IMG/VR virus record: IMGVR_UViG_3300032084_001411
Coordinates: 1 to 64,000 of that record
Reading direction: 5' to 3' (one strand)
Source of the DNA: a virus
Length of the DNA: 64,000 nucleotides
A model generated the notes under the pieces. The model searched no databases. It worked only from the letters and a program-made list of their open reading frames with translations, and was not told where the DNA came from. Positions 1-64,000 of the stretch are shown here, piece by piece (position 1 is the stretch's first letter; each line of letters starts with the position of its first letter). Both the position numbers and the translations under genes were made by a program.

Positions 1-2
1 CC

Positions 3-155
3 TTCAATATGTATGACCGGAAAAAAGTCTTGACAAAATACGGAGAGTCGTTTATTTATGTATGGACTGACCGCTCTATAAAATCTACAAGAAAACAAAT
101 AGAAACAGGTAACTGGGAGAAAAAGAATTATCTTCCTGTTTTACACCGATACTAG
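3..155 (+). CDS. 3' end of an unidentified CDS (5' truncated by window)
   Basis: An open frame enters from the left edge and stops at the TAG ending at 155, giving about 50 residues. The visible part is basic and ends LPVLHRY. The next gene starts 17 bases downstream on the same strand, so this is probably the tail of the preceding gene in the same operon. No family is recognised. Confidence 0.5.
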   Translation, partial: FNMYDRKKVLTKYGESFIYVWTDRSIKSTRKQIETGNWEKKNYLPVLHRY

Positions 156-172
156 TTAGGGAGTGAGGAACA

Positions 173-583
173 GTGAAAAACCATGATTCTCGTTTTGATA
201 TAGACCTAAAATATGGGCAGCATGTCGAAGACGAATTGCTGAAAGCTTTACAAGGCAAAATTGAGGTAAAAGCAGAACGAAATCATTGGATGCGTACTGG
301 TAATATTGCTGTGGAATACTGGTCCCGTGGTAAGCCAAGCGGTATTAATGTGACGGAAGCCGACCATTGGGCGCAAGCCTTAATGGTTGGTGACCGCCCC
401 TATTGTTATCTAGTTTTCCCCACTAATGTTTTACGGGGCATGACAAGATACTATAAAGATAATCGCCCTGATACAGTTAGGTTAGGCGGGGATGATAATA
501 CAAGTGAAATGATTCTAATGCCGCTTAAAGAAATTATAAAACCAAAATATGTAGGATTCGAAGGAGAAAAACAGAATGGTTAA
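173..583 (+). CDS. Putative PD-(D/E)XK-type nuclease-like protein
   Basis: 136 residues from a GTG start preceded by GAGGAA. An early acidic helix (VEDELL) is followed by IEVKAERN and then TGNIAVEYW, an arrangement of E...EVK...E that resembles the PD-(D/E)XK nuclease core. The rest (TEADHWAQAL, YCYLVFPTNVL) fits small phage proteins of the restriction-endonuclease-like fold. The stop overlaps the start of the RNA ligase gene by 8 bases, so the two are co-translated. The nuclease call is inference from the fold pattern only; the gene itself is solid. Confidence 0.6.
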   Translation: MKNHDSRFDIDLKYGQHVEDELLKALQGKIEVKAERNHWMRTGNIAVEYWSRGKPSGINVTEADHWAQALMVGDRPYCYLVFPTNVLRGMTRYYKDNRPDTVRLGGDDNTSEMILMPLKEIIKPKYVGFEGEKQNG

Positions 584-1568
584 TTGGGAAAGTGAAGTCG
601 TAGCCCCAGCAGAGGCTGAGAGTTTATCAGAATATAAAATAAATAAGTTGAAAGAAAATCCTGTGCTCAATAATAATACGGTTAAAGAGTATGTAGAAAA
701 TTCTAATCTAGTCCAAAAGAAAGAATGGGAAAAGTATGAAGGTCTCTATCTTTTAAAATATAAGAGAAAAGTTTTCTATGACGCTCTCTGGGATAGTTTT
801 CTAGAAGAGATGCGAGGGACGGTAGTAGCTGAAGACTACACCCCTATTGTAATGCCTTTTAAGAAAATTTATAATTATAACGAGAACGGAACTACTATTG
901 ATGATAGTGAAGAGGTAACGGCAGTACGTAAAGTTAACGGGTTTATGCTTGCTCTTACTTATGTTCCTGAAGTAGATAGAGTTCTCCCTTCTACAACAGG
1001 CTCATTGGACTCAGAGTTTATTTCTAAGGGACTCGAATATGTAAGTGAAGACCTTGCTATGAATCTTCGTAATTTCTTCTTTAATTCTGGTGTTCTTATG
1101 ACGTGGCTATTCGAGGTTGTACATCCTGATGACCCCCACATTATTCCAGAAGAACAAGGTCTTTATCTTTTAGAAGGGCGTGAGGTTCTTTGGGATGGAG
1201 AAGAAACCAAAGACCAGAAGTTCTTAGATGAGATGGCAGAAGGTCTTGGGGTTAAAAGACCAGAATGGTTTACTGGTAAATTCGGTGATATTGTTAAAAG
1301 TTTACCAGAACAGAAACATGAAGGGTTTGTAATTCATGGGGAAGATACAACTTTAAAACTTAAAACTCCTTATTACTTGGCAGCTAAGTTTTTAGGCCGA
1401 ATGAAAGACGAGAAGTTTGAAACATGGCTAGACCAAGACGTTCTTAAAGAGAAAATGGATGAAGAGTTTTACCCTCTCCTCGATAAACTTAAAGAAGACA
1501 AAGAAAAGTTCTTGACTTTAGATGAACAAGGTCGTATAAGTTATGTTAGGGAATTTTTAAATGGATAA
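576..1568 (+). CDS. RNA ligase, T4 Rnl1-like
   Basis: 330 residues with the nucleotidyltransferase motifs of ATP-dependent RNA ligases. Motif I is K119-V-N-G, giving the AMP-accepting lysine. An upstream EEMRGTVV block is typical of the T4 RnlA group. Motif III is around TWLFEVVHP (176-184), motif IV is EGFVI (249-253) and motif V is LKLKT (260-264). Rnl1 enzymes seal 5'-phosphate/3'-OH RNA ends, classically repairing tRNA cut by host anticodon nucleases. Here the gene follows a nuclease-like gene and a HAD phosphatase lies at 19 kb, but no clear polynucleotide kinase is seen. The length fits the family. Overlap with the previous gene supports one operon. Confidence 0.85.
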   Translation: MVNWESEVVAPAEAESLSEYKINKLKENPVLNNNTVKEYVENSNLVQKKEWEKYEGLYLLKYKRKVFYDALWDSFLEEMRGTVVAEDYTPIVMPFKKIYNYNENGTTIDDSEEVTAVRKVNGFMLALTYVPEVDRVLPSTTGSLDSEFISKGLEYVSEDLAMNLRNFFFNSGVLMTWLFEVVHPDDPHIIPEEQGLYLLEGREVLWDGEETKDQKFLDEMAEGLGVKRPEWFTGKFGDIVKSLPEQKHEGFVIHGEDTTLKLKTPYYLAAKFLGRMKDEKFETWLDQDVLKEKMDEEFYPLLDKLKEDKEKFLTLDEQGRISYVREFLNG

Positions 1569-1573
1569 GGAAA

Positions 1574-2239
1574 ATGAACATGGAAACTTATGTAATAACT
1601 AAAAAAGATTTAGACGAAGTTAATAATTATGCGGGGGGAATTGACTTAACCAATTTTTCAGGACATATTGAGGCTGAGGAAAATTTAGGTCAGGTAAAAT
1701 TTAAAAGTTTAGGGGCTACTGGTTCCATAGTATTCAAAGCTGGAAGTGGCCTTGAAGCTAGATACGGCATCAAAGCTGGATGGGGCATCGAGGCAGGATT
1801 GGGCATCGAGGCAGGATGGGGCATCGAGGCGGGGTTGGGCATCAAGGCAGGAGAGGGCATCGAAGCAGGATGGGGCATCGAGGCAGGAGTGGGCATCGAG
1901 GCAGGATGGGGCATCGAGGCAAGATTGGGCATCAAAGCTGGATGGGGCATCGAGGCAGGAGAGGGCATCAAGGCAGGAGAGGGCATCGAGGCAGGATTGG
2001 GCCTCAAGGCAGGATTGCAAATTGTATGTAGAACCCTTTCTAGCAAGTCACGCATTTTTGCTGGCCTTGTGGGTTGGAGAAGGCCCACTCCAGAAGAAAC
2101 ACAAATTCGCTGTGAGGAATTGATTGAAGGTGAAATTTGCTTTGGCGAGTTAGTGATTGTACAAAAAGAACCTCAAACATGTGAGGGTAAAATCGTAGAG
2201 GTTGATGGTGTGAAATACCAATTAAAGTTTATTGAATAA
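1574..2239 (+). CDS. Hexapeptide-repeat protein (G-I-E-A-G-x repeats)
   Basis: 221 residues. A unique N-terminal part of about 58 residues is followed by fifteen 6-residue units of the form GIEAGW/GIKAGL, then a unique C-terminal domain ending in a small beta-rich segment (GKIVEVDGVKYQLKF). Regular hexad repeats with small residues suggest a repetitive beta-solenoid, but this fold is inference. Position 6 of each unit varies (W, L, E, V). The gene starts 5 bases after the RNA ligase stop. Function unknown. Because the repeat is 18 bp, several other frames are open through it; only this frame has unique flanking domains. Confidence 0.75.
   Translation: MNMETYVITKKDLDEVNNYAGGIDLTNFSGHIEAEENLGQVKFKSLGATGSIVFKAGSGLEARYGIKAGWGIEAGLGIEAGWGIEAGLGIKAGEGIEAGWGIEAGVGIEAGWGIEARLGIKAGWGIEAGEGIKAGEGIEAGLGLKAGLQIVCRTLSSKSRIFAGLVGWRRPTPEETQIRCEELIEGEICFGELVIVQKEPQTCEGKIVEVDGVKYQLKFIE
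1748..2017 (+). repeat. Tandem 18-bp coding repeat, 15 units
   Basis: Fifteen in-frame 18-base units related to GGCATCGAGGCAGGATGG lie inside the hexapeptide-repeat gene. They differ mainly at the last codon (tgg/ttg/gag/gtg) and at gag/aag. The near-identity of neighbouring units points to recent expansion or contraction by slippage. Confidence 0.9.
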
Positions 2240-2245
2240 TTTTAA

Positions 2246-2269
2246 CGTCGAGAGGCACAACAAAGGAGA
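2246..2269 (+). promoter_or_regulatory. Repeated leader motif, copy 1
   Basis: The sequence CGAGAGGCACAACAAAGGAG sits just upstream of the ATG at 2276. Near-copies precede the next two small genes. It includes the Shine-Dalgarno AAGGAG, so it is at least a shared ribosome-binding leader. Confidence 0.5.
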
Positions 2270-2275
2270 AGTAAG

Positions 2276-2389
2276 ATGTTTGAAGAATGTCATTATTGCG
2301 GAGGAAGCGGAGAATTAAACTCACAATGGGGCGCTCCATCTTGTAATTGCAGCCAGTGCGGGGGTAGTGGAATTGTCAGGTCGTCATAA
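2276..2389 (+). CDS. Small DnaJ-type zinc-finger-like protein
   Basis: A 37-residue gene with a strong AAGGAG site. It carries two CxxCGGSG motifs (CHYCGGSG and CSQCGGSG), the cysteine/glycine pattern of the DnaJ central zinc finger. One finger made of two such knuckles could bind a single zinc ion. No J domain is present. The role is unknown; protein or RNA binding is a guess. It sits in a run of very small genes after the repeat protein. Confidence 0.6.
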   Translation: MFEECHYCGGSGELNSQWGAPSCNCSQCGGSGIVRSS

Positions 2390-2390
2390 A

Positions 2391-2412
2391 CCGAGAGACA
2401 CAACGAAGGAGA
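2391..2412 (+). promoter_or_regulatory. Repeated leader motif, copy 2
   Basis: CCGAGAGACACAACGAAGGAG upstream of the ATG at 2419 differs from copy 1 (2246-2269) at only a few positions, including the Shine-Dalgarno part. Confidence 0.5.
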
Positions 2413-2418
2413 AAGAAA

Positions 2419-2628
2419 ATGAGAGATTTTTTAATTGTAACAGGAGGGGTTATCATCCTTTGTGTGGGGGTAGGATTTATTGCTCATAACCTAGATAAAA
2501 TATCGTGCAGACAGAAAACCATTTCTTTTTCTGGGTATAGATACGGGCTTTTATCAGGTTGTATGGTTTTACACAATGAAAGATGGTTGCCTTTAGACAA
2601 CATACGCGCCTTTGACGATAAAAGGTAA
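2419..2628 (+). CDS. Small membrane protein, one transmembrane segment
   Basis: 69 residues. Residues 4-23 (LIVTGGVIILCVGVGFIAHN) form one hydrophobic segment; the rest is a short soluble tail. The start follows the leader motif with a GAAGGAG site. No family is recognised. Such single-span proteins are common in early phage regions. Confidence 0.6.
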   Translation: MRDFLIVTGGVIILCVGVGFIAHNLDKISCRQKTISFSGYRYGLLSGCMVLHNERWLPLDNIRAFDDKR

Positions 2629-2630
2629 CA

Positions 2631-2650
2631 CCGAGAGGCAAGAAAGGATT
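2631..2650 (+). promoter_or_regulatory. Repeated leader motif, copy 3
   Basis: CCGAGAGGCAAGAAAGGA precedes the ATG at 2659. It keeps the CCGAGAGGCA core, but its 3' half diverges from the other two copies. Confidence 0.4.
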
Positions 2651-2658
2651 AAAGAGAT

Positions 2659-2907
2659 ATGGACAATGATATAAAATTCCCTGAACGTATAAATAAGCTG
2701 GATGTTGAGCATATAAACCCGCCGGATATTGAGCGCAGTGATTATGACAAAGCTCTCTCTCGTGTTTGTTTCGGCGTAGGGTTAGGCGGTGCATTATGCA
2801 TATTAGGGTTGATAAACGAAGAAAATATGTTTACAGGGGTGTTTTTGTTAGCTCTCTGCTTAGGGATAAGTTATTTAACGTTTGACGACGTACGAAAGGA
2901 TTATTAA
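2659..2907 (+). CDS. Small membrane protein, two transmembrane segments
   Basis: 82 residues: a charged N-terminal half, then two hydrophobic stretches (about 36-52 and 58-74) joined by a short acidic loop. The N-terminus repeats D-x-x-x-I motifs (KLDVEHINPPDIERS). The stop is 2 bases before the next gene. No family is recognised. Confidence 0.6.
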   Translation: MDNDIKFPERINKLDVEHINPPDIERSDYDKALSRVCFGVGLGGALCILGLINEENMFTGVFLLALCLGISYLTFDDVRKDY

Positions 2908-2909
2908 AG

Positions 2910-3182
2910 ATGCAAGATTATTTGGATAAGCTGGAAGCGGCTATTAATCACGAAGGTTATGATGAGGGTGTTATATATCATCATAACCCCGATATTTACA
3001 AAGCCGCCCAACACCTTGCAACGCTCATACGCAAGGAACTGGCGGGGGAGTGTAAGAGCGCTCCTTGCGTATTTACCACACCGGAAATGTTTCGAGCAGC
3101 AAGGAATTATATTGGTGAATGCGCTTATAAAGAAGCAATATCCGCAGCCCCTTCCACACTTAAAGAATTGGTAGGTGAGTGA
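2910..3182 (+). CDS. Hypothetical protein
   Basis: 90 residues, mostly helical in appearance, with two cysteines in ECKSAPC. The stop TGA overlaps the ATG of the next small frame (TGATG). No family is recognised, but close packing and codon use like the neighbours support a real gene. Confidence 0.55.
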   Translation: MQDYLDKLEAAINHEGYDEGVIYHHNPDIYKAAQHLATLIRKELAGECKSAPCVFTTPEMFRAARNYIGECAYKEAISAAPSTLKELVGE

Positions 3183-3411
3183 TGATATTGTTTTTGAAAA
3201 ATATGCTTAACTTAATTATTTTTGGCCACATCCACGAATGGGAAGATTTTAACAAAAAGCACATACGGGACATGAGTTTTGGGGGGCCGGGGCATCAAAC
3301 ACTTCTCACCCATATGTAACAGAGGATTGGGCCTGTGAAGAAAGACAAATAGCTTTAGATGTTCACGTACCTATAATTCGTGCAGCACTTCTAGCTGAAG
3401 AAGGAGATTAA
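3182..3411 (+). CDS. Small gene split by an apparent -1 frameshift
   Basis: Frame one (3182-3319) begins MILFLKNMLNL and contains GHIHEWEDF, then stops after 45 codons. From about 3280 the -1 frame gives a better continuation (FWGAGASNTS...YVTEDWACEERQIALDVHVPII...EEGD) and ends at 3411, just before the next gene. The switch lies at a run of four T and six G (3277-3286), where moving back one base turns TTT GGG GGG into TTT TGG GGG. No start codon serves the second part. Either the product is made by programmed frameshifting, or a one-base indel (natural or sequencing) broke the gene. Confidence 0.5.
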
Positions 3412-3412
3412 A

Positions 3413-4003
3413 ATGGCTGAAACATGGTTTACTGCCGACACACATTTTAACCACAGAAATATACTGAAGTACAATCCTAATCGCAAGGATAACTTCATCT
3501 GCCCCACTGATGATAGTGACGCAGTGGAAGCTATGAATCAAGCGATTGTTGATAACTGGAATAGCGTAGTAAGTGTTAAAGATACTGTTTATCATTTAGG
3601 GGATGTTGCTTTCGGGAAACCGAAAGATTCTAAAAAATGGGTAGCTCAATTAAATGGAGAGATTCATCTAATAAGAGGTAATCACGACTATAGTAAATAT
3701 ATAGAAGAATATGGCCGAGAATTAGCTTCGGTGCAGGATTATTTATTCTTAAAGAATTTACACAACCGTAAAGTTGTGTTATTCCATTTCCCCATCGTTA
3801 ATTGGGATACTAAGTTCCACGGTTCATATCATTTCTATGGACACGTACATGGAGCGCCTGTTAAAGAGCTAGAAGGTACTCGTTCAATGGATGTAGGTAT
3901 TGATACCCATCCAGAGATGAGGCCATATAATTGGTGTGAACTTTGGCTCGAAATGGAACAAATACAAACACCTAAAGAATGTCATCATGGAAGGAAAAGT
4001 TAA
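3413..4003 (+). CDS. Calcineurin-like metallophosphoesterase
   Basis: 196 residues with the full metal-binding signature of the family: DTHFNH (D-x-H, residues 8-13), GDVAF, GNHD (RGNHD), a downstream H in FHFP, and GHVHG. The two-metal centre hydrolyses phosphoesters such as cyclic nucleotides or nucleic-acid ends; the substrate cannot be told from sequence. The start follows an AAGGAG site. Phage members of this compact type are common in early regions. The stop TAA overlaps the next ATG. Confidence 0.85.
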   Translation: MAETWFTADTHFNHRNILKYNPNRKDNFICPTDDSDAVEAMNQAIVDNWNSVVSVKDTVYHLGDVAFGKPKDSKKWVAQLNGEIHLIRGNHDYSKYIEEYGRELASVQDYLFLKNLHNRKVVLFHFPIVNWDTKFHGSYHFYGHVHGAPVKELEGTRSMDVGIDTHPEMRPYNWCELWLEMEQIQTPKECHHGRKS

Positions 4004-4287
4004 TGTTCGTATTAAAGAAACTTGAAATTGAAAAAGATGAAATCTCAATGGTTCCATCTGGGCACACTACACGCGCCCCTTTACCTAAGCTTTTTCATTG
4101 GAAAAGACCTGAGGAGGGCCAGAAACAAATAAGTTCTGTTGGAGAGGTAAAAGTTGGCTACCAACTGATGTTAAGTTCCTTAACAGCTTACCATGTAACT
4201 TCCGAGATTAAAGAAATTGTTTCTGTAGAACCGAAACGAGTTGTGTTTAAAACACAAACATCTTTGTATGAACTGAAGGAAGAGTAA
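4003..4287 (+). CDS. Hypothetical protein
   Basis: 94 residues from the ATG at 4003, which overlaps the upstream TAA (TAATG) and has GAAGGAAAAG before it. An in-frame start exists at 3979, but it would overlap the phosphoesterase and lacks a better site. The C-terminal half looks like a small beta barrel (EVKVGYQLMLSSLTAYHVTSE). Function unknown. Confidence 0.6.
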   Translation: MFVLKKLEIEKDEISMVPSGHTTRAPLPKLFHWKRPEEGQKQISSVGEVKVGYQLMLSSLTAYHVTSEIKEIVSVEPKRVVFKTQTSLYELKEE

Positions 4288-4292
4288 AAACT

Positions 4293-4580
4293 ATGAAAAT
4301 ATCTAGTTTAATAAAAGAATATTTGAGTTTAATACGTTCAGACCACCATAAAGACAGGGATTGTCATTTCTATATAAATCATGTCTATTCTTACGGAGAT
4401 AGTCCTTACTATAGGATAGAACATCATGGGTACATAAATGAGTTGCCAAGAGATTTGTTTGAGAAAAAATTTTGGTCCTATGAAGAAGCCAAATACCACT
4501 TAATTGACTGGTTACAAAAAATTATTAAAGAAGAGAAATACAGGTTAGAAAATTTAGGAGATAATGCACATGAACAATAA
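4293..4580 (+). CDS. Hypothetical protein
   Basis: 95 residues, rich in aromatic and charged residues. The C-terminal half is helical (YEEAKYHLIDWLQKIIKEE). It starts 5 bases after the previous gene and overlaps the start of the MazG-like gene. No family is recognised. Confidence 0.6.
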   Translation: MKISSLIKEYLSLIRSDHHKDRDCHFYINHVYSYGDSPYYRIEHHGYINELPRDLFEKKFWSYEEAKYHLIDWLQKIIKEEKYRLENLGDNAHEQ

Positions 4581-4971
4581 CCTTAAAGAATCTATTAATA
4601 TTCTAGTTAATGAATGTTATTTAAGTGCAGAAGCAGGGGGCTGGTGGAAAAACCCTGATGGGTCTAAAAGAAACCTAGACCCGACAACATATGAAGGTAG
4701 TCTAGGAATTGCTTGGCCCCTTCTATTACAGATATCTGAGATTGTAGAAGCTGCTGAAGCAGTTAGAAAAGGCAATCTAAAGGATGATAAACTACCACAT
4801 CGTTCTGGCTTAGAAGTTGAGCTTGCTGACGCTGTTATTAGGATTGCTGACCTCTGTGGCGGTCTTGAGTTAGATTTAGCGGGTGCTATTGTGGATAAAT
4901 TAGAGTATAATAAAACCCGTTCTGACCATAAACCGGAAAACAGAAAGAAGGCTGGCGGGAAAGTATTTTAA
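4570..4971 (+). CDS. MazG-like nucleotide pyrophosphohydrolase
   Basis: 133 residues from the ATG at 4570. An ATG at 4564 is also in frame, but GGAG at 4557-4560 is better spaced to 4570. The helical MazG-type metal-binding motif is visible: EIVEAAEAVRKGN (first acidic helix), then EVELADAVIRIADL (E-x-x-E-L-A-D), followed by a helix ending KLEYNKTRSDHK. MazG-family enzymes hydrolyse (d)NTPs to NMPs and pyrophosphate and may lower non-canonical nucleotides or (p)ppGpp. A second pyrophosphohydrolase-type gene lies 1 kb downstream and ribonucleotide reductase at 16 kb, so control of the nucleotide pool is the likely theme. Confidence 0.75.
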   Translation: MNNNLKESINILVNECYLSAEAGGWWKNPDGSKRNLDPTTYEGSLGIAWPLLLQISEIVEAAEAVRKGNLKDDKLPHRSGLEVELADAVIRIADLCGGLELDLAGAIVDKLEYNKTRSDHKPENRKKAGGKVF

Positions 4972-5175
4972 ATGTTCCAAGTACTTAAAAATAGACGAGA
5001 ACAATATATAGAGAAACGTTACCTTCTTTTAAAAGAAAAGTATGAAAAAGGGTGTTCTTTTAGCGATAAGATTTTTAATAAATTTATTGACCTAGAGATT
5101 AAATATAATGACATCCAGAAAAAGAAAAGGAATAAATTAAATGTTGTCTCTATTAAAGGTACTGATTCTAGCTAG
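4972..5175 (+). CDS. Hypothetical protein, basic
   Basis: 67 residues, strongly charged and helical (KNRREQYIEKRYLLLKEKYEKG). The ATG follows the MazG-like stop with no gap, and the 3' end overlaps the signal peptide of the next gene by 35 bases. No family is recognised. Confidence 0.5.
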   Translation: MFQVLKNRREQYIEKRYLLLKEKYEKGCSFSDKIFNKFIDLEIKYNDIQKKKRNKLNVVSIKGTDSS

Positions 5176-5602
5176 TCTACTTTCCATTTCTAGCCCCGTA
5201 CAGGCCGATGAAAAACAATTAGAGTGTCTAGCTAAGGTAGTCTATCATGAAGCCCGTGGAGAGCCTTTAAAAGGGCAAGAAGCGGTAGCTCATGTTGTTA
5301 TGAATCGGGTTAACTCCCCAAAATTCCCAAATACTATATGTGAAGTTGTTAAACAGAAACGCCAATTCACTGGATTTAACAAAAGAACCAATTACAATAA
5401 TTTTGAAGGGAAATTATGGGATAACTCTATGACTTCGGCTGCTTTAGTATATCTAGGAAAAAGCAAAGACAACACTAAAGGGGCTTTATTCTACCTAAAT
5501 CCTAATAAAGTTAGTAAAAAAACGTTGACTTCTTGGAAAAGAAAGTATATTGTACTTGTTAGAATACATAATCATAAATTCTTTGGTGTAAAGGAAGTTT
5601 AA
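5141..5602 (+). CDS. Secreted SleB-like cell-wall hydrolase
   Basis: 153 residues. An N-terminal signal peptide (LLKVLILASLLSISSPVQA, cut after QA) is followed by a Hydrolase_2/SleB-type domain with VVYHEARGEP, GQEAVAHVVMNRV and FPNTICEVV. The Glu of HEARGE is the expected catalytic acid. SleB-family proteins cleave peptidoglycan glycan strands. The gene is in the early/replication arm, far from the minus-strand lysis cassette with its separate lysozyme. It might act in superinfection, entry or slow wall remodelling rather than final lysis; that is inference. Confidence 0.8.
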   Translation: MLSLLKVLILASLLSISSPVQADEKQLECLAKVVYHEARGEPLKGQEAVAHVVMNRVNSPKFPNTICEVVKQKRQFTGFNKRTNYNNFEGKLWDNSMTSAALVYLGKSKDNTKGALFYLNPNKVSKKTLTSWKRKYIVLVRIHNHKFFGVKEV

Positions 5603-5605
5603 ACA

Positions 5606-5980
5606 TTGATAGATAATAAAGGTGTAAAACACGATGAGGGTAAGCCTCGAATGGATTTAATACCCCCGGAGGCTATGTTTGCTTTAGCTACTATCTTAAC
5701 TCTGGGAGCTAAAAAATATGAAGAACGGAACTGGGAAAGAGGAATGGACTGGGGGAGGGTATTCGCTGCTAGTATGAGACATCTCTGGTGCTGGTGGGGT
5801 GGTAAAGGACCTACATCTAAATCCTTTCTTTTCGGGAGCTTAGATGAAGAATCCCAATACTCGCATCTATGGCATGGCCTAGCGTGTATAGTGTTCCTAG
5901 TAACGTATGAAGAAAGAAGTATCGGTATAGATACACGAACAACACAAATAAGTGAGGGCCAAAATGGAGTTAGTAACTAA
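5606..5980 (+). CDS. dATP/dGTP diphosphohydrolase-like protein
   Basis: 124 residues from a TTG start with GGAAG upstream. The sequence matches the small phage family described as the dATP/dGTP diphosphohydrolase N-terminal domain: HDEGKPRMDLIPPEAM, LTLGAKKYEERNWERG, SMRHLWCWWGG and HLWHGLACIVFLVTYEE. Conserved E/H/D residues form a helical metal site similar in principle to MazG. In some phages related enzymes remove dATP/dGTP to allow modified purines; no PurZ-like gene is seen here. The exact substrate is inferred from the family name. Confidence 0.7.
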   Translation: MIDNKGVKHDEGKPRMDLIPPEAMFALATILTLGAKKYEERNWERGMDWGRVFAASMRHLWCWWGGKGPTSKSFLFGSLDEESQYSHLWHGLACIVFLVTYEERSIGIDTRTTQISEGQNGVSN

Positions 5981-7088
5981 AAAAGTTAACCCACATCAAT
6001 TATTCGACCAATCCCCTTTAAGTAAATCTTTAAACCTCTATATGAAGACGGAGGCTTCTCCTACAGACAATATAATAATTGCTGGTGGGGCGGCTAGACA
6101 TTTATATAACGGGTCAAATTACGATGATATAGATGTATATGTTCTTGGGCAATCTGAGGATATTAAATGGGGTATAGCCCACCGAATATATAATTTTATA
6201 AAATCTGAAAATAGTAGAATCAGTGTAGAGTTTTCAACTCCTAGAAATGTTCCTACTATTTCATCGGAAGGGCAACCAGCTATTCAAATTATTCCTTTTA
6301 ATACAGCTTCTAGTTTAGATGAGTTATTTGGGGGTTTTGATTTTACATGTTGTTGTTTTGCTCTTATTAAAGACCTGTTAATTTACCCGAAAAATAGTGC
6401 TATACACCATGAAAAGAAGAAACTATTCTGGACTGAAGGGGTGTTGAACTCTGTAGAAGGTTCTAATTTAGAAAATAGATTTTGGAGAATACAAAAATAT
6501 CTTAAAAAAGGGTATAAATTTGGTAAAGGACAAGGGGATTTATTCTTTGATATGCCTTGGAATCCTCAGTTAGAAGAAACTGTAGTAGGGGACCGCATTA
6601 GAAATCAAAGTAGTGGTTCGGACACGGCAAGCCCCCCAGTATCTAGTCAACCTATACTTTTTCCTACAACAGAGGAAATAACTTCTTCTGATTATCTTTC
6701 GAGCCTTATGCATCTTGATAATCTTGAAGACCCCCCTTCTGTCTCTGCAGCTTTAGATGATAACAGAATCGTATTCGCAGAATTAAATGAGGATAGAGCG
6801 GCCCCTGTCTTTGTCCGTGGTTTTAATGTAGCTGCTATACATGAAGCTTTCAGAAATGCTCTTTCTGAAGAGGAGATTACCGACCAAGATTCAAGACGTA
6901 TTCTTAATGCGGATGGGTTGTCCGTAGAAAACGATTTAAATTCTTTTCTTGGCCGGGGCTTTACATGTCGCTACACAAAATTAGATGGGGCTGGCTATGA
7001 AATTTTCTTTTCTGAAGCGGAAGCTTTAAGGATTGAGCTTTTAGAGAACATTCACCAACTAGTTGATAGAGAAAGTGCTAATGGATAA
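5964..7088 (+). CDS. Nucleotidyltransferase-fold protein
   Basis: 374 residues from the ATG at 5964 (GAGGG spaced 5 bases; a GTG at 5952 is also in frame). The N-terminal half shows a polymerase-beta-type nucleotidyltransferase pattern: IIAGGAARHLY, then YDDIDVYV supplying the acidic pair, then an IQIIPF strand. FWRIQKYLKKGYKF resembles helices seen in phage nucleotidyltransferases. The C-terminal half (from about 215) is a separate region with a Ser/Pro-rich linker. The transferred nucleotide and acceptor are unknown. Its 3' end overlaps the next small gene. Confidence 0.6.
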   Translation: MELVTKKVNPHQLFDQSPLSKSLNLYMKTEASPTDNIIIAGGAARHLYNGSNYDDIDVYVLGQSEDIKWGIAHRIYNFIKSENSRISVEFSTPRNVPTISSEGQPAIQIIPFNTASSLDELFGGFDFTCCCFALIKDLLIYPKNSAIHHEKKKLFWTEGVLNSVEGSNLENRFWRIQKYLKKGYKFGKGQGDLFFDMPWNPQLEETVVGDRIRNQSSGSDTASPPVSSQPILFPTTEEITSSDYLSSLMHLDNLEDPPSVSAALDDNRIVFAELNEDRAAPVFVRGFNVAAIHEAFRNALSEEEITDQDSRRILNADGLSVENDLNSFLGRGFTCRYTKLDGAGYEIFFSEAEALRIELLENIHQLVDRESANG

Positions 7089-7278
7089 AAAATTTAAATT
7101 ACCAAAAAGAATAAAAGAGAATACGAATAAACCTATAGAAATTGAGGCTATGCTCCTCGAACAAGAATATATGAAGTTACTCGAAAAAGGTACTCTAGAT
7201 GAATACGAAGAGTTTCTTTTAGATTATTACCATAAGAGATGTAATAAATTGTGGACTAAAATAGCGAGGAAATCATAA
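7081..7278 (+). CDS. Hypothetical protein
   Basis: 65 residues from the ATG at 7081; a TTG further upstream is less likely. Highly charged and helical (IEIEAMLLEQEYMKLLEKG, DEYEEFLLDYYHKR). It is wedged between the nucleotidyltransferase and helicase genes, overlapping each by a few bases. No family is recognised. Confidence 0.55.
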   Translation: MDKKFKLPKRIKENTNKPIEIEAMLLEQEYMKLLEKGTLDEYEEFLLDYYHKRCNKLWTKIARKS

Positions 7279-10106
7279 TGCCAAGTAAATATACTAACCT
7301 ATCCTGTCCTTTATGTGATAGTTCTGATGCGGGAGCTATCTATCAAAACATAGACGAGAAATCCGGGGAACCTTTTTTCATGTTTCGGTGTATGAGCGGT
7401 AATCACGCTGACCACCCCAATAATATAAGAATTGAAGACGCTGACAACTATGAAGAGGAAATTATGAACCCTAAAGGTATTCAAAAGCAACCTTCTGAAC
7501 CTAGAATGGAGTCTATTGGCTTACTAAATACAGGTAAGTACGAGGACTTAGATAATTCTGATGACCCTTGGGGTTATAGAGGATTAACTGCTGAAACTCT
7601 AGAATATTACGGAGTTAGTGTTGCTGAGGATGTTGCTTTAACCAGAAATAGGAAAGTTATTGAACAACGTATGGCCGACAACCTCTCTACTCGCGGGAAA
7701 GGACTGGTATTTCCTTATTATTCTAGCGTTGACAACACTTTAATATGTCAAAAAGTACGTACTGCTGTAGACCGTAAAGGAGCTTGGTATAAAGCTGATA
7801 GCACTAGTGTTAGCATGGCGGGTTTCTTTGGGCAGAATCTGTTTAACGCTAATGTTCTAAACGAGATTGCAGTGACTTTTGGAGAGATGGACGCTATGGC
7901 TGTTCACCAAATGGTAGGTGTGCCAACAGTCAGTGTTTCTAATGGGGACCAAGCCGCTCAAGGACAATTTAGGAACGAGTATTCTTGGCTGTCTAAATTT
8001 GATAGAATTATTCTCATACCTGACAATGATGAGTCTTGTCGGTCTATCGTCCCTCTTCTAGGCGCTGTATTTCCGCGTAAGATTCGAGTAGTTGAATTAA
8101 CTAAATATAAAGACCCATGTGAATATTTGATTAACAAGGAGAGGCAGTTATTTGCAGAAGAATTTTATGCTGCTCAACCGTATTCCCCTGAAAAGATTAT
8201 TAACTTATACTCACTTAAAAAGTTGATTTTTGAGGACCCGCCTGAACCTCTAGCGGACTACCCTTGGGAAGGTGTGAATAAAAAGACAGGTGGAATTTGG
8301 GCGGGGGACCTTGTGGTTTTAAAAGCCTTCCCAAAAGTAGGTAAATGCTTCGGCAAGGACACCCCTGTTCTTATGTGGGACGGTTCTGTTAAAAAGGTGC
8401 AAGATGTTAAGGAAGGCGATTTGTTGATGGGTGATGATTCTACCCCTAGAGAAGTAAAATCTTTAGCTAGAGGTAGAGAAAATCTTTATAAAGTTAAACA
8501 GAATAAACGTATGGATTATGTAGTTAATGAGTCCCATATAATGTCTGTAATGAAAACAGGTTCGTATGAAACTAAAGATGTTCCGCTATTAGAATACTTA
8601 GAAATGCCTCAAAGAGAAAGATGGAAAGGATACGCGGCCCCTGTCTTCAAACAAGATATTGAGGATACTGAAAGACCCAATCTATCTTGGGACGCGCAGG
8701 TATTGGGCTTGTGGTTGGGCGATGGTACGTCTTTAGAACCTAGCTTTACTACTACTGATGACGAGATAGTTGATTATCTACAAGAGTATGCGCAATCTCG
8801 GGGCATGGAATTCGGCTATAGAAACGGCCCTGACGATATTATATACCGTTTTAAATCAGGTGAGGCGGGAAATAACTACTTCTTAAACTTGCTTAAAAGA
8901 CTTGAACTTTTGGGGGATAAACATATACCAGATGAAGTTTATTTCTGGCCTGATTCCGCTCGTTTAAGTTTACTAGCTGGCCTATTAGACTCTGACGGAC
9001 ATTTAATTAAAAATATCGACGGGGATATAACTTGTGTAGAAATTGTTCAGAAAAACAAATACCTAGCAAAAGGTATAGTGAAGTTAGCACAGTTCTGTGG
9101 TTTTCGAGCTTCCATGTATCAAACTGAAAAATCATGCACATACAAAGGGGAAAAGCGCACTGGTACTTACTACCGTATATTTATTAATGGAGACTTACAC
9201 AAAATTAATGGCGTTCTACCTCATAAACAAACATACGGGTTTAGAAATAAACGTAACCCCCTTATAACTGGTATAGAAGTAGAGGCTATTGGTATCGGGG
9301 ATTACTATGGGTTTGTTTTAGATGGTAACCACAGGTTTTTACTTTCTGACTGTACTGTAGTCCATAACACCACTGTTAGTTCTGAAATTGTTTATCATCT
9401 AAATAAGACAACAGACTACCCTATCGGTCTTATCTTTTTAGAAGAAACTCAAAGAGACTTGATTGTTAGATTTGCTACTATGGAACTTAATAAGAACTTA
9501 CAGGTGAGTGGTATATTTAGGGATACTGACCCTTCTGAAATTGAAAAAGCTATTGATGTAACCCTTAGCAGTGAGAAAATTACTTTACTAGACCATTTTG
9601 GGTCTTGCTCTTCTGATTTCCTAGAAGAGAAAATTAAAGAGTTTGTCTTAGCTAAAGGGTGCCAATTCATCTTTTTCGACCACATATCTATGGCCATTAC
9701 CGACGATACTAACAAGGACGAGAGACTTGCTTTAGATAGACTTGTGGCCTCTATTAAAGCCTTAACAGTCGGGATAACAGACTCTATTACAATTCCAGAT
9801 GAAGAGAACGGGGGCACTAAACAAGAGCAGATTACACGCCAACCTACAGTGTTCATGGTTACCCATGTTAACGACGATGGTAAGCCTAGAGGTTCCCGCG
9901 CTCCGATTCAAATGTGTAATACAATGATTTCTTTGGAAAGGGATAAGAACGCATCGGACGATAATAGCCGCAACACTCTGAAGCTTTTTGTGGAAGAGAA
10001 TCGTAGGTTCGGGGATACGGGGTTGGCCAGTGTCCTATCTTATAGCCCCTCTACTGGCCGCTTAAATGAAGTCCCATTAGAAAATGAAGGGGAAAGACAT
10101 GACTAA
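7278..10106 (+). CDS. Replicative helicase-primase (T7 gp4/Twinkle-like) interrupted by an intein
   Basis: 942 residues as encoded, about 601 after splicing. The N-terminus has a zinc-ribbon-like start (CPLCD near residue 10). A TOPRIM-type region follows with FGEMDAMA and ILIPDNDES. The SF4/RecA-like helicase core has its Walker A motif (PKVGK/TT) split by a 341-residue intein. After the intein come FLEETQRDLI, the Walker B-like strand FIFFDHIS and the THVNDDGKPRGS motif. The spliced protein would unwind DNA 5'-3' ahead of the family A polymerase encoded next. Priming activity is uncertain because the zinc motif is not fully typical. The gene overlaps the polymerase start. Confidence 0.9.
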   Translation: MPSKYTNLSCPLCDSSDAGAIYQNIDEKSGEPFFMFRCMSGNHADHPNNIRIEDADNYEEEIMNPKGIQKQPSEPRMESIGLLNTGKYEDLDNSDDPWGYRGLTAETLEYYGVSVAEDVALTRNRKVIEQRMADNLSTRGKGLVFPYYSSVDNTLICQKVRTAVDRKGAWYKADSTSVSMAGFFGQNLFNANVLNEIAVTFGEMDAMAVHQMVGVPTVSVSNGDQAAQGQFRNEYSWLSKFDRIILIPDNDESCRSIVPLLGAVFPRKIRVVELTKYKDPCEYLINKERQLFAEEFYAAQPYSPEKIINLYSLKKLIFEDPPEPLADYPWEGVNKKTGGIWAGDLVVLKAFPKVGKCFGKDTPVLMWDGSVKKVQDVKEGDLLMGDDSTPREVKSLARGRENLYKVKQNKRMDYVVNESHIMSVMKTGSYETKDVPLLEYLEMPQRERWKGYAAPVFKQDIEDTERPNLSWDAQVLGLWLGDGTSLEPSFTTTDDEIVDYLQEYAQSRGMEFGYRNGPDDIIYRFKSGEAGNNYFLNLLKRLELLGDKHIPDEVYFWPDSARLSLLAGLLDSDGHLIKNIDGDITCVEIVQKNKYLAKGIVKLAQFCGFRASMYQTEKSCTYKGEKRTGTYYRIFINGDLHKINGVLPHKQTYGFRNKRNPLITGIEVEAIGIGDYYGFVLDGNHRFLLSDCTVVHNTTVSSEIVYHLNKTTDYPIGLIFLEETQRDLIVRFATMELNKNLQVSGIFRDTDPSEIEKAIDVTLSSEKITLLDHFGSCSSDFLEEKIKEFVLAKGCQFIFFDHISMAITDDTNKDERLALDRLVASIKALTVGITDSITIPDEENGGTKQEQITRQPTVFMVTHVNDDGKPRGSRAPIQMCNTMISLERDKNASDDNSRNTLKLFVEENRRFGDTGLASVLSYSPSTGRLNEVPLENEGERHD
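8346..9368 (+). mobile_element. Intein with LAGLIDADG endonuclease in helicase P-loop
   Basis: 341 residues, starting Cys (CFGKDTPVLMWDG, block A) and ending VVHN before an extein Thr. The block B position has NESH instead of the usual TxxH. Two LAGLIDADG helices are visible (VLGLWLGDG and LLAGLLDSDGH), so an in-frame homing endonuclease is present. Block F is GDYYGFVLDGNHRFLLSD. Insertion is exactly between Lys and Thr of the Walker A motif, so the helicase is inactive until splicing. Block A Cys and terminal His-Asn are intact, so splicing should work. Confidence 0.93.
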
Positions 10107-13100
10107 CACGATATTTATAGACTTTGAAACTAGAAGTAAATGTGATATTACAAAAGCAGGTGCTTGGCGGTATTCTCAAGACCCAACTACTGATGTGATG
10201 TGCATGGCGTACGCTATTGATGATGGGCCTGCGCAATTATGGGTTCCTTCTCATTTTGACCTACCCGCTGATTATGAAGAAACTCGAACTAAAGACTTAC
10301 ACCATAAAATTAACCTAGCTGAAAAACGTAAAGAAAAATACAGTAAAGAACAGGGCAAAGATGAGTTATACGAGAAAGCTGTGGAGGAAATTAAATTCTT
10401 TAAATCTTTGTTAGACGATAATGGGGAATTTAAACTCTCTTTTACCTACCACACAGATGTCCCCGCTTTTATAACAGATAGAAAAGTATTTGAAGACGTT
10501 GGGGGGTTGTTAGAAGCCCATAACGCTTCATTCGAACAAGCTATATGGGCGAACGTACTCGTACCTAAATATGGAGCTTTTGAGGCCCCTCCTATTATTT
10601 GGAGAGACTCTATGGCTATGTGTGCCGCCCACAACATCCCTCTTTCTTTGGAGAAGGCTGGTGCGGCTTTGAATGTAGATAAACAGAAAGACTTAGAAGG
10701 TAAGAGGGTTATGTTACAACTTTCTCAACCACGTAAACCTTCTGCGTCTAACCCAAAAGAATGGTGGGAACCAACTGAGGCTGCTGATAAATTTGAAACC
10801 GTATTTATGTATTGTATGGATGATGTGGAGACAGAGCGGGCTATTGGTAAGGCATTAAACCCGCTTACAAAGAAAGAACAGTGGGTTTGGCTACTAGACC
10901 AAATGGTTAACCAACGCGGTGTACAAATAGACGTAGACTTAGTATATCGTTGCCTAGACATTATTAAAGAGCATACAGAAGCGGGGAAGAGACGGATAAC
11001 TGAACTTACTAACGGTGAAGTAACAAATGTTTCATTAGTAGCTAAATTAAAAGACTGGGTTATTAGTCAAGGTGTGAAAGTTGAGGATATGACAAAAGCT
11101 TCGGTAGAGGCTCTTTTAGCCGATAAAGACACTCCCGAAAATGTTCGAGAAGCTATGCTTATCCGGCAATCTCTTTCTAAAGCTAGTACTAAAAAACTAG
11201 ACACAATGCTATTTGCCAAGGCTATAAACGATAATCGTATTCGGTACACTCTTTTATATCATGGAGCATCCACAGGAAGATGGGCTGGGAGGCTTATCCA
11301 AGTACAAAACTTTCCTAGAGGTTCTATAAAAGATATAGACCAAGCAGTTCAAGACTTATTTGATTTAAGTTTAGAAGAACTGCAAGATAAGTACGGAGAT
11401 GTGATGGAAGTCATTTCTTCTTGTCTTAGAGCTATGATTGTACCCGACAAAGGACATGATTTTATTGTTGCTGACTACGGAGCTATTGAAGCTAGGGTCG
11501 TTATGTGGTATGCAGACGAGCAGGATGCTCTACAAAAGTTTCGAGATGGTGTCGATTTGTATAAAGATATGGCGGGCTATGTATACGATAAACCTTTAGA
11601 GGAAGTCGATGATAGTGAAGAACGTCAATTAGGTAAAAGCATAATTCTCGGTTGTTTCGAAGAGGATACTCCAGTCTTGACAAATAGCGGCGTGAAGCGT
11701 ATTATAGACGTTCATGATACGGATTTGTTATGGGATGGAATTGAATGGGTAAAACACCAAGGACTACAATACCAAGGAATAAAAGAGACGAAGAGGACTT
11801 ACGGAATAGGCGCAACTCTGGACCACGAGATTCTAGTGGACGGTACGTGGCAGGAGTGGAACGAGGTAACTACAAACCCTTCCCTTTTCCAGAAGGCGCT
11901 CAATTTGGAGAACTTACCGTCGAGCGCTGGGAACGAAAATACGATAAACGAGGACGCTCTCAAGGCTTCCACCCTCTCTGTTATTGTTCCTGTGGCAGAC
12001 GAACTCATATTGATAGGCACTCCCTTAAATCAGGAAGAACACGCAGATGCAATGTCTGCGCTAAGAAAAAGAGTTCAGCGACCCGGAAAAAATATATTGG
12101 ATATGCATCGATTGTACCCGATGACCGACATAGGGAAAGACTGCTTAATAGAATCAGTGCTTGCATCAGCCGATGCCATGTCGAAAGTAACACCTATTAC
12201 GAACATTATGGAGGGAGGGGAATTAGAGTCCAACCTGAATGGCGTAGAGACAGAAAATTATTCTTGGAGTATCTTATCACTTTGGAAGGATGGGACAAAC
12301 CCTTCCTTGAACTGGACAGAATTGATGTCAACCGTGGATATGAGGAAGGAAATTTACGCTTCTGCACTCGTAGCGAAAACATGTCAAATCGAAGAAGGGT
12401 GTCTGACCTCCAAAAACAAATCAATGAACTCGAAGCAGAGGTCGAGCGTTTACGACATTATGAACGCCGGGCCAAGGAATAGATTCACTATTATCACTAA
12501 CCACGGCCCTATTATCGTTCATAATTGCGGGTTTGGAATGGGGGCTAATAAATTCCAGATGACAACTGAGAGCCAAGGGCTACAACTCGATGAGAAGATG
12601 GCTGCTGCTGCGGTTAAAGCTTATAGAGAGAAATATTCTGGCGTACCCCAATTCTGGAGAAATACAGAGAAGGCGGCTATTGACGCGGTTAAGACTAGAG
12701 AACCTCAAGAAACTAACAAAACTACGTGGGTTTTTAACGAAGAAACTAACTTTCTAGAATGTCTACTCCCTTCCGGGCGGTCTCTATATTATTATAACCC
12801 TAAGATTAAAATAGGTTGGGCAGTTAAGTGGATTGACAGTAAAAAGAAGTTTCATTACGATAAATACGATTCTAAAGATGAAGCTTTACTCGCTCTAAGT
12901 GGGCGTAAAGATGACCCACTTTGTACTCGCATAGTTGATAATGACATACATGAAGATGAATCTTTGACCCATATGGGGGTCAACAGCGTTACTAAACAGT
13001 TTCAACGGCAGGAAACTTACGGCGGGAAGCTTGTGGAGAATGTCGTACAAGCTACTGCCAGAGATTGTATGGTCGAAGGTATGTTTAGAACAGAAAAAAA

Positions 13101-13266
13101 TAAATACTTGACAATTATGACAATTCATGATGAAATAGTATCTGAAGTTCCAGAAGGACAAGGTTCTGTTGAGGAATTCGAGTCTTTATTAGCCCAAACC
13201 CCCGAATGGGCTGACGGTCTACCTTTGGTAGCCGAAGGATGGCGGGGAAAGAGATACCGTAAATAG
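10099..13266 (+). CDS. Family A DNA polymerase interrupted by an intein
   Basis: 1055 residues from the ATG at 10099 (GGGGAAAG upstream; an ATG at 10084 is in frame), about 764 after splicing. The N-terminal 3'-5' exonuclease motif IFIDFETRS comes first, then EAHNASFEQAIW. Polymerase motif A is VADYGAIEARV, motif B (O-helix) is RQLGKSIILG/CGFGMG split by the intein, and motif C is MTIHDEIVSEVP. This is the replicative polymerase of T7/SIO1-type phages. Its start overlaps the helicase stop, and the SSB-like gene follows, forming a replication operon. Confidence 0.93.
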   Translation: MTNTIFIDFETRSKCDITKAGAWRYSQDPTTDVMCMAYAIDDGPAQLWVPSHFDLPADYEETRTKDLHHKINLAEKRKEKYSKEQGKDELYEKAVEEIKFFKSLLDDNGEFKLSFTYHTDVPAFITDRKVFEDVGGLLEAHNASFEQAIWANVLVPKYGAFEAPPIIWRDSMAMCAAHNIPLSLEKAGAALNVDKQKDLEGKRVMLQLSQPRKPSASNPKEWWEPTEAADKFETVFMYCMDDVETERAIGKALNPLTKKEQWVWLLDQMVNQRGVQIDVDLVYRCLDIIKEHTEAGKRRITELTNGEVTNVSLVAKLKDWVISQGVKVEDMTKASVEALLADKDTPENVREAMLIRQSLSKASTKKLDTMLFAKAINDNRIRYTLLYHGASTGRWAGRLIQVQNFPRGSIKDIDQAVQDLFDLSLEELQDKYGDVMEVISSCLRAMIVPDKGHDFIVADYGAIEARVVMWYADEQDALQKFRDGVDLYKDMAGYVYDKPLEEVDDSEERQLGKSIILGCFEEDTPVLTNSGVKRIIDVHDTDLLWDGIEWVKHQGLQYQGIKETKRTYGIGATLDHEILVDGTWQEWNEVTTNPSLFQKALNLENLPSSAGNENTINEDALKASTLSVIVPVADELILIGTPLNQEEHADAMSALRKRVQRPGKNILDMHRLYPMTDIGKDCLIESVLASADAMSKVTPITNIMEGGELESNLNGVETENYSWSILSLWKDGTNPSLNWTELMSTVDMRKEIYASALVAKTCQIEEGCLTSKNKSMNSKQRSSVYDIMNAGPRNRFTIITNHGPIIVHNCGFGMGANKFQMTTESQGLQLDEKMAAAAVKAYREKYSGVPQFWRNTEKAAIDAVKTREPQETNKTTWVFNEETNFLECLLPSGRSLYYYNPKIKIGWAVKWIDSKKKFHYDKYDSKDEALLALSGRKDDPLCTRIVDNDIHEDESLTHMGVNSVTKQFQRQETYGGKLVENVVQATARDCMVEGMFRTEKNKYLTIMTIHDEIVSEVPEGQGSVEEFESLLAQTPEWADGLPLVAEGWRGKRYRK
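11653..12525 (+). mobile_element. Intein in DNA polymerase motif B, lacking an in-frame LAGLIDADG domain
   Basis: 291 residues beginning CFEEDTPVLTNSG (block A) and ending GPIIVHN, followed by an extein Cys. Block B is ATLDHEILVDG with a proper T-x-x-H. Block F is SVYDIMNAGPRN. Between blocks B and F about 190 residues show no recognisable domain in this frame, only an open reading frame. The same DNA encodes an HNH-type endonuclease in another frame. Splicing residues Cys1, TxxH, His-Asn and +1 Cys are all intact. Insertion is inside the nucleotide-binding O-helix, a site where splicing is essential for viability. Confidence 0.9.
11745..12482 (+). CDS. HNH homing endonuclease encoded out of frame inside the polymerase intein
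   Basis: A 245-residue open frame shifted by -1/+2 relative to the intein. From about residue 50 it reads like a complete phage HNH endonuclease: EGAQFGELTVERW (50-62), a cysteine cluster C79/C81/C83 and C102/C105 for zinc, YGGRGIRVQPEW (155-166), LDRIDVNRGYEEGNLRF (190-206), the NRRR end of the domain, and a C-terminal coiled coil. The first 45 residues overlap intein block B and may not be translated; a GTG near residue 35-38 is an alternative start. No strong Shine-Dalgarno is seen. The coding part fits exactly between splicing blocks B and F. Confidence 0.8.
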   Translation: MGKTPRTTIPRNKRDEEDLRNRRNSGPRDSSGRYVAGVERGNYKPFPFPEGAQFGELTVERWERKYDKRGRSQGFHPLCYCSCGRRTHIDRHSLKSGRTRRCNVCAKKKSSATRKKYIGYASIVPDDRHRERLLNRISACISRCHVESNTYYEHYGGRGIRVQPEWRRDRKLFLEYLITLEGWDKPFLELDRIDVNRGYEEGNLRFCTRSENMSNRRRVSDLQKQINELEAEVERLRHYERRAKE

Positions 13267-13318
13267 CGGTGTCGAACAACTCAAATTAGAAGGACAATCC
13301 TGAAAGGAAACATTTAAT

Positions 13319-13987
13319 ATGACTACTTCTAATACTCAAAAGAAAGAGTACACCGGGGATAAACCGGACTTTTGTACTCTCCGTGGGGTTTCAATGTACG
13401 CTAAAGTATTTCAACCCTCTGCATATAATGAACAATATAACATCCCTGCTCGTTGGGAGGTGGATTTGTTGCTCACGAAAACAGAGGCAGAGAATGCTAA
13501 GAGTCGTGGATTGAACATCCGAGACGATAATGACCGTTACCGCGCTTTTCTAGAAGAAAACGACCTTGTATCTAAAGGTTTTGAAGGTGCGTTCATTAAA
13601 ATTAAAAAGCCAACTACCCGTAAAAAATGGGATGCAGAGGCAGGTGCTACAGTCAAAGACGCATCTGGCCAACCAGTTCTGGAAGCTGCCCCACGCCCAC
13701 GAGTAGTTGATTCTCAAGGGACTGAAATCCCTGAAGAAGCAGGTCTTTTGGTTGGTAATGGTTCTGAAGTCGAATTGACTTTCATAATCACTAAACCGAA
13801 AGCTGGTGGCCGTGAACAGTTTGGTAAGTTTGGTGGCCGTTTGGTAGAGACCAAGATTCTTGAATTGGTCGAGTATCAACGCCCTCAAGGTTCTTTCACT
13901 TTTAATAGTGAGAGTACAACTGAAGCTGAGAGTTATCAAGCTGATATGGCAGAGGATGAAATTCCCTTTTTGCCAGATGAGGAATAA
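13319..13987 (+). CDS. Single-stranded DNA-binding protein (T7 gp2.5-like)
   Basis: 222 residues. The body looks like an OB-fold with beta strands (WEVDLLLTKTEA, EVELTFIITKPK, GGRLVETKILELV). The last residues form the acidic tail typical of SSBs (MAEDEIPFLPDEE, with an aromatic inside). It lies directly after the polymerase gene and before a terminator-like hairpin. It would coat ssDNA and contact the helicase and polymerase through its tail. The assignment rests on context, tail and strand pattern rather than a unique motif. Confidence 0.75.
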   Translation: MTTSNTQKKEYTGDKPDFCTLRGVSMYAKVFQPSAYNEQYNIPARWEVDLLLTKTEAENAKSRGLNIRDDNDRYRAFLEENDLVSKGFEGAFIKIKKPTTRKKWDAEAGATVKDASGQPVLEAAPRPRVVDSQGTEIPEEAGLLVGNGSEVELTFIITKPKAGGREQFGKFGGRLVETKILELVEYQRPQGSFTFNSESTTEAESYQADMAEDEIPFLPDEE

Positions 13988-14052
13988 CACCCACCTCTGT
14001 AGTGCGGAAGCTAACTGCACTTAAAACAAAAGAATGCTGAGTCCGTTATGGG

Positions 14053-14088
14053 GCGGGGTACTTGTAGTAAGAAACCCCCGCATTTTTT
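14053..14088 (+). terminator. Rho-independent terminator after the SSB-like gene
   Basis: GCGGGG at 14053-14058 pairs with CCCCGC at 14076-14081 and is followed by a run of six T. It lies between the SSB-like gene and the exonuclease gene, so it may separate or attenuate two transcripts. Confidence 0.75.
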
Positions 14089-14107
14089 AAAGAAAGGAAT
14101 CGATATA

Positions 14108-15073
14108 ATGAGTTTTACATACGACCCAGATACCGCTAAAAAGAAAGGTTCTTTTACCTTTCAACAAACAGGGATTGACACCTTAGTAGATGATATCTAC
14201 GAGTACATGGGTGGTGGAGGCAAATTTCCTAAATTAGACGAAGATGCTGCTGAACAGCTTATGGAGATTCTCTCTCATATTGTCGTTGAAAGGCTTAAAG
14301 AACGAAGAAATGAAATTAAAAACTTTAATAACGACTCTAGTGGTTTTAAGCTTCGTATGTCCAATTACGGACAGCCTTCCAGAAAGCTTTGGTATGAGGC
14401 TAATGTCGGAACAGACCTTGGAGCGACTGACCCTAGAGCTTTTCTTAACTTTTTAATTGGGGATATCTGGGAAGGCGTTCTTCTTTTCATCGCTAAACAG
14501 ACTGGGCATGATGTCTCAATGGAGCAAGAAGAGGTAGAGTTAGACGGTCTTGTAGGTCATATGGATGCTGTTATTGACGGGTATCTCGTAGATGTAAAGT
14601 CTGCCTCTAAATATTCCTTTGAGCGCAAGTTCACCTCCGGGGCTATATTTGAGGGGGACGACCCTTTTGCCTATATACCTCAGATTAAAGCTTATGGTAA
14701 AGCCACAAATATGGATAAACAAGCTTGGTTAGTGGGTAATAAAGAGAACGGGATGCTCGCTACGGTTAAAGTGCCTGAGCATATTGAATTTGACGCTGTA
14801 GCTAAGTTACGAGAAGCACGTAAAGTTATTGCTATGTCTGCTCCACCAGAAGAGAAATGTTTCCAGCCTGTCCCACATAATAAAAGTGGAAATATGCAAC
14901 TTAATGGTAATTGTAAGTTCTGCGCCTTCAAAGAAAGGTGTTGGAAAGATGACGGGCTTAGGGCCTTTAAATACGCTACTGGCCCCGTATATCTAACACA
15001 TGTTGAGTCTGAACCTAAAGTTGAAGAAATTGATATCTACGGTACTTGGGAAGATAGTGAATATGCCGAATAG
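14108..15073 (+). CDS. RecB/Cas4-like PD-(D/E)XK exonuclease
   Basis: 321 residues from the ATG at 14108 with AAAGGA upstream. The nuclease core is visible: FLIGDIWEGVL, GLVGHMDAVIDGYLVDVKSAS (D...D-V-K) and a C-terminal cysteine cluster CKFCAFKERCW of the iron-sulfur or zinc type seen in Cas4/AddB-like enzymes. The enzyme probably degrades host DNA or processes recombination or packaging intermediates. The stop overlaps the resolvase-like gene by 11 bases, so the two nucleases are co-translated. Confidence 0.8.
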   Translation: MSFTYDPDTAKKKGSFTFQQTGIDTLVDDIYEYMGGGGKFPKLDEDAAEQLMEILSHIVVERLKERRNEIKNFNNDSSGFKLRMSNYGQPSRKLWYEANVGTDLGATDPRAFLNFLIGDIWEGVLLFIAKQTGHDVSMEQEEVELDGLVGHMDAVIDGYLVDVKSASKYSFERKFTSGAIFEGDDPFAYIPQIKAYGKATNMDKQAWLVGNKENGMLATVKVPEHIEFDAVAKLREARKVIAMSAPPEEKCFQPVPHNKSGNMQLNGNCKFCAFKERCWKDDGLRAFKYATGPVYLTHVESEPKVEEIDIYGTWEDSEYAE

Positions 15074-15401
15074 AAATAAACAAAGAGGGGACGAATTAGA
15101 AAGACAGGTTGTTAATTTCCTGAGAGACCAAGGGTACATCTGTGAAAGAACTCTTGAACGGGGGGCTAGGTCAGATGGTAGTCCTACTTGGGATATTGAT
15201 TTAGACATAGCAGGTCATAAACTTAAAATTGAATGTAAAAGAAAGAAAAGAGGGTTTCAATTTATCTATGATAGTCTAGGAGACAATGACATATTAATTC
15301 TTAAACAAGACCGAAATAATCCTTTATATGTTGTGTCAGAGACTTTGTTACTCGAACTTTTAGCTACATTTTATGAGGCGAAGAGATGGAGTGAATCATA
15401 A
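15063..15401 (+). CDS. Hjc-like Holliday junction resolvase / PD-(D/E)XK nuclease
   Basis: 112 residues from the ATG at 15063. The pattern GDELERQVVNFLRDQGY...RG...SPTWDIDLDIAGHKLKIECKRKKRG has the E...D-x-D...E-x-K arrangement of the archaeal Hjc-type resolvase fold. It overlaps the exonuclease gene. The likely role is to resolve branched DNA before packaging or during recombination-dependent replication. A general nicking nuclease cannot be excluded. Confidence 0.75.
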   Translation: MPNRNKQRGDELERQVVNFLRDQGYICERTLERGARSDGSPTWDIDLDIAGHKLKIECKRKKRGFQFIYDSLGDNDILILKQDRNNPLYVVSETLLLELLATFYEAKRWSES

Positions 15402-15404
15402 TAT

Positions 15405-15683
15405 ATGGAACATTATAAGTTCGTAGAAGGTGAAACAAAGCTTTGGAGAAGTCTAGTCGAGTTAATGCTCCACGACCTCGGTTCCAAAGACTTACAGATA
15501 CGGGAAGAAGCTGAAGAATGGTTGTGCCCGTTAAATAGAGACTTTCTATTTGTGTGTGATTTAGCGAGTTTAGACCCAGAAAAAATCTTAGAGTTTATAG
15601 AATCTAATAAATCTATTTTACAAAGTACTGATAATTTAAAGAAAAAAGTAAGGAGTTTGAAGAAGAAATATGGGGAAGAATAG
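15405..15683 (+). CDS. Hypothetical protein
   Basis: 92 residues, acidic and helical, with a basic C-terminal tail (KKKVRSLKKKYGEE). It contains REEAEEWLCPLNRDFLFVC, which resembles small phage proteins of unknown role. It overlaps the next gene by 14 bases. Confidence 0.55.
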   Translation: MEHYKFVEGETKLWRSLVELMLHDLGSKDLQIREEAEEWLCPLNRDFLFVCDLASLDPEKILEFIESNKSILQSTDNLKKKVRSLKKKYGEE

Positions 15684-15900
15684 CCCTACTGACTATACAA
15701 TGAACAAAGAAGCTGCTGAATCTCTCGCTAACGAGATACAAAAATTCTGGCATGACAAAGGCTGCAGCAGTGTTGAAGTGTGGGTAGAAACCATTCCTGT
15801 CTATAATAGAGGTGAAGAAAAACGAATTGCTACTCGATTTGAAATTAATTCAAACATCATTCAATCTTTGTCAAGTCTTGAAAACGACAATTATATATAG
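15670..15900 (+). CDS. Hypothetical protein
   Basis: 76 residues; an ATG at 15700 is an in-frame alternative start. A central strand-rich section (SVEVWVETIPVYN, RIATRFEINSN) suggests a small alpha/beta fold. No family is recognised. It is the last gene before the ribonucleotide reductase operon. Confidence 0.5.
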   Translation: MGKNSPTDYTMNKEAAESLANEIQKFWHDKGCSSVEVWVETIPVYNRGEEKRIATRFEINSNIIQSLSSLENDNYI

Positions 15901-15912
15901 TATATTAAAATA

Positions 15913-15986
15913 TTCCAACTCTGGCTTTCCTGAATTTCCACTTAGGACCGTTACGACTCAAATTGGGCGGCTGGAGTTGGATTTTT
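15913..15986 (+). terminator. Possible long-loop terminator or structured leader before nrdB
   Basis: TCCAACTC (15913-15920) is the exact reverse complement of GAGTTGGA (15974-15981), which is followed by five T. The loop of about 53 bases is long for a simple terminator, so a structured leader of the nrdB-nrdA transcript is also possible. Confidence 0.4.
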
Positions 15987-16031
15987 AACCCATAACCCAC
16001 AGGACAATAAGAAGAAAGGACCGGGAGCGCA

Positions 16032-17084
16032 ATGCTTAAACCGAATGTACAAGTTTCACCTATAACTACAACAGAACCTCCTCAAACTAATGCACATCAA
16101 GAACCTAAAAAGAATATATTTGAAAAGAGAGTAAATTTAAAACCTTACGAATACCCAGAATTAGCCGGATATGTCGAGGACATTAGAGACTGTTACTGGC
16201 GACACCAAGAATATAACTACGACCCAGACGTACAGGATATGCGAGTGAACATGGAGCCTCATGAAGTAGAGGCAGTTAACCGTACTATGATGGCTATTTC
16301 TCAAATTGAAGTTGCTGTTAAAAGCTTTTGGTCTAAGATTGGTGACCATTTACCTAAACCTGAAATTGCTAAAGTAGGAGCTACATTTGCTGACAGTGAA
16401 GCTAGACATGAAGACGCTTATTCTCATCTTTTAGAGAAGCTAGGTCTTAATAAGAGGTTTGAGGGTATATCTACTATACCTGCTATGTGGGATAGAATCG
16501 CTTACATCAATAAGATTAATGAGAGAACTAGACAGTCTACAGACCCTAGAGACTACTTCAAATCCATTATCTTCTTTTCTATGTTAATTGAGAACGTATC
16601 TCTATTTAGCCAATTCTACATTATTATGTCTTTTGATAAACATAAAAAGATGTTGAAGGGTATGTCTAACGCTATTGAAGCTACAAGTAAAGAAGAAGAC
16701 CTACACGCTAACTTCGGGTTTGACATTATCAATATTATGAAGAAAGAGCACCCTGAGTGGTGGTCTGCAGATTTAGTTGAGTATATTAAGGAGAAGATGT
16801 TGAAAGCTTATAAGGCTGAACTGAAAGTTCTTGATTGGATATACGAACATGGGGATTTAGAAACAGCACCTAAAATAGTTGTAGAAGAGTTTATAAAACA
16901 TAGACTTAATAAATCTATGGAAGCTATCGGTATTGAACCTTTATTTGATATTCACGACAACTATAAACAGTTTAATTGGTTTGAGGACGAGATTCTTGTA
17001 ACTAAACAGAATGATTTCTTCCAAAAACGTTCAACTGCGTACACAAAAAGAAACAAGGCTATTACAGAAGAGGATTTATTTTAA
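16032..17084 (+). CDS. nrdB: Ribonucleotide reductase class I small subunit
   Basis: 350 residues. The ferritin-like di-metal ligands are visible: FADSEARHEDAYSHLLE, MLIENVSLFSQF and SKEEDLHANFG. This subunit holds the radical cofactor and partners the large subunit encoded right after it. The N-terminus has a short Pro/Thr-rich extension. The two genes make dNDPs from NDPs for phage replication. The order small-then-large differs from the common nrdA-nrdB order. Confidence 0.93.
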   Translation: MLKPNVQVSPITTTEPPQTNAHQEPKKNIFEKRVNLKPYEYPELAGYVEDIRDCYWRHQEYNYDPDVQDMRVNMEPHEVEAVNRTMMAISQIEVAVKSFWSKIGDHLPKPEIAKVGATFADSEARHEDAYSHLLEKLGLNKRFEGISTIPAMWDRIAYINKINERTRQSTDPRDYFKSIIFFSMLIENVSLFSQFYIIMSFDKHKKMLKGMSNAIEATSKEEDLHANFGFDIINIMKKEHPEWWSADLVEYIKEKMLKAYKAELKVLDWIYEHGDLETAPKIVVEEFIKHRLNKSMEAIGIEPLFDIHDNYKQFNWFEDEILVTKQNDFFQKRSTAYTKRNKAITEEDLF

Positions 17085-17085
17085 T

Positions 17086-18732
17086 ATGAATAAACCATTT
17101 TACTGGCTAACAGAGGAATCCCGCCAGTTCCTCGAAGCAGATTATTTACTGCCTAATCAAACTCCTGAAGAGCGTATAAAAATTATTGCGGACCATGCAG
17201 AGAAATTGTCTGGCATTGAAGGGTTTAGTAATAAATTTTATGAATATATGGGGCGCGGTTGGTTCTCATTGTCTTCGCCTGTATGGGCTAATTACGGAAC
17301 AGAAAGAGGACTCCCTGTAAGTTGTTTTGGCTCTTATATTGAAGACAACATGGAATCCATTCTTGGTACACACGCTGAGGTAGGAATGCTCTCTAAGTTC
17401 GGCGGAGGTACAAGTGGCTTCTTCGGGGGTATACGCCCTCGTGGCGCACCTATACAAGATAAAGGTAGGTCTTCTGGCTCTGTACATTTTATTGAACTCT
17501 TCGATAAATTATCTAATGTAGTTTCCCAAGGTTCTGTTAGGAGAGGGTTCTTCTCTGCCTACTTACCAATTGAACATGACGATTTCGATGAATTTGTTGG
17601 TATTGGACATGACGGACATCCTATCCAAAATATTACCCACGGGGTAACTGTTACCGATAAGTTCATGCAAGAAATGATTGACGGCAATAAAGACTATCGT
17701 AAGAGATGGGCTAAAGTTATTGATATGCGAGGCCAAGTAGGGTATCCATATATTTTCTGGTCTGATACTGTTAATAATAATAAACCGGACATATTTAAGA
17801 ATAAAACTATTTATGCTTCAAACATGTGCTCCGAAATTGCGCTCCCTTCCAATAAAGACGAGACTTTTGTCTGCGTTCTTTCTTCTATGAGTCTTCTACA
17901 TTATGATGATTGGAAAGATACAGACGCAGTAGAGACTCTTACAATCTTTCTCGATACTGTATGTACAGAGTTCATTAATGTAGCTGAGAAGATGCGTACA
18001 GAGCGCCCAGAAGCTATCCGTATGATTGATAGAGCGTTAAACTTCTGTAAGAAGTATCGCGCTTTAGGACTCGGAGTACTCGGGTTCCATTCTTACCTAC
18101 AATCTAAACTAATTCCTTTTGAGTCTCGTGAGGCTGCTAAATGGAATTTAGAGATGATTAAATTGATACAAAGTAAAGCTCAACAAGCTTCTTACCAACA
18201 CAGGGAGAATACTACCTCCAATGCTACTTTATTGGCTATCGCTCCTACTAAATCCTCCTCTTTTATCCTTGGGGGTGTTTCTCAAGGCATTGAACCTGAA
18301 TGGTCTAATTTCTATATTAAGGATTTAGCTAAAGCGAAAGTAACTGTTATGAATCCTTATTTAAAGAAACTTATTATGGATAAAGAACAAGATACTGATG
18401 AAACTTGGGACTCTATAAAAGCTACTGATGGGTCCGTACAACATTTAGATTTTCTTACCCAAAGAGAAAAAGATGTGTTTAAGACTTTCCCTGAAATAAA
18501 CCCGGAAACAATTATAGATTACGCTGCTGTTCGCCAGACATATATTGACCAGTCTCAAAGCGTTAATCTCATGATTGACCCAACAATGTCTACTAAAGAT
18601 ATCAATGCTTTATATATTAAAGCTTGGCAAAGCGGTCTAAAGACGCTATACTACCAATATAGCCTCAATGCTGCGCAAGTTATGAGACGAGAAAAGTATT
18701 TAAAAGAGGGGTGTGTTGCCTGTGAAGGATAG
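17086..18732 (+). CDS. nrdA: Ribonucleotide reductase class I large subunit
   Basis: 548 residues from the ATG at 17086, 1 base after nrdB. The active site is present: PVSCFGS (redox Cys), SNMCSEI (Cys and Glu of the catalytic C-x-E) and CVLSSMSL (second redox Cys). LKTLYYQYS carries the tyrosine pair of the radical path, and the tail ends CVACEG, the thiol pair for re-reduction. The protein starts close to the catalytic barrel and lacks an N-terminal ATP-cone, so it is shorter than the bacterial enzyme and probably escapes dATP inhibition. Confidence 0.93.
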   Translation: MNKPFYWLTEESRQFLEADYLLPNQTPEERIKIIADHAEKLSGIEGFSNKFYEYMGRGWFSLSSPVWANYGTERGLPVSCFGSYIEDNMESILGTHAEVGMLSKFGGGTSGFFGGIRPRGAPIQDKGRSSGSVHFIELFDKLSNVVSQGSVRRGFFSAYLPIEHDDFDEFVGIGHDGHPIQNITHGVTVTDKFMQEMIDGNKDYRKRWAKVIDMRGQVGYPYIFWSDTVNNNKPDIFKNKTIYASNMCSEIALPSNKDETFVCVLSSMSLLHYDDWKDTDAVETLTIFLDTVCTEFINVAEKMRTERPEAIRMIDRALNFCKKYRALGLGVLGFHSYLQSKLIPFESREAAKWNLEMIKLIQSKAQQASYQHRENTTSNATLLAIAPTKSSSFILGGVSQGIEPEWSNFYIKDLAKAKVTVMNPYLKKLIMDKEQDTDETWDSIKATDGSVQHLDFLTQREKDVFKTFPEINPETIIDYAAVRQTYIDQSQSVNLMIDPTMSTKDINALYIKAWQSGLKTLYYQYSLNAAQVMRREKYLKEGCVACEG

Positions 18733-18745
18733 GGAGATTACGAAA

Positions 18746-18862
18746 ATGGGAGAAAAAGCAGAGGAGTTAGAGGTTATGATGTACGGGAAATATCTAGAGG
18801 ATTACCCAGTTAAGAAACCAGAAAAAGAGAGTGATTATGACGATTACCCTCCACATAAATAG
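18746..18862 (+). CDS. Small acidic hypothetical protein
   Basis: 38 residues (begins MGEKAEELEVMMYGKY) with AGGGAG upstream. It follows nrdA by 13 bases and ends in Pro/Asp/Tyr-rich sequence. No family is recognised. Confidence 0.45.
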   Translation: MGEKAEELEVMMYGKYLEDYPVKKPEKESDYDDYPPHK

Positions 18863-18885
18863 ACCGTTTACGAGGAACAAATATT

Positions 18886-19092
18886 ATGGCTGATAAGCCT
18901 AGAAAAGCCGGGAAAGGTGAGATTCTCAGTGACCAAATAAGTGAGAATTTTGTCCAGTACAACAAACTAAACAAGCAGATACGGGAAATTTATATTATTT
19001 CCTATGCTATCGCATTTATAGGAGTGCTTGGAGCATTAACTTTAGGAGTTAGTTTATATGAACACGTTTTTAAACCCCTGTGTCATCTTTGA
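18886..19092 (+). CDS. Small membrane protein, one transmembrane segment
   Basis: 68 residues with a basic N-terminus and one hydrophobic segment (YIISYAIAFIGVLGALTLGV, about 41-60). The 3' end overlaps the HAD gene by 35 bases. Function unknown; it might be a membrane adaptor or inhibitor. Confidence 0.55.
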   Translation: MADKPRKAGKGEILSDQISENFVQYNKLNKQIREIYIISYAIAFIGVLGALTLGVSLYEHVFKPLCHL

Positions 19093-19612
19093 TTTAGACG
19101 ACACTTTATTCGAAACCCCCGACATTAATTGGTCGGAACCGGAAGATGATTGGTACGAACAGATTGAGAAAGCTATTCCAATTGAATCAAATGCTTTTCT
19201 GTATCAATCCATTGACTATATGATTAATGACCCGCCTGACTGGGCTGCTGGTAACCCTGATTGGCCGCAAGATATATTCTTTTGTACGGCAAGACCAGAT
19301 TTCTTTAGAGAGCCTACATTAAAGTCTTTGAGTAAGTTAACTAAAGAGAGTACTTCTTTCTTAAACCGTAGGCTTATAATGAGACCATATACTAATGATA
19401 GTGACCTAACTCATAGTACAATTAACACTACTAAAGAGTCTAAGACTTGGACTCTAACTCAAGTACTTAATAAAGGTTTCCGTCCAGTCTTAGTCTTTGA
19501 TAACTGTCCTGAATCTGTTTCAGTCTATATAGAAGGGGACGCAGATGTGGTCCACCAATCTTTCGCATCTTTCCACGATAAGGCAAAAGCAATAACTTTA
19601 TATGCCGTATAA
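19058..19612 (+). CDS. HAD-superfamily phosphatase
   Basis: 184 residues with HAD motifs: VIFDLDDTLFET (motif I, nucleophile Asp), FFCTARPD (motif II Thr), a Lys in TKESKTWTL and LVFDNCPESV (motif IV). The layout resembles the 3'-phosphatase half of T4 polynucleotide kinase and phage HAD phosphatases. Together with the RNA ligase at the left end, it could heal RNA or DNA 3' ends; that link is inference. The stop overlaps the next gene. Confidence 0.75.
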   Translation: MNTFLNPCVIFDLDDTLFETPDINWSEPEDDWYEQIEKAIPIESNAFLYQSIDYMINDPPDWAAGNPDWPQDIFFCTARPDFFREPTLKSLSKLTKESTSFLNRRLIMRPYTNDSDLTHSTINTTKESKTWTLTQVLNKGFRPVLVFDNCPESVSVYIEGDADVVHQSFASFHDKAKAITLYAV

Positions 19613-20006
19613 AGACCTTGAGGCTTTAAAACAATATAAAAGAGAATATTACCAGAAGAACAAAGAGTCCTACAAGAGGAGTAGTGCTAAGAGTAAAAAG
19701 AAGCGCCGCCCAAAGAAAAGGGAGTTCTCAAAACGTTATAAACTCTTTTGTGGATGTAGGAGATGCGGGTATGACAAAGCTGCTAATGCCTTAGAGTACC
19801 ATCATATAGACCCCTCTGAAAAAGACAGCACTGTATCTAGACTTATAGCAGGTAACTGGGGGTTAGAAACAATAAAAAAAGAAATAAGGAAATGTGTAGT
19901 TCTATGCGCTAACTGCCATAGAGAAGTACACGAGGAGATTGAACAAGGAGTAGAACATGAGTGGTTTTTGGATACCAGTACTAGTATTAATTCTAAACAG
20001 CGCTAA
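19602..20006 (+). CDS. Free-standing HNH endonuclease
   Basis: 134 residues. A Lys-rich N-terminus (EYYQKNKESYKRSSAKSKKK) is followed by a zinc-binding HNH domain: CRRCGYD, LEYHHIDPSEKD, then VVLCANCHREVH. The two CxxC pairs and HH are intact. Such genes are usually homing endonucleases that spread between phages. It overlaps the HAD gene at its start and the next gene at its end, so it has been fitted into the operon. Confidence 0.85.
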   Translation: MPYKDLEALKQYKREYYQKNKESYKRSSAKSKKKRRPKKREFSKRYKLFCGCRRCGYDKAANALEYHHIDPSEKDSTVSRLIAGNWGLETIKKEIRKCVVLCANCHREVHEEIEQGVEHEWFLDTSTSINSKQR

Positions 20007-20166
20007 TCCACAACTTCTATATGACTCAACAGTTGTATATGATTCAGAACGAGAGTGTTTGCGAGAAGCTAGAGACAGAACAAGTGCTATACCCGAGGAA
20101 GTATTAGACGAAGCAAACTCATTACACTTTGCTTGCTTTTACATACCTGACATTAGAGGTATATAA
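19957..20166 (+). CDS. Small exported hypothetical protein
   Basis: 69 residues with a GGAG site upstream. The N-terminus (FWIPVLVLILNSANPQ) looks like a signal peptide, and the mature part has two cysteines that could pair. It is the last plus-strand gene before the convergent lysis cassette. No family is recognised. Confidence 0.5.
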   Translation: MSGFWIPVLVLILNSANPQLLYDSTVVYDSERECLREARDRTSAIPEEVLDEANSLHFACFYIPDIRGI

Positions 20167-20175
20167 TGATAAGAA

Positions 20176-20430
20176 TTATTTGGTCGTGCCCTGACCACGC
20201 TCTCTATGAGGATTTAGGGCATCTACCTTGGCATAACAAGCTTTTAAATCGTTTTCATACTCGAATATCTTATTTCTGGTATCGCGTTGTGTCTCTATCC
20301 CCGTTAAAGTAGGGAGAGGTTTATTTTCATAGAACTCTTTATCAAACTTCTTATCGTGTACTGTGCAAGCGCTCAAAGCCACGAGAGAGACAAATAGAAA
20401 TAGGGTCGTCGCAAGATGGTAATCCTTCAT
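20176..20430 (-). CDS. o-spanin, Rz1-like lipoprotein
   Basis: 84 residues from the ATG at 20430 (another ATG at 20436). The signal peptide ends in the lipobox LSAC, so the Cys would be lipidated and anchored in the outer membrane. The start lies inside the i-spanin gene in another frame, the classic Rz/Rz1 overlap. Together the pair fuses inner and outer membranes at the end of lysis. It implies a Gram-negative host. Confidence 0.75.
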   Translation of the reverse strand: MKDYHLATTLFLFVSLVALSACTVHDKKFDKEFYENKPLPTLTGIETQRDTRNKIFEYENDLKACYAKVDALNPHRERGQGTTK

Positions 20431-20653
20431 TATCAAGTTCCTCTTTAATCCTTTCTAATTCTTCAGTATCGAATCTTACTCGGTTCTGGTACTCCACTAA
20501 AGCAGTATTACTCGCTTCTAATTGAGCTTTTAACCGTTTCAACTCTTTATTCTCGACTAGCACCCCCTTCGAGTACCAACCAAGTCCAAAAATAAGCAAA
20601 ATGCCCCCTAACCGTAAGGCAGGGAGCATTGCTTTTAGTAATACAGGGGGCAT
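20351..20653 (-). CDS. i-spanin, Rz-like
   Basis: 100 residues. One N-terminal transmembrane segment (LGGILLIFGLGWYSKGVL) is followed by a periplasmic coiled coil (ENKELKRLKAQLEASNTALVE). The downstream lipoprotein gene overlaps its last 80 bases. It sits directly after the holin-like gene. The topology and context are what identify it; sequence conservation in spanins is low. Confidence 0.75.
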   Translation of the reverse strand: MPPVLLKAMLPALRLGGILLIFGLGWYSKGVLVENKELKRLKAQLEASNTALVEYQNRVRFDTEELERIKEELDNEGLPSCDDPISICLSRGFERLHSTR

Positions 20654-20845
20654 TTACTCTTCCTGTGTAGGCTTGAAAAGTGAGGTGTTTGTAATGGCGC
20701 GAAGGGCGAACATTACGATACCGATACCAGTAATGATAAGTCCAGCGGTATCTTCGTTAACAAGAGATGTAAAATCAAATGTTTCAAGAGCACCGAGAAC
20801 AGTAATCACCAAACTAACAATAGCTGTTTTATATCCTGATAGCAT
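20654..20845 (-). CDS. Putative holin, two transmembrane segments
   Basis: 63 residues with hydrophobic segments at about 6-20 (KTAIVSLVITVLGAL) and 34-52 (AGLIITGIGIVMFALRAI). It ends exactly where the spanin gene begins and follows the lysozyme gene. Size, topology and place fit a holin that triggers release of the endolysin. Confidence 0.7.
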   Translation of the reverse strand: MLSGYKTAIVSLVITVLGALETFDFTSLVNEDTAGLIITGIGIVMFALRAITNTSLFKPTQEE

Positions 20846-20867
20846 AGTTACGTTCCTTTCTTTTTCC

Positions 20868-21377
20868 TTAAAGTTTTGCTAAAGCGTCTATGAAATCGTT
20901 GACTCGTACTGGAGTCTGCTTAAACCATAGACTTCTCCGCAAATTTCTTATAGCACTATTATACTTCTTATTTTTAATATGTGCATATGTATTCTTAAAT
21001 TTTCGTACCCAACCAGTCCCTAATTGGTAGTTCACAGAGGCTAAAGCTACTATAAAATCAACGTTATTTGAGTGCCCCAACTCTTCAGCTTGTCCGTAAG
21101 CGGCATCTAAAGCTTCTTTACTGTCTACTTTGAAAAACCCTTCAACTCGTTTTTCTGTAATTAATCCCCCCACTTTCAAATTATCTTCTGGTCTAACTAG
21201 ATGCCCCCACCCAACTGTAGGCTTACCTAGACTGTCTTTATACACTTTATGTTTACCAGTTTTCTTATCTTTTACCTCGCCCTCACGAAGCTTAATATGC
21301 TTTTTAAACTTTAGGTAAACTTCGTCTTCTAGGTTAACTTCTGTATCTTGGTTTTTGGAGTTTTGGGGGATTGTCAT
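20868..21377 (-). CDS. T4-type lysozyme (GH24-like endolysin)
   Basis: 169 residues from the ATG at 21377; an open frame extends to 21497, but that part overlaps another gene. The catalytic triad pattern is E-x8-10-D-x5-T: LREGEVKDKKTGKHKVYKDS then KPTVGWGHLV, as in T4 gpE. The enzyme cleaves the N-acetylmuramic-N-acetylglucosamine bond of peptidoglycan. No signal peptide is clear, so it should depend on the holin. C-terminal helices (VDFIVALASVNYQLGTGW) fit the family. Confidence 0.85.
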   Translation of the reverse strand: MTIPQNSKNQDTEVNLEDEVYLKFKKHIKLREGEVKDKKTGKHKVYKDSLGKPTVGWGHLVRPEDNLKVGGLITEKRVEGFFKVDSKEALDAAYGQAEELGHSNNVDFIVALASVNYQLGTGWVRKFKNTYAHIKNKKYNSAIRNLRRSLWFKQTPVRVNDFIDALAKL

Positions 21378-21558
21378 TCCCTGCGGGAAACTGGACTCCA
21401 CTTTCAAATATAGCCCCTCCGTACCGGAGAGCCTCCCAATAAGTGTAGCCCATCGTTCTACTAACTTTTTCCAAATATTCATAACCTTCGTCTCCATATA
21501 ATAATCTAAATGCGCTTTCCTCTGGGCTTAGTATTCGTATAATATCGGCCATTACCAT
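21334..21558 (-). CDS. Hypothetical protein upstream of lysozyme
   Basis: 74 residues with AAGGA upstream. It begins with the helical stretch DIIRILSPEESAFRLLYGDE and has a Pro-rich tail. Its 3' end overlaps the lysozyme start by 44 bases. The gene looks real from composition and close packing, but no family is recognised. Confidence 0.55.
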   Translation of the reverse strand: MVMADIIRILSPEESAFRLLYGDEGYEYLEKVSRTMGYTYWEALRYGGAIFESGVQFPAGNDNPPKLQKPRYRS

Positions 21559-21716
21559 TCATCCTTAAAACCTCTTCTAATTATATCTTTCTTTTTATTT
21601 GGTATAACTTTTGGTTTATACTGAGCTTCTTGGAATAGGGCGCGTTTCAACTCTCGGCTCTTAGCGTGAAGCTCTTCCGATATTTTACTTTTTGCCTTTC
21701 TTGACTTTCCCGCCAC
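21552..21716 (-). CDS. Small basic hypothetical protein (GTG start)
   Basis: 54 residues from a GTG at 21716 with AAAGGG eight bases upstream. The product is lysine/arginine-rich (GKSRKAKSKISEELHAKSRE) and ends FKDEW. It fills the space between the Lys/Gly-rich gene and the next gene, overlapping both by a few bases, as is usual here. Function unknown. Confidence 0.5.
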   Translation of the reverse strand: MAGKSRKAKSKISEELHAKSRELKRALFQEAQYKPKVIPNKKKDIIRRGFKDEW

Positions 21717-21954
21717 AACGGTACCCTTTCGTCTTTTTTAATTTTTTAGCTGCTTCTGCTTCTTCTTTAGACGTTCGATTACCAGACTTAATAACTTCTC
21801 CTTCTGCAGGTGTTACAGGTTTTCTTTTAGGTTTAGGAGGGGATTTTTTCTTCTTAACGGCCCCGCCTTTAGCGTAACCTTTAATCATACCGCCCTTACC
21901 ATATCCTGCTGGTTTATCGAAGTTCTCTTTACTTCTACCATATTTATCAACCAT
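21685..21954 (-). CDS. Small Lys/Gly-rich protein with VDKYG N-terminal module
   Basis: 89 residues from the ATG at 21954. The N-terminus (VDKYGRSKENFDKPAGYGKG) is nearly the same as that of the gene at 22434-22796, including GGMIKGY. The remainder is very basic with Pro/Lys runs and GGKVKKGKK at the end. This may be a nucleic-acid-binding virion protein. The shared start suggests duplication of a module. Confidence 0.6.
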   Translation of the reverse strand: MVDKYGRSKENFDKPAGYGKGGMIKGYAKGGAVKKKKSPPKPKRKPVTPAEGEVIKSGNRTSKEEAEAAKKLKKTKGYRCGGKVKKGKK

Positions 21955-22062
21955 AATCAACTTAATTCCTTATCTAATCCTTCAAAAGTAAAGTTATAAA
22001 AACTTTTTATATTATTAACACTCGCTACACTTGACCTACTAAACTCATAGGTCAGCCTATAA

Positions 22063-22431
22063 TTAAGCTTGGTAGAAGAGAATGTCTGTAGCAAACGTGT
22101 ACGCCCCGGTATTTGCATCTCTAGAAATAGAAGGGGTTCTATAAGAGAAACTATCTGGAGTAGTGGCCGCAGCTTCAGCTTCTTCAATCTCGCGGCCAAA
22201 AGCAACTAGCGCTTCAACCAAAAAGTCAAACACATCAGACCCGCTAGCATAACTAAAATGAACAGTATTAGCATCTGCGTCAATATCAGTTCCTACCGCT
22301 TCTCCATCGTCCAAAGCCGCTGTTACCGTATATTCAGTATCCACAACTGTATCTACCCATGTACCTGCAGTGAATATTTCTGCGATTTTTTCGTTTACAT
22401 AACCTACTAGGTCATTTTGTGGGTTAGCCAT
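22063..22431 (-). CDS. Hypothetical protein, probably virion-associated
   Basis: 122 residues, acidic and rich in Ala, Thr and Asp, beginning MANPQNDLVGYVNEKIAE. Beta-type segments (YTVTAALDDGEAVGTD, NTVHFSYASGSDVF) suggest a small structural protein. It lies between two Lys/Gly-rich genes at the late end of the structural operon. The 108 bases between 21955 and 22062 hold no gene I can support. Confidence 0.55.
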   Translation of the reverse strand: MANPQNDLVGYVNEKIAEIFTAGTWVDTVVDTEYTVTAALDDGEAVGTDIDADANTVHFSYASGSDVFDFLVEALVAFGREIEEAEAAATTPDSFSYRTPSISRDANTGAYTFATDILFYQA

Positions 22432-22433
22432 AT

Positions 22434-22796
22434 CTATTTCTTCCTTTTCTTAATAGTGCCTTTTTTACGGCCCGGAGCAGTCATACCATGACCCCTATTT
22501 GCCGATTTACTCTGTATTTTTGTATTACCTTTAGAATTATCTCTAGGGTTGTTATTTTTATGGGCAATGTCTTTCCCGTCACCCTTTTTAGCTCGTCCAG
22601 ATTTTTCCGCCTCACGTCTAGCTTTATTTCTCGAAGCTCTATCTTTCTTCGCTTTGGCAGATGATTGGAATTTCTTGTACTCATCTTTATAATCTCGTAC
22701 AGCACCACCATTCTTATACCCTTTAATCATACCGCCTTTGCCGTATCCTTCAGGTTTTTCGTAGTTCTCAGTGCTTTTTCCGTATTTATCTACCAT
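22434..22796 (-). CDS. Basic protein with VDKYG module and HNH-like HKNNNPRDNS motif
   Basis: 120 residues. An N-terminal VDKYGKSTENYEKPEGYGKG module is shared with the gene at 21685. The C-terminal half has SRNKARREAEKSGR and GDGKDIAHKNNNPRDNSKGN, which resembles a short HNH-type fold seen in small phage proteins (H plus two N). It might be a nuclease remnant or a DNA-binding structural protein. A promoter-like element lies just upstream. Confidence 0.6.
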   Translation of the reverse strand: MVDKYGKSTENYEKPEGYGKGGMIKGYKNGGAVRDYKDEYKKFQSSAKAKKDRASRNKARREAEKSGRAKKGDGKDIAHKNNNPRDNSKGNTKIQSKSANRGHGMTAPGRKKGTIKKRKK

Positions 22797-22806
22797 AGTG
22801 TGTTCT

Positions 22807-22815
22807 ATTATACCA
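22807..22815 (-). promoter_or_regulatory. Extended -10 promoter TGGTATAAT
   Basis: On the minus strand TGGTATAAT lies about 10 bases before the gene starting at 22796. The same nine bases occur at 39867-39875 and a close variant at 42723-42731. No clear -35 box is visible. Confidence 0.5.
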
Positions 22816-22832
22816 TAATATCTTTTAAATTA

Positions 22833-23072
22833 CTAACCTAATATCTCTTTTATCAAGCTGAATACGGCAGAGCCAGAAACTCCCCCACCCATTGAACCAC
22901 CTAATAAAATCAAACGATTAATCCATTTTTGGTTTATATTCTGTTCTTCTAAACGGCGAATAGTATCTTCAATAGCTTTAAATTTCTCATCATTCTTATC
23001 AAATTCGCTCTTATATTCTTTAAGAACCTGTAAAATATGATACCTAAGTTCATCCCATGAAGGCTGTGACAC
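22833..23072 (-). CDS. Small coiled-coil membrane protein
   Basis: 79 residues: a helical coiled-coil region (DKNDEKFKAIEDTIRRLEEQ) then one C-terminal hydrophobic segment (LILLGGSMGGGVSGSAVFSL). The layout resembles XhlA-type and similar phage proteins located near lysis genes. It could help the lysis cassette 2 kb downstream or anchor an ejection protein; neither is proven. Confidence 0.6.
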   Translation of the reverse strand: MSQPSWDELRYHILQVLKEYKSEFDKNDEKFKAIEDTIRRLEEQNINQKWINRLILLGGSMGGGVSGSAVFSLIKEILG

Positions 23073-23093
23073 AACAATTCTCCTGTAGTTTAT

Positions 23094-23588
23094 CTATCCT
23101 GCTAATGGAAATATAGCGATTATTATCCCGCCTACAGCTATTATATTAGGTCCTTCATATATAGGGAACTTCGCTAAAATAGCATGACTAGCGTCTGCTT
23201 GAGGGTTTACCCGATTCGGGACTAACTCTACTGTATATTCAATAGTATTTCCGTCAATAACTTTTGTGTCATTCTCCCTAAATTGGTCAGCAACTTCTTC
23301 CCCCCAAACATCTACATCTCTTTTCCCTACATAATCACGAATTCTAACATCATAGAGCTTTTGATACGCAGGGCTTATAAACATCATTGTACCGTCTACC
23401 GCCTTAATCCAGCAAGGAAAAGGTAGGTTTTGAACAAAATTAACCATATAGTCTTGTGATTGGGACTTCGTTCCATCAATAAAATCTAAATGGTCTATAA
23501 CATCTTCTAAACGCTGTAAACTACGGTTTAAATCAACTTTAGAATCTCCTATAGTTATATGAATAGGGTTTGAACTACTTGCTGGCAT
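23094..23588 (-). CDS. PAS-domain protein
   Basis: 164 residues from the ATG at 23588 with AAGGAG upstream. A PAS domain spans about residues 45-140: FPCWIKAVDGTMMFISPAYQKLYDV, GKRDVDVWGEEVADQFRENDTKV, then YTVELVP. No kinase, HTH or GGDEF partner is attached. PAS domains bind small ligands or heme, or mediate dimerisation. The gene starts 8 bases after the big ejection-type gene, so it is expressed late. Its role in a virion or lysis setting is unknown. Confidence 0.7.
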   Translation of the reverse strand: MPASSSNPIHITIGDSKVDLNRSLQRLEDVIDHLDFIDGTKSQSQDYMVNFVQNLPFPCWIKAVDGTMMFISPAYQKLYDVRIRDYVGKRDVDVWGEEVADQFRENDTKVIDGNTIEYTVELVPNRVNPQADASHAILAKFPIYEGPNIIAVGGIIIAIFPLAG

Positions 23589-23595
23589 ACTCTCT

Positions 23596-26500
23596 TTACT
23601 CCTTATTCTGAACCTGCCCTTGTATTCTTGGAAGACCAAATCTTGTAACGTCTTCACTAATTCTTCTGTCTTTACTAATAGGTCGTCTCTGTTTAAGAGG
23701 TTGTATCTCCGATTCCATTCTACCACGAACAGATTGTTTAAGTGCTCTTACAAACTCTTTCCTAGATTTCGGGGTGTCTGAATTCTTATTATATTTCCAT
23801 GCCTCATGTAAAGCTTTAGCCAATTCCTTACTGGCATTTGGTTCGCCGTTCCTCTTCGCCGCTAAAGCCTTTGCAACTTTAGAGTAGGTTTTAGTCCTAC
23901 CCGTTCTATCTGAACCCTGTTCTACGGATTGATAATAGTGTGCTCTAGTCGCTTCACTTACAACTGAAGGTCTAAGCCCCATAAGCTGCCGGATATACTC
24001 ATCTGATGCTGAACCGCCATAAAGTTCTGGATTAGATTCAGGGCCTTCTATAATTTTCTTCCCTCTTATATTTCTCAACTCACCTTTACGTAAATCCTCC
24101 GCTTTCTTAATATTACGGAACCAAATAGGGGCCAAAGAGTCAACAAAAGCTTCACCAGCATTATCCCCGCCCTCAATACGATTCAGCATGTTCATCGCGC
24201 CTGTAGGTATAGTAGCTAAAGGTCCTAAAAACTGTAAAGCTTGAGATTGAGAGGTCATACCATTACTTTCTGGAGATAAGAATACATCTAAAAAGGGTTG
24301 TAATGGAAACTGAACCGAGATACGAGTAGAAGCATCTACATCAGCCCCTGCACTTAAAATAGAGCCTTTCATAACAGCGTCTTTCATTGTAGGATTCCAA
24401 CCAAGTTCATCCATACCATTAACTAATAATAAATCGAGATTAGTCGGCCCCCCGCCTTCCCCAAGAAGTCTTTGTAGCCACTTAGTCATCCAATCCCAAG
24501 TTTCATAGCCGGGTATCGCAGTCATACCCCCGAAAAGAATAGGATAGACAAGTATCATATTAAGAGCCGCTTTTTTACCTGCTACACCACGAGTTGTAAG
24601 CAATCGAACCATTTGTTCTAGGACAGAAATAGGATATTGTAAGAAAGCAAAAAGACCAGCGCCAGCACGAGACCTTAACCCAGAAGGTCTAGGATTTTTC
24701 CCAAATATAGCATGGTTCTCATCAATAGCATGTTCAAGAACTGCTTCTTTTGTTATTCTTCCTTCATATTTACTTTTGACTAACTCTCTAAATAAAGGGT
24801 CGTTATTATGTAACAACTTTCCAATTTGTTGGAACTTTCTAGGTTTTTTTATAGAATCAAGAACCAATAACGCTGTATTTAAACGAGCTACGTCTTCTGT
24901 AACCTGAATCATACCTTGGCCTACGTTCCGAACAGTTTCTAGCCCCGCCGGAAGACCATCCTGCCCCCTCAGTATCTTTCTTTGTTTCTCTTGGTTTCTA
25001 GAATAGTTAACTGCATCAATAGCGTAACCGGGGTCGAGAACTCCTCTTTCGTATAAACTAAGAAGTGCCTTAGAGTCAGTCTCAGATAAGCCTACTTTCT
25101 TAGAGAACTCAGGAATAGTTCTAGAAGTCAGTAAAGCTTTATTGGCTTGAATCTTACCTGCTTTATATAAAGAAGTGGTAAAAGATTTAACATTAGATTG
25201 AATAAAACCAACTGGGCCTTGGTATTGAGCAAGCCAAGGCAATGTATTCATGTAAGTAGACATAAGCTGTAGTAGGGACGTTGAAGGGTTACCAGCCAAG
25301 AAATACCAGAAAGTAATCTCCCTAATCTTAGCAGCGTCATCAGCAGGAGTACTCATATAGTTATAATAGTCATCTAATTGACGTAAAGATTTCCTACCTG
25401 CTTTTCCTAGTTTCTGCAAATCTTGAGTTGCCTGAGCATATAACTTAGTCATAGGTTGTTGATATTGAAAACGAGTAAGCATAGCCGACCTAGCATTTAA
25501 AGAATCCAACATAGAAGAAATAGGGTCATCTATATCATACCCATAATAATTTTTCTTATCTCTATAATTAAGGAAGAAACGTTCTGTTTCAGAATCAAAA
25601 CTAACCTCATCAAAAACTTTATTTAAAACTTCAGGGTCTATGTTTTTATTAGTAAGAAGATTGGACAAGGCTTCATAAGCTATATTAGGGTTTTTAGCGT
25701 CTCTCATAATATTCTTACGTAAATCTTCATAAGTCATTAAGAAGGGTTGCGCACCCGTAACAGCTTCTCCTTTAGAAGTAACAAATACTTCCCCATACTT
25801 TTCTTGGTCATCTTGAATACGTTGCCTGACTTCAGATTCATCAGTACGGTCTATATTGCCGAATTTATCTGATTTAATAGAGTAAAGACCCGCTAACTCG
25901 AACTTTTCAGCGTCATCGCCAGTACGTCTATATGTAGCAATTGCATATGGGCCTCTATTACGGGTGTGAGGGAAGTAGGCTTTTTTACTTCGATAAAGTT
26001 TCTCCATCTTATCGAAAATCTCAACCAATTCTTCGAGTTTCTTAGCTTTATTATCTTCGCCTAAAGCACGAAGTTCTTCTATTGTATCTAAAAGTTCATC
26101 TCTTTGTGCTTCTTTTCCAAATCCATAAGTATCAGCAGCTTTATTTTTAAAAGTCTGCATCTCTATTAACAGTTGTTGTTTGAATAATTTCTGTAAGTCT
26201 TGGATAGCTTGACTAGTTGATAAATCAACCAACTTCTTTGTACCGTCTACATCGGTAAACCTAACTTGACCAGCTTCATTTGTTTCTATAAACTGAGCAC
26301 CATTTTTATTATGGGGGCCAGCTAATATATCTAGAACAGCCGAGGCCCCTTCTAAACGCTTAATGCCGTGTTGTTCTTTTAAAAGAATAAAATCGTTTAG
26401 ATGCTGTCTAAAAAGCTGCTCTCTAAAAGCATCTTTAGCTCTATATAGCTGAAAGAACGGAGCAAAAATAGGTTCGCTCCTAGCTTTCGCCCCCATAGTT

Positions 26501-28671
26501 TTCAAGAAATCAAATGACCTCAACATTGACTTATACGTGCTGCCAATCCCAGACTTCTTATACGAGTTCCTGTCTAAATCATAAGTCTCTTTCTCGAAGA
26601 TTGCATTGGGCACTTCAGCGTTATTTTTCATAACCTTAATAGCTTTTACAGCTTCGTACTCACTAATCTCTTCAGCAGCTTTTTGGTTTTCTTTTTGCTG
26701 CTGCTCGGGGGCAACATCTGGGTCCCTAGCGAGTCTTTGAGGAGGGACTTCTACATCTCTATTAATAAGTTTAGCGTATTTCTTCCCTAACCTATTTAAA
26801 GAAGGAGTATCTGTTTTAACCTGTCTATCTTCTTTAAAATCATTAAATATCTCACCCACTAAAGCATCACGAGTTCTAGGGTTAGATAAAAGTTGATTAA
26901 TGACCTCTTTAACGCCATCCTCAATACCAGCATCTAATCTTTTCTGTAAGTGATTAACTAGTTCAGGATTCTTCCCTTCTAAAGTTGCTACTTCATCGGG
27001 AGCAAAAAATCCTGTTTCCTTTAAATTACGCACTAAATCTGCAGTAGCTTTAGCTTTAGTTTCTTTTTTAGTGTGAGGTGATTTAATTTTCTTAATAGCT
27101 TGATTGGCTTGCTCTACACTTTTCCCAGTAAAGTTTAATTTATTTTTATTTCTACTAATTTTAGTTAAAGTATTACCAAGCTCCTGATTATCTGGTAACT
27201 GAGATAACCAATTGTCTGCTTGCTCTATAACTTCTTTTTGTCTAAGCACTTCAGCAATAGGGGTATTTTTATCAGATTTAATCTTACGCTTAGCAATTTT
27301 AAGAAGCTCGGCTCTAGAAGGCTCGTTAATCTTCGTTAACTCCGCAGGAATAGGTTTTGCTTCTGCTTTAGTTTCTGCAGTTAAAGAAGGTGTCTTTTCA
27401 GTTGGGCTTTGAACAGTTTCTTCTTTAGTCCGGTCTATATTGTACCTATCAAGAATTTGATTCGCTATATCACGTTTTGTTTTACCTTCAATAGCTACCG
27501 GGTCAATACCGGCATTTTCTACAGCACGAGTAACCAGTTCTGCTTTAGGAAGTCTTAATAACCTATTGGTCATCTGCTTAGGAGTGCCTCTAGCTACTTC
27601 TTCAGGGTAAGTAATTTTCTGGGCAGTTCTAACTTTAGATTCGAGTTTTCGGTCTTTTTCCGGCTCTTCTGGGTCTTTTATAGGTGAATTAGGGCCACTT
27701 TCAGGGTCAATAGCTGTAATTTCGCTTAAAATAGCCTCGGGGTCAGTACCAGTACCCTCTATTAGGCCCATAGAAGCCTCAGGAGAGCCTTGAACGATAT
27801 TCTCTAGGGCGGGCTGCACGATAGCCTGTGGAGCGCCTGTAAGAGCTTCTAAACCGATTTCCACCCCTATCGAGGCTGGGTCGGTTATTTCCCCTTCTGA
27901 TACAAGTTGGGCAGAAGCCTCTCCAGAACCACCTAAAGCAGCTTGTGCAGCTACCTCAGCAGCAAGACCGCCTTTTCCTAACTGTAATAGTCTTCCTGCA
28001 ATACCAAAGGATACTGAGTCAAACATACCAATAGGCACACCGCGTTCTAAACCTTTTTGTTTAAGTTTAGGGCCTATTTCAGGATGTGTTATAACTAATT
28101 CTATCTGTTCCGGGTCAGTTATATCTACTCCGTTCTCAGCCATAGTTTGTAGAATAGTAGAACCGTATTCTGCTGCGCCTGTAATACCGCCAAAAACAGC
28201 AGAACCAATAGCTCTAGCAGCTTCTTTTTTAATAGGTTTCTTAATAGGCGCAGTTAAAACCCCTCCAGTACCAATAGCAGTAGCTCCGGCAGCGATGGAT
28301 GTAGGTAAAGATTCTCCTAAAAGAGAGACTGCAGCTTTAGGGTCTTTTACTAAATTAAGAAGGGTGTCAGGAATACTTTCAGACTCCATGATAGCGTTGA
28401 TTCTATTTTGGAGTTCCGGGTCCTCAGAACGAAGCTCATTGGCTCGTTTAATATTTTCGGTAGCGCCTTCGATGTCCCCAACTAAAAGTTGGCCACTAGC
28501 AAGAGCAGACTTTGCACCTGCTTTTGTACGGTTATAGATATCACCTACAGCGCCAGTTTTTTTTGATTGGTATTTAGAATAGAAATCGTTAAATTTGTCG
28601 TCATCAAAAGCTACCCCCCGTTTAGTGAGATAGTCTTTTAAAATTAACTGTTCTTTAACTGTATCATCCAT
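23596..28671 (-). CDS. Large internal-virion / DNA ejection-type protein (PLxRFG-like)
   Basis: 1691 residues, the largest product here. The N-terminal third has glycine/alanine-rich membrane-active segments (SIAAGATAIGTGGVLTAPI, AEVAAQAALGGSGEASAQL). The middle is charged helix. The C-terminal half matches the style of phage PLxRFG proteins, with FWYFLAGNPSTSLLQL, GLFAFLQYPISVLEQMV and NMILVYPILFGGM. Such proteins are carried in the capsid of podoviruses and injected to form a DNA channel across the envelope. No lytic transglycosylase or polymerase motif was found. It follows the other large ejection-type gene. Confidence 0.75.
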   Translation of the reverse strand: MDDTVKEQLILKDYLTKRGVAFDDDKFNDFYSKYQSKKTGAVGDIYNRTKAGAKSALASGQLLVGDIEGATENIKRANELRSEDPELQNRINAIMESESIPDTLLNLVKDPKAAVSLLGESLPTSIAAGATAIGTGGVLTAPIKKPIKKEAARAIGSAVFGGITGAAEYGSTILQTMAENGVDITDPEQIELVITHPEIGPKLKQKGLERGVPIGMFDSVSFGIAGRLLQLGKGGLAAEVAAQAALGGSGEASAQLVSEGEITDPASIGVEIGLEALTGAPQAIVQPALENIVQGSPEASMGLIEGTGTDPEAILSEITAIDPESGPNSPIKDPEEPEKDRKLESKVRTAQKITYPEEVARGTPKQMTNRLLRLPKAELVTRAVENAGIDPVAIEGKTKRDIANQILDRYNIDRTKEETVQSPTEKTPSLTAETKAEAKPIPAELTKINEPSRAELLKIAKRKIKSDKNTPIAEVLRQKEVIEQADNWLSQLPDNQELGNTLTKISRNKNKLNFTGKSVEQANQAIKKIKSPHTKKETKAKATADLVRNLKETGFFAPDEVATLEGKNPELVNHLQKRLDAGIEDGVKEVINQLLSNPRTRDALVGEIFNDFKEDRQVKTDTPSLNRLGKKYAKLINRDVEVPPQRLARDPDVAPEQQQKENQKAAEEISEYEAVKAIKVMKNNAEVPNAIFEKETYDLDRNSYKKSGIGSTYKSMLRSFDFLKTMGAKARSEPIFAPFFQLYRAKDAFREQLFRQHLNDFILLKEQHGIKRLEGASAVLDILAGPHNKNGAQFIETNEAGQVRFTDVDGTKKLVDLSTSQAIQDLQKLFKQQLLIEMQTFKNKAADTYGFGKEAQRDELLDTIEELRALGEDNKAKKLEELVEIFDKMEKLYRSKKAYFPHTRNRGPYAIATYRRTGDDAEKFELAGLYSIKSDKFGNIDRTDESEVRQRIQDDQEKYGEVFVTSKGEAVTGAQPFLMTYEDLRKNIMRDAKNPNIAYEALSNLLTNKNIDPEVLNKVFDEVSFDSETERFFLNYRDKKNYYGYDIDDPISSMLDSLNARSAMLTRFQYQQPMTKLYAQATQDLQKLGKAGRKSLRQLDDYYNYMSTPADDAAKIREITFWYFLAGNPSTSLLQLMSTYMNTLPWLAQYQGPVGFIQSNVKSFTTSLYKAGKIQANKALLTSRTIPEFSKKVGLSETDSKALLSLYERGVLDPGYAIDAVNYSRNQEKQRKILRGQDGLPAGLETVRNVGQGMIQVTEDVARLNTALLVLDSIKKPRKFQQIGKLLHNNDPLFRELVKSKYEGRITKEAVLEHAIDENHAIFGKNPRPSGLRSRAGAGLFAFLQYPISVLEQMVRLLTTRGVAGKKAALNMILVYPILFGGMTAIPGYETWDWMTKWLQRLLGEGGGPTNLDLLLVNGMDELGWNPTMKDAVMKGSILSAGADVDASTRISVQFPLQPFLDVFLSPESNGMTSQSQALQFLGPLATIPTGAMNMLNRIEGGDNAGEAFVDSLAPIWFRNIKKAEDLRKGELRNIRGKKIIEGPESNPELYGGSASDEYIRQLMGLRPSVVSEATRAHYYQSVEQGSDRTGRTKTYSKVAKALAAKRNGEPNASKELAKALHEAWKYNKNSDTPKSRKEFVRALKQSVRGRMESEIQPLKQRRPISKDRRISEDVTRFGLPRIQGQVQNKE

Positions 28672-28682
28672 TAAAGCTCTTT

Positions 28683-31160
28683 TTATTCTGCAAGCTCTCG
28701 AAGTAAGTCTTCAACAGCGTCTACGTCCAAATCAGCAGTGGGGTCAAAATCTAAACCACCATCACTACCGCCTTTAATTTTCTCTTCAAGTTTTCTTTCT
28801 TCTAGTTTAAGTTTTTCTTCTTGAATTCTTAACCTTCCTGCTTGATAAGGAGTCAGCCCATTTCCTTTTTCTGCATTCTGTCGGACTTGTTCTATGTATG
28901 CTTGTGCTTTTATATAAGCAATGTAATCTTGGAATTGCTGCCGTTTTAAATCTGCAGCTACTTTAGCTTCTTCGAGTTTTCTACGTTTTGCATCTCCAGC
29001 AGCCCTAGTACCTGTACTAAGACCTGCCATCAATTTATCACCTGAATCTCCTTCAGTCGCTAACATAGTTAGCCCGGCTATCAATAAAGGCATATTAATT
29101 CCTTTAGAGTTTGGCTCTTCTTTAGGCTGCTGAGGGGCAGTAGGAGTTAGCCAAGGCGGGAGATTGGGGTATTGGAGGGTATTTCTACGTTGCGTATTCG
29201 AGGGTCTCGGTTCGTCTTGCAAAAGAGACTCTTCTACAGGGGCCAGCCCCGGAACATTATTTCGGTCAAAATTCCTTAAATCAGCTTCAGTGAGAGGGCG
29301 GTTCTCTAAATCTTCAGGGGTTAGAGGTTGGTCTTTCCCTAAAAGAGCGCCTATATCATCTTTCAATGATGCTTCTTTCTTAACCTTTTCAAAAGAGGTT
29401 TTAGCTTGTTCCGCTGCCGCTGCTTCTTCTGCTAAATTACGAGTTTTAACTTCCTTTTCTGGGCGCAAGAATGCGTCTACCATTTTAGGATGCACCCACT
29501 CACCAAAATTCTCAAGCCCTTCAACAGGAGCTAAAAGTGTGTCAGCTAGAGCAGCAGGGGTTGACGCAATAGAATTGACAATATGTCTACCAACATTACC
29601 CATTTTAGAATTCTCGTCAGAAATACCCGCTTCTTGAGTATAATCTCTTAACTCTCGAAGCTTCTTTCTAAAATCGGTAACTGCCCCGCCATCTTTAAAT
29701 CCAAAAGAACTTAGGAAGCTGCCGAAATTAATGGGAGGACTAACTTGACTATCTAACCCATAGAACCCTTCTGGGTTAGGAATTCTTGTAGGGCCGATAG
29801 GAGAAGTATAATTATCCTCATCAATACCATCTAAACCACCTTTAAATAAGCGGCTAAGCATATTCCCGTCACCTTTAGTGAAACTATAATCTGAATCATT
29901 AAATTGAGATAAAAGCTCCTCTAACCCTAATGCATCAATTTCAGGAGTAGAAGAAGTAGTAAGAGGTAATGACGGGAGGCCGGGGAAACTAGGGCGACCT
30001 GTAGGGGATACTGGAGCTAAGCGAGCTTTTGAAGCTAGGTTACTAGAAACTGGACCCCCGTCCCTCATCTCTACAGCTTGTCCGTAATCAACAGTTTTAA
30101 TACCTTCGACTTCCCCAACTGCTTCTGGTTTAACCTGTTCGACATCTTGAGCAATCAAACCTATTTGAGGAGTATCGTCACCCACATAATTATAAGAATA
30201 CACAGGAAGACCGTTATCTAACTCACCTACTTGTTCTATATTTTCTTTTACTCTTTCATCTGAAAAGAGACCTGCTATAGAAGCTACAGAAGAGGCAATA
30301 CCTGCAATATTGCCAAGGGTACTCGAACCGCCGCTACCTCCAGTTTGTTGGGTTTGGGTTGTTTGCCCTCCTGCATAAGCGCCAGTTAACGGGTTCAAGA
30401 TATTGGCTAGGAAATTTACATTTTCATAAGGGAAAGCTTGTTCTCTATCGAATTCTTGGTAATCAAAGTCAAGTTCGTCTTGCTCTCGTAGGCGTTGAAG
30501 CTCTCCTTGTCTAAGAAGCTGGCCAATATCTGCTTGGTCGTAAGCTTGGCCTTGTGTAGCAGTATTTAGCCCTTGGGAGATTCCAGTACTTAAAGCTTCC
30601 GTACCTACATTAAATTGATTTTGTGCGTTATTAAATGCATCAAAACGACCACGATAATCTAAATCTTGTATATCTTCTGCTAATTGTTCATCTGCTAGAG
30701 CTTGTCTAATTGCTACACGAGAACCGCCAAAAGCATTAATAAGACCTGCTTCTTGGTCTCTAGCAGCTTGTTGGCGATTAAATTCATCTATAGTGCCTCT
30801 CTTAGAAATGTCGAGAACATTATCTAGATAGGGATTCATATATTGCTGAATATCAGAAGTAGTGGGACCTTGAGCGCGTCTAATTAAGTCATACACACTG
30901 TTAGAAGTAGAAGTTAGTAGGTCTTGATAGCGGCCAGTGGCGTTTCTAGATAAATCAAAGGCAGTTTGTGTATCTGGGGTAAATTCAGCAACACGTTGAC
31001 CAGTATAGGGAGTAAACTCTGCTTTTGAAGCTGTTTCCGCTCTTTTAGCAAGACCTTTATTTCTTGAATCTAGCCAAGAAGGAACTTGAACTGTGTTAAT
31101 AGCCGTTGCTTGAGGCTGGTCTTCGCCCCCACCTAACAATCCGCCAACTAAACCACTCAT
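28683..31160 (-). CDS. Virion protein with internal S74-type intramolecular chaperone domain
   Basis: 825 residues. Residues 1-270 are Gln/Asp-rich and helical. At about 299-365 there is a Peptidase_S74-like segment: FSDERVKENIEQVGEL, YSYNYVGDDTPQIGLIAQDV, then KTVDYGQAVE. The S-D of SDERVKEN is the usual autocleavage site. Unusually, about 460 residues follow the domain, with Pro-rich linkers, a hydrophobic patch and a C-terminal coiled coil (LRIQEEKLKLEERKLEEKIK). It is probably a virion protein processed in two parts, encoded next to the ejection protein. Confidence 0.7.
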   Translation of the reverse strand: MSGLVGGLLGGGEDQPQATAINTVQVPSWLDSRNKGLAKRAETASKAEFTPYTGQRVAEFTPDTQTAFDLSRNATGRYQDLLTSTSNSVYDLIRRAQGPTTSDIQQYMNPYLDNVLDISKRGTIDEFNRQQAARDQEAGLINAFGGSRVAIRQALADEQLAEDIQDLDYRGRFDAFNNAQNQFNVGTEALSTGISQGLNTATQGQAYDQADIGQLLRQGELQRLREQDELDFDYQEFDREQAFPYENVNFLANILNPLTGAYAGGQTTQTQQTGGSGGSSTLGNIAGIASSVASIAGLFSDERVKENIEQVGELDNGLPVYSYNYVGDDTPQIGLIAQDVEQVKPEAVGEVEGIKTVDYGQAVEMRDGGPVSSNLASKARLAPVSPTGRPSFPGLPSLPLTTSSTPEIDALGLEELLSQFNDSDYSFTKGDGNMLSRLFKGGLDGIDEDNYTSPIGPTRIPNPEGFYGLDSQVSPPINFGSFLSSFGFKDGGAVTDFRKKLRELRDYTQEAGISDENSKMGNVGRHIVNSIASTPAALADTLLAPVEGLENFGEWVHPKMVDAFLRPEKEVKTRNLAEEAAAAEQAKTSFEKVKKEASLKDDIGALLGKDQPLTPEDLENRPLTEADLRNFDRNNVPGLAPVEESLLQDEPRPSNTQRRNTLQYPNLPPWLTPTAPQQPKEEPNSKGINMPLLIAGLTMLATEGDSGDKLMAGLSTGTRAAGDAKRRKLEEAKVAADLKRQQFQDYIAYIKAQAYIEQVRQNAEKGNGLTPYQAGRLRIQEEKLKLEERKLEEKIKGGSDGGLDFDPTADLDVDAVEDLLRELAE

Positions 31161-31175
31161 AATGTATCCTTCTTC

Positions 31176-31655
31176 CTATTGTCTTTTCTTTGTTACCCAA
31201 AAACCTATGGGTTGATAATCCCGTTTTCTTAGCATCTTATATTTACGCTCTACATCTTTCGTTGTAAAGAACAGTAAACTTAAAGGTAACCCATTAATTT
31301 TAGCAAATTCTTCAGCTACAGACAACATCCGAGAAAATGCTTTATAAGACCGGAACTCTTTCTTTATATAAAAAAGCACATCTAACATAGTCTCTTCTTC
31401 TGTCCACCAAAAAGAATCAATTATTAAACCTAGAACTCCCACGATAATATCGTTATTAACATATACTAAAAGAGTTCTATCCTCTATTAAACTACTTAAT
31501 CGTGCGTGTACTTTCTTTCTAGATGGTTTTGGGAAGTAATCCCACTCATTTTCTTTTGGTATCTGGAGAGCCAGTTCTACACAGGCATCTAAATCTTCTT
31601 CACCCGCCAGTCGTACATTGAAAGGCGATTGTCTTGGTTTTTCCTCACTTGGCAT
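31176..31655 (-). CDS. GNAT-family acetyltransferase-like protein
   Basis: 159 residues with the GNAT layout: VRLAGEEDLDACVELA at the N-terminus, LLVYVNNDIIVGVLGLII strands, a LDVLFYIKKEFRSYKAFSRML region that should bind acetyl-CoA (R/Q-x-x-G/A type), and a final FWVTKK strand. Similar proteins occur among phage structural genes, often near ejection genes. The acceptor is unknown; modification of virion or host proteins is possible. Confidence 0.7.
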   Translation of the reverse strand: MPSEEKPRQSPFNVRLAGEEDLDACVELALQIPKENEWDYFPKPSRKKVHARLSSLIEDRTLLVYVNNDIIVGVLGLIIDSFWWTEEETMLDVLFYIKKEFRSYKAFSRMLSVAEEFAKINGLPLSLLFFTTKDVERKYKMLRKRDYQPIGFWVTKKRQ

Positions 31656-31659
31656 TAAA

Positions 31660-31968
31660 TTATTCCTTTTCTATCCGGGGTTGCTCCTCTAATAACAATT
31701 CTCCTGTTATTAAAATATTTTCGGCAAATGATGCTGCAGTCTCTCTATCCATAGCATCAATTAAACCAAAAATCTCTTCTAGAAAGTTAAGACCGGGGTC
31801 AGTTGCACCTCCTCCTAACTTAGAAACCTGCTCAGCATTTACAACAAACTCTCCTTCAGACAACATAGCAGGTATATCATCAGATACACCTGTACTCTCA
31901 CCCGTATTAACAGGCTGCTGTTGGGTTTTCATTGTATTTAGATATGATAAAAGCGGGTTTTGTTCCAT
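31660..31968 (-). CDS. Small structural-region protein with IPAMLSEGEFVV motif
   Basis: 102 residues with SDDIPAMLSEGEFVVNAEQV followed by LGGGATDPGLNFL. This GEFVV motif is frequent in phage structural proteins and tape-measure-like regions. The role is unknown. It stops 4 bases before the GNAT gene. Confidence 0.6.
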   Translation of the reverse strand: MEQNPLLSYLNTMKTQQQPVNTGESTGVSDDIPAMLSEGEFVVNAEQVSKLGGGATDPGLNFLEEIFGLIDAMDRETAASFAENILITGELLLEEQPRIEKE

Positions 31969-31999
31969 AATTATCTATTTTACCTTATTTTCCTGTGTT

Positions 32000-33163
32000 C
32001 TAGCCATCAACATCTCGAACTAACTTACCACTAAATCTACATCTAACACTAGTATCGTTTGCACTTGTATCTGCAGTAAACCATAATATAGATTTTTCAC
32101 CTATTGGGAAAGGCTCAGGCGGGTGTACTATTAAATGCTCAGATACTGCCGTATCTGTACCATCCCGGTATACCTCTTGAATCGCATTATTAACGGCAGA
32201 ATATACCATTCCTTTAAAAGTAACTTCAGGGCTTCCCCCGCCAGAAGATTTAAGCGCGTTAAACCAGAGCCATGTCCCTAAAAACTGATAATTTCTAGGA
32301 ATATAAAAAATAGCTTGTTGCGTAACCCCGCCTCCAGCAGGCATTTCTGCCATAATCGCAGAACTAGTAGTACTAGATATAGTAATAGTTCCTGCATTAG
32401 TCTGGCCTGTACCAGCAAGAAATATAGCTATGCGATTAATACCTATCCACTGAGAAGAAGTAGTAACTGTAGTAGTACCATCCATCGTAACTACTTCAGT
32501 TTGCTCGTCCCAATTCTCATCAACACCATAAACAACAATACTGTTGACTCCTGTGCTGCCATCATCATCGGCAACGTTATCTGACACTATATCTATAGTC
32601 TCTCCAGTAGTTAAAAAAGTAAATACGCCGCTAGTACTAGGCCCCCAAGAAGCAATGACTGCATCTCCGTCTGCAGTATCAATATCCTCGTTATACCCAA
32701 ACTTATTCCAAGTACTTACCCCTTGCCTTCTATTTAAAGCCACTTCTGTTGTAAAATCTGTTGGCCTAACTGAAATGGCATCGTAGTCTTGGGACATAGT
32801 TGCGTCTACAGGAATATTTAAATCAGCTTTATCCCCGTAAATAGTTTGTAGCCTAAAATAAGTCTGATTTGTACCGCTATTATTATAAAAAACAACCCTA
32901 AAATACCTTCTGGTGATAGTGAACCTGTGCGGAACATTTATTTGACTTGTTCGATAGTACCTTGTAAGAGTGCTATCTACATTTGTACCATCCGGGGAAA
33001 ATTGAATTTCATAATAACCGTTTTGGTCTGTAGCAACAGATACAACAACACAATTATAAGTGCCGACATCTTCCCATTGACCAGTAAAATTACTCCCTGT
33101 ATTTATAGCTGCTGTTGAACTATTATCAGAAGAAAGCATAGAATTTCGGAAACTTCTACTCAT
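32000..33163 (-). CDS. Virion structural protein, beta-rich
   Basis: 387 residues from the ATG at 33163, which overlaps the stop of the upstream gene (TAATG). It is Ser/Thr/Asp-rich with repeated beta segments (YYEIQFSPDG, VTFKGMVYSA, GEKSILWFTADTSANDTSV). It resembles fibre or decoration proteins of podoviruses. No catalytic motif is seen. Confidence 0.6.
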   Translation of the reverse strand: MSRSFRNSMLSSDNSSTAAINTGSNFTGQWEDVGTYNCVVVSVATDQNGYYEIQFSPDGTNVDSTLTRYYRTSQINVPHRFTITRRYFRVVFYNNSGTNQTYFRLQTIYGDKADLNIPVDATMSQDYDAISVRPTDFTTEVALNRRQGVSTWNKFGYNEDIDTADGDAVIASWGPSTSGVFTFLTTGETIDIVSDNVADDDGSTGVNSIVVYGVDENWDEQTEVVTMDGTTTVTTSSQWIGINRIAIFLAGTGQTNAGTITISSTTSSAIMAEMPAGGGVTQQAIFYIPRNYQFLGTWLWFNALKSSGGGSPEVTFKGMVYSAVNNAIQEVYRDGTDTAVSEHLIVHPPEPFPIGEKSILWFTADTSANDTSVRCRFSGKLVRDVDG

Positions 33164-33597
33164 TAGTACCACCCTTCCGTTTCATCATAAGCAACAACTA
33201 AAGCTTCCCCATCTGCTACATTAAAAGTAGAATTAACTCCTAAAAGTAACTCAGCCCCATTAGGGGTAACCACAATATTATTACCGGAAGTACCTGTGTT
33301 AACTAATCGGAACTGCCCACCTGCAACTCCAACAGGTAAAGTAACAGTTACGTCCCCAGAATCCGTATCTACAAAAATATGATAACTATTATAACTAAGT
33401 GTAACATCAGCGCTTACAGAAATTGTCGTATTAGTGGTTCCACCTAATCCAGTATCTACTACAGATTGAAACATAGAAAGTTGTTGTTCAATATCTCTGT
33501 GCAAATCACGTATGTACCGATTAGCATCCTCTATATCTGTAAAAGACTCAGGAGGAGATACAATAGTAATAATAGGGGGTTTTACTAAAGTTGGCAT
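33163..33597 (-). CDS. Structural protein, fibre-like C-terminus
   Basis: 144 residues. A Pro-rich start (LVKPPIITIVSPPE) and a short helix (DANRYIRDLHRDIEQQL) precede a beta region (VTVTLPVGVAGGQFRLVNTG, NIVVTPNG). It stops and starts in overlap with both neighbours, so it belongs to the tail block. It could be a short fibre or a chaperone-like cap. Confidence 0.6.
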   Translation of the reverse strand: MPTLVKPPIITIVSPPESFTDIEDANRYIRDLHRDIEQQLSMFQSVVDTGLGGTTNTTISVSADVTLSYNSYHIFVDTDSGDVTVTLPVGVAGGQFRLVNTGTSGNNIVVTPNGAELLLGVNSTFNVADGEALVVAYDETEGWY

Positions 33598-35399
33598 TAT
33601 CTTTTCCCGCTTTCTTGTACTGAAGCTAATACTTCACCTAAACGAAAATCACCGTTAAAAGTATCACTAGTCACTGTATATTTCATATATCTACCTCTAG
33701 CCCTAGTAAATATTTGATTAGTTGTCGGGGTAAAAGAATAGTTCTTTGTGAAGATTTCAGTAGAATTAGGAAACTTCTTATAAGATAAATCAAAAGATAG
33801 CGGGCCAGAGAAAGTTCCATCCATAATAAAACGGTCTACAAACAACATTTGGTTACCTTCTTGAACTTTGAAAAACCCGGTAGTAATGTAAGAATTCATA
33901 TTACTGCCATCATCATTCTTCCCTGTCTCATGAGAATAAAGAGTACCTGTAATACTAAAAGCGTAAGGAGTATCGTAAACAAAAGCATCCTGCCAAGCAG
34001 TACGTTCCATTAAACCATCAGAAAAAACATTGTCTTTATAATTATAGATTATATACCTATTAATTTCAGTATTATCTTTATCAGGCAAGAAGAACCAAAT
34101 TTCATCGAACTCACGATTCCTACCTGCAAAACACTTTACTCGTTGTTCTGAGTTAAAATACCCGTCATTATTACTGTCAAAATAGAATAAATCCAGTGTA
34201 GAAGGTAGGATACGAACTACCCCATCATAAACACGAAGCCCCTCCTCACTCATCCAAAAGACCCGGCCATCAACTTCTACAACTGCTTTAGGGCTAACAA
34301 TACCAGAAGTATCGGAGACCAATGTAACTTCATACACAAGGTCATCATTACGGGGGCGCATTCTATATACCGCTTTATCTGTAAATACTAAAATCTCACC
34401 GTTACGGGTTTCTACCGCACTTATGATTCGTGTACCTTTAGTTAATCTAAACTCTCCAGCGATAGAACCTGCTACTGTAGCATCAAAATCTGTAAAATCT
34501 TCTCTATCAGACCAACGAATAAGCAAAGGGTCGAAAACACTAGATACAGTCTCTGTACCAAATAGAATACACTGCCTAAAGAACCCACTTACAATCATCC
34601 AATTAGATTGACTAGGCGCTGTAGCTACTACAGAAGCTCTGGTTCCTGTTCCTACAGATGTATCCCAAAAATATAATTTCCCGCCCGTTGGGAGAGCCAG
34701 TAAATCTTCCCCCCAGTTTTGAGTAGACCAAACACGAGCCTCTGAGGTTACTCCAGAAGTACGGGGTGAACCCCACGTACTCGTACCCCATGTACTTGTG
34801 CCCCAGCCCAGCCCTGCTGACCCAGAATCACAGAGACCAGATTCTAATAGGTATTCAATATCAAAACTACCGCCACCCGTACCAGTACCAGTAGCATTCG
34901 TCCCCGCATCGATAACATAGTTATCCGCATCAGTTACTTCAGTAACTTCATATTCCCCAGAAAAAGTGATGCCATTATAAGTTACATCGGCTGGGAAGTT
35001 AATAAAATCCCCAACTAAAGCACTGTGAAGCGTATCGTTTATAGAAACTTCGCTAGACCCGCTAGAGGTAGTCAAAGGGTCAACTAAAGATTCAGTATCT
35101 CGAATAGGAGTTATATCATAATATGTACCATCTTCTCGAATATATAAATGGTTATGCGTCCCTACTGCCATTAAAAGAGTAGCGTCCAACGTTTGCCACG
35201 TTTGGATAGAACGAGCGCACCCTACAATACTATTAGAAGAAATCTCAGAGGACCAACCCCCTAACTTCTGGGGTCGTCTTTCTCTGAACCGAACATGGTT
35301 ACAGTCAACATAAAAACTCTCCGATTCAACCGGAGTATAGTTCCGAACGATACCTGCTGGTATATCAACGGGTACTAATGTTGATTTCTTAGCTGTCAT
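33597..35399 (-). CDS. Tail nozzle/stabilisation protein (T7 gp12 / P22 gp10-like)
   Basis: 600 residues with beta-propeller-like repeats. Features typical of podovirus nozzle or packaged-DNA-stabilisation proteins are VDIPAGIVRNYTPVES at the start, an ILFGTETVSSVFDPLLIRWSDREDFTDF block, GEILVFTDKAVYRM and DEIWFFLPDKDN. A Gly/Thr/Trp-rich insert (WGTSTWGTSTWG) is repeated around residue 200. It would form the hexameric tube below the adaptor and close the packaged genome. Confidence 0.75.
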   Translation of the reverse strand: MTAKKSTLVPVDIPAGIVRNYTPVESESFYVDCNHVRFRERRPQKLGGWSSEISSNSIVGCARSIQTWQTLDATLLMAVGTHNHLYIREDGTYYDITPIRDTESLVDPLTTSSGSSEVSINDTLHSALVGDFINFPADVTYNGITFSGEYEVTEVTDADNYVIDAGTNATGTGTGGGSFDIEYLLESGLCDSGSAGLGWGTSTWGTSTWGSPRTSGVTSEARVWSTQNWGEDLLALPTGGKLYFWDTSVGTGTRASVVATAPSQSNWMIVSGFFRQCILFGTETVSSVFDPLLIRWSDREDFTDFDATVAGSIAGEFRLTKGTRIISAVETRNGEILVFTDKAVYRMRPRNDDLVYEVTLVSDTSGIVSPKAVVEVDGRVFWMSEEGLRVYDGVVRILPSTLDLFYFDSNNDGYFNSEQRVKCFAGRNREFDEIWFFLPDKDNTEINRYIIYNYKDNVFSDGLMERTAWQDAFVYDTPYAFSITGTLYSHETGKNDDGSNMNSYITTGFFKVQEGNQMLFVDRFIMDGTFSGPLSFDLSYKKFPNSTEIFTKNYSFTPTTNQIFTRARGRYMKYTVTSDTFNGDFRLGEVLASVQESGKR

Positions 35400-35400
35400 G

Positions 35401-36372
35401 TTACACTCCTGCGTAAATTATGAATTTAACGGCAATAAAAGGATGCATATTGTTGTGGGGGTCATCCCCACCAGTAGAGCCACTTTGAACAGAAGTTCCC
35501 GCCGCGTTCAATCGCGTTCCGGGGCCGCCAGTGACACTTGCAGCATCAAAACCGTGTGTGTGAGAAGGCATTTCGTCTTCAATTAGCGTATGTGTTTCAT
35601 ACCCACCTGTATCGGCTAATGAACGATTAGTTCCAGTTACATCCCCCTCTCCGGTAGTTCCTTGGCCTACACCAAGAGGAGACCTACCGTTAAAGTTAGG
35701 TACGTTAAATGTAGTAGACCCGTCTCCAGCACCGTAAGTTGTGCCGAGAGCAGAGAATAGAGCGCTGTATGTAGTGCGAGAAATAGCCGAACCATCACAA
35801 GCTACCCATAAAGATGGAGTAGATGATAACGCGGTCATTTTAATATCGCCAACGTCATGAGTAGAAATAGCCCCAACAGCAGCATCTACTTCTGACGTAC
35901 TGTACACATCAAGATTTGTACGGGCCGTTGAAGCACTAGCCACATCTGACAAATCGTTACTCGAATCTAGGAAAGGTAGAGACACCACTTGAGTCCCGTC
36001 ACAAAATAGTATAGATACTTTACCAGAGGCGAGTGTCAAAGTATCTCCGCTACCTGTACTTACAATAACAGAACTACTATCAGAAGTTTGATTGCTCACA
36101 AAGTATATTTTTGTAGCAGTAGGGATAGTCACAGTACGTGTCGTTCCCGGAGAACCCGTAAACTCTAAGATAGCGGCGCGAGATTCATCTGTTGAACCGT
36201 TATTGGTAGATAAAGTTACATTACCTGCAGTAACAGATATAGATGATTTAGCTGCTATAGCATCCTCAAGCAGTTCAAGGGTGTTAGCATTAAAAATATC
36301 ACCCCAAGTATTATTATTTTCACCTGTAGCTTGTTTCGCTAATCTCAATAAATCTGAATATGTAGTTGGCAA
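35401..36372 (-). CDS. Tail fibre protein with phage collar domain
   Basis: 323 residues. The N-terminus (YSDLLRLAKQATGENNNTWG) resembles virion-attachment segments. The C-terminal half is a classic phage tail collar domain: VGDIKMTALSSTPSLWVACDG, TTYGAGDGSTTFNVPNFNGR, then a tip ending DEMPSHTHGF and MHPFIAVKFIIYAG. Such proteins sit at fibre tips and can be adhesins. It starts 1 base from the nozzle gene. Confidence 0.85.
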   Translation of the reverse strand: MPTTYSDLLRLAKQATGENNNTWGDIFNANTLELLEDAIAAKSSISVTAGNVTLSTNNGSTDESRAAILEFTGSPGTTRTVTIPTATKIYFVSNQTSDSSSVIVSTGSGDTLTLASGKVSILFCDGTQVVSLPFLDSSNDLSDVASASTARTNLDVYSTSEVDAAVGAISTHDVGDIKMTALSSTPSLWVACDGSAISRTTYSALFSALGTTYGAGDGSTTFNVPNFNGRSPLGVGQGTTGEGDVTGTNRSLADTGGYETHTLIEDEMPSHTHGFDAASVTGGPGTRLNAAGTSVQSGSTGGDDPHNNMHPFIAVKFIIYAGV

Positions 36373-36383
36373 TTTAGCTCTCC

Positions 36384-37043
36384 TTACCCTTTAACGTTCA
36401 GGCCACCTTCGGGGTTGTATACGTGGGCGTTATCATCTCTACGAGACCGCACACCTTCAATATTAGTAGATTGTAGGGCCTCTGCGAGTTTATTTTCCCA
36501 TTCTGCTTTAAATTCTGTATCTCTCATCCATTCTGCTGCTGCGCTTAAAGACGCATATAGTAAAAGGTCTGGAAACTTTGTTATAAAAACATTAGTCTCA
36601 TTACCTGTACTTAAAACATCTGGTTGAGCCTCATAATCAATAGTAACATTATAGGCTCCATCAGAGGTCGGGGCAATCGCCCATGTAGAATCATCTTTAT
36701 TAGCATAGTATTTAGGCTCATCTGTATCTATTGTACTGGGCCAATAATCTTTAACAAAAGACTCACTTTTTAAAATTAATCTTTTCAACTCATTATTCAC
36801 TGTAATATAAACATTATGAGAAACCCGTAAATCGGTAGGTTTAGTCAAGGTCTTCGCATTTGTGGTTAACGCTTTGGAAGTATCTTCTTTAGAAAAATCA
36901 TGGTCAACTAAACGAAATAGCCTTTCTTCTGCTAGATATATAGCAGTAGGAATATAATCAATAAATTCTTGAGAATCATCTTCAGCAATTTCTTGGATAA
37001 TAGTTTTTAAATTTGAGAACGATGTAGGTAATGTAGTCGCCAT
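36384..37043 (-). CDS. Putative virion adaptor-like protein
   Basis: 219 residues with a helical N-terminus (NLKTIIQEIAEDDSQEFIDY) and a C-terminal helix set (FPDLLLYASLSAAAEWMRDTEFKAEWENKL) similar to phage adaptor proteins. A second adaptor-type gene is at 39163-39846, so this may connect fibre or nozzle parts instead. Assignment is from pattern and position. Confidence 0.55.
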   Translation of the reverse strand: MATTLPTSFSNLKTIIQEIAEDDSQEFIDYIPTAIYLAEERLFRLVDHDFSKEDTSKALTTNAKTLTKPTDLRVSHNVYITVNNELKRLILKSESFVKDYWPSTIDTDEPKYYANKDDSTWAIAPTSDGAYNVTIDYEAQPDVLSTGNETNVFITKFPDLLLYASLSAAAEWMRDTEFKAEWENKLAEALQSTNIEGVRSRRDDNAHVYNPEGGLNVKG

Positions 37044-37049
37044 TATATC

Positions 37050-38813
37050 TTATGCCCCCTCATAAATAATATTCATTTCACCGCCATCAAAAGTATCGGT
37101 TGTTACAAGTGAAAGTCTATCTAATGTTCCTGTAAGTGTTTTTTCACCAGCCACAACACTTGTTCTTGTGGAATCAGACTGGCCAAACCACCCTGTACAC
37201 GTCCATTTATCTGCGGAAGTATCAAGGCGCTCTAGAACCATGCGCCCGTAAATAACATCTGCCGCTACAATACTGTCAAACAAATCAAAACCGGAAGAAA
37301 GATTGCCCCCTCCTGTACCGGAACCACCAGCATTACCTGTCACAGAACCGAGATACCCACTTGTTTCCAATCCACCACTATCGCCTATTTGTACTCGTAT
37401 AGCCGCCGTTCCATTCGCTGAAACAGCGCTTAAGATGATAGTGATTTTATTTGTACCGGAGGGAATAGATGTGAAGTTGATGCTAGAACCAGAAGTAGTA
37501 GCTTGTTTCGTAGCGTATGTTCCGGTTGCTTGGTTTTGGAATGTCGGGAGAGCACCTGCCCCATTAGAGGTAAGTACTTGCCCACTAGTGCCTACAGACG
37601 CAACAGATTGTTGAGCCGCTGTTGTAGTTGTGCCTCCACATATAACTGCGTAAGCAGTATGGGAAGAACGTCCTGAACCACCATTATCAACTGCTAAATC
37701 AGTTCCAGACCAATCATCATTATTGATAGTATTTTGCGTAGATATAGAGCCGAGGCCCAAGTTAGTTCTTGCTGTAGCTGCATCACTGGCTCCGGTCCCG
37801 CCATGTACAACTGCCAAATCAGTCCCGGACCAGTCACCATTATTAATAGTGTCTTGAACAGCCATATCTCCAAGACCCAAATTACTACGAGCAGTTGCAG
37901 TATTAGCTGCGCCTGTACCGCCATTCGTAATAGATAGAACAGTTCCTGACCAGTCACCGTTATTAATAGTATTTTGAATAGCTAAGGCCCCAAGCCCTAA
38001 ATTTGAACGAGCAGTAGTCGCATCACTGGCCCCCGTACCGCCATTCGCAACTGCTAAATCAGTTCCAGACCAATTACTGTCGTTTATCGTACTTAAAGTA
38101 GACAAAGACCCTAGACCTAAAGTAGTCCTTTGGGCAGAGGCGCTCGCATCATCAAGTAGCGCACGACCAGCAGCGGTACATGAAATTTCTTCTACAGTTC
38201 CCGCCCCAGCAGTAGAACGGCCCAAAATAACATCTGTCCCGGTTGTATCTTGCATCTTATCATAAGTAACTGCATCAGAATCAATAGTCCAAACCGAACC
38301 AGAACCAGAAGTAACAATATCACCTTTATCCCCGTCAGGAATAGAGGCTCCGCCAGTAGCTGCAATATAAGCAACAATACTTTCAGCAGAGGCCACATTA
38401 GTAGCGGTAGCGCTAACCATAGTATCGTCATCAATAAACGTTAACCCGCTAAAAGTATCTAAATTAACGTTATATGCTTGAACAGAGGAACCTATATCCC
38501 CGTTCAATAAAATAGTTCCACTAGCATCAGGAATCGTTAATGTGCGTGTTGTACCTGTAGTAATACCGGAAAGTTGGAAATTAAGTTCTTTTGTATCATC
38601 AACTTCATCTTGAAGAGCAAAAGTACTGTCTGGTATAGTAATTGAACCGCCAGTAATAGAAACTGAATCGGCATCCTGTGTAGCAATAGTGCCAAGAGTA
38701 TCGGTAATAATTTCAGATATAGGGACTTGATAAAGCGCCCCACCAATATTAACGATAGCTTTATGCGAGCTACTTACTTCATTTGATGTGGGTAAATCAT
38801 TAGGTGCGGTCAT
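37050..38813 (-). CDS. Tail fibre protein with 40-residue repeats
   Basis: 587 residues. Residues about 231-384 contain four copies of a 40-residue unit with [19 protein letters not shown] and TARSNLGLG, a motif common in trimeric phage tail fibres. The C-terminus is a beta-rich tip ([20 protein letters not shown]). It probably forms the shaft and tip of a receptor-binding fibre. The stop overlaps the next gene's ATG region closely. Confidence 0.8.
37662..38123 (-). repeat. Four 120-bp in-frame repeats in the fibre gene
   Basis: Units of 120 bases encode the 40-residue NGGTGA...NLGLG motif. Three are near complete and the last diverges. They are a likely place for length variation by recombination. 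Confidence 0.8.
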
Positions 38814-39163
38814 TAACTAATCTCCAACGCATTTTGTTCTAAATTATCCGTATGTAGTTTATCTGCAGTAGTAGTACCACTAATCTCTAAATAGAGACTT
38901 AGTACAGTAGATACAGCGCCAGAAGGAACATCTCGGCCATTCTGCAGCTTCTGAGGCTCTGCAGGAACCAAGGGGTCTTTATAAGCTTCTGTTAAGTTCC
39001 ATTTACCATCATCTTCTGATTTATGAATCCAACGGCCTGTTCCTTGTTCAAGTTTCATTTGAGAATAACGATAAGGCATACCTGAACGGTCACTAAAACC
39101 AGTAACCCCTTTAGGACTAGCCCATTTTTTACGACCTAAAATTCTACCTCTTTTTATTCTCAT
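38813..39163 (-). CDS. Hypothetical tail-region protein
   Basis: 116 residues from the ATG at 39163, which overlaps the adaptor stop. It starts with a basic stretch ([18 protein letters not shown]) and contains [18 protein letters not shown], a pattern I associate with podovirus genes next to the adaptor. Function is unknown; it may be a small connector component. Confidence 0.6.
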
Positions 39164-39846
39164 TATCCACTCACATCTGGATAGACCCAAAAATCTACCC
39201 GCTCTCTATCTTCCAAAAATGCTCTATCTAATCGCATTTCATATTCTTCATAAATTCTTTGTACTTTATCTGCTTCAATGCCTTCTTTCTTAAAAGACAT
39301 GAAGTAGGCCAGCCCCATTGATAAGGCTGGAAGGTATCTATAATTTACATCTGCCAATTGATAAGATTTAGTAATATCTTTATGTCTACGCATTCCCCAA
39401 TATTCTAAAGTCCCTGCCGCTGCACTGGAATCCGGGACGGGCCAAATAGATAGTTTTGCCGGAGAAGTAGTTCTATCAAAAGCATAAGTAGTAGGACTAC
39501 CTTCAGTAGTTTTAGTGGGTATGTTAAAGTAGTCGAAAAGAGAAGTGGGTAAGAGTTGGATTTCCACGTTATCGGAAGTTTTAAAATTAACGTCTAAAAC
39601 CCCAATAATATCTGAATCTAGAGTATAATCAGCTTGGTCTTCTACTAAAGTAACAGAGTTCTTCTCTAAATGGGCTAAAGGGTACTCACGATTAACTAAA
39701 TCAATTAGCAATAAGTTAAGAGAACGTCTCGCCGAGCGCATATCGTAGCCATTAGTATACTCGCCTTTCAAAATATCAAAAGCTTCTTCTAATATCTCAT
39801 CAACTGGTAAATTGAAACTAGTTGTACTAGCTAATGCCTCTGGCAC
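39163..39846 (-). CDS. Head-to-tail adaptor (P22 gp4 / T7 gp11-like)
   Basis: 227 residues. The helical N-terminus (DEILEEAFDILKGEYTNG) and DMRSARRSLNLLLIDLVNREYP are followed by beta strands and a C-terminal helix pair (YRYLPALSMGLAYFMSFKKEG, KVQRIYEEYEMRLDRAFLEDRER). This matches the podovirus adaptor or tail-tube A layout. It would dock below the portal and hold the nozzle. A promoter-like element precedes it. Confidence 0.7.
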   Translation of the reverse strand: MPEALASTTSFNLPVDEILEEAFDILKGEYTNGYDMRSARRSLNLLLIDLVNREYPLAHLEKNSVTLVEDQADYTLDSDIIGVLDVNFKTSDNVEIQLLPTSLFDYFNIPTKTTEGSPTTYAFDRTTSPAKLSIWPVPDSSAAAGTLEYWGMRRHKDITKSYQLADVNYRYLPALSMGLAYFMSFKKEGIEADKVQRIYEEYEMRLDRAFLEDRERVDFWVYPDVSG

Positions 39847-39866
39847 GATAATTCTCCTTAACGTGT

Positions 39867-39875
39867 ATTATACCA
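39867..39875 (-). promoter_or_regulatory. Extended -10 promoter TGGTATAAT
   Basis: TGGTATAAT on the minus strand, about 20 bases before the adaptor gene, is identical to the element at 22807-22815. No convincing -35 box is seen. Confidence 0.5.
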
Positions 39876-39900
39876 TAGAGTTAAATGGGGCAGAAAGCTA

Positions 39901-41481
39901 CTAAGCTGTTATAAATCCGTAGCTTGTTAAAGGGCTAGGCGCTATGGTTACCCAAGTCGCACCTTTTCTATCCCCAAATATCCGCGCTCCCGGTGGGTCA
40001 AGATGTAGCCCATCCCCGGTAACATAGCTCTCACCTAAGTCATCCAAGCTCGTTACTCCGATATTCGAAAGCCTGTTTGGTGTATCGTTGATAACCCCGT
40101 TGATTGTGTCGCTATTCACGCTGTCATTGTCAAAGAACCCGCCAAGCGTTCCAAGCTCAATCGGAGTGCTTGCCGTTGTGCCGTTCAACCCTGCCCCCCT
40201 GAACGCAGCAAAAAGCGCATCAAGAGCGGTTTCATATGCAGCCTCGCTTGTCCCGTCCGAAGCATCCGCATAGCCCTGATGCCAGCTTATTAGCGCTTGC
40301 TGATAATGCGGTAAAAGCGCCTTCATTGCGTTTGAGCGGGTAAAGAAATCATCATAAATCGGGTCAGTTGCTACCCAGTAATCCCGCAAGCCTGTACTAT
40401 CTACCAAGCCCGAACCGCCCTTTGCTCCGGGCTGCACAACAATCCTGATACGGTCTGCGTATAAAGGATTATCCAGATACGCAAGATACGCCTTACAGGC
40501 ATTCAGGTGCGGCCCTACATCATCATTTGCCGATTTGTCCCAGTGGTCAAAAGTTTGACACCCAAGGATAATTTCGCCATCATCACCGCCACGGCCATAT
40601 TGTAAAATACGGAAATCATGCTCATCTGCCCCGCTTCCGGTCCCATATTCAGGGTCATTCGGAAATTGTGCGTTTACCGTGTTCCCCTGTTCCTGAGACT
40701 GCCCGCCGCTATCTATCACAACAAAGATAAGGTCACGCCGCCATTGCCGCTCATAATAGCGCTGTAGCTGCAATCGCTCCGTTTCGCTTAAAATCTTCTC
40801 ATAACCTAAAATCGTTCCGATAGGGATGTTATTGCAAAAATCCGTTGTGGCCCCGTTATTATCCCGCGCAAAGAACAGCAAAGGATTATCACAGTCCGCA
40901 GTGGGGATTGTGTATGATGCTGATGTCAACGTTAAGGCAGAGCCGTTCAGGTAAGCCGTGAGTGTCCCGGTGCTATTTTCCCAAGAAACCACAAGAAAAT
41001 AATATGTGCTTGTTGATAGAACAGCGCTGCTTGTGGACGGGAAAGCATCACCAGCGCCGAAAAGGATTGTTCCGTCATTCCGCAAGCTTATATACATTCG
41101 CCGCCCTGTAGCGTCCTGAGCGCCGAAAAGAGCGTCCGTTCCCAAAGTGGCGGGCGTTTCAAAGCAGAATACCCACGTATAATCTTTTTGGTATTCGTTC
41201 ACGATTGTTGAACTCATCGCCTTTGTGGATGCGGTGTTGTAAAAACAATGGCGAAAATTCGAGAACTTTGGCGCATGACCTACACCGTTCCCGCTGGATA
41301 TCTCCGTAAGATTATTCCCTTGCCCGGATTGGTCAGGAACAGCGGAGCAAAAACGTGATGCTCCAGCCGCCGCAATTTCATACGTCAAATCAAATGTTTT
41401 CGTAACCGGGGAAGTGGATAGCGTTGTATAGGCTTGTGGGTCATACTCCGCAATAAGATTAGATATATCAGAGGGTATCAT
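39901..41481 (-). CDS. Virion-associated SGNH hydrolase (carbohydrate esterase-like) with lectin-like domain
   Basis: 526 residues from the ATG at 41481. Residues about 60-220 look like a concanavalin/LamG-type sandwich (YTWVFCFETPATLGTDALFG, GTLTAYLNGSALTL). The C-terminal part is an SGNH esterase of the sialate-O-acetylesterase type: VVIDSGGQSQEQGN (nucleophile Ser and GQSQ), SWHQGYADASDG, and GDGLHLDPPGARI (Asp-x-x-His). It probably deacetylates host surface polysaccharide. The DNA is visibly more GC-rich than its surroundings. Confidence 0.75.
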   Translation of the reverse strand: MIPSDISNLIAEYDPQAYTTLSTSPVTKTFDLTYEIAAAGASRFCSAVPDQSGQGNNLTEISSGNGVGHAPKFSNFRHCFYNTASTKAMSSTIVNEYQKDYTWVFCFETPATLGTDALFGAQDATGRRMYISLRNDGTILFGAGDAFPSTSSAVLSTSTYYFLVVSWENSTGTLTAYLNGSALTLTSASYTIPTADCDNPLLFFARDNNGATTDFCNNIPIGTILGYEKILSETERLQLQRYYERQWRRDLIFVVIDSGGQSQEQGNTVNAQFPNDPEYGTGSGADEHDFRILQYGRGGDDGEIILGCQTFDHWDKSANDDVGPHLNACKAYLAYLDNPLYADRIRIVVQPGAKGGSGLVDSTGLRDYWVATDPIYDDFFTRSNAMKALLPHYQQALISWHQGYADASDGTSEAAYETALDALFAAFRGAGLNGTTASTPIELGTLGGFFDNDSVNSDTINGVINDTPNRLSNIGVTSLDDLGESYVTGDGLHLDPPGARIFGDRKGATWVTIAPSPLTSYGFITA

Positions 41482-41485
41482 ATTA

Positions 41486-42337
41486 TTACGTCCAAAACAC
41501 CTCAATCGCATCAACAAGGTTCTGCAATTGAACGGCGCTAGGAGCAAGCGGCGCGGCAACAAAGGCGTGAACCTCTATATTAGCATAAGTAGTGTTTGAG
41601 CGGCCAAGCTTCATTGTTCCATCTGCCGCCCGCATATCAACGCCGCCAAGAGAACGCGCTGAACCGTCCGTTGTGAAGGTTGCCGCACTAACAATATTTG
41701 AATACGGCCTAAAGGATTGTGATGCTAAAAGTACGCCAATTTGATAATCAACGCCCGTACTGTATGCCGCCGTGTTATCCCTTAAATCCGTTCCCGCGTC
41801 CGTTCCTGTGATTGTTGAGCGAAATTTATTCCCCGTACTTGAACGCTGTATCATGTCGAAAGAATTTGTTGTCGCGTCCTTATCGGACATAAGACCGTCA
41901 TTCGATGTGAATGCTACGTGATTGCAAAACAGTATCCAAAACCCATCCGGCGTCTGTATATTTGTATACCCGCTATCGATACTTTGGTTTGTTCCGTTGA
42001 GCGTATAACCACTAGCTTGTGCAAATGTCGGGCTGTTTGCTGGGGTTGCCGTGGTGTTCCCTGTTACGTCTGGAATCGTAGCGCCACCCGCAGTTAAACC
42101 CCGGTAAAGCTGTATAGTTCCCCCCGCCGCCTTGATATCGGCAAAAGCATTTGAGCTTGTGAAAGATACCGCCTTGAGAGCTTGCAATAAACTATCTGCA
42201 TTAGCGCTTGGTGCGCTCGCTCCAGCATCAATCCAAGCTTGTGCATCTGCATCTATACTACCACCGCCTTCTGCGGTGTACATAGATTCCTGCATACTAT
42301 TTAAAAAACTGTCAATAGCGGAAGAGGCTACACTCAT
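41486..42337 (-). CDS. Receptor-binding-type protein with LamG/ConA-like domain
   Basis: 283 residues. The N-terminal 70 are helical (IDSFLNSMQESMYTAEGGG, PSANADSLLQALKAVSF). The rest looks like a lectin-like beta sandwich (YTLNGTNQSIDSGYTNIQTP, DGFWILFCNHVAF, GTMKLGRSNTTYANIEVHAF). It shares the higher GC content with the esterase gene next door, so the two probably moved in together as a host-recognition cassette. No enzymatic motif is seen. Confidence 0.65.
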   Translation of the reverse strand: MSVASSAIDSFLNSMQESMYTAEGGGSIDADAQAWIDAGASAPSANADSLLQALKAVSFTSSNAFADIKAAGGTIQLYRGLTAGGATIPDVTGNTTATPANSPTFAQASGYTLNGTNQSIDSGYTNIQTPDGFWILFCNHVAFTSNDGLMSDKDATTNSFDMIQRSSTGNKFRSTITGTDAGTDLRDNTAAYSTGVDYQIGVLLASQSFRPYSNIVSAATFTTDGSARSLGGVDMRAADGTMKLGRSNTTYANIEVHAFVAAPLAPSAVQLQNLVDAIEVFWT

Positions 42338-42349
42338 GAATAACCCCTT

Positions 42350-42679
42350 CTAAATTTGACCTTGAACTTTGGCTGTCCCGTTTGTGCCTGTCTTAGTTAC
42401 TCGAACAAATGTGAAAGAGCCTAGAAGTGCATCATTTTCATCAGTATTTCCAGTATAAGATTTAATTACAGTAATGTCTTCTGCTGCTACAGTACCGAGG
42501 TCTGTAGCATCTTTAGCTTCAATAGTTGTACCTTCGATATCAACTGTATCGGAAGCATTCATATTAACTTGAATTGTTCGGTTTTGGTCACCTCCAGCGT
42601 ACTTAGTGTAGAGAGGAATCCAATTACCACTTCCAGCCGCCGAATCATTATAAAGGACTACGTGTCTTTTTATGCTCAT
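42350..42679 (-). CDS. Small structural protein
   Basis: 109 residues, beta-rich (RHVVLYNDSAAGSGNWIPLY, FTFVRVTKTGTNGTAKVQG). It follows a terminator and a promoter-like element after the capsid gene, so it may be independently transcribed. It could be a decoration or small head-completion protein. Confidence 0.6.
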   Translation of the reverse strand: MSIKRHVVLYNDSAAGSGNWIPLYTKYAGGDQNRTIQVNMNASDTVDIEGTTIEAKDATDLGTVAAEDITVIKSYTGNTDENDALLGSFTFVRVTKTGTNGTAKVQGQI

Positions 42680-42722
42680 TATTTTACCTTTTTTGGAGCC
42701 TTAAAGTTTTTGATTGTTACTA

Positions 42723-42731
42723 ATTATATCA
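42723..42731 (-). promoter_or_regulatory. Extended -10 promoter TGATATAAT
   Basis: TGATATAAT on the minus strand lies between the capsid terminator (42749-42772) and the gene that starts at 42679. It matches the TGnTATAAT pattern at 22807 and 39867. Confidence 0.5.
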
Positions 42732-42748
42732 CATAGAAGAGAAAACAA

Positions 42749-42772
42749 GAAAGCCCCGCTAGGGGGCTTTCT
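42749..42772 (-). terminator. Rho-independent terminator after the capsid gene
   Basis: AGAAAGCCCC and GGGGCTTTCT form a perfect 10-bp stem with a 4-base loop. On the minus strand it is followed by TTGTTTTC, so it terminates transcription leaving the major capsid gene. Confidence 0.85.
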
Positions 42773-42812
42773 GCTTAGTGTCAAGTGAGGAACAACACCA
42801 AAATCTTAGTTA

Positions 42813-43748
42813 TTAGGATGCACCTGCTGAACCGTAAACTTTACGCCAGTTACCAACCATGAACGCGTAACGCTCAGTAGCAGTGGTAATGATGTTACCA
42901 GTATAGGGGTCAGTGTACTCCATGTCGATTTCGAGAGGTCTACGCTGCCAATGTACAAGACCGTAGTCTACATCAGTCAGAATGAACCAAGCATTTGTAT
43001 CTGTAAGATAATCATATACCATAATGTCGTTGAAGAAACCTTTAGATTTCAAACTATTGACATTGTTAGTATTAGAAATCCCGTCTGTACCGAAAGACAC
43101 TGTAGTAGTGCTCAGGTCAGATTTAAGAATTTCAAATGCATCGAACGCATCGTCAGGGTGAACAATCAGCTTTTGAGGTGATACCTTGATTTTAAGCTGA
43201 CGGTCGTCAACAAAGTCTGTACGGATAGACGTGATAGCGTTCTTAATAGACGTATCAGCAATATCTGCACTTACAGTGTTAGAAACCGTTCCACCAAACT
43301 GGAGTGGGTGGGAAGCATTACACAAACTTACACCGTCACCAATAGTAGTACCTGCATCAAAAGCTAGGTTAAGTACAGAAGCTCCGCGAAGTTCTTTGGT
43401 TTCACCCATAGAACGTGAGAGGTTCTGACCCATAAGCTCAGATTTAGATTCATACAAGTTATCTTCGATAGCTTCACGAGTAATCGCAAAACCAAGTCCA
43501 ATAACTGAGTGCTCAGCACGAGCTGTGTAACCATCGCTCATTGTATCCAAGAAGATTTGGTCGCCTTCTGGCTTAACAGGAGCGAGTCCTGTACCAACAC
43601 TCATTACCATTTCTTCATAGGCTTTTTCAGAGTTCTTAGTTTCAAAAACCTGCTTACACTGTTCGGTGAATCGGGCATAGTTTTTACCCATTAGCCCCGC
43701 AAGTCCGGGACGAAGGCGTTTTACAATATCTGCTCTACTTAGTGGCAT
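42813..43748 (-). CDS. Major capsid protein
   Basis: 311 residues. It shows the character of a Mu-type/HK97-fold head protein: SRADIVKRLRPGLAGLMGKNYARF at the N-terminus, TARAEHSVIGLGFAITREA, NASHPLQFGG, KVSPQKLIVHPDDAFDAFEIL and AFMVGNWRKVYG. It is located between a scaffold/decoration block and a terminator, as expected for a highly expressed head gene. No protease gene was recognised near it. Confidence 0.85.
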   Translation of the reverse strand: MPLSRADIVKRLRPGLAGLMGKNYARFTEQCKQVFETKNSEKAYEEMVMSVGTGLAPVKPEGDQIFLDTMSDGYTARAEHSVIGLGFAITREAIEDNLYESKSELMGQNLSRSMGETKELRGASVLNLAFDAGTTIGDGVSLCNASHPLQFGGTVSNTVSADIADTSIKNAITSIRTDFVDDRQLKIKVSPQKLIVHPDDAFDAFEILKSDLSTTTVSFGTDGISNTNNVNSLKSKGFFNDIMVYDYLTDTNAWFILTDVDYGLVHWQRRPLEIDMEYTDPYTGNIITTATERYAFMVGNWRKVYGSAGAS

Positions 43749-43766
43749 AATCTATATTCCCTTCCT

Positions 43767-44312
43767 TTAGACGAACTTAACGAGAACAGTTGCACCTGTA
43801 TCGCCAAAATCATTTCCTTGTGTTTCATCAATCGCTACGATTTCTACCAGACGGTTTTCTGAAGTAACAGAAGCGTCCAAATCAACAACCGCTTGAGAAC
43901 GACCAAGGGTTACTGTACCCGCGTCCTTAAGTCGGAACTGTTGGCCGATATGTGTTTGAGCCAAAGCTGCGTCTGCCGTATCGATTCTAAAAAGGCGGTC
44001 GGCAACTGGTTCCAGAATAGCAACAACATCTGTGAATTGTCCAATTTTACCGCTGTTTGTAGTACCCGCTGGGAAGTTATTCAGCATTTGCCATTGTCCG
44101 TTAGCATCGATATACTCGATTCCACGGAGAATATAGGTGGCTTGTACTGTTTCTGCTGCGAGAATCACGTAACCGTCCGTATGGATAACAACTGGGTCGC
44201 CGTAGCCAATAGCCGTACCATAACCATCATCAATGGTTGCACGAACTAGACCAACAGCACCAGTGATACCATTAGAACTTTTACCTGTAGAATTAAGACC
44301 TGTATTAGCCAT
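43767..44312 (-). CDS. Putative head decoration protein
   Basis: 181 residues, Ala/Gly/Asp/Thr-rich and beta-type (SNGITGAVGLVRATIDDGYG, GDPVVIHTDGYVILAAETVQ). It lies directly upstream of the capsid gene, the common place for decoration or capsid-stabilising proteins. No defining motif is visible. Confidence 0.6.
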   Translation of the reverse strand: MANTGLNSTGKSSNGITGAVGLVRATIDDGYGTAIGYGDPVVIHTDGYVILAAETVQATYILRGIEYIDANGQWQMLNNFPAGTTNSGKIGQFTDVVAILEPVADRLFRIDTADAALAQTHIGQQFRLKDAGTVTLGRSQAVVDLDASVTSENRLVEIVAIDETQGNDFGDTGATVLVKFV

Positions 44313-44380
44313 ACAAAAAGTCTCCTTCTCTAGTTAGCCCCCATTTGGTTAGCATAAGATTAAAGAAGGAGGGAGCACCG

Positions 44381-44995
44381 TTAGTCTTTAAAAAATCCTT
44401 CTTTAACTTTTAAATGTGAGGAACCGTGTTTAAAATCTTTCACAAACGCATCATCATTCTTTTTATATTCTTGTTGCGCGGTAGAAAGTTGGTCTGAGAC
44501 CAAACTACGATTCTCTTCTTGTCTATAATCTCGATACTCTACTGGAATCTTCATAAGAACCAAATGTTCTTTACGAATACCTTCCTGTGAATTTCTATCA
44601 TCTTCAATATCTGCCCATTCTTCTTGATAAGAATATTTCGTCATACCAGACAAAAAGGTAGGGTCAGTATTTTTAATGTCTTGTGCTGTAACTAAATCGC
44701 CACCAAGACTCATATAAAAATTTATACGAGAATTACTGAACGCTTTTGTTTTAGCGTCAACTACAGCTACCCAACGTAGAAAATATCCTTCTTTCTCAAA
44801 ATAGTCCTTCATTTCTTCAGGAAAACTTAGGTCGTTTGGGCGACGAAAACTATCGCGGTCAAACTTTTTCCGTGATTCAGAACGAGATGCTCTGGGGGCA
44901 CGAGAAACAGTTTCCTTTTCTTCTTGAGGGGAAGCTTCTTGTTGAACTTCTGTATCTGTAGTATCTGTATCTTTATCTTTTTTCTTAAAAGCCAT
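44381..44995 (-). CDS. Hypothetical head-region protein
   Basis: 204 residues: a highly charged N-terminus rich in Lys/Glu/Thr (KKKDKDTDTTDTEVQQEAS), then a compact part (MKDYFEKEGYFLRWVAVVDA, KEHLVLMKIPVEYRDYRQEEN). It sits between the scaffold-like and decoration genes. It could be an assembly factor. No family is recognised. Confidence 0.55.
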   Translation of the reverse strand: MAFKKKDKDTDTTDTEVQQEASPQEEKETVSRAPRASRSESRKKFDRDSFRRPNDLSFPEEMKDYFEKEGYFLRWVAVVDAKTKAFSNSRINFYMSLGGDLVTAQDIKNTDPTFLSGMTKYSYQEEWADIEDDRNSQEGIRKEHLVLMKIPVEYRDYRQEENRSLVSDQLSTAQQEYKKNDDAFVKDFKHGSSHLKVKEGFFKD

Positions 44996-45010
44996 TATAT
45001 ATTTCCTTTC

Positions 45011-46186
45011 CTAGAACTTAGTCCGTTGTTGGTCTTTTTTAACCTCAAGAGCATATTCTTCGAGAGTCATATGCCTTTGCAAATGATTCTTCCAGTAGTT
45101 ATGCATCTCTTTGGTAATTACAACTTTATTTGATTTAGTGGAGTTGTTTAGATTAGGAGAAGACGAACGGGAAGCGCCCTTGGCAGGAACTTTTTTGGCT
45201 TTATTAGCTTTTTGTGGTTTTTCCGTCTCACCAGACGTGTCGTCAGGATTACTCCCTTTATCGCTATTAATATATTCTAACGCATCTACCCCATCATTTG
45301 CAAGTGCTTCATAATAATCAAATTTACTAGTTAGTCTAATATCCATTTCTTCGTAAAAGATAGGGTCAGTATTTGAAAAACCTTCTTGCAATAATTGACG
45401 CGCTACATTAGCCATTTCCTGCCTAACAGGAGAGACAAGTTTCCTCTGGTCTACTGTTAGCTCCCGGTACTCATCATTGTTAATAATAAACTCTTTACCC
45501 AGAGTCCAATCTTCAGCAGCCTCACTTAGGCTGGAAGATTGTGGCTCTCGGGTATTAGGCTGCGGGTTCTGTGCCTGAGCGGAATTATTACCTGTTTTCT
45601 TATCTGCATTGACCATTGATTGCAGATTTCTAATATGTGTTTGTGAATCAATAAGCTGTTTCGTAACAGAAGCAATAGCTTCCCCATCATTATCTTCGGC
45701 GGCTCGTTTAAGTTGGGCTTCAAGTCTAGCTACATCAGCGGTAAGCCGTTCTAGCTCTACTTTAGCATAAGTAGATGTTGTTTCATCGTATTCGGATTGA
45801 AGCTTTTCCATTTGAGCATTTTGTTGCTCCAAAACCATTTCCAACTGACGATTCTTTTCATTTAAGTCTTGAATTCGTTGTTTAGCACGAGACTTTCTTT
45901 TCTTCTCAGTCGCTTCAGCCTTTTTTCTCTTCTCTTCATCTTCTCGGTTATCTTCTTCGGCAACTGGGGCGGGGTCTTCTTCAATAGGCTCTTCCTCGAT
46001 AATAACATCGCCAGTTTCTGTTACTTCTAGCTCTAAATCACCTTCATCTTCTTGGATAGTATTTCCATCAACATCAATTTGGAAAGAAACTTTATTTGAA
46101 GTCTCGTTCCCACCATCATCGTCACTGAGAAAGTCGTCTAGACCATCTCCATCTTGAATCTCAATTTCCATTTTTTCTTTTGGCAT
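45011..46186 (-). CDS. Putative scaffolding protein
   Basis: 391 residues. A long acidic N-terminus (DGDGLDDFLSDDDGGNE and EEEPIEEDPAPVAEEDN) is followed by a coiled coil (QRIQDLNEKNRQLEMVLEQQ, VELERLTADVARLEAQLKRA) and a basic C-terminus. Acidic plus coiled-coil proteins just before the capsid gene are typical scaffolds that shape the procapsid and leave before packaging. No protease domain is seen. Confidence 0.7.
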   Translation of the reverse strand: MPKEKMEIEIQDGDGLDDFLSDDDGGNETSNKVSFQIDVDGNTIQEDEGDLELEVTETGDVIIEEEPIEEDPAPVAEEDNREDEEKRKKAEATEKKRKSRAKQRIQDLNEKNRQLEMVLEQQNAQMEKLQSEYDETTSTYAKVELERLTADVARLEAQLKRAAEDNDGEAIASVTKQLIDSQTHIRNLQSMVNADKKTGNNSAQAQNPQPNTREPQSSSLSEAAEDWTLGKEFIINNDEYRELTVDQRKLVSPVRQEMANVARQLLQEGFSNTDPIFYEEMDIRLTSKFDYYEALANDGVDALEYINSDKGSNPDDTSGETEKPQKANKAKKVPAKGASRSSSPNLNNSTKSNKVVITKEMHNYWKNHLQRHMTLEEYALEVKKDQQRTKF

Positions 46187-46203
46187 AAAGTACGTTCCCT
46201 TTC

Positions 46204-46692
46204 TTAACCGTTAACCTCTTGTATCTGTTTTTGTAGTTCTTGCAATAGTGAAGCATCGTAATCATAATAAGGATTAATGTCTCGAATATCATCTACTGTA
46301 TATAAAAGCGCTTCGTCTGGCATTAGATAGAATTTCCGTCCACCATGAATAATCGTTTGAGAGAAGGATGCTCTAGAAAATACAGCATAGTCTCCCGGTT
46401 GACACCAAGGTATAAATTCATCTGTTTCTGGATTTTTAAATTTATTATGTTTATAGGCTAATTCACCTAATTTTACCACTACACCTGCGGTAATCATATT
46501 CTCATGGGTTTCCGCTACATCCTCGGGTAAATCAATAGTAAAACCAGTATTGCTATCTTTTATAGAAGGTTTGAGAGCAATAGGGTATACTAAAACATAC
46601 CACGAACCTTTAAGATTTGGCAAGGTTTTAGGTAATTTTAATTCCTCGTTATCGAAAGTCATTAAATCATCAAGTTTTTGAATCTGTGTCAT
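46204..46692 (-). CDS. GroES-like co-chaperonin
   Basis: 162 residues. The layout fits a GroES-type barrel: WYVLVYPIALKPS, a mobile-loop-like stretch, AGVVVKLGELAYKHNKF, PWCQPGDYAVFSRASF, and a closing GGRKFYLMPDEALLYTVDDI. The ATG overlaps the groEL stop (TAATG), which strongly suggests a partner. It is longer than bacterial GroES (about 97) with extra N- and C-terminal parts. The order groEL-groES is reversed from bacteria. Confidence 0.7.
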   Translation of the reverse strand: MTQIQKLDDLMTFDNEELKLPKTLPNLKGSWYVLVYPIALKPSIKDSNTGFTIDLPEDVAETHENMITAGVVVKLGELAYKHNKFKNPETDEFIPWCQPGDYAVFSRASFSQTIIHGGRKFYLMPDEALLYTVDDIRDINPYYDYDASLLQELQKQIQEVNG

Positions 46693-48347
46693 TATTCTTC
46701 TTCCTTATTAACAATACTTACTTCTGTTGTTACCAATAAGCCAACTACATTAGCGGCATCAATAACAGCGTTTTTAACTACTTTAGCTGGGTCTATAATT
46801 CCTTGAGTAAAAAAGTCACAAAACTCCTCTTTATCAACATCATAACCCTCATTGTCTTCTTTTAATGTACGTAACATAATAGAAGTAGCGGCTTCCCCTT
46901 CAATACCAGCGTTCGATAGAATCGTATAAAAAGGTGATTGGAGGGCAGCAACTACAATATCGCTGCCATCAGTAGCAGGGAGGTTCCTAGAAAGGTAGTC
47001 TGACGCTCGTAGAAGCGCTGTGCCCCCACCTGTCACGACTCCTTGTTCTACAGCAGCTTTTGTGGCGTTAATAGCATCTTCAATACGGTCTTTTCTTTCC
47101 CCCATATCAATTTCAGAAGAGCCACCTACTCGAATAACCGCAATACCTCCATTTAACTTAGCTAAACGGTGTTTAGTTAGCTCGTAAGATTTATCTGCCT
47201 TGTCCATAGAATCTACTTTAGATTTAACTTGCGTGATTCTTTCCTCTAACGTAGTTTTATCTGCTTCTCCGTCAATAAACTCAGTAATATCGCTATTTGC
47301 CCGCACTCTCGTACATTTACCGAAATGTTTCTCAGTTACGCTCCCTAAAGAAAGGCCAGAAGTTGCAGAAATAACGGTTCCTCCAGTAATAACTGCTAAA
47401 TCTTCAATAAAATCAGAGCGAGAAGGGACATATTCCGGTACTTTTAACACAAGGACCTTGAATCCGTTCTGAACTTTGTTATAAACAAGAGTAGAAAGTA
47501 CATCTTCAGCCATATCAGAACAAACAATTACTAAAGTTTTTTCCTGAGTATGGGCAAGCTGCATAATACCTACGATTTCTTTGATATCATTAATCTTAGA
47601 ATCAGTGAAGAGGACCCAACAATCCTTATAATCAGCAATCCCTTTATCTGGGTGGGTAATAAAATGAGGAGTAGCGAAACCAGCAGGAAACTCCATACCC
47701 TCAACAACATCCATAGTCATCTCAGTCTGTGGGGCGGGTTCCACCGTAACAACACCATCTGAACCAACTTCTTGAACTGCGCGACTAACAATATCGCCAA
47801 CTTCTTTATCTCCATTGGCAGAAATAGTGGCAATAGACTTCAAATCCTCAAAATCAACCACTTCTCTAGCTTTAGAAGTGATAAAATCAGTTACCTGTTT
47901 TACTGCAATATCGATTTCCTTTTTTATAGTAACGGGGTTTTTCCCCTCACTAATAGCTTCAACAGCTTTAGTAGCGATAGTTTGGGCAAGCACAGTAGCG
48001 GTAGTAGTACCGTCCCCAGCTTGCTCATTTTGCCTCATAGCTACTTCTTTTATAATTTGTACGCCAAGATTTTGAAACTTATCTTCTACATTAATCTCTT
48101 TAGCTACAGATACTCCATCCTTGGTAATTCTGGGCATTAAACCAATTTGAGTTTGCATCAACCCAACAGTTCTAGCTTGCTCAATAACTACATTTCGACC
48201 ACGAGGGCCAAGTGTAGCTTTAACAGCATTTGCGATTAAGTCGATACCTTCTAGTAACTTGGTCCGAGACTCGGCCCCAAATTTTAGTTCTTTATTTTTA
48301 TGGCTAGTTTGTAAATCTTGTCGGTTCAGTTGTTCTTGCATCACCAT
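46692..48347 (-). CDS. groEL: GroEL-type chaperonin
   Basis: About 551 residues from the ATG at 48347 (an ATG at 48341 follows). Hallmarks of group I chaperonins are present: ATLGPRGRNVVIE, ITKDGVSVAKEI, QNEQAGDGTTTATVLAQ (nucleotide-binding GDGTTT), KLNGGIAVIRVGG and VEQGVVTGGGTALLR. The apical domain is divergent and the Gly-Gly-Met tail of GroEL is replaced by a short acidic end. It is placed in the head module next to the portal and scaffold genes, so capsid or tail folding is its probable job. Confidence 0.92.
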   Translation of the reverse strand: MVMQEQLNRQDLQTSHKNKELKFGAESRTKLLEGIDLIANAVKATLGPRGRNVVIEQARTVGLMQTQIGLMPRITKDGVSVAKEINVEDKFQNLGVQIIKEVAMRQNEQAGDGTTTATVLAQTIATKAVEAISEGKNPVTIKKEIDIAVKQVTDFITSKAREVVDFEDLKSIATISANGDKEVGDIVSRAVQEVGSDGVVTVEPAPQTEMTMDVVEGMEFPAGFATPHFITHPDKGIADYKDCWVLFTDSKINDIKEIVGIMQLAHTQEKTLVIVCSDMAEDVLSTLVYNKVQNGFKVLVLKVPEYVPSRSDFIEDLAVITGGTVISATSGLSLGSVTEKHFGKCTRVRANSDITEFIDGEADKTTLEERITQVKSKVDSMDKADKSYELTKHRLAKLNGGIAVIRVGGSSEIDMGERKDRIEDAINATKAAVEQGVVTGGGTALLRASDYLSRNLPATDGSDIVVAALQSPFYTILSNAGIEGEAATSIMLRTLKEDNEGYDVDKEEFCDFFTQGIIDPAKVVKNAVIDAANVVGLLVTTEVSIVNKEEE

Positions 48348-48567
48348 TATTTTCTCTTTGTTCCTCAATTGCCTCACGTAAAACATCTACAACTTCATCA
48401 AGTTGGAATAGTCTAGCTGCGGCAACTACTGCGTTTCTGTCTTCATCTGATAAAAGGGAGTTGCCCATTACTTGAATAAGTTGGGCCTTCTGCTTCGTTA
48501 TATAATCCATTAAAGGGGTTATAACGGAATCGTCATCTGCTCGTATAACAATTTGATTATCTGACAT
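48304..48567 (-). CDS. Hypothetical protein between portal and groEL
   Basis: 87 residues, helical (ITPLMDYITKQKAQLIQVMG, NAVVAAARLFQLDEVVDVL) with a charged tail. Its 3' end overlaps the groEL start by 44 bases. No family is recognised. Position suggests a head-assembly accessory. Confidence 0.6.
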   Translation of the reverse strand: MSDNQIVIRADDDSVITPLMDYITKQKAQLIQVMGNSLLSDEDRNAVVAAARLFQLDEVVDVLREAIEEQRENNGDARTTEPTRFTN

Positions 48568-48599
48568 TTTTCCTCACTTTTATAGTACTTCTTATAATA

Positions 48600-51044
48600 C
48601 TACTTTTTATTAGTTATGTCAACTTTATTAGGTGTTCCTAAACCAGATAAAGCATCTTTAATCATATCGGCACTTTTCATAAATCTAGTTTTAGCCATAT
48701 CCGCTTTAATCTTATCGGCAACATCAGAAGAGTCTTGGAGCATTTCAACAGCTTTCAAGTCAAGCTTACGCCCTTCAATTGCAAGTTTAGCGAAATCTTT
48801 CTCTTTATCATGCGCTAATTCTTCTCTACGTGTCTGAGCGTTCTCAAGTTCTGATTGAGCGAGCATCGCTGCGGGGTCTTTAGAAGCAAGAGCCTCTTCA
48901 AATGCCTGTGATTCATGGAACTGCTTAATTTGAATAGCTGCATCAGCTAAAGCTTTCTCTCCAGTCTGGCCGCCATTTAACTGTAATTGACCGCCAATAT
49001 CTCGTACATAGGCAAACATAGCATGTTCAGCTATATTAGCTTGTAAAAGAGGGATAATAGAGGCCGCGAGGGGCTGTGCGCCGCCTTTAGGGTCCTCTAA
49101 AAACGCTTGTTTAAATGAAATATGAGCCTCATGGTCTTGACCCTCAAATGCTTTAACTGGTTTGCCTTGAGATAGGGCAACAATATCTGATAATGGGTCA
49201 AGAGGCTGAGCTTCTGCAGGAGGGGGTAGAAGTCTATCAATTTCTTCCGGTTCCATCCCAATTTGTGAATAAAATTCTGTATAGGCTGCTCGTAAATTAT
49301 GAATGTCTGGTGCTTGTTGTGCAGCAGCAAGTTTTGTCTGTGCTACAGCAATTCTATGTGCAGAAGAAGAGAGGTTAGGGTCTGCCGCTGGCATTAAATC
49401 TACCTTCCCGCTAAAGTCTTCTTTACGGACACTGAAACTTTGTCCTTTTAAGAAGAAGTCTTGTGTTTCATCAAGCACATCAAAATTCAAATCATGAAGA
49501 ATTTGGAATTCTTGTTTAAGACCATTATAGAACCGTTTAAGAATACCTGAAGTAAACTTAGTAGAAGCTTCTAGGAGCGCTACAGTTGTCCCTACGGGGC
49601 CATAATTAGTAGAATCAGCAAGAACCTGCTCTGTAGTATCCGCAAACTTCTGAGCGCGGCCATCTAAGAATTGCGCTATTCTCTCTAACACCTGTGAAGG
49701 CTCTTTAAAATCGAGAGGCATAAGAACATCTTTAATATTCTTTGTACCTGTATCAATCTCCCGGAACTCTCCAAAACGAATTGGCATTTGAGAGTCTCGC
49801 GTGAATCGAACTCCTTTAGCTCTGAACCCGCCTTGCAGGTTGGAGAACTGGCCTGAGTCAATGAGACTGCGTAAAATAGAAGTAAGAGCAAACTGAAAGT
49901 TTCCTAAAATATGGATATAACCCATACCATGAAACCCGAGACCGGGTATAAGTTGATAATGCGCGTACCACGTTCTTTTCAACTTCTTATTGTCAGTTTC
50001 TTTCCAATTACGGCGGATACTTAAAATTTTATTACGTGAATCTTCAATAGCAACAATATACGGTAAAGCTCTAGATAGCCCTTCGTCATACGGGGCGGGT
50101 AATTTAAGATAGCAGTGATGTTCTCGAATCTGGAACTTACTAAAAGTAGAAGAGTGCCCCATAGCGTCCCCAGTACCTTCTATAACTATCTCAGAATCTA
50201 CTTTAGTCGGGGAAGCATTACCTACATTAGCAACACTGGAAACTATATCATTATCTAAAGAAAAACCCTCACCATACTCATACTCGTCTACGTTTACATA
50301 CTCGCCAAGTTCGCCTAAATGCTCGAACTCGTGCCTGTCTAACGTAAATAACTCTGTGTGGAAATCAGTGTCCGCAACTGTAGAAGCATCGGAATTGATA
50401 ATAAATTTATCTTCTGTTAGGTATTTTGTTCGAGGTCTGTTTTGAATAGGGTCGAAATAATATTTACGATAAGCATTACCTGTTAGCGCATATCTAAAAG
50501 ATAGTTTTTCTGTGTCGGGAACAAATTCATTCATTTGATAAAGATATTGGTAATCCATATAATTACGGACACGATTAGAAGATTGAATAGTTTCTTCATT
50601 TGTCTCTGTTATGAGATACGTGTCTACAAGACCTTTACCTGAGAAAATTTCCCCCATAATTTTTGCCTGAGTTTTTAGGGCTGACTCCAAAATCAAAGGA
50701 TGGGTGATGGGGGACGCACCCGGAAAAGGTTCATCGAGTTCCTCTATCGTTAAACCTAATTTTTCTAATCCTAAATTGATACCGTCGAAGAACTCGCCGT
50801 TAGAAGATAAATCATCATTATATCTATCTTGGCAAAATTGACTAATGCGCCCTAAAGTCTCTTCTTCTAAAAAGACAGCTAGGTTCGCGTCATGCTCGTT
50901 TGAATCGATGTTTGGTTCGAGGTCTTCTTCCTCGTCTGGGTTTGAGAATACTACTTCAATATTCCCTTCATCGTCTGTTGGGAGTAGTTGAATTTCTAGT
51001 TCATCTTCGGGGAGTTCAAAATCTTTAATAAAATCGTCAGCCAT
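48600..51044 (-). CDS. Portal protein
   Basis: 814 residues. An acidic N-terminus (ELPEDELEIQLLPTDDEG) precedes a portal core with FPGASPITHPLILESALKTQA, KLSFRYALTGNAYRKYYFDP and GLGFHGMGYIHILGNFQFALT, and the crown-like helical C-terminus (LAQSELENAQTRREELAHDK). It resembles large podovirus portals. The portal forms the dodecameric entry for DNA and binds the terminase encoded just upstream. Confidence 0.85.
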   Translation of the reverse strand: MADDFIKDFELPEDELEIQLLPTDDEGNIEVVFSNPDEEEDLEPNIDSNEHDANLAVFLEEETLGRISQFCQDRYNDDLSSNGEFFDGINLGLEKLGLTIEELDEPFPGASPITHPLILESALKTQAKIMGEIFSGKGLVDTYLITETNEETIQSSNRVRNYMDYQYLYQMNEFVPDTEKLSFRYALTGNAYRKYYFDPIQNRPRTKYLTEDKFIINSDASTVADTDFHTELFTLDRHEFEHLGELGEYVNVDEYEYGEGFSLDNDIVSSVANVGNASPTKVDSEIVIEGTGDAMGHSSTFSKFQIREHHCYLKLPAPYDEGLSRALPYIVAIEDSRNKILSIRRNWKETDNKKLKRTWYAHYQLIPGLGFHGMGYIHILGNFQFALTSILRSLIDSGQFSNLQGGFRAKGVRFTRDSQMPIRFGEFREIDTGTKNIKDVLMPLDFKEPSQVLERIAQFLDGRAQKFADTTEQVLADSTNYGPVGTTVALLEASTKFTSGILKRFYNGLKQEFQILHDLNFDVLDETQDFFLKGQSFSVRKEDFSGKVDLMPAADPNLSSSAHRIAVAQTKLAAAQQAPDIHNLRAAYTEFYSQIGMEPEEIDRLLPPPAEAQPLDPLSDIVALSQGKPVKAFEGQDHEAHISFKQAFLEDPKGGAQPLAASIIPLLQANIAEHAMFAYVRDIGGQLQLNGGQTGEKALADAAIQIKQFHESQAFEEALASKDPAAMLAQSELENAQTRREELAHDKEKDFAKLAIEGRKLDLKAVEMLQDSSDVADKIKADMAKTRFMKSADMIKDALSGLGTPNKVDITNKK

Positions 51045-51080
51045 AAATAAATCCTTTCATCAAGTATATAGATTAATTGC

Positions 51081-53717
51081 CTAATGGCGCAAGTATCCAG
51101 AGGTGTAAGACCCACCTACAAAAAAGTCCTCTTCCTCTTCCATTTCTTCTACTTCTTGATAGGTATAAGATTGGTCAGTAAGAACATTATTATCTCTGCA
51201 AAAGAGAAGAAATTGGGAGAAAGCATCGGGAACATCATCATGGTTACCGCCGGGGAAAGTACATATCTCTGTTACAAAATCTGTTGATTTAGTACAGGCA
51301 TTAGCATCATCTTCTGGCATAGGAACCCAAATAATACCGCTCTTCACTAATGGCGCTGCTGCTTGCATACGCATAATCTTATCTTTTTCTGTCTTCCAAG
51401 CATATATAGGCAGCCCTCTTTTAATCAAATCGGGTACAAGAGCTAATCCAGAACTTCTTTCTTCTAAAATGAAATAATCTATTTGCTCTTCCCTATACAT
51501 TTTCATAAATAAATCTACTAACTCCGGGTAGTCCCATTTCCCCTTCTTAGCATTAATGAGAATTGCATGTGTTTTATATATAGAATTTGGTATTGAATGG
51601 TCTTGATAATTAAAAAGCCCCCATAATTGAAACGCAGTAAAGTCACTTTGAGTATTTTTTGTATAGGCTGTGTCAGCAGTAACAATAAAAGTGTGGCATT
51701 GAGGGGGTGTATCTTCTTTCCAATGTTTAAAATCTTTAGGGTTAATCATTTGCCCTGTTTCTGGAGTAGGATTTTGCATATATACCGCATTCCATCTAGG
51801 CATGTTATTTACATACGAGTTTCTAAGCATCTCTAAACGATTAGTTGGATGGAACTCGGGCCAAAAAGAAGTGTCTTCGACTAAATACCCTTCTGGGTCG
51901 CCCTCTTCTCGAAGAAAGTCACTCGCCTCTTCATCTAAAAGAGCAGGTATTCTTATTATTTTCCAAGGAGACCCAGACTTTCTATCTTCTTTTTCAAGAT
52001 AATCAAATAAATCTCCTTGGGTCCACCTTGTATTATGAGTAACCAATCCTTCTGCTATAAAATTATGGTTATCTGCTACTTCTAAATCATATATATCATC
52101 AACATAACCAGTATCAACTATCTTTTTAACTTTAGTCGTTACAAATTCATCTATGTGTTTAGTTTTCGATATATGTATCGAATAGCTGTGACTTACAAAA
52201 GGTTCTGGGGAATTAGGGGGTTGAGAAACCCTTGACCTATATCTAATTTTACCTACAGAATGTCCTAAACTTTGAGCTAATTTTTTTATATCCTTAACTA
52301 AATCTTTATTACATAGTTCTGTACAAAAAGCTCCACTATTTTCTTTCACTTCCCAGCCATCTGCTTCCAAAAACCCTTCAAGAAATTTTTCTCTAGTAGT
52401 TATGCAAGCAGAATAAACCCATTTAGGGATTCTTTTAGTACGAGCAGAACCTTTTAGCCCTAAGTCATTAAAAAACTCCCATGCCCGTTTTGTATCTGAA
52501 CGATAATACCCAGAATCAGTTTCGCGTAAATCAACATCTATTAGTTTCTTAAAAGCGTTAATAACTCTTTCATTAACTGATTGATGCTCTCCTTTAGCTA
52601 CACAGGTAACATATCTATTAGTAGCTCTACCCTTTTTAGGAGTATTTATTAACCAACCATCTCCGTACATAAAACCTAATAGCCATGCCTTCTCATCTTC
52701 AATAGCCGGGCCATCTCGTTTATCTAATGCCCTCATAACTATTTCATCGCCGGGATTTAAATCTATTAATCTACAATATTGATTATTCTTTAAAAGAAAA
52801 GGGTGTTTCCAGTTACCTTTAACTACGTCTCCATTTTGGGTATGCACTTCATATATCTTATCTTCCCCTGCCTTCCACTGCTTGACCACAGGTTTAACTT
52901 CCATCTTAAAAGTTTTATGGTTTAAAGTTTGTATTAAATCTCCTTCATTTAAATTAATTATATCTTCGTATACACCATCAGCTTTGAGTATCTGCGTATC
53001 TTTAGTTAGACACCCCACCTGCAATTCTGCACAATCGGGACTCATTAAAAGACGGGAACGAACGTTTGGCATATATTGACCTACCATTCTCATTCTAATA
53101 GGTTTAGATAAAGCATCTTCTTCAACCAAAGCGTCATCACAGATAACAATATGGCCACGGCGACCAGCTATCTTTGCTTCTAAAGAGGTACAAACCATTT
53201 CCCCGCCAGATTTAGTCAAGAAACGACCTGCTGTTTGTTTATCTTCTCTTAACTCTGTATTTGGGAAAATAGTCTTAAACTCATCACTTCTAACAATATC
53301 CCGAATCTTAGCCCCGAACTCGTCTCTAGCAAATTCAATACCGTGACCTACAAGAATCATTCTAATTTTAGGCCACCTACCTAGTAACCATGAAGGGAAA
53401 AGACGAGAACAAAGCTCTGACTTCATACCGCCGGGAGGAAGAGAAATCATTTTACGGGGGGTTAATCCTGTTTTTAACCATATAGCCTCCCCCAGTTCTT
53501 GTAGCTCTTCACAAATCTTTTTAATATGTCGTCCTGTTTGGAACCCATCAATCCTTGTAGGTCCTAAAAGAAGAACATAATGATAAAAAGATTCTCTAGC
53601 CATATTAATGGCTTCTTTTTCTAAGAATTTAGATATTTCGTCCACTGCCTCTTTAGGCAGCTTATTTAATTCAGCACTAGTAATATACTCTAGATATTCT
53701 TCTTTATTTTTAAACAA
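51081..53717 (-). CDS. terL: Terminase large subunit interrupted by an intein
   Basis: 878 residues as encoded, about 551 after splicing. The ATPase part includes SLPPGGMKSELCSR (Walker A-like), HIVICDDALVEEDA (Walker B with acidic pair), and TRWTQGDLFDYL, the motor coupling motif that follows the intein. The C-terminal nuclease domain has FIVTADTAYT, YFILEERSSG and GNHDDVPDAFSQ, supplying the acidic metal ligands. The motor pumps DNA into the head and cuts it. The first codons overlap the small basic gene. Confidence 0.93.
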   Translation of the reverse strand: MFKNKEEYLEYITSAELNKLPKEAVDEISKFLEKEAINMARESFYHYVLLLGPTRIDGFQTGRHIKKICEELQELGEAIWLKTGLTPRKMISLPPGGMKSELCSRLFPSWLLGRWPKIRMILVGHGIEFARDEFGAKIRDIVRSDEFKTIFPNTELREDKQTAGRFLTKSGGEMVCTSLEAKIAGRRGHIVICDDALVEEDALSKPIRMRMVGQYMPNVRSRLLMSPDCAELQVGCLTKDTQILKADGVYEDIINLNEGDLIQTLNHKTFKMEVKPVVKQWKAGEDKIYEVHTQNGDVVKGNWKHPFLLKNNQYCRLIDLNPGDEIVMRALDKRDGPAIEDEKAWLLGFMYGDGWLINTPKKGRATNRYVTCVAKGEHQSVNERVINAFKKLIDVDLRETDSGYYRSDTKRAWEFFNDLGLKGSARTKRIPKWVYSACITTREKFLEGFLEADGWEVKENSGAFCTELCNKDLVKDIKKLAQSLGHSVGKIRYRSRVSQPPNSPEPFVSHSYSIHISKTKHIDEFVTTKVKKIVDTGYVDDIYDLEVADNHNFIAEGLVTHNTRWTQGDLFDYLEKEDRKSGSPWKIIRIPALLDEEASDFLREEGDPEGYLVEDTSFWPEFHPTNRLEMLRNSYVNNMPRWNAVYMQNPTPETGQMINPKDFKHWKEDTPPQCHTFIVTADTAYTKNTQSDFTAFQLWGLFNYQDHSIPNSIYKTHAILINAKKGKWDYPELVDLFMKMYREEQIDYFILEERSSGLALVPDLIKRGLPIYAWKTEKDKIMRMQAAAPLVKSGIIWVPMPEDDANACTKSTDFVTEICTFPGGNHDDVPDAFSQFLLFCRDNNVLTDQSYTYQEVEEMEEEEDFFVGGSYTSGYLRH
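52032..53012 (-). mobile_element. Intein with LAGLIDADG endonuclease in the terminase
   Basis: 327 residues beginning CLTKDTQILKADG and ending GLVTHN before an extein Thr. LAGLIDADG-type helices are LLGFMYGDGW and FLEGFLEADGW. Block F is DDIYDLEVADNHNFIAEG. Block B is weak (GNWKHPFLL). The insertion is between QVG and TRW in the conserved GTRW coupling motif. Confidence 0.92.
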
Positions 53718-54027
53718 GACATTTTTTCTCTAAACGTTCCTTCACTAACTGTTGACGTAAAAGATAAGCCTCCTTTTTAGAAAGAGGTTTAGGTTTCTGT
53801 TTGGGTTTGGGTTTCTCTGGTTTAGGCTTTAATTTTCTTTTTTGCTGTCTATACAGCTTTTGTTTTCTTTGAATCTCTTCTTTATTTTCTTGGAACCATC
53901 TAGCTTTATATTTTTTAATAGATTCCTTATTACGTTCATAATAATCTTTATTAAGTTTAGAGATTTTTTCAGGATTATTTTCCCTATATCGTTTATTCTG
54001 TTCTCTTTGAGCTTTAGTAGTTTTCAT
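53710..54027 (-). CDS. Small very basic protein upstream of terL
   Basis: 105 residues made of tandem basic helices (RYRENNPEKISKLNKDYYER, NKESIKKYKARWFQENKEE) and a Lys/Pro linker (KPKPEKPKPKQKPKP). The first half resembles the basic N-terminal arms of phage HNH homing endonucleases, including the one at 19602, but no HNH core remains. It may be a decayed endonuclease or a packaging DNA-binding protein. It overlaps terL by 8 bases. Confidence 0.55.
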   Translation of the reverse strand: MKTTKAQREQNKRYRENNPEKISKLNKDYYERNKESIKKYKARWFQENKEEIQRKQKLYRQQKRKLKPKPEKPKPKQKPKPLSKKEAYLLRQQLVKERLEKKCLV

Positions 54028-54280
54028 ACGGCCATTATATTACCTAGTAACAATCTTGTCAAGAAATTAAATTCTTTAATTTTAAAAGATAAGAGAAAGG
54101 TTTAAAAAGATAAAAGAAAGAAAATATAATTTATGTATATATAATATCATTAACAGACTACTGATGGAACCGACTAATGCGTAAGCATGTGTAAAGTTAA
54201 TCAGAGAGTAGGTAATTTGATTTAGTTTAAGGTCGTATAACTATATCTATATCAAAAGTTATTTATGAGAGATTTTAAAT

Positions 54281-54361
54281 GACTGTGAAGTTTCTTAGCG
54301 CAACGTTATTGAAGGTAGTAAAGAAATTAGAAGTTGTTTAAGAGACTGTGAAGTTTCTTAG
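54281..54361. repeat. 18-bp direct repeat GACTGTGAAGTTTCTTAG
   Basis: Identical copies at 54281-54298 and 54344-54361, separated by 45 bases, in the terS-terL spacer. Possible binding sites for terminase or a regulator. Confidence 0.7.
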
Positions 54362-54437
54362 TAGCTAAAGTAGATTCAGGTTATTCAGAGACTATCCTTT
54401 TCTTGTACTCGCCTACTTCATAGTTAGGGCTATATAT

Positions 54438-54446
54438 ACTATAACA
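54438..54446 (-). promoter_or_regulatory. Promoter-like TGTTATAGT within a repeated 19-bp motif
   Basis: The plus-strand 19-mer GGCTATATATACTATAACA (54428-54446) recurs with one change at 55267-55285. Read on the minus strand it gives an extended -10 (TGTTATAGT) facing the terL block. Confidence 0.4.
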
Positions 54447-54544
54447 CATGGTTTTGAGATTAGGTACTCGCATCTATAAAAAAGGTAACAAAATCAACGA
54501 TAAAAAAATGCTTGACAAACTTTTGACAGAATAGTGTTTTTTGA

Positions 54545-54573
54545 ATAAAAAAGACCCTTTTTCTATAAAGGGC
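54545..54573 (-). terminator. Rho-independent terminator after terS
   Basis: CCCTTT and AAAGGG form the stem around a TTCTAT loop, and on the minus strand the hairpin is followed by TTTTTTATTC. It lies about 30 bases after the terS stop, so terS would be a separate transcript from terL. Confidence 0.75.
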
Positions 54574-54600
54574 CTTCTCTAATAAGACAATAATTAATAC

Positions 54601-55179
54601 TTATTCTTTTTTAGGAATCTCAATTAAAGTTGCTAGTCTTTTAGCAGACTTTTCCCATTCTTCTTCATCTTCTCCACGGAACATCCCTTTAACTTCTAAC
54701 TGTTGTTTAACAATATAGGCTTCAGCCCCATTAATCTTATCTATTTGCTTTTGAGCTTCAATGGCAACTTTAATCTCACCCTTCTCCATAGCATTATTAT
54801 AGATTTCATTCCATCTAATCAAAGATTCTTGTGGGTCTACTAACTGAGCAGCGTAAGCCCTCTCTTGTTTTAACTGTTTAATCCTTTCTTGAATATGAGG
54901 CATCTTCCCTAATTCACTCCCTCTTTGAGTAGGATGTGTATCGTTGGGGTAAGCAATACGAGCAGCATCTGTTTGATTACGTCCATCCGCCCTTAACTTA
55001 CAAAAGAGTTCTTGTTCATCAGAATTAACTATAGCTCTACCCTTTTTATCTGGTTTCTTCATAGAAGCCTTCAGAGTGGCTTTAGTTTTTTCTAGGTCCC
55101 CGACCCTAGAACTGAAATCAACCACCTCAGTGGCCTTTATTTCGTCTTTACGGGGTGTTTTATCATCGTCCTTATCCAT
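54601..55179 (-). CDS. terS: Terminase small subunit
   Basis: 192 residues. A DNA-binding helical core resembles the Terminase_2 type: DEQELFCKLRADGRNQTDAARIAY, then TQRGSELGKMPHIQERIKQL. A central helix pair (RWNEIYNNAMEKGEIKVAIE) fits the oligomerisation region and the C-terminus is charged. It would recognise the packaging site and load TerL. It is the first minus-strand gene next to the divergent region. Confidence 0.75.
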   Translation of the reverse strand: MDKDDDKTPRKDEIKATEVVDFSSRVGDLEKTKATLKASMKKPDKKGRAIVNSDEQELFCKLRADGRNQTDAARIAYPNDTHPTQRGSELGKMPHIQERIKQLKQERAYAAQLVDPQESLIRWNEIYNNAMEKGEIKVAIEAQKQIDKINGAEAYIVKQQLEVKGMFRGEDEEEWEKSAKRLATLIEIPKKE

Positions 55180-55276
55180 GTCTATTATTATATAGGACCA
55201 TAAGGTGTTTAAGCAATTAAAATATTAACCTTTCCTAAACTCAAAAAATGGGCCGATTGTGGGGGTGGCTACATAT

Positions 55277-55285
55277 ACTATAACA
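55277..55285 (-). promoter_or_regulatory. Promoter-like TGTTATAGT upstream of terS
   Basis: Second copy of the 19-bp motif (55267-55285). On the minus strand it is an extended -10 about 100 bases before the terS start. Confidence 0.45.
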
Positions 55286-55378
55286 ACCCACCCCCCTCTT
55301 TTTCTCCCCTCCCCCTCCCCTTTTACATATATATGAGAATGATTCGCAATTGGATTGACATTGACATAATCTAGATAA

Positions 55379-55437
55379 GAAACTTTACATAGTAAAGGTT
55401 TCTGCCCAGAAAGATTATGGTAATAATCTATTCTGAA
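55379..55437 (+). repeat. 59-bp direct repeat, copy 1
   Basis: GAAACTTTACATAGTAAAGG through CTATTCTGAA is repeated at 57385-57443 with one mismatch (tatgg/tatgt). It contains two imperfect palindromes. In copy 2 the first part is the end of a gene; here it is non-coding. Confidence 0.9.
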
Positions 55438-55563
55438 TTGACAGACAATGTGTTATGACAATAGGACTATATGCCTACATGCCTGTGATAGTGTTCTCCT
55501 ATAGTTATGGTAATGATGTAGCTGACAGCGACATAGATAGAGTGTTGCATAAATGTCACACTG

Positions 55564-55634
55564 ATTATGGATAAGGGCGAGGGTTTTGTGTTGTGTCATC
55601 TATATCACCCCCTAAACCCCCTCTTATCCATAAT
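55564..55634. repeat. Long inverted repeat with DnaA-box-like arms
   Basis: ATTATGGATAAG (55564-55575) is the exact reverse complement of CTTATCCATAAT (55623-55634). GGGTTT and AAACCC further inside can extend the stem. Each arm contains TTATCCATA, 8 of 9 to the DnaA box TTATCCACA. Possible origin structure. Confidence 0.55.
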
Positions 55635-55655
55635 ACATATACATAACAACTATGC

Positions 55656-55682
55656 TATTGATAGTCATTCTCATTACCAATA
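55656..55682. promoter_or_regulatory. 27-bp palindromic operator-like site (Fur-box-like)
   Basis: The arms TATTG...CAATA and most inner pairs are symmetric. The inner 19 bases (55660-55678, reverse strand) match 15 of 19 positions of the Fur consensus GATAATGATAATCATTATC. The core ATGAGAATGA also occurs at 55333-55342 in the opposite orientation. Confidence 0.4.
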
Positions 55683-56043
55683 TATACATAATAATAACTA
55701 GGATTATACTCCTAAAATGCAGTGTTCTACTTTCTATAGGTAAACATACCGCACCACAATAAACCCTCTGTACAAGCTTCTATGGGCGATTAAACGCTAT
55801 TCTACACTATGACAATAACTAATCAATTAAGTTAGTCATAACCCTATAATATTACTGCTAAAATAATATAAACAAAGCAATAAAGTTACTATTCTTTTGC
55901 TAAGTCATTGATATATAAAGGATAGGAATCTATTCAGGTAGTAATAACAATAACTTAGCCTGATTTACAATGTAATTCGAATGTGAGACTATACAGACAT
56001 AGAGAGCAACACGGGGTTGCTTGTAAAAGAAAGAGAAAGAGCT

Positions 56044-56205
56044 ATGCCAAAGCATCTACAAATGAAGAAACAAGAGTTTCTTACAAATGCAGGTAAACAA
56101 GATAAAACCTTAAACGATTATTTCGACATGCCTAAACAGGTTATGAGAAATGGGAAGTTGATTAATATTGAAGAGAATAATAAAAGAGTGTTTAGAAAAA
56201 AGTAA
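56044..56205 (+). CDS. Small hypothetical protein
   Basis: 53 residues from the ATG at 56044 (a TTG at 56017 is possible). Basic and helical (PKHLQMKKQEFLTNAGKQ, ending NKRVFRKK). It is the first plus-strand gene after the divergent region, so it is probably early. No family is recognised. Confidence 0.5.
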   Translation: MPKHLQMKKQEFLTNAGKQDKTLNDYFDMPKQVMRNGKLINIEENNKRVFRKK

Positions 56206-56537
56206 TTGACATTATAACCTAGCTACTATAAAAAAGTAGCTACATTATGAAGTCACTAGCTTTAATATAAAGCATAGCACTGCATACGTGATGCATACGT
56301 AAGTTGCATGAAGGTGTACTGGCAAGAGTACCGTAATAAAAACCCTTGCCCGATAAGCTGCACGACCAGCTAAGCGAATGAACAGGACTCTATGCGATAG
56401 CCTTATGCTATATGCGCGAGTGTCAAAGGGGGTTAAATACATACATACCCGCAAGCGTTTGAAGACTATCTTGTCTCTTTTAATGAGAAACCTTTACATA
56501 ACAAAGGTTTTTGATTAGAAAAGAAAGGAAAACTATT
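56206..56537. other. Structured non-coding region
   Basis: About 330 bases with several hairpins: TAGCTACT/AGTAGCTA (56220-56242), GGCAAG/CTTGCC, AGCTG/CAGCT, ATAGC/GCTAT, and AAACCTTT-acataac-AAAGGTTT (56488-56510). The last resembles the first palindrome of the 59-bp repeat. TTGACA at 56206 may be a -35 box. I could not fold it into a tRNA. It may hold a small RNA or an mRNA leader. Confidence 0.5.
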
Positions 56538-56717
56538 ATGCATAAACTAACCTTATGGGAATTCGTCAACAATAACTTTGACGAATTAGTTACCTTAGTG
56601 AGTGATGCTTACGGGGTAGTATGTGAAACAAATGGAGAGCTTAGAGAATGGGTGTTAAACGATGAAACCCTCTATGAATGGGCAAAGTTTGAGGGAGTGC
56701 GGGCTGATGAATTGTAA
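56538..56717 (+). CDS. Small acidic hypothetical protein
   Basis: 59 residues from the ATG at 56538 with AAAGGA upstream. Acidic and helical (LWEFVNNNFDELVTLVSDAY). No family is recognised. Small acidic early proteins often inhibit host factors, but nothing here proves that. Confidence 0.6.
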   Translation: MHKLTLWEFVNNNFDELVTLVSDAYGVVCETNGELREWVLNDETLYEWAKFEGVRADEL

Positions 56718-56779
56718 TAATGGTTTTAAGCGGGCTATTAACACTTAACATTTAACCTTTTTAATAGGAGAATTATATT

Positions 56780-57289
56780 ATGCGAGACACTACAAATGTA
56801 CATGACTTAACAATCTGGAATCCCCACACTCATATCAATAATACTTACATTATCTTTGCGAGTGATAAATCAGATGATGAAACACATAAGTTTCTCGAAG
56901 ATATGGCCATTGGGTATAAACAACTAAGAGGCTCTTACACTTCTATCAACACTGGAGAAGTTATCGAAGAAACTAGTTTTATAATCAATGAGAAACACTG
57001 GCCTTATATAGAAGCTAGTGAATTTATAGCTAATCAAGAGACGGTTCTACACTTAGCTGAACCTTTAGCTCATAAACAAGGGCGTAGACCCGCAAGCCTT
57101 ATTGCGCTGCATGATGGCTCTAGTATTGAATTAGGTTTACTAACTCCAGTATCTAAAGAGGTGGCGGTTACCAAGCAGGATTGGACATATGACCCCGCCC
57201 TAGCTACATATTTCATAACCGAAGAGCAAGAAGAAAAAGAAACACAAGAACAAAAGGGTAAAAAAAAGCCATGCCAGTGTCATTGCTAA
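56780..57289 (+). CDS. Hypothetical protein
   Basis: 169 residues with a good site (ATAGGAG). A compact first half (NNTYIIFASDKSDDETHKFL) and a Lys/Glu-rich end finishing CQCHC, a possible metal-binding tip. No family is recognised. It overlaps the next small gene by 19 bases. Confidence 0.6.
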   Translation: MRDTTNVHDLTIWNPHTHINNTYIIFASDKSDDETHKFLEDMAIGYKQLRGSYTSINTGEVIEETSFIINEKHWPYIEASEFIANQETVLHLAEPLAHKQGRRPASLIALHDGSSIELGLLTPVSKEVAVTKQDWTYDPALATYFITEEQEEKETQEQKGKKKPCQCHC

Positions 57290-57429
57290 CCAATAAACTA
57301 AGCCATCAATTCCTGATTGATATGGTAAAGCAAGACCCAGTATGGGCTGCTGAGAAAATACTGTGCTTAGAACAATTAATTAAAGAAACTTTACATAGTA
57401 AAGGTTTCTGCCCAGAAAGATTATGTTAA
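57271..57429 (+). CDS. Small hypothetical protein whose 3' end is duplicated at 55.4 kb
   Basis: 52 residues (begins MPVSLLTNKLSHQF), helical with a C-terminal ETLHSKGFCPERLC. The last 15 codons and about 14 bases beyond form copy 2 of the 59-bp repeat. No family is recognised. Confidence 0.5.
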   Translation: MPVSLLTNKLSHQFLIDMVKQDPVWAAEKILCLEQLIKETLHSKGFCPERLC

Positions 57430-57443
57430 TAATCTATTCTGAA
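57385..57443 (+). repeat. 59-bp direct repeat, copy 2
   Basis: Near-identical to 55379-55437. It covers the 3' end of the gene at 57271 and the leader of the gene at 57456. Confidence 0.9.
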
Positions 57444-57455
57444 AAGAGAGGTAAT

Positions 57456-57656
57456 ATGTCTTTATCACGTAAACATTTTACTGAGTTAGCTGCTATTGTA
57501 AAAGAAATTAGAGAGTTATCGGAAAGCGATAGCGGGTATAGCCCTACATATACGATTGATATGTTGGAGAACCGTTTAGTTTCTTTTTGCCATAAACACT
57601 CCGCTAACTTTAATGGGGGTATATTTAGAGAGGCTTGTAAAAGTGACAAGGATTAA
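57456..57656 (+). CDS. Small hypothetical protein
   Basis: 66 residues from the ATG at 57456 with GAGAGG upstream. It has an SRKHFTELAAIVKEI start and a tail HSANFNGGIFREACKS, a pattern seen in small phage proteins (R-x-H-F ... N-x-x-F ... A-C). Function unknown. It overlaps the glycosylase gene. Confidence 0.6.
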   Translation: MSLSRKHFTELAAIVKEIRELSESDSGYSPTYTIDMLENRLVSFCHKHSANFNGGIFREACKSDKD

Positions 57657-58029
57657 TTGTATCCCGGTTAGGGAATTAACTAACTCGCATTTACTAGCGG
57701 AGTATAAAGAATTACCGCGAGTATTTAATCTTTCTTTTAACTCTTATAAGAAACATAACGGTTTTGTTAATGGGACTATCCCCCCTAGTTATAGGATGGG
57801 TAAAGGCCACGTTACTTTCTTTTACGATAAACTAGGTTATGCTTTGCAACGATATAAAGAGTTAATTAAAGAATTAGAAACCCGTGGTTATAATCTTAAC
57901 TATGACATGATTAACAGTATCTTCCGCGCTGCTGAAATGTTGCCTAACCCTATTATGAGGCAATGGCAACCTACACAAGAAGCTATGGAAATTAATCGTA
58001 AACGTATTCAAGAAAGATTGTCCGGTTAG
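57643..58029 (+). CDS. denV: Pyrimidine-dimer DNA glycosylase, T4 endonuclease V-like
   Basis: 128 residues from a GTG at 57643, giving M-T-R-I-N as in T4 DenV. The start choice matters because the enzyme uses the free amino group of Thr2 as nucleophile. Glu23 is conserved in the matching LLAEYKELPRVF, as are GKGHVTFFYDKL and RYKELIKELETRGYN. It removes UV cyclobutane pyrimidine dimers by base-flipping and then cuts the backbone. GAGG lies upstream. Its presence suggests a sunlit habitat. Confidence 0.9.
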   Translation: MTRINCIPVRELTNSHLLAEYKELPRVFNLSFNSYKKHNGFVNGTIPPSYRMGKGHVTFFYDKLGYALQRYKELIKELETRGYNLNYDMINSIFRAAEMLPNPIMRQWQPTQEAMEINRKRIQERLSG

Positions 58030-58070
58030 TTAATTCTTTCTGATTTAAAACTGAAAAGGATGATAGTGAT

Positions 58071-58244
58071 ATGACCTGTAGACCGAAAGTAGAGACTATT
58101 TGTTCTCAAGAACAATTTGAAAATATTCACTCAACTGTAAGTAAATCTAGAGCTAATTCTAAGCAAGTTAAAGTAGATAAACAGGCTCTTATTAATCTTC
58201 TAATTGACCACAGTACAATCTTAGGAGAAATTGATTATGAATAA
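58071..58244 (+). CDS. Small hypothetical protein
   Basis: 57 residues (begins MTCRPKVETICSQEQ), polar with a helical C-terminal half (DKQALINLLIDHSTIL). It is followed in overlap by the gene at 58237. No family is recognised. Confidence 0.5.
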   Translation: MTCRPKVETICSQEQFENIHSTVSKSRANSKQVKVDKQALINLLIDHSTILGEIDYE

Positions 58245-58497
58245 TGTGAAACAATTCCCTACTGATTTAGTGAGGGCAGAAGTTGAGATTGATAGAGCGC
58301 ATAAACGCTGGCTATCTATAGCGGAGAAAAGACGGGCGAATATTGATTATGATATTACTATTCAATACAACGCCTTTAACCATGAGCCTGTAAATTGTAG
58401 TTATTACAATATGCAGCTAACTAACGGAAAAGGCCACATTCTTTTACATAGCCTTTCTATTGAAAACGAAATGTTAGAGTTATTGCTGGGGGAATGA
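58237..58497 (+). CDS. Small hypothetical protein
   Basis: 86 residues from the ATG at 58237 with AGGAG upstream. A charged helix (RAEVEIDRAHKRWLSIAEKR) precedes beta strands (CSYYNMQLTNGKGHILLHSL). The stop overlaps the next ATG (TGATG). Confidence 0.55.
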   Translation: MNNVKQFPTDLVRAEVEIDRAHKRWLSIAEKRRANIDYDITIQYNAFNHEPVNCSYYNMQLTNGKGHILLHSLSIENEMLELLLGE

Positions 58498-58637
58498 TGG
58501 ATAATTTTTATAAACGACAAACACAAGCACAAGTTAGTGTTAACGAAAAAGAAAACAAAATCTTTAAAAAATCTCTTGTAAAAGGGGGCATTGTGTGTTT
58601 AGGTATTATAGTAATTATTACTGCACTTATAGGTTAA
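58497..58637 (+). CDS. Small tail-anchored membrane protein
   Basis: 46 residues: a polar N-terminus then one C-terminal hydrophobic segment (GGIVCLGIIVIITALIG). It directly precedes the first amidoligase cassette. Function unknown. Confidence 0.5.
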   Translation: MDNFYKRQTQAQVSVNEKENKIFKKSLVKGGIVCLGIIVIITALIG

Positions 58638-58649
58638 GGAGAAAATATC

Positions 58650-60236
58650 ATGACCAATGCAGCATTAAATAAAGCGTTAGATAAAAAGGAAATTGATGTA
58701 TATAATTTAAAAGAGGCAGAAATTCATGCTTTACAAATGGCCTATGAGTTTGCTAAAGGTCCTACGTTATTCCCTTATGAAAGTAGACAAACGGCTCGTG
58801 GGCAAGAAATTCGTGACCAACTTACGGGTAAATGGTATTCCCCTAGCTTTGCCACGTCTTGTAAACGTGACGTGCTGCTAAGTTCTATCTATTATCATAC
58901 GTCTAATAGTGAAAAATTTGATAAGTTATTTTCTGACTCTAACTTTGTTTTTAACGGGATAGTAACTCGTGTCCCTCGTGCATGGCTGGATTCCACAGAG
59001 GAAAAACCTACTAAATTTGTTGTAGATGGGGTCGAATATGAACTAACTGAAGTTCGATGGGCCTATAATACTAAATTCATATTAAAAAGTGAGTTTGAAT
59101 ATTTAAAAACTATGAAGCAGGTGGTTCGCCCTTCAGATAATGCAGCAATATGGACGCATATTAGTGAATGTGTTTTCTTTGAAGATACTGAAGAATATAT
59201 ATTAAATGTTAATGAGAGTTACCCAGATTTTATTTATATAGAAAATGACAATGAATATTATACGGATGAGTTAGCTGTTCCTTATGATATTGTTTATGTA
59301 AATGATTATGGTTGGTATTGTCTTGATTATGCAATAGATAATTTTTATCAGCATTCTTATAATGGTGATTGGTATGACTATCCTGAAGAGGATGAATACG
59401 GTTTGGATGATTATAGCTTTGACCCCGCTAGTTATTGGGGGTATGAAACTAAAAAGTCTGGTAATAAACGGAGGCCCATTAAAGGACAACTTTACTACGG
59501 TCTTGAATTAGAATATGAGCTAGATGACCCGTATGACAGTAGTGTAACGTCTGAACTAGTCAATGATGCTCATGAGTTACATTTCGGAGCATGTGAAGAT
59601 AGCTCATTAGATGAAGGCGTAGAATTTAAGAGTAAACCTTTATGTATTGAGTTAGTTAAAAAACGTACTGAGAAACTACTTAACGAAATTCGAGGACGTG
59701 TAAGCTCTGCGTCTACTTGCGGTTTACATATACATGTATCTAAATCAGCATTATCTCTTATGCAAATAGGTTTGATACAAGAATTTATTTATAACCCAGA
59801 AAATAAAGAGTTTATTAATAAGATATCCGGGCGCAGTCCAAATACATATTGTCAACGGAATTTCTCTTACAAAAAAACTAGTCGATTAGCGGAAGGGTGT
59901 GGACAAGGAGGCGATGAAAAGAAAAAAGACTTTTACTGTAATGAGAAATATGAAGCTCTTAACTTTCAACATACCCACACAATAGAGTTTAGAATGTTCC
60001 GGTCTTCTATGCGAAAACACAGAGTTATCGGGCGCATTGAGTTTATTCAAGCTCTTATACAATGGTGCGGTGTATCATGCAGACAAACGTCTCTTGATGT
60101 AATTGACCATAAAAACTTTATTGAATTTGTAAAAACTTCTGGACGAAAACGCTTTCCTATGCTATTAGAATTAATGTATGAGAAAGATATTCTTCAAAAG
60201 AAAACTAAACCTATTACCATTACTAAGGAGGCTTAA
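58650..60236 (+). CDS. Amidoligase-like protein (COOH-NH2 ligase), first copy
   Basis: 528 residues. The C-terminal part carries motifs of the phage amidoligase family (glutamine synthetase/GCS-like fold): LYYGLELEYEL (281-291), DSSLDEGVEFKSKP (317-330), CGLHIHVSKSALS (357-369), HTHTIEFRMF. The N-terminal 270 residues are an acidic, Tyr-rich domain (YDYPEEDEYGLDDYSFD) of unknown fold. Family enzymes form amide bonds using ATP. A glutamine amidotransferase lies 1 small gene downstream, which could supply ammonia, so both may act on one peptide or small-molecule substrate. The substrate is unknown. Confidence 0.75.
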   Translation: MTNAALNKALDKKEIDVYNLKEAEIHALQMAYEFAKGPTLFPYESRQTARGQEIRDQLTGKWYSPSFATSCKRDVLLSSIYYHTSNSEKFDKLFSDSNFVFNGIVTRVPRAWLDSTEEKPTKFVVDGVEYELTEVRWAYNTKFILKSEFEYLKTMKQVVRPSDNAAIWTHISECVFFEDTEEYILNVNESYPDFIYIENDNEYYTDELAVPYDIVYVNDYGWYCLDYAIDNFYQHSYNGDWYDYPEEDEYGLDDYSFDPASYWGYETKKSGNKRRPIKGQLYYGLELEYELDDPYDSSVTSELVNDAHELHFGACEDSSLDEGVEFKSKPLCIELVKKRTEKLLNEIRGRVSSASTCGLHIHVSKSALSLMQIGLIQEFIYNPENKEFINKISGRSPNTYCQRNFSYKKTSRLAEGCGQGGDEKKKDFYCNEKYEALNFQHTHTIEFRMFRSSMRKHRVIGRIEFIQALIQWCGVSCRQTSLDVIDHKNFIEFVKTSGRKRFPMLLELMYEKDILQKKTKPITITKEA

Positions 60237-60238
60237 CA

Positions 60239-60376
60239 ATGATAATGGCAGTAACACCCGCACAATATTTTTCTATTCTAGGCGATATATTTATAGGAAG
60301 CGTTTTCATTCTATTACCGCTTTTAATCGCCTACGGCATTACGCATTTAATTACTAACAAGAAAGGTAACAAGTAA
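60239..60376 (+). CDS. Small membrane protein between amidoligase and amidotransferase
   Basis: 45 residues with one hydrophobic segment (IFIGSVFILLPLLIAYGI). It begins 2 bases after the amidoligase stop and ends 1 base before the amidotransferase start, so it is translated with them. Could anchor the cassette at the membrane (inference). Confidence 0.5.
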   Translation: MIMAVTPAQYFSILGDIFIGSVFILLPLLIAYGITHLITNKKGNK

Positions 60377-60377
60377 C

Positions 60378-61442
60378 ATGTGCTTAATTATCCACCGAGA
60401 AAAGGATTCGGACATTTCAAAAGAGTTTCTTGAGAATGTGCGAGAAAAAAACCCTGATGGCTGGGGTATCTTGTACCATGACCGAGAAGGTAATGCTAGA
60501 GTTGCCAAAGGTCTTTCTATGGAAACCTTTTGGCAAAAATACAACAGATTCTTGAAATATAATTCTGAGTGTATCATTCATTTTCGCTATGCTACTCGCG
60601 GAAAAGTCAATAAAGATAATGCTCATCCGTATCTTGTATTGGGGGGAGATAACCCTATCTATCTTATGCACAATGGCACAATTTCTATTGATGGTGCGGA
60701 AAAAGAGGGGAAACTATCTGATACTCGCGTCTTTATTAAGGATGTGCTAACTCCTATGCTAGAGCATATTAAAAACCCCCACGAATTTATCCGCACTAAA
60801 CACTTTGAGTTTATGATGGAAAGTGTTGCCGGGGATAACTCTTCAAGATTCGTTTTGTTTGACCATGAAGGCTCTCTATTTTATGGGGGCTGGTATAAAA
60901 CCACTAAAGGGGTATGGGTTTCTAATACATACGCTTATACTGTGGACAATGCCTATAAGAAGAAAACTGATTATTCTAATACTAATGGCGGGTATTGGTC
61001 TAATGGAGTTTACACTTCCCCTTCAACTTCAAACGGCAAAGCTATTCCTTTTATTTCTGATAAAGGAAAAGATGATAGTGTTGATATGAGCCGGGCTAAT
61101 GCTTATAGCGCGGGTTATTATGAGGGTACGTATGACCATTATGGTTATGAAGACGATGATTATGGAGAAGAGCAAGATGCTTGGATTCAATCAATTCAGG
61201 ACGTAGCTGATAATTTTGAAGTAGTAGCTGAAGAATATTGGTATTTAACTAGCGCAGAAATCGAATATGCTATTCAGCAATTCTATGAAGGTAATTGGGA
61301 GTTTATTCTTAATGAAAACCTTCCCCAAAACTCGGTTATCCGGGATATTGACGGTAATGTTATTGACCCTGATGAAATTCAAATTGCTCTTAGTCTTCTA
61401 AAAGCAGATTTAATACAATACGCAAAGAAAGGCGCGGCATAG
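60378..61442 (+). CDS. Class-II glutamine amidotransferase-like protein
   Basis: 354 residues. Met-Cys at the start gives the N-terminal nucleophile Cys. Further motifs are NPDGWGILY, HFRYATRGKVNKDNAHPY, LMHNGTIS and KLSDTRVF, as in Ntn-type glutamine amidotransferases. The C-terminal 150 residues are acidic and Tyr/Gly-rich. Such domains hydrolyse glutamine to deliver ammonia. It is linked to the amidoligase genes on both sides. Confidence 0.8.
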   Translation: MCLIIHREKDSDISKEFLENVREKNPDGWGILYHDREGNARVAKGLSMETFWQKYNRFLKYNSECIIHFRYATRGKVNKDNAHPYLVLGGDNPIYLMHNGTISIDGAEKEGKLSDTRVFIKDVLTPMLEHIKNPHEFIRTKHFEFMMESVAGDNSSRFVLFDHEGSLFYGGWYKTTKGVWVSNTYAYTVDNAYKKKTDYSNTNGGYWSNGVYTSPSTSNGKAIPFISDKGKDDSVDMSRANAYSAGYYEGTYDHYGYEDDDYGEEQDAWIQSIQDVADNFEVVAEEYWYLTSAEIEYAIQQFYEGNWEFILNENLPQNSVIRDIDGNVIDPDEIQIALSLLKADLIQYAKKGAA

Positions 61443-61637
61443 ATGACAGATATTATGAAAATACTCCCTAATGAATCCATTGAATTGGCTGAAAAACTTT
61501 TAGTGCTGGCTGATAAAAGACTCGCTGATATTCCTGAAAGGTATCAGAACGCTGATATCTTAGAAATTCAAAAGCTAGTTAAACAAGCTAATTCGCTTTT
61601 AAAAACTAATGATTATGAATATAAAGGTTTGAGGTAA
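61443..61637 (+). CDS. Small hypothetical protein
   Basis: 64 residues, helical (NESIELAEKLLVLADKRLAD, EIQKLVKQANSLLKTND). It follows the amidotransferase stop directly. No family is recognised; it is probably part of the same operon. Confidence 0.55.
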   Translation: MTDIMKILPNESIELAEKLLVLADKRLADIPERYQNADILEIQKLVKQANSLLKTNDYEYKGLR

Positions 61638-61640
61638 ATT

Positions 61641-63983
61641 ATGACAACAATTCCAAGAAATAATTTTGAACGGGAACACACACATTTCCATTTAAGAAAC
61701 GACATGGACAGCTATTGTGTTGCTTACAGACCGACCTCTCGGGGGTTTGTTCGAGAAGTGACTACTGTTCCGCAAAAAGTAGCTCTTTCGGTTCACTTTC
61801 CATATGGTTTGAAGTCTTGCTTTTCTAACTCCAATGCAGTTGCCGCCCAATTTAACCTACATATTGGGTTTCGAGATGCAGTCAATAAATTAGTTAAAGA
61901 TGAATTGCGGGATTATATGCCCCCTACTAAATGGAGAGAGTTTGAAAGACGCTATGAACAAATGCTGGATAGCATAAGTGATTTTGGATTTCGGTATGCT
62001 ACTCCAAGTGGAGCTAGTAGTTACAATCCTGCCCACCCCCGGCATAAAACTTCTTTTACACATTTATATATGGAAACAAACTTTCCTTGGATTACCCGTT
62101 CTTTTGAAAGAAGAGATACTAACCCCGCCGATAGGGCTTTTTGGAATAGAGTTGAATATAAAATAGAGTTATTGGCGATAGAGTTTAAGCAACGTTTGAA
62201 AGGGATAAAAAAGACCATAAAAAGTAATACTTTGTTTGGAGATGACATGACTACATTTGATAAAAATATACATATTATTTCAGGGTATCGTTCCTTAAAT
62301 TATGAACCTTTACCTAATATGTTTGCTGATAGTTACTTAGAAATTTTAAATTTGCCACCAAATAATGTTGCGGTTGACCCTAAATTCTTTAAAACTCATA
62401 AAGAGTTAAAAGCTTTAAATGTAGCTCTCCCGTTTAAAGAAGCAGATAAACACTTTAGGGAATCAATGGGGCAAGACGGACATATAACGGAAGGCTCTGA
62501 ATTAGGTATATGTTGGTTGACAGGCCATACAGGTTTTTGTAAGAAAATTAGATATTATGGCCAGCGTGTATCTGTGAATAAAGATATTCTTAAACGAGAT
62601 AATATTCCTTTGACATGGTTATCTTGTGTAGAAAGTTATGTTTATTCATATGACCCACGAATTGAAATTGGTAAATTAAAAATCACTGAAGATAATAAAC
62701 ATAAACTCGGAGTGGAGTTACTTGATGACAGTTTAGGGGTGTACGGTATTCGTTCAATACAACACGGATATTTTAAATCTAAAGGGTTTCAATATTGTGA
62801 AGGTTCTGAGGATTGGTGCGATAAACCTGTAACACTTTATAAAGACCCTAAACAGACTTTGTATTCTTATTCTTTTGCTTGCAGTAATTTTCGTATGCAA
62901 ACTAATCCTGATAGTTTTGAAGCTCTTTGGTTTGACCATTCAGACCCATGTGTTAGGTTATCTAATAATTATCTTAGCTCTGACCCTATTGAAAAATGGG
63001 GGCATAATCGAGGCGCTCAATGCGGTATCCCTTTTGGGGGTAATAGTCCAGAAAAATTCTATGGGTATATGCGCCATAACAAAGTAGATGAATTAGAAAT
63101 AACAAAATACGCTAAACCCGGAGAAAGATATTATGGTATTGAAATTGAATTAGAACGTAAAGACCGGAATACTGATGCATTCATTATGTTGTCTGAGGTT
63201 ATACCTAAGTTAAAAGAAATTGGGTTTGTTTCAGGTACAGATATGTCTTTAAATAATGGGGTAGAATTTAGGTCCTGCCCCCAAACATTTACTGTGTTGA
63301 AGGAGAATGTTAAAAGGTTTTACGAAATCGTTAGTCCTTACTTTGTAGCCAAGGAGACGTGTGGAGTCCATATCCATGTATCTCGCTCTAGTCTGACGAA
63401 TTATCAGATAGGTAAACTAATCGGTTTTGTTTATAATCCTAGTAACGCTAACTTCATACGTGACGTGTCGGGACGAGAATCTGGCCGCTGGCAAGAGTTT
63501 AGTAGTGGCTCTACATTTACTCGGTTAGAAGATATCTTTGACCCGACACAACCACGTATCACTTTAAATAAAAGAAAAATACGATTAAGTAGAGAAAGTA
63601 AGATAGTTGAAAATAAGAAACGAAAGCGTCTCTATGAATTTGATAATGGAGAGGAGAAATATACAGCGGTCAATACTTTAAATAGACATACTGTAGAGTT
63701 TAGGTTATTTAAAGGGACACATAACGTATCAGAATGCCTCTCTTATTTAGAGTTTGTTGATAGTGTATGTAAGTATACTGAGACAGGTAAAGTAGATTTA
63801 CCTCTTAAAAAACTTATGTCCTACAAAGAGTTTAAAAATTGGCTGACATATAACGGACAACGTTACGCGAACCTATGTAAAAGGCTCTTAGTTACAAATA
63901 AAAATTCGGCAGATACGAGTAACTTTAGTTTCACCGAATGGGTAAACAGAAAGAAAAAGAAAGGAAAAATTTCATGTGCTTAA
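61641..63983 (+). CDS. Amidoligase-like protein, second copy with long N-terminal domain
   Basis: 780 residues. The C-terminal half repeats the amidoligase motifs of the first copy: RYYGIEIELE (496-505), DMSLNNGVEFRSCP (534-547), CGVHIHVSRSSL (574-585), RHTVEFRLF. The N-terminal 480 residues are unlike the first copy and include several Cys/His-containing segments (CWLTGHTGFC, FQYCEGSEDWC). The two proteins are clear but divergent paralogues. The stop overlaps the start of a second amidotransferase gene. Confidence 0.75.
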   Translation: MTTIPRNNFEREHTHFHLRNDMDSYCVAYRPTSRGFVREVTTVPQKVALSVHFPYGLKSCFSNSNAVAAQFNLHIGFRDAVNKLVKDELRDYMPPTKWREFERRYEQMLDSISDFGFRYATPSGASSYNPAHPRHKTSFTHLYMETNFPWITRSFERRDTNPADRAFWNRVEYKIELLAIEFKQRLKGIKKTIKSNTLFGDDMTTFDKNIHIISGYRSLNYEPLPNMFADSYLEILNLPPNNVAVDPKFFKTHKELKALNVALPFKEADKHFRESMGQDGHITEGSELGICWLTGHTGFCKKIRYYGQRVSVNKDILKRDNIPLTWLSCVESYVYSYDPRIEIGKLKITEDNKHKLGVELLDDSLGVYGIRSIQHGYFKSKGFQYCEGSEDWCDKPVTLYKDPKQTLYSYSFACSNFRMQTNPDSFEALWFDHSDPCVRLSNNYLSSDPIEKWGHNRGAQCGIPFGGNSPEKFYGYMRHNKVDELEITKYAKPGERYYGIEIELERKDRNTDAFIMLSEVIPKLKEIGFVSGTDMSLNNGVEFRSCPQTFTVLKENVKRFYEIVSPYFVAKETCGVHIHVSRSSLTNYQIGKLIGFVYNPSNANFIRDVSGRESGRWQEFSSGSTFTRLEDIFDPTQPRITLNKRKIRLSRESKIVENKKRKRLYEFDNGEEKYTAVNTLNRHTVEFRLFKGTHNVSECLSYLEFVDSVCKYTETGKVDLPLKKLMSYKEFKNWLTYNGQRYANLCKRLLVTNKNSADTSNFSFTEWVNRKKKKGKISCA

Positions 63984-64000
63984 TATTCCAAAAAGAAAAA
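63974..64000 (+). CDS. Start of a second class-II glutamine amidotransferase (truncated by window end)
   Basis: Nine codons, MCLIFQKEK, closely match the first residues of the gene at 60378 (MCLIIHREK), including the nucleophile Cys2. The gene overlaps the second amidoligase stop. The rest lies beyond the window. Confidence 0.6.

What the first reader, a model, noticed from the sequence alone, without database searches (positions are those of the whole stretch)
7278..53717. Three inteins in helicase, polymerase and terminase of one phage
Inteins split the helicase P-loop (8346-9368), the polymerase O-helix (11653-12525) and the terminase coupling motif (52032-53012). All interrupt residues essential for catalysis, all have intact terminal Cys and His-Asn. 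They use +1 Thr, Cys and Thr. Two carry LAGLIDADG nucleases and one is linked to an HNH. This makes replication and packaging dependent on splicing and suggests intense homing exchange.
Basis: partly seen in the sequence, partly recalled or inferred. Interest (0 to 1): 0.7.

Follow-up and report, generated by a model that had tools for sequence, protein, structure and literature searches.

The report
Intein hiding an out-of-frame homing nuclease
A self-splicing protein insert (intein) in a phage DNA polymerase also encodes, in a shifted reading frame of the same DNA, the DNA-cutting enzyme that probably spreads it; a sequence survey finds the same two-genes-in-one layout in well over a hundred related phage inteins.

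Summary
The three inteins are real and placed correctly: helicase 8346-9368, PolA 11653-12525, terminase 53012-52032. Homologues without inteins run through all three junctions. The helicase and terminase inteins are ordinary LAGLIDADG inteins.

The PolA intein is not. In fact the 245-aa HNH gene (11745-12482) lies wholly inside the intein, on the same strand, in another reading frame. In-frame, the intein has no endonuclease: two high-confidence Hint halves flank a roughly 167-aa stretch predicted disordered.

Among 84 relatives clustered at 90%, the HNH is out of frame in 82 (75 in the window's frame, 7 in the other), absent in 2 and in-frame in none. Both frames stay stop-free against synonymous-shuffle expectation. 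Substitutions in the overlap peak at the HNH wobble position in 33/33 pairs, and at the different predicted position in 20/21 pairs of the other-frame group. A promoter-like sequence (TTGACA-17-TATNNT) is built from intein codons in 37/75 window-frame relatives and in 0/82 controls.

Salmonella phage skrot has the precise empty site with 95% identical flanks. Related polA genes carry split versions.

Closest precedents are the non-splicing ShiLan element (2025) and overlapping genes in APSE-1 and SO-1. Splicing and cutting are untested.

The parts
10084..13266 (+). Family A DNA polymerase precursor ORF containing the intein
   Evidence: DNA_pol_A 4.5e-21, phrog_17 2.1e-96
11653..12525 (+). PolA intein (291 aa; Cys1 ... 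His290-Asn291, +1 Cys) inserted in the O-helix motif, RQLGKSIILG|CGFGMG
   Evidence: translation; intein-free homologues continuous across the site; C1, T55, H58, H290, N291 invariant or >=90% in 44 relatives; Foldseek to mini-inteins
11653..11925 (+). N-terminal half of the Hint splicing domain (residues 1-91)
   Evidence: AlphaFold2 pLDDT about 97 for residues 1-80, 81 for 81-90; substitutions fastest at pol codon position 3 up to offset ~205
11926..12426 (+). In-frame linker (residues 92-258), predicted disordered, open only because it lacks stops; the same DNA encodes most of the HNH
   Evidence: AlphaFold2 pLDDT <50; little in-frame conservation; fastest substitutions at pol codon position 2
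12427..12525 (+). C-terminal half of the Hint splicing domain (residues 259-291)
   Evidence: AlphaFold2 pLDDT 88-97; VYDIMNAGPRNRF...IIVHN, conserved
11745..12482 (+). HNH endonuclease ORF (245 aa) nested in the intein, frame +2 relative to polA (HNH codon position 1 = pol codon position 3)
   Evidence: phrog_374 HNH endonuclease 7.5e-33, hit by all 39 aligned relatives; invariant C81, C83, C102, C105, D191, R192, N203, N212; AlphaFold2 mean pLDDT 83.5
11677..11682 (+). -35-like TTGACA, from codons of Leu9-Thr10 of the intein; candidate internal promoter for the HNH
   Evidence: 11 of 12 consensus positions with the -10; fixed register in relatives, absent from controls
11700..11705 (+). -10-like TATTAT, 17 nt after the -35, about 40 nt upstream of the HNH ATG
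11742..11747 (+). TGA stop in the HNH frame directly followed by the HNH ATG (TGAATG); the ATG is formed by GAA-TGG (Glu31-Trp32) of the intein
   Evidence: sequence; ATG at this place in 51 of 75 relatives
8346..9368 (+). Helicase intein with in-frame LAGLIDADG endonuclease, in the Walker A motif; +1 Thr
52032..53012 (-). Terminase large subunit intein with in-frame LAGLIDADG-type endonuclease; +1 Thr

Best explanation
The PolA insertion is one mobile element with two overlapping genes. Read in frame with polA, it makes a class 1 (Cys1 / His-Asn / Cys+1) Hint intein that splices itself out of the polymerase precursor. Read in frame +2, the middle of the same DNA makes a separate HNH endonuclease with a zinc-ribbon-like CxC...CxxC motif; I infer that it cuts intein-free polA alleles at the insertion site and so drives homing. 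Shown here: the overlap; its conservation in two alternative frames; amino-acid-level selection on the HNH frame in the middle and on the intein frame at both ends; no stops in either frame; and an exact empty site in a close relative of another member, Ent1. Inferred: splicing activity, endonuclease activity and target, and independent initiation at the ATG formed by Glu-Trp codons, in this clade helped by a sigma70-type promoter written into the intein's first codons. Separate translation frees the nuclease from the splicing protein, and the in-frame linker needs only to stay free of stops and harmless. At another site in related polA genes the same layout also occurs as a split intein with the HNH gene between the halves, as expected if in-frame read-through is dropped.
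For: HNH identity. Same or other alternative frame in 82 of 84 clusters, in-frame in 0, and in 62 distinct +1-frame inteins. Synonymous shuffles predict 4.5 stops in the intein frame and 6.8 in the HNH frame; 0 observed in all 75. Overlap differences at pol positions 1/2/3 are 823/2278/1245 against 838/541/2473 in the exteins, with position 2 fastest in 33/33 pairs. The frame of constraint switches at offset ~205 and back ~75-90 nt from the end. In the +1 clade position 1 is fastest, as predicted, in 20/21 pairs. AlphaFold2: Hint halves confident, linker disordered. Promoter in fixed register >=10/12 in 37/75 against 0/62 and 0/20, and above synonymous expectation. Start ATG and neighbouring Glu codon co-vary, Fisher 2.5e-7. 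skrot empty site, flanks 95.2% identical. No group I intron.
Against: No splicing, cleavage, transcription or translation was measured. The HNH call rests on PHROGs; no HNH family in Pfam or PDB matched, and the motif is DR-N-N rather than H-N-H, so catalysis is unproven. Ribosome-binding strength at the common start is no better than a synonymous null. Cluster counts are not fully independent phylogenetically. About half of the same-frame relatives lack a promoter of >=10/12 at the fixed register.
Confidence: 0.85

Rival explanations
1. The alternative-frame ORF is a by-product: the intein is a plain mini-intein with a long linker, and the second frame is open by composition or by descent, without function.
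For: Both frames are open, and overlapping ORFs are common in GC-rich DNA. A comparable PolA intein is annotated as 'splicing domains' only in the Ent1 record.
Against: The HNH profile hit is 7.5e-33. Fixing the intein protein and shuffling codons gives 6.8 expected stops in the HNH frame, none seen in 75. Substitutions avoid HNH-changing positions in 33/33 pairs, and in the other clade in 20/21 pairs at the different predicted position.
Confidence: 0.01
2. The insertion is a self-splicing group I intron carrying an HNH ORF, as written in the Sodalis phage SO-1 record.
For: HNH ORFs in phage group I introns are well known; SO-1 gp38/gp39 is annotated 'type I self-splicing intron'.
Against: No Rfam match at gathering score or at E<=1 in the region. 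The reading frame stays open through the insertion in all clusters. Hint residues and fold are conserved at both ends.
Confidence: 0.02
3. The HNH is made not by internal initiation but by ribosomal frameshifting out of the polA/intein frame, giving a Hint-N/HNH fusion.
For: Frame switching needs no start signal, and ribosome-binding strength at ATG92 is not above null.
Against: In the window a TGA directly precedes the HNH ATG, and 57 of 75 relatives have an HNH-frame stop within the intein upstream of the start, so a shift could only occur downstream of it. The start codon and a promoter-like element are conserved.
Confidence: 0.1
4. The HNH is not this intein's homing enzyme but a free-standing endonuclease gene that parasitises the intein linker and homes on its own, or acts elsewhere (for example in packaging).
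For: HNH genes without inteins are common in phages, and mini-inteins of the same family exist without HNH.
Against: Intein and HNH travel as one unit, including into a helicase gene in L074 and L087, and the empty site in skrot lacks both precisely.
Confidence: 0.12

Closest known systems
ShiLan domain and Pacc40 insertion: out-of-frame HNH in phage DNA methylase genes (Arsenault, Gosselin & Gogarten 2025, PMC11855218)
   Same: HNH read in another frame of an insertion that stays open in the host frame; disjunct distribution suggesting homing
   Different: ShiLan has no intein splicing motifs or fold and is predicted to stay in the methylase. Here the host frame encodes a Hint intein in an essential active site, codon-position selection is shown in two different alternative frames, and a conserved internal promoter-like element is present
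Canonical bifunctional inteins (LAGLIDADG, rarely HNH, domain in frame), such as the helicase and terminase inteins of this window
   Same: Hint splicing domain, insertion in a conserved active site, an endonuclease for mobility
   Different: The endonuclease is a separate overlapping gene, not a domain of the spliced intein
Mini-inteins (Ssp DnaB, gp41-1, Npu DnaE)
   Same: Fold of the two conserved ends
   Different: Roughly 167 extra in-frame residues, predicted disordered, whose DNA encodes the HNH
Annotated overlapping genes: APSE-1 P46 inside P45 polymerase; Sodalis phage SO-1 gp39 inside gp38
   Same: Same architecture; HMM hits show Hint ends and out-of-frame HNH
   Different: Single record entries, one labelled an intron; no intein-wide interpretation in the records
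Fractured genes: split inteins with a free-standing endonuclease between the halves (recalled from the literature, not read here)
   Same: L003, L028 and L086 have this at another polA site
   Different: The window's intein is unsplit and fully overlapped

Membership tests
Class 1 intein (Hint protein-splicing element) | Cys/Ser1, block B TxxH, penultimate His, terminal Asn, +1 Cys/Ser/Thr | tested here: met
   C1, T55, H58, H290, N291 invariant or >=90% across 44 sequences; +1 Cys in the window
Class 1 intein (Hint protein-splicing element) | Hint fold | tested here: met
   AlphaFold2 pLDDT mostly >95 at both ends; top Foldseek hits are inteins, probability 1.00, though E only 3e-3 because of the disordered middle
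Class 1 intein (Hint protein-splicing element) | Host gene continuous when the insert is absent | tested here: met
Class 1 intein (Hint protein-splicing element) | Splicing activity | not testable with these tools
   needs expression of the precursor
Bifunctional intein with in-frame homing endonuclease domain | Endonuclease domain in the intein reading frame | tested here: not met
   no in-frame endonuclease domain in PolA in Pfam, NCBIfam or PHROGs apart from a weak whole-length phrog_93 match; HNH in-frame in 0 of 84 clusters
HNH (His-Me finger) endonuclease | Profile match to HNH families | tested here: met
   phrog_374, 3377 and 2081 hit by all 39 members; no HNH family hit in Pfam
HNH (His-Me finger) endonuclease | Canonical H-N-H catalytic residues | tested here: inconclusive
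   invariant D191-R192...N203...N212-N215 instead of H-N-H; PDB fold search gave no HNH
Homing endonuclease | Cleaves the empty allele and promotes copying of its own element | not testable with these tools
   only presence/absence evidence
ShiLan-type out-of-frame HNH insertion | HNH in another frame of an insertion open in the host frame | tested here: met
ShiLan-type out-of-frame HNH insertion | No self-splicing domain in the host frame | tested here: not met
   Hint ends present
Group I intron with HNH ORF | Group I intron RNA | tested here: not met
   no Rfam hit

The most novel reading that the evidence does not exclude
A previously unrecognised, widespread class of inteins whose homing endonuclease is a separate gene overlapping the splicing domain out of frame. 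It arose with the HNH in both alternative frames, has its own promoter written into intein codons in one clade, and by losing in-frame read-through yields split inteins with an endonuclease gene between the halves. Many supposed endonuclease-free 'mini' polA inteins in phage records would then be mobile.
Probability: 0.55. Interest if true: 0.78.

Novelty: new variant of a known kind. Interest (0 to 1): 0.7.

Why it matters
Inteins are treated as either two-domain proteins with an in-frame endonuclease or immobile mini-inteins. This family shows a third design, two overlapping genes in one element, and explains how apparently endonuclease-less phage polA inteins could still spread. It is an unusually clean natural case of dual coding: selection switches from one frame to the other and back within 870 bases. 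It offers a possible route from mobile cis-inteins to split inteins, and the two frames can be separated experimentally by synonymous recoding, so splicing and homing can be tested independently.

Tried and rejected
Chance overlap: rejected by shuffles and the codon-position test. Group I intron: no Rfam hit. Strong Shine-Dalgarno as the general expression signal: not supported at ATG92, mean P 0.51 against a synonymous null; in the +1 clade AGGAGGT before ATG145 looks strong but is not significantly commoner than in HNH-less mini-inteins, Fisher 0.26, so no claim is made. PDB sequence and fold searches of the HNH: nothing useful. Pfam on 39 HNH relatives: only coiled-coil-like noise. L095/L111 (phage SS3e; L111 is the same contig) look in-frame, but there the intein itself is split over two frames by an indel, probably a sequencing error, so they are not counted as in-frame HNH. 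Short upstream ORF ending at the HNH start in the window: not generally conserved. Papers not held: Gosselin et al. 2025 preprint on actinobacteriophage inteins with 'non-canonical architecture' and Gorbalenya 1998 'Non-canonical inteins'; either could contain an earlier report.

Full report
Observation. The window lies in a 66,483-base virus record. The three insertions are open and exactly placed: helicase 8346-9368, PolA 11653-12525, terminase 53012-52032 on the minus strand. Junction peptides with the insert left out match continuous intein-free phage proteins for all three. The helicase and terminase inteins carry in-frame LAGLIDADG-type domains and are ordinary.

The unusual part. The PolA intein has no in-frame endonuclease domain. 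An ORF of 245 codons (11745-12482) lies wholly inside it on the same strand, in the frame where HNH codon position 1 is pol codon position 3. It matches the HNH endonuclease family phrog_374 at 7.5e-33, as do all 39 aligned relatives.

Survey. tblastn of phage records gives coincident HNH and intein hits in polA of EBPR siphovirus 2, Vibrio phage 97.13, Pseudomonas phage MR14 and some 150 Salmonella and related phages, in the same relative frame where checked. Scans of viral contigs and genomes gave, after 90% clustering, 84 inteins: 75 with HNH in the window's frame (+2), 7 in the other alternative frame (+1), 2 without HNH, none in-frame, and no in-frame stop in any. A further scan raised the +1 group to 62 distinct inteins and found 20 HNH-less mini-inteins. 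The loci kept are the best-scoring matches to the query, so these proportions describe this intein family, not all inteins. The Ent1 record labels its PolA intein 'encoding splicing domains' only. APSE-1 P46 and Sodalis phage SO-1 gp39 are annotated genes of this kind, the latter as an intron.

Both frames are maintained. Keeping the HNH protein and permuting its synonymous codons gives on average 4.5 stops in the intein frame; keeping the in-frame protein gives 6.8 stops in the HNH frame; both are zero in all 75. In 33 independent pairs, differences at pol codon positions 1/2/3 are 838/541/2473 in exteins, 127/91/294 in the intein N part, 52/30/163 in the C part, and 823/2278/1245 in the overlap. 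Position 2 is the HNH wobble; it is the fastest in all 33 pairs. The switch occurs at offset ~205 and back at ~75-90 nt from the end. The +1 clade makes a different prediction, position 1, met in 20 of 21 pairs. So the middle is selected as HNH and the ends as intein. AlphaFold2 agrees: residues 1-91 and 259-292 are confident, 92-258 below 50. The ends match mini-inteins. The HNH model is confident (83.5) but found no useful PDB match.

Expression. The HNH ATG is formed by the codons of Glu-Trp in the intein motif WDGxEWV. It is ATG in 51 of 75; most lineages with GAG-TGG instead have an ATG six bases on, and the Glu codon choice is associated with that second ATG (Fisher 2.5e-7, relatives not fully independent). 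In the window TGA directly precedes the ATG; 57 of 75 have an HNH-frame stop within the intein upstream of the start, arguing against frameshifting from upstream. A sigma70-like element, TTGACA-17-TATTAT, lies at 11677-11705. In the +2 clade it occurs in one register, at codons 9-10 and 16-18 of the intein: >=10 of 12 consensus bases in 37 of 75 against 0 of 62 in the +1 clade and 0 of 20 mini-inteins. Leu9 is TTG in 50 of 75 against 13 of 82 in those controls (Fisher 6.8e-11), and the best match in the region exceeds synonymous expectation (>=10 in 31 against about 1.8; that scan also demanded A at position 2 and T at position 6 of the -10, hence the lower count). A consensus match is not proof of a promoter, but codon choice at synonymous sites this divergent is hard to explain otherwise. 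Ribosome-binding strength gave no general signal.

Mobility. Salmonella phage skrot has the exact empty site (GKA|CEL) with 95.2% identical flanks to Ent1, 897 nt shorter. In some pairs the intein core is much closer than the host gene: L092/L094 overlap divergence 0.028 with 170 extein differences in about 1,200 aligned bases. Two loci carry the element in a Snf2-like helicase gene instead. Homing by the HNH is therefore likely but not shown.

Evolution. At a second polA site (after HTGR) L003, L028 and L086 have a split intein: one ORF ends after the N half, an HNH ORF overlaps its end, and a new ORF starts with the C half; L048 has an unsplit version of that site with HNH in the +1 frame. 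This suggests, without proving direction, that overlapping endonuclease genes are a step between cis and split inteins.

Known or new. The ShiLan element is the nearest published case, an out-of-frame HNH in a phage methylase, but it has no splicing domain. Full-text searches found no report of an out-of-frame endonuclease inside a Hint intein. Two relevant papers could not be read, which lowers the confidence in novelty, not in the observation.

Noticed in passing
L003:312-4018; L028:725-4449; L086:2-3393: Split intein at a second PolA site, with an HNH ORF between and overlapping the N and C halves; L048 (763-4476) carries the unsplit counterpart with HNH in the +1 frame.
   Followed up: partly
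L074:2125-4665; L087:2164-4713: The same intein with out-of-frame HNH sits in a Snf2-like DNA helicase gene (phrog_62) instead of polA.
   Followed up: partly
L029:3001-5172; L045:3001-5253: Two inteins in one polA, one with HNH in the +2 frame and one in the +1 frame.
   Followed up: no
window 11730-11747: Four-codon ORF ATG GGA TGG AAT TGA ends directly at the HNH start codon; similar stops occur 1-2 codons upstream in 21 of 75 relatives. Possible reinitiation, not generally conserved.
   Followed up: partly
L006:5607-7570 (Salmonella phage Ent1): Jerseyvirus Ent1 shares the combination of a LAGLIDADG helicase intein and an out-of-frame-HNH PolA intein with the window phage.
   Followed up: no
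window 53710-54027 (-): 105-aa highly basic repeat-like protein directly upstream of the terminase, without a family hit in Pfam or PHROGs; reminiscent of N-terminal tails of phage endonucleases.
   Followed up: no
L095, L111 (phage SS3e, same contig): The PolA intein is broken by an indel, so the HNH appears in the frame of the intein N half; probably a sequencing error in an old record.
   Followed up: partly

What the first reader, a model, noticed from the sequence alone, without database searches (positions are those of the whole stretch)
11653..12525. HNH homing endonuclease encoded out of frame inside a polymerase intein
The intein in DNA polymerase motif B has intact splicing blocks but no endonuclease in its own frame. 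The -1/+2 frame of the same DNA (11745-12482) encodes a convincing HNH protein (zinc cysteines, YGGRGI, LDRIDVNRGY...NLRF, coiled coil). Its core starts just after block B and ends just before block F, exactly where an in-frame endonuclease normally sits. Both frames stay open for about 190 codons in the shared region; under equal base frequencies chance survival of one frame over that length is roughly 1 in 10,000. Known inteins usually carry the endonuclease in frame, so this would be a dual-coding homing element.
Basis: partly seen in the sequence, partly recalled or inferred. Interest (0 to 1): 0.92.

Follow-up and report, generated by a model that had tools for sequence, protein, structure and literature searches.

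The report
Nuclease gene hidden inside phage intein
A self-splicing insert (intein) in a phage DNA polymerase carries a complete HNH-type nuclease gene written in a different reading frame of the same DNA; hundreds of phages share this arrangement, although inteins normally carry their nuclease in frame.

Summary
Window 11653-12525 is an intein with all splicing residues (C1, TxxH, HN|C) at motif B of a phage family-A DNA polymerase. The -1 frame of the same DNA (11745-12482) encodes an HNH-family protein (PHROG_374, E=7.5e-33). Both frames stay open far beyond chance: 0 of 20,000 synonymous-codon shuffles in either direction.

In fetched relatives, 102 inteins carry the HNH in the -1 frame, 73 in the +1 frame, 20 are HNH-less mini-inteins, and none carry it in frame. 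Substitutions show a division of labour. The intein ends are constrained in the polymerase frame and the middle (~190 codons) only in the HNH frame; the polymerase frame there is merely kept stop-free. About 36 codons are constrained in both. AlphaFold agrees: the splicing domain is ordered with a ~165-residue disordered middle; the HNH product is ordered from residue ~51.

Codon bias and missing stops place HNH initiation at an ATG inside the conserved W-D-G-x-E-W motif. Intein alleles are often much more alike than their flanking exteins, so the element moves.

Unproven: splicing, HNH translation and DNA cutting. The catalytic His of I-HmuI is an invariant Arg here.

The parts
10084..13266 (+). 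phage family-A DNA polymerase gene, one continuous ORF including the intein
   Evidence: 1060 codons; Pfam DNA_pol_A E=4.5e-21; PHROG_17 DNA polymerase E=2.1e-96
11653..12525 (+). intein, 291 codons, at polymerase motif B (SIILG|C...HN|CGFGMG)
   Evidence: C1, T55-L-D-H58, block F, H290-N291 and Cys+1 present; invariant in 11 homologues
11653..11907 (+). N-terminal splicing half (blocks A and B), ordered, constrained in the polymerase frame
   Evidence: pLDDT about 96 over residues 1-80; substitution scan
11730..11744 (+). four-codon mini-ORF (ATG GGA TGG AAT TGA) in the HNH frame abutting the HNH start; contains the SD-like GGGATGG (11732-11738)
   Evidence: sequence; SD duplex about -6.4 kcal, but no better than synonymous shuffles, so it comes from the W-D-G codons
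11745..12482 (+). nested HNH ORF (245 aa), -1 frame; ATG overlaps Glu31-Trp32 (GAATGG) of the intein
   Evidence: PHROG_374 E=7.5e-33; start position conserved in about 100 loci; HNH-frame stops depleted from codon 33 on
11821..11928 (+). zone constrained in both frames (intein codons 57-92 / HNH codons 26-61)
   Evidence: both synonymous classes suppressed
11895..12479 (+). ordered part of the HNH protein (residues 51-245)
   Evidence: AlphaFold pLDDT mostly 75-97, residues 1-43 disordered
11985..12059 (+). zinc-ribbon cysteines C81, C83, C102, C105 of the HNH protein
   Evidence: invariant in 28 sequences
11929..12423 (+). same DNA in the polymerase frame: ~165-residue disordered linker, kept only stop-free
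   Evidence: pLDDT below 50 over most of residues 93-257; HNH-silent/polymerase-changing substitutions as frequent as neutral ones
12315..12395 (+). HNH-like catalytic stretch D191-R192...Y199...N203-L-R-F...N212...R217
   Evidence: invariant; aligns with I-HmuI DHKDGNKDNN..NLRWVT..N
12399..12476 (+). C-terminal helix (coiled coil) of the HNH protein
   Evidence: helix 219-244, pLDDT 85-94
12448..12525 (+). C-terminal splicing half (blocks F and G: VYDIMNAGPRNRFTI...IIVHN); its first 35 bases overlap the HNH 3' end
   Evidence: pLDDT about 93-96; constrained in the polymerase frame

Best explanation
A mobile intein whose two functions sit on the same DNA in different reading frames. Read in the polymerase frame, the two ends form a mini-intein (HINT) splicing domain that removes itself from the polymerase; the middle is translated as a floppy linker. 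Read one base back, the middle is a complete cistron with its own start (the ATG in the codons of the conserved W-D-G-x-E-W motif) and its own stop, giving a free HNH-family endonuclease from the same mRNA by internal initiation. The HNH protein presumably nicks or cuts intein-less polymerase genes in co-infecting phages, and repair copies intein and nuclease together. An out-of-frame insertion lets the HNH gene keep its own start and stop without ending the polymerase. Shown: both frames open and under selection, partition of constraint, start-site signature, fold predictions, horizontal movement. Inferred: splicing, translation, cleavage.
For: Intein blocks intact and HINT fold recovered (Ssp DnaB and RecA mini-inteins, Foldseek prob 1.00). 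HNH family match. Polymerase frame open in 106 of 106 inteins, against 4.5 expected stops each. HNH dN/dS about 0.1, with HNH-silent changes near neutral. The switch of constraint lies at codons ~60 and ~260. HNH-frame stops in codons 33-64: 9 observed, 88.8 expected; no depletion in codons 1-24. GAA before W32 in 45 of 60, 26.5 expected, P=3e-7. Independent +1-frame set: 4 polymerase-frame stops against 449 expected, several with AGGAGGT 8-9 nt before ATG. Intein alleles more alike than exteins at fourfold sites, e.g. 0.11 v 0.67, P=1.8e-21. 103 phage records with an empty site. Mini-inteins scattered on the splicing-domain tree.
Against: No experimental evidence for splicing, HNH translation or cutting. 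The I-HmuI general-base His75 aligns with an invariant Arg192, and Foldseek finds no solved structure for the HNH model, so activity is uncertain. The SD-like sequence of the -1 family is no stronger than synonymous shuffles give. Some loci have an interrupted HNH frame (L031, L061, L063, L100, L108/L109).
Confidence: 0.85

Rival explanations
1. The HNH is made as a fusion by programmed -1 frameshifting from the polymerase frame, not from its own start.
For: The HNH lies in the -1 frame of a translated gene in the window's family.
Against: Canonical slippery heptamers in only 5 of 71 loci and at no fixed position; 44 of 71 loci have an HNH-frame stop in codons 21-31, directly before the start; in the window a TGA abuts the ATG. 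The second family uses the +1 frame with standard SD-ATG starts.
Confidence: 0.05
2. The HNH reading is a fossil: an in-frame endonuclease was thrown out of frame by indels and the second frame is now non-functional.
For: Homing endonucleases often decay; some loci have broken HNH frames.
Against: Strong purifying selection on the HNH frame and none on the polymerase-frame reading of the core; HNH frame conserved at ~51% mean column identity across 28 sequences; no in-frame relative found.
Confidence: 0.03
3. It is a group I intron with an internal endonuclease ORF, as annotated for Sodalis phage SO-1 gp38/gp39.
For: Public annotation of SO-1; HNH ORFs in polymerase-gene group I introns are known (PMC3428280).
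Against: No Rfam match in window 6000-16000 even at E up to 1; intact intein motifs and HINT fold; polymerase frame open throughout in every relative examined.
Confidence: 0.02
4. The HNH protein is made but is no longer a nuclease; it persists as a DNA-binding or regulatory factor.
For: Invariant Arg in place of the catalytic His.
Against: Intein alleles move between phages, repeated loss leaving mini-inteins, same family label as many phage HNH endonucleases.
Confidence: 0.12

Closest known systems
ShiLan domain (Arsenault, Gosselin and Gogarten 2025, PMC11855218)
   Same: An HNH ORF out of frame inside a stop-free insertion in a phage gene, with a patchy distribution; the in-frame reading is poorly folded.
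   Different: ShiLan sits in a DNA methylase and has no detectable splicing motifs; its authors conclude it is neither intein nor intron and is probably retained. Here the HNH sits inside a complete intein, in polymerase and helicase genes, in two different frames.
Conventional bifunctional inteins with an in-frame LAGLIDADG or HNH endonuclease
   Same: Same splicing blocks; nuclease located between blocks B and F; mobility.
   Different: The nuclease is in another frame, with its own start and stop, so it would be a separate protein and not a domain of the intein.
Group I introns with HNH ORFs in phage DNA polymerase genes (I-HmuI, I-PfoP3I; PMC3428280)
   Same: Polymerase-gene target, HNH-type nuclease made as a separate protein.
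   Different: Splicing is at protein, not RNA, level; the host frame runs through the nuclease gene; HNH family only remotely similar to I-HmuI.
Sodalis phage SO-1 gp38/gp39, Hamiltonella phage APSE-1 P45/P46, Salmonella phage Ent1 gp37 (public records)
   Same: Same kind of element; both frames annotated in SO-1 and (partly) APSE-1, intein only in Ent1.
   Different: SO-1 is labelled a type I self-splicing intron and APSE-1 P46 has no function; none of these records describes an intein with an out-of-frame nuclease. APSE-1 uses the +1 frame and a different insertion site.

Membership tests
Class 1 intein | N-terminal Cys, block B TxxH, C-terminal His-Asn followed by Cys/Ser/Thr | tested here: met
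   C1, T55-L-D-H58, H290-N291|C; invariant across homologues
Class 1 intein | HINT fold of the splicing domain | tested here: met
   ordered ends, Foldseek matches Ssp DnaB, gp41-1 and RecA mini-inteins prob 1.00; RecA intein by profile E=4e-4
Class 1 intein | protein splicing activity | not testable with these tools
   needs expression
Bifunctional intein with in-frame endonuclease | endonuclease domain in the intein's own frame | tested here: not met
   no in-frame nuclease domain found; residues 93-257 predicted disordered. PHROG_93 'endonuclease' matches weakly (E=1e-6) across the whole intein and is read here as an intein-family hit
HNH endonuclease (PHROG_374 group) | sequence family match and zinc cysteines | tested here: met
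   28 of 28 members match PHROG_374; C81, C83, C102, C105 invariant
HNH endonuclease, I-HmuI type | catalytic Asp-His...Asn | tested here: not met
   Asp and Asn kept, His75 aligned to invariant Arg192
Homing endonuclease | cuts the insertion-free allele and promotes copying | not testable with these tools
   indirect: intein alleles more alike than exteins, empty sites exist
ShiLan-type insertion | out-of-frame HNH in a stop-free insert without splicing domain | tested here: not met
   out-of-frame HNH yes, but a splicing domain is present
Group I intron | intron RNA core | tested here: not met
   no Rfam match at E up to 1

The most novel reading that the evidence does not exclude
Out-of-frame nesting is the standard, old and at least twice established way in which a large clade of phage inteins carries its endonuclease. 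The in-frame reading of the nuclease gene is a spacer selected only to lack stop codons, and the nuclease start codon is built from the intein's own conserved tryptophan motif.
Probability: 0.75. Interest if true: 0.88.

Novelty: new variant of a known kind. Interest (0 to 1): 0.8.

Why it matters
The usual picture of inteins is that the endonuclease is a domain of the same protein. Here one DNA stretch makes two proteins, and a whole clade appears to use this plan in two different frames. It shows how a selfish nuclease gene can enter a protein-coding gene complete with start and stop and stay harmless. It would explain why inteins that look nuclease-less, with a disordered middle, can still be mobile; it corrects annotations in well over 100 public phage records; and it gives a natural test case for overlapping-gene evolution with a sharp hand-over of constraint.

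Tried and rejected
Frameshifting as the expression route: no conserved slippery site. Intron: no Rfam match. Assembly error or pseudogene: same layout in about 100 loci, 71 after dereplication. A later start at the NTG over Trp66: considered because HNH-frame protein constraint begins near there, but stop depletion in codons 33-64 and GAA bias at codon 31 point to W32; SD at W66 no better than control. Selection for a stronger SD at W32: not supported, equal to synonymous shuffles. Pfam, NCBIfam and PDB sequence searches did not recognise the HNH frame, nor did Foldseek against PDB. A first HNH tree carried wrong 'free-standing' labels: 57 of 144 such ORFs turned out to be nested copies; the tree was rebuilt. 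The preprint 10.1101/2025.01.02.630785 on 'non-canonical architecture' of actinobacteriophage inteins is not held, so priority could not be checked.

Full report
OBSERVATION. The window is part of a 66,483-base virus record. ORF 10084-13266 is a family-A DNA polymerase. It is interrupted at motif B by an intein, 11653-12525, with C1, T55-L-D-H58, block F and H290-N291 followed by Cys. No nuclease domain was found in that frame. The -1 frame, 11745-12482, encodes 245 aa matching PHROG_374 'HNH endonuclease' at E=7.5e-33 over residues 50-219.

CHANCE. With synonymous codons of the HNH frame shuffled, the polymerase frame was open in 0 of 20,000 trials (mean 6.1 stops). With synonymous polymerase codons shuffled, the HNH frame was open in 0 of 20,000 (mean 11.0 stops). 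The third frame has 25 stops in the shared stretch.

A FAMILY, NOT AN ODDITY. tblastn of the polymerase-frame intein found 193 phage records, 164 with at least 80% coverage, mostly Salmonella phages (Jerseyvirus) with some Dhillonvirus. In the ones examined (Ent1, SO-1, EP23, MR14, EBPR siphovirus 2, Vibrio 97.13) the HNH lies out of frame at the same place. In IMG/VR, 412 stretches encoded relatives of the intein alignment. Among non-redundant fetched inteins, 102 have the HNH in the -1 frame, 73 in the +1 frame, 20 are mini-inteins without it, and none have it in frame; Salmonella phage SS3e is an indel-broken exception, and one locus (L262) gave mixed frames. The search with splicing-domain sequence only, which is blind to the insert, added 41 +1-frame, 4 -1-frame, 12 mini-inteins, 4 with no recognised insert, 5 without a found C-terminus and 0 in-frame cases. 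The sites include several polymerase motifs and SNF2-like helicases (helicase identity read from sequence). The -1 HNH sequences form essentially one clade (31 of 32 rows, SH-aLRT 99), matched by the splicing-domain tree (46 plus one mini-intein, 95). The arrangement is therefore old. Mini-inteins are scattered (10 changes for 12 rows), consistent with repeated loss of the nuclease, though that tree rests on only 90 columns.

SELECTION IN BOTH FRAMES. I classified every possible and observed change by its effect in each frame for pairs of relatives. In the HNH core, HNH-silent changes that alter the polymerase-frame protein occur at 0.17, 0.64 and 1.74 per site (close, medium, far pairs). HNH-changing ones occur at 0.02-0.05, 0.07-0.13 and 0.19-0.31. 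So the HNH protein is conserved and the in-frame reading of the core is not, apart from stop avoidance. The scan shows a hand-over: intein codons 1 to ~60 constrained in the polymerase frame, ~65-256 in the HNH frame, from ~262 in the polymerase frame again. Codons ~57-92 are constrained in both. The independent +1 family shows the same hand-over and 4 polymerase-frame stops against 449 expected.

STRUCTURE. AlphaFold on the polymerase frame gives an ordered splicing domain (residues 1-~85 and ~261-291, pLDDT about 96) with a disordered middle, 93-257. Foldseek matches mini-inteins at probability 1.00. On the HNH frame residues 1-43 are disordered and 51-245 mostly ordered. Each product is ordered where its own frame is constrained. 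No solved structure matches the HNH model.

EXPRESSION. In 71 dereplicated -1 loci, HNH-frame stops in codons 33-64 number 9 against 88.8 expected, while codons 1-24 show no depletion (112 v 78.7). Translation therefore probably starts near codon 32, where Glu-Trp (GAA TGG) gives ATG. Glu31 is GAA in 45 of 60 against 26.5 expected from each phage's own usage (P=3e-7). The codon before Trp27 ends in A in 48 of 71 against 12.5 expected (P=9e-25); in the window this makes a four-codon mini-ORF whose TGA abuts the HNH ATG, so re-initiation is possible. The SD-like GGGAYGG upstream is fixed by the W-D-G codons and is not further optimised. Several members of the +1 family have an AGGAGGT 8-9 nt before their ATG. 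Frameshifting is unsupported.

MOBILITY. At fourfold sites several intein pairs are far more alike than their exteins: L041/L306 0.11 v 0.67 (P=1.8e-21), L026/L039 0.20 v 0.57, L055/L058 0.24 v 0.61; +1 family L014/L055 0.02 v 0.30. A few pairs show the reverse (e.g. L060/L082 0.38 v 0.18). Uninterrupted polymerase genes exist in about 100 phage records (102 of 103 cover at least 80% of the joined-flank query). This is what homing would produce, but it does not show that this HNH protein drives it.

LIMITS. Pfam and PDB searches do not recognise the HNH protein. Aligned with I-HmuI (a weak match), Asp and the NLRF/NLRW stretch are kept but the catalytic His75 (named in PMC12724721) is an invariant Arg192. 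Nuclease activity is therefore inferred from family and behaviour. Fetched loci are biased towards the query's arrangement, except.

NOVELTY. The nearest published case is the ShiLan domain (PMC11855218), an out-of-frame HNH in a non-splicing insertion. My searches of the held library found no paper describing an intein with an out-of-frame nuclease. The preprint 10.1101/2025.01.02.630785 could not be read and might.

Noticed in passing
window 7278-10106: The upstream primase-helicase gene carries a second intein, which looks like a conventional in-frame LAGLIDADG one (LLAGLLDSDGH), so one phage has both arrangements.
   Followed up: no
L012 (NC_013600.1) 1594-4782: Sodalis phage SO-1 gp38/gp39 is annotated as a type I self-splicing intron; it is the same kind of intein with nested HNH.
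   Followed up: partly
L019 (NC_006940.2) 1626-4726: Salmonella phage SS3e has an indel inside the intein that breaks the polymerase frame; the gene is annotated as two polymerase pieces plus an HNH.
   Followed up: partly
L308, L091, L296, L297: The same intein types with out-of-frame HNH also sit in what look like SNF2-like helicase genes, so the element has reached unrelated target genes.
   Followed up: partly
-1 family, codon before Trp27 (window 11728-11730): This codon ends in A in 48 of 71 loci against 12.5 expected, creating an upstream in-frame ATG often followed by a stop next to the HNH ATG; reason unknown.
   Followed up: partly
L040, L055, L059, L218, L224: Some polymerase genes hold two such inteins at different motifs, in several cases one with the HNH in -1 and one in +1.
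   Followed up: no
L031, L061, L063, L100, L108, L109: Loci whose HNH frame is interrupted near its start or early in the core, probably decaying nucleases or later starts.
   Followed up: no
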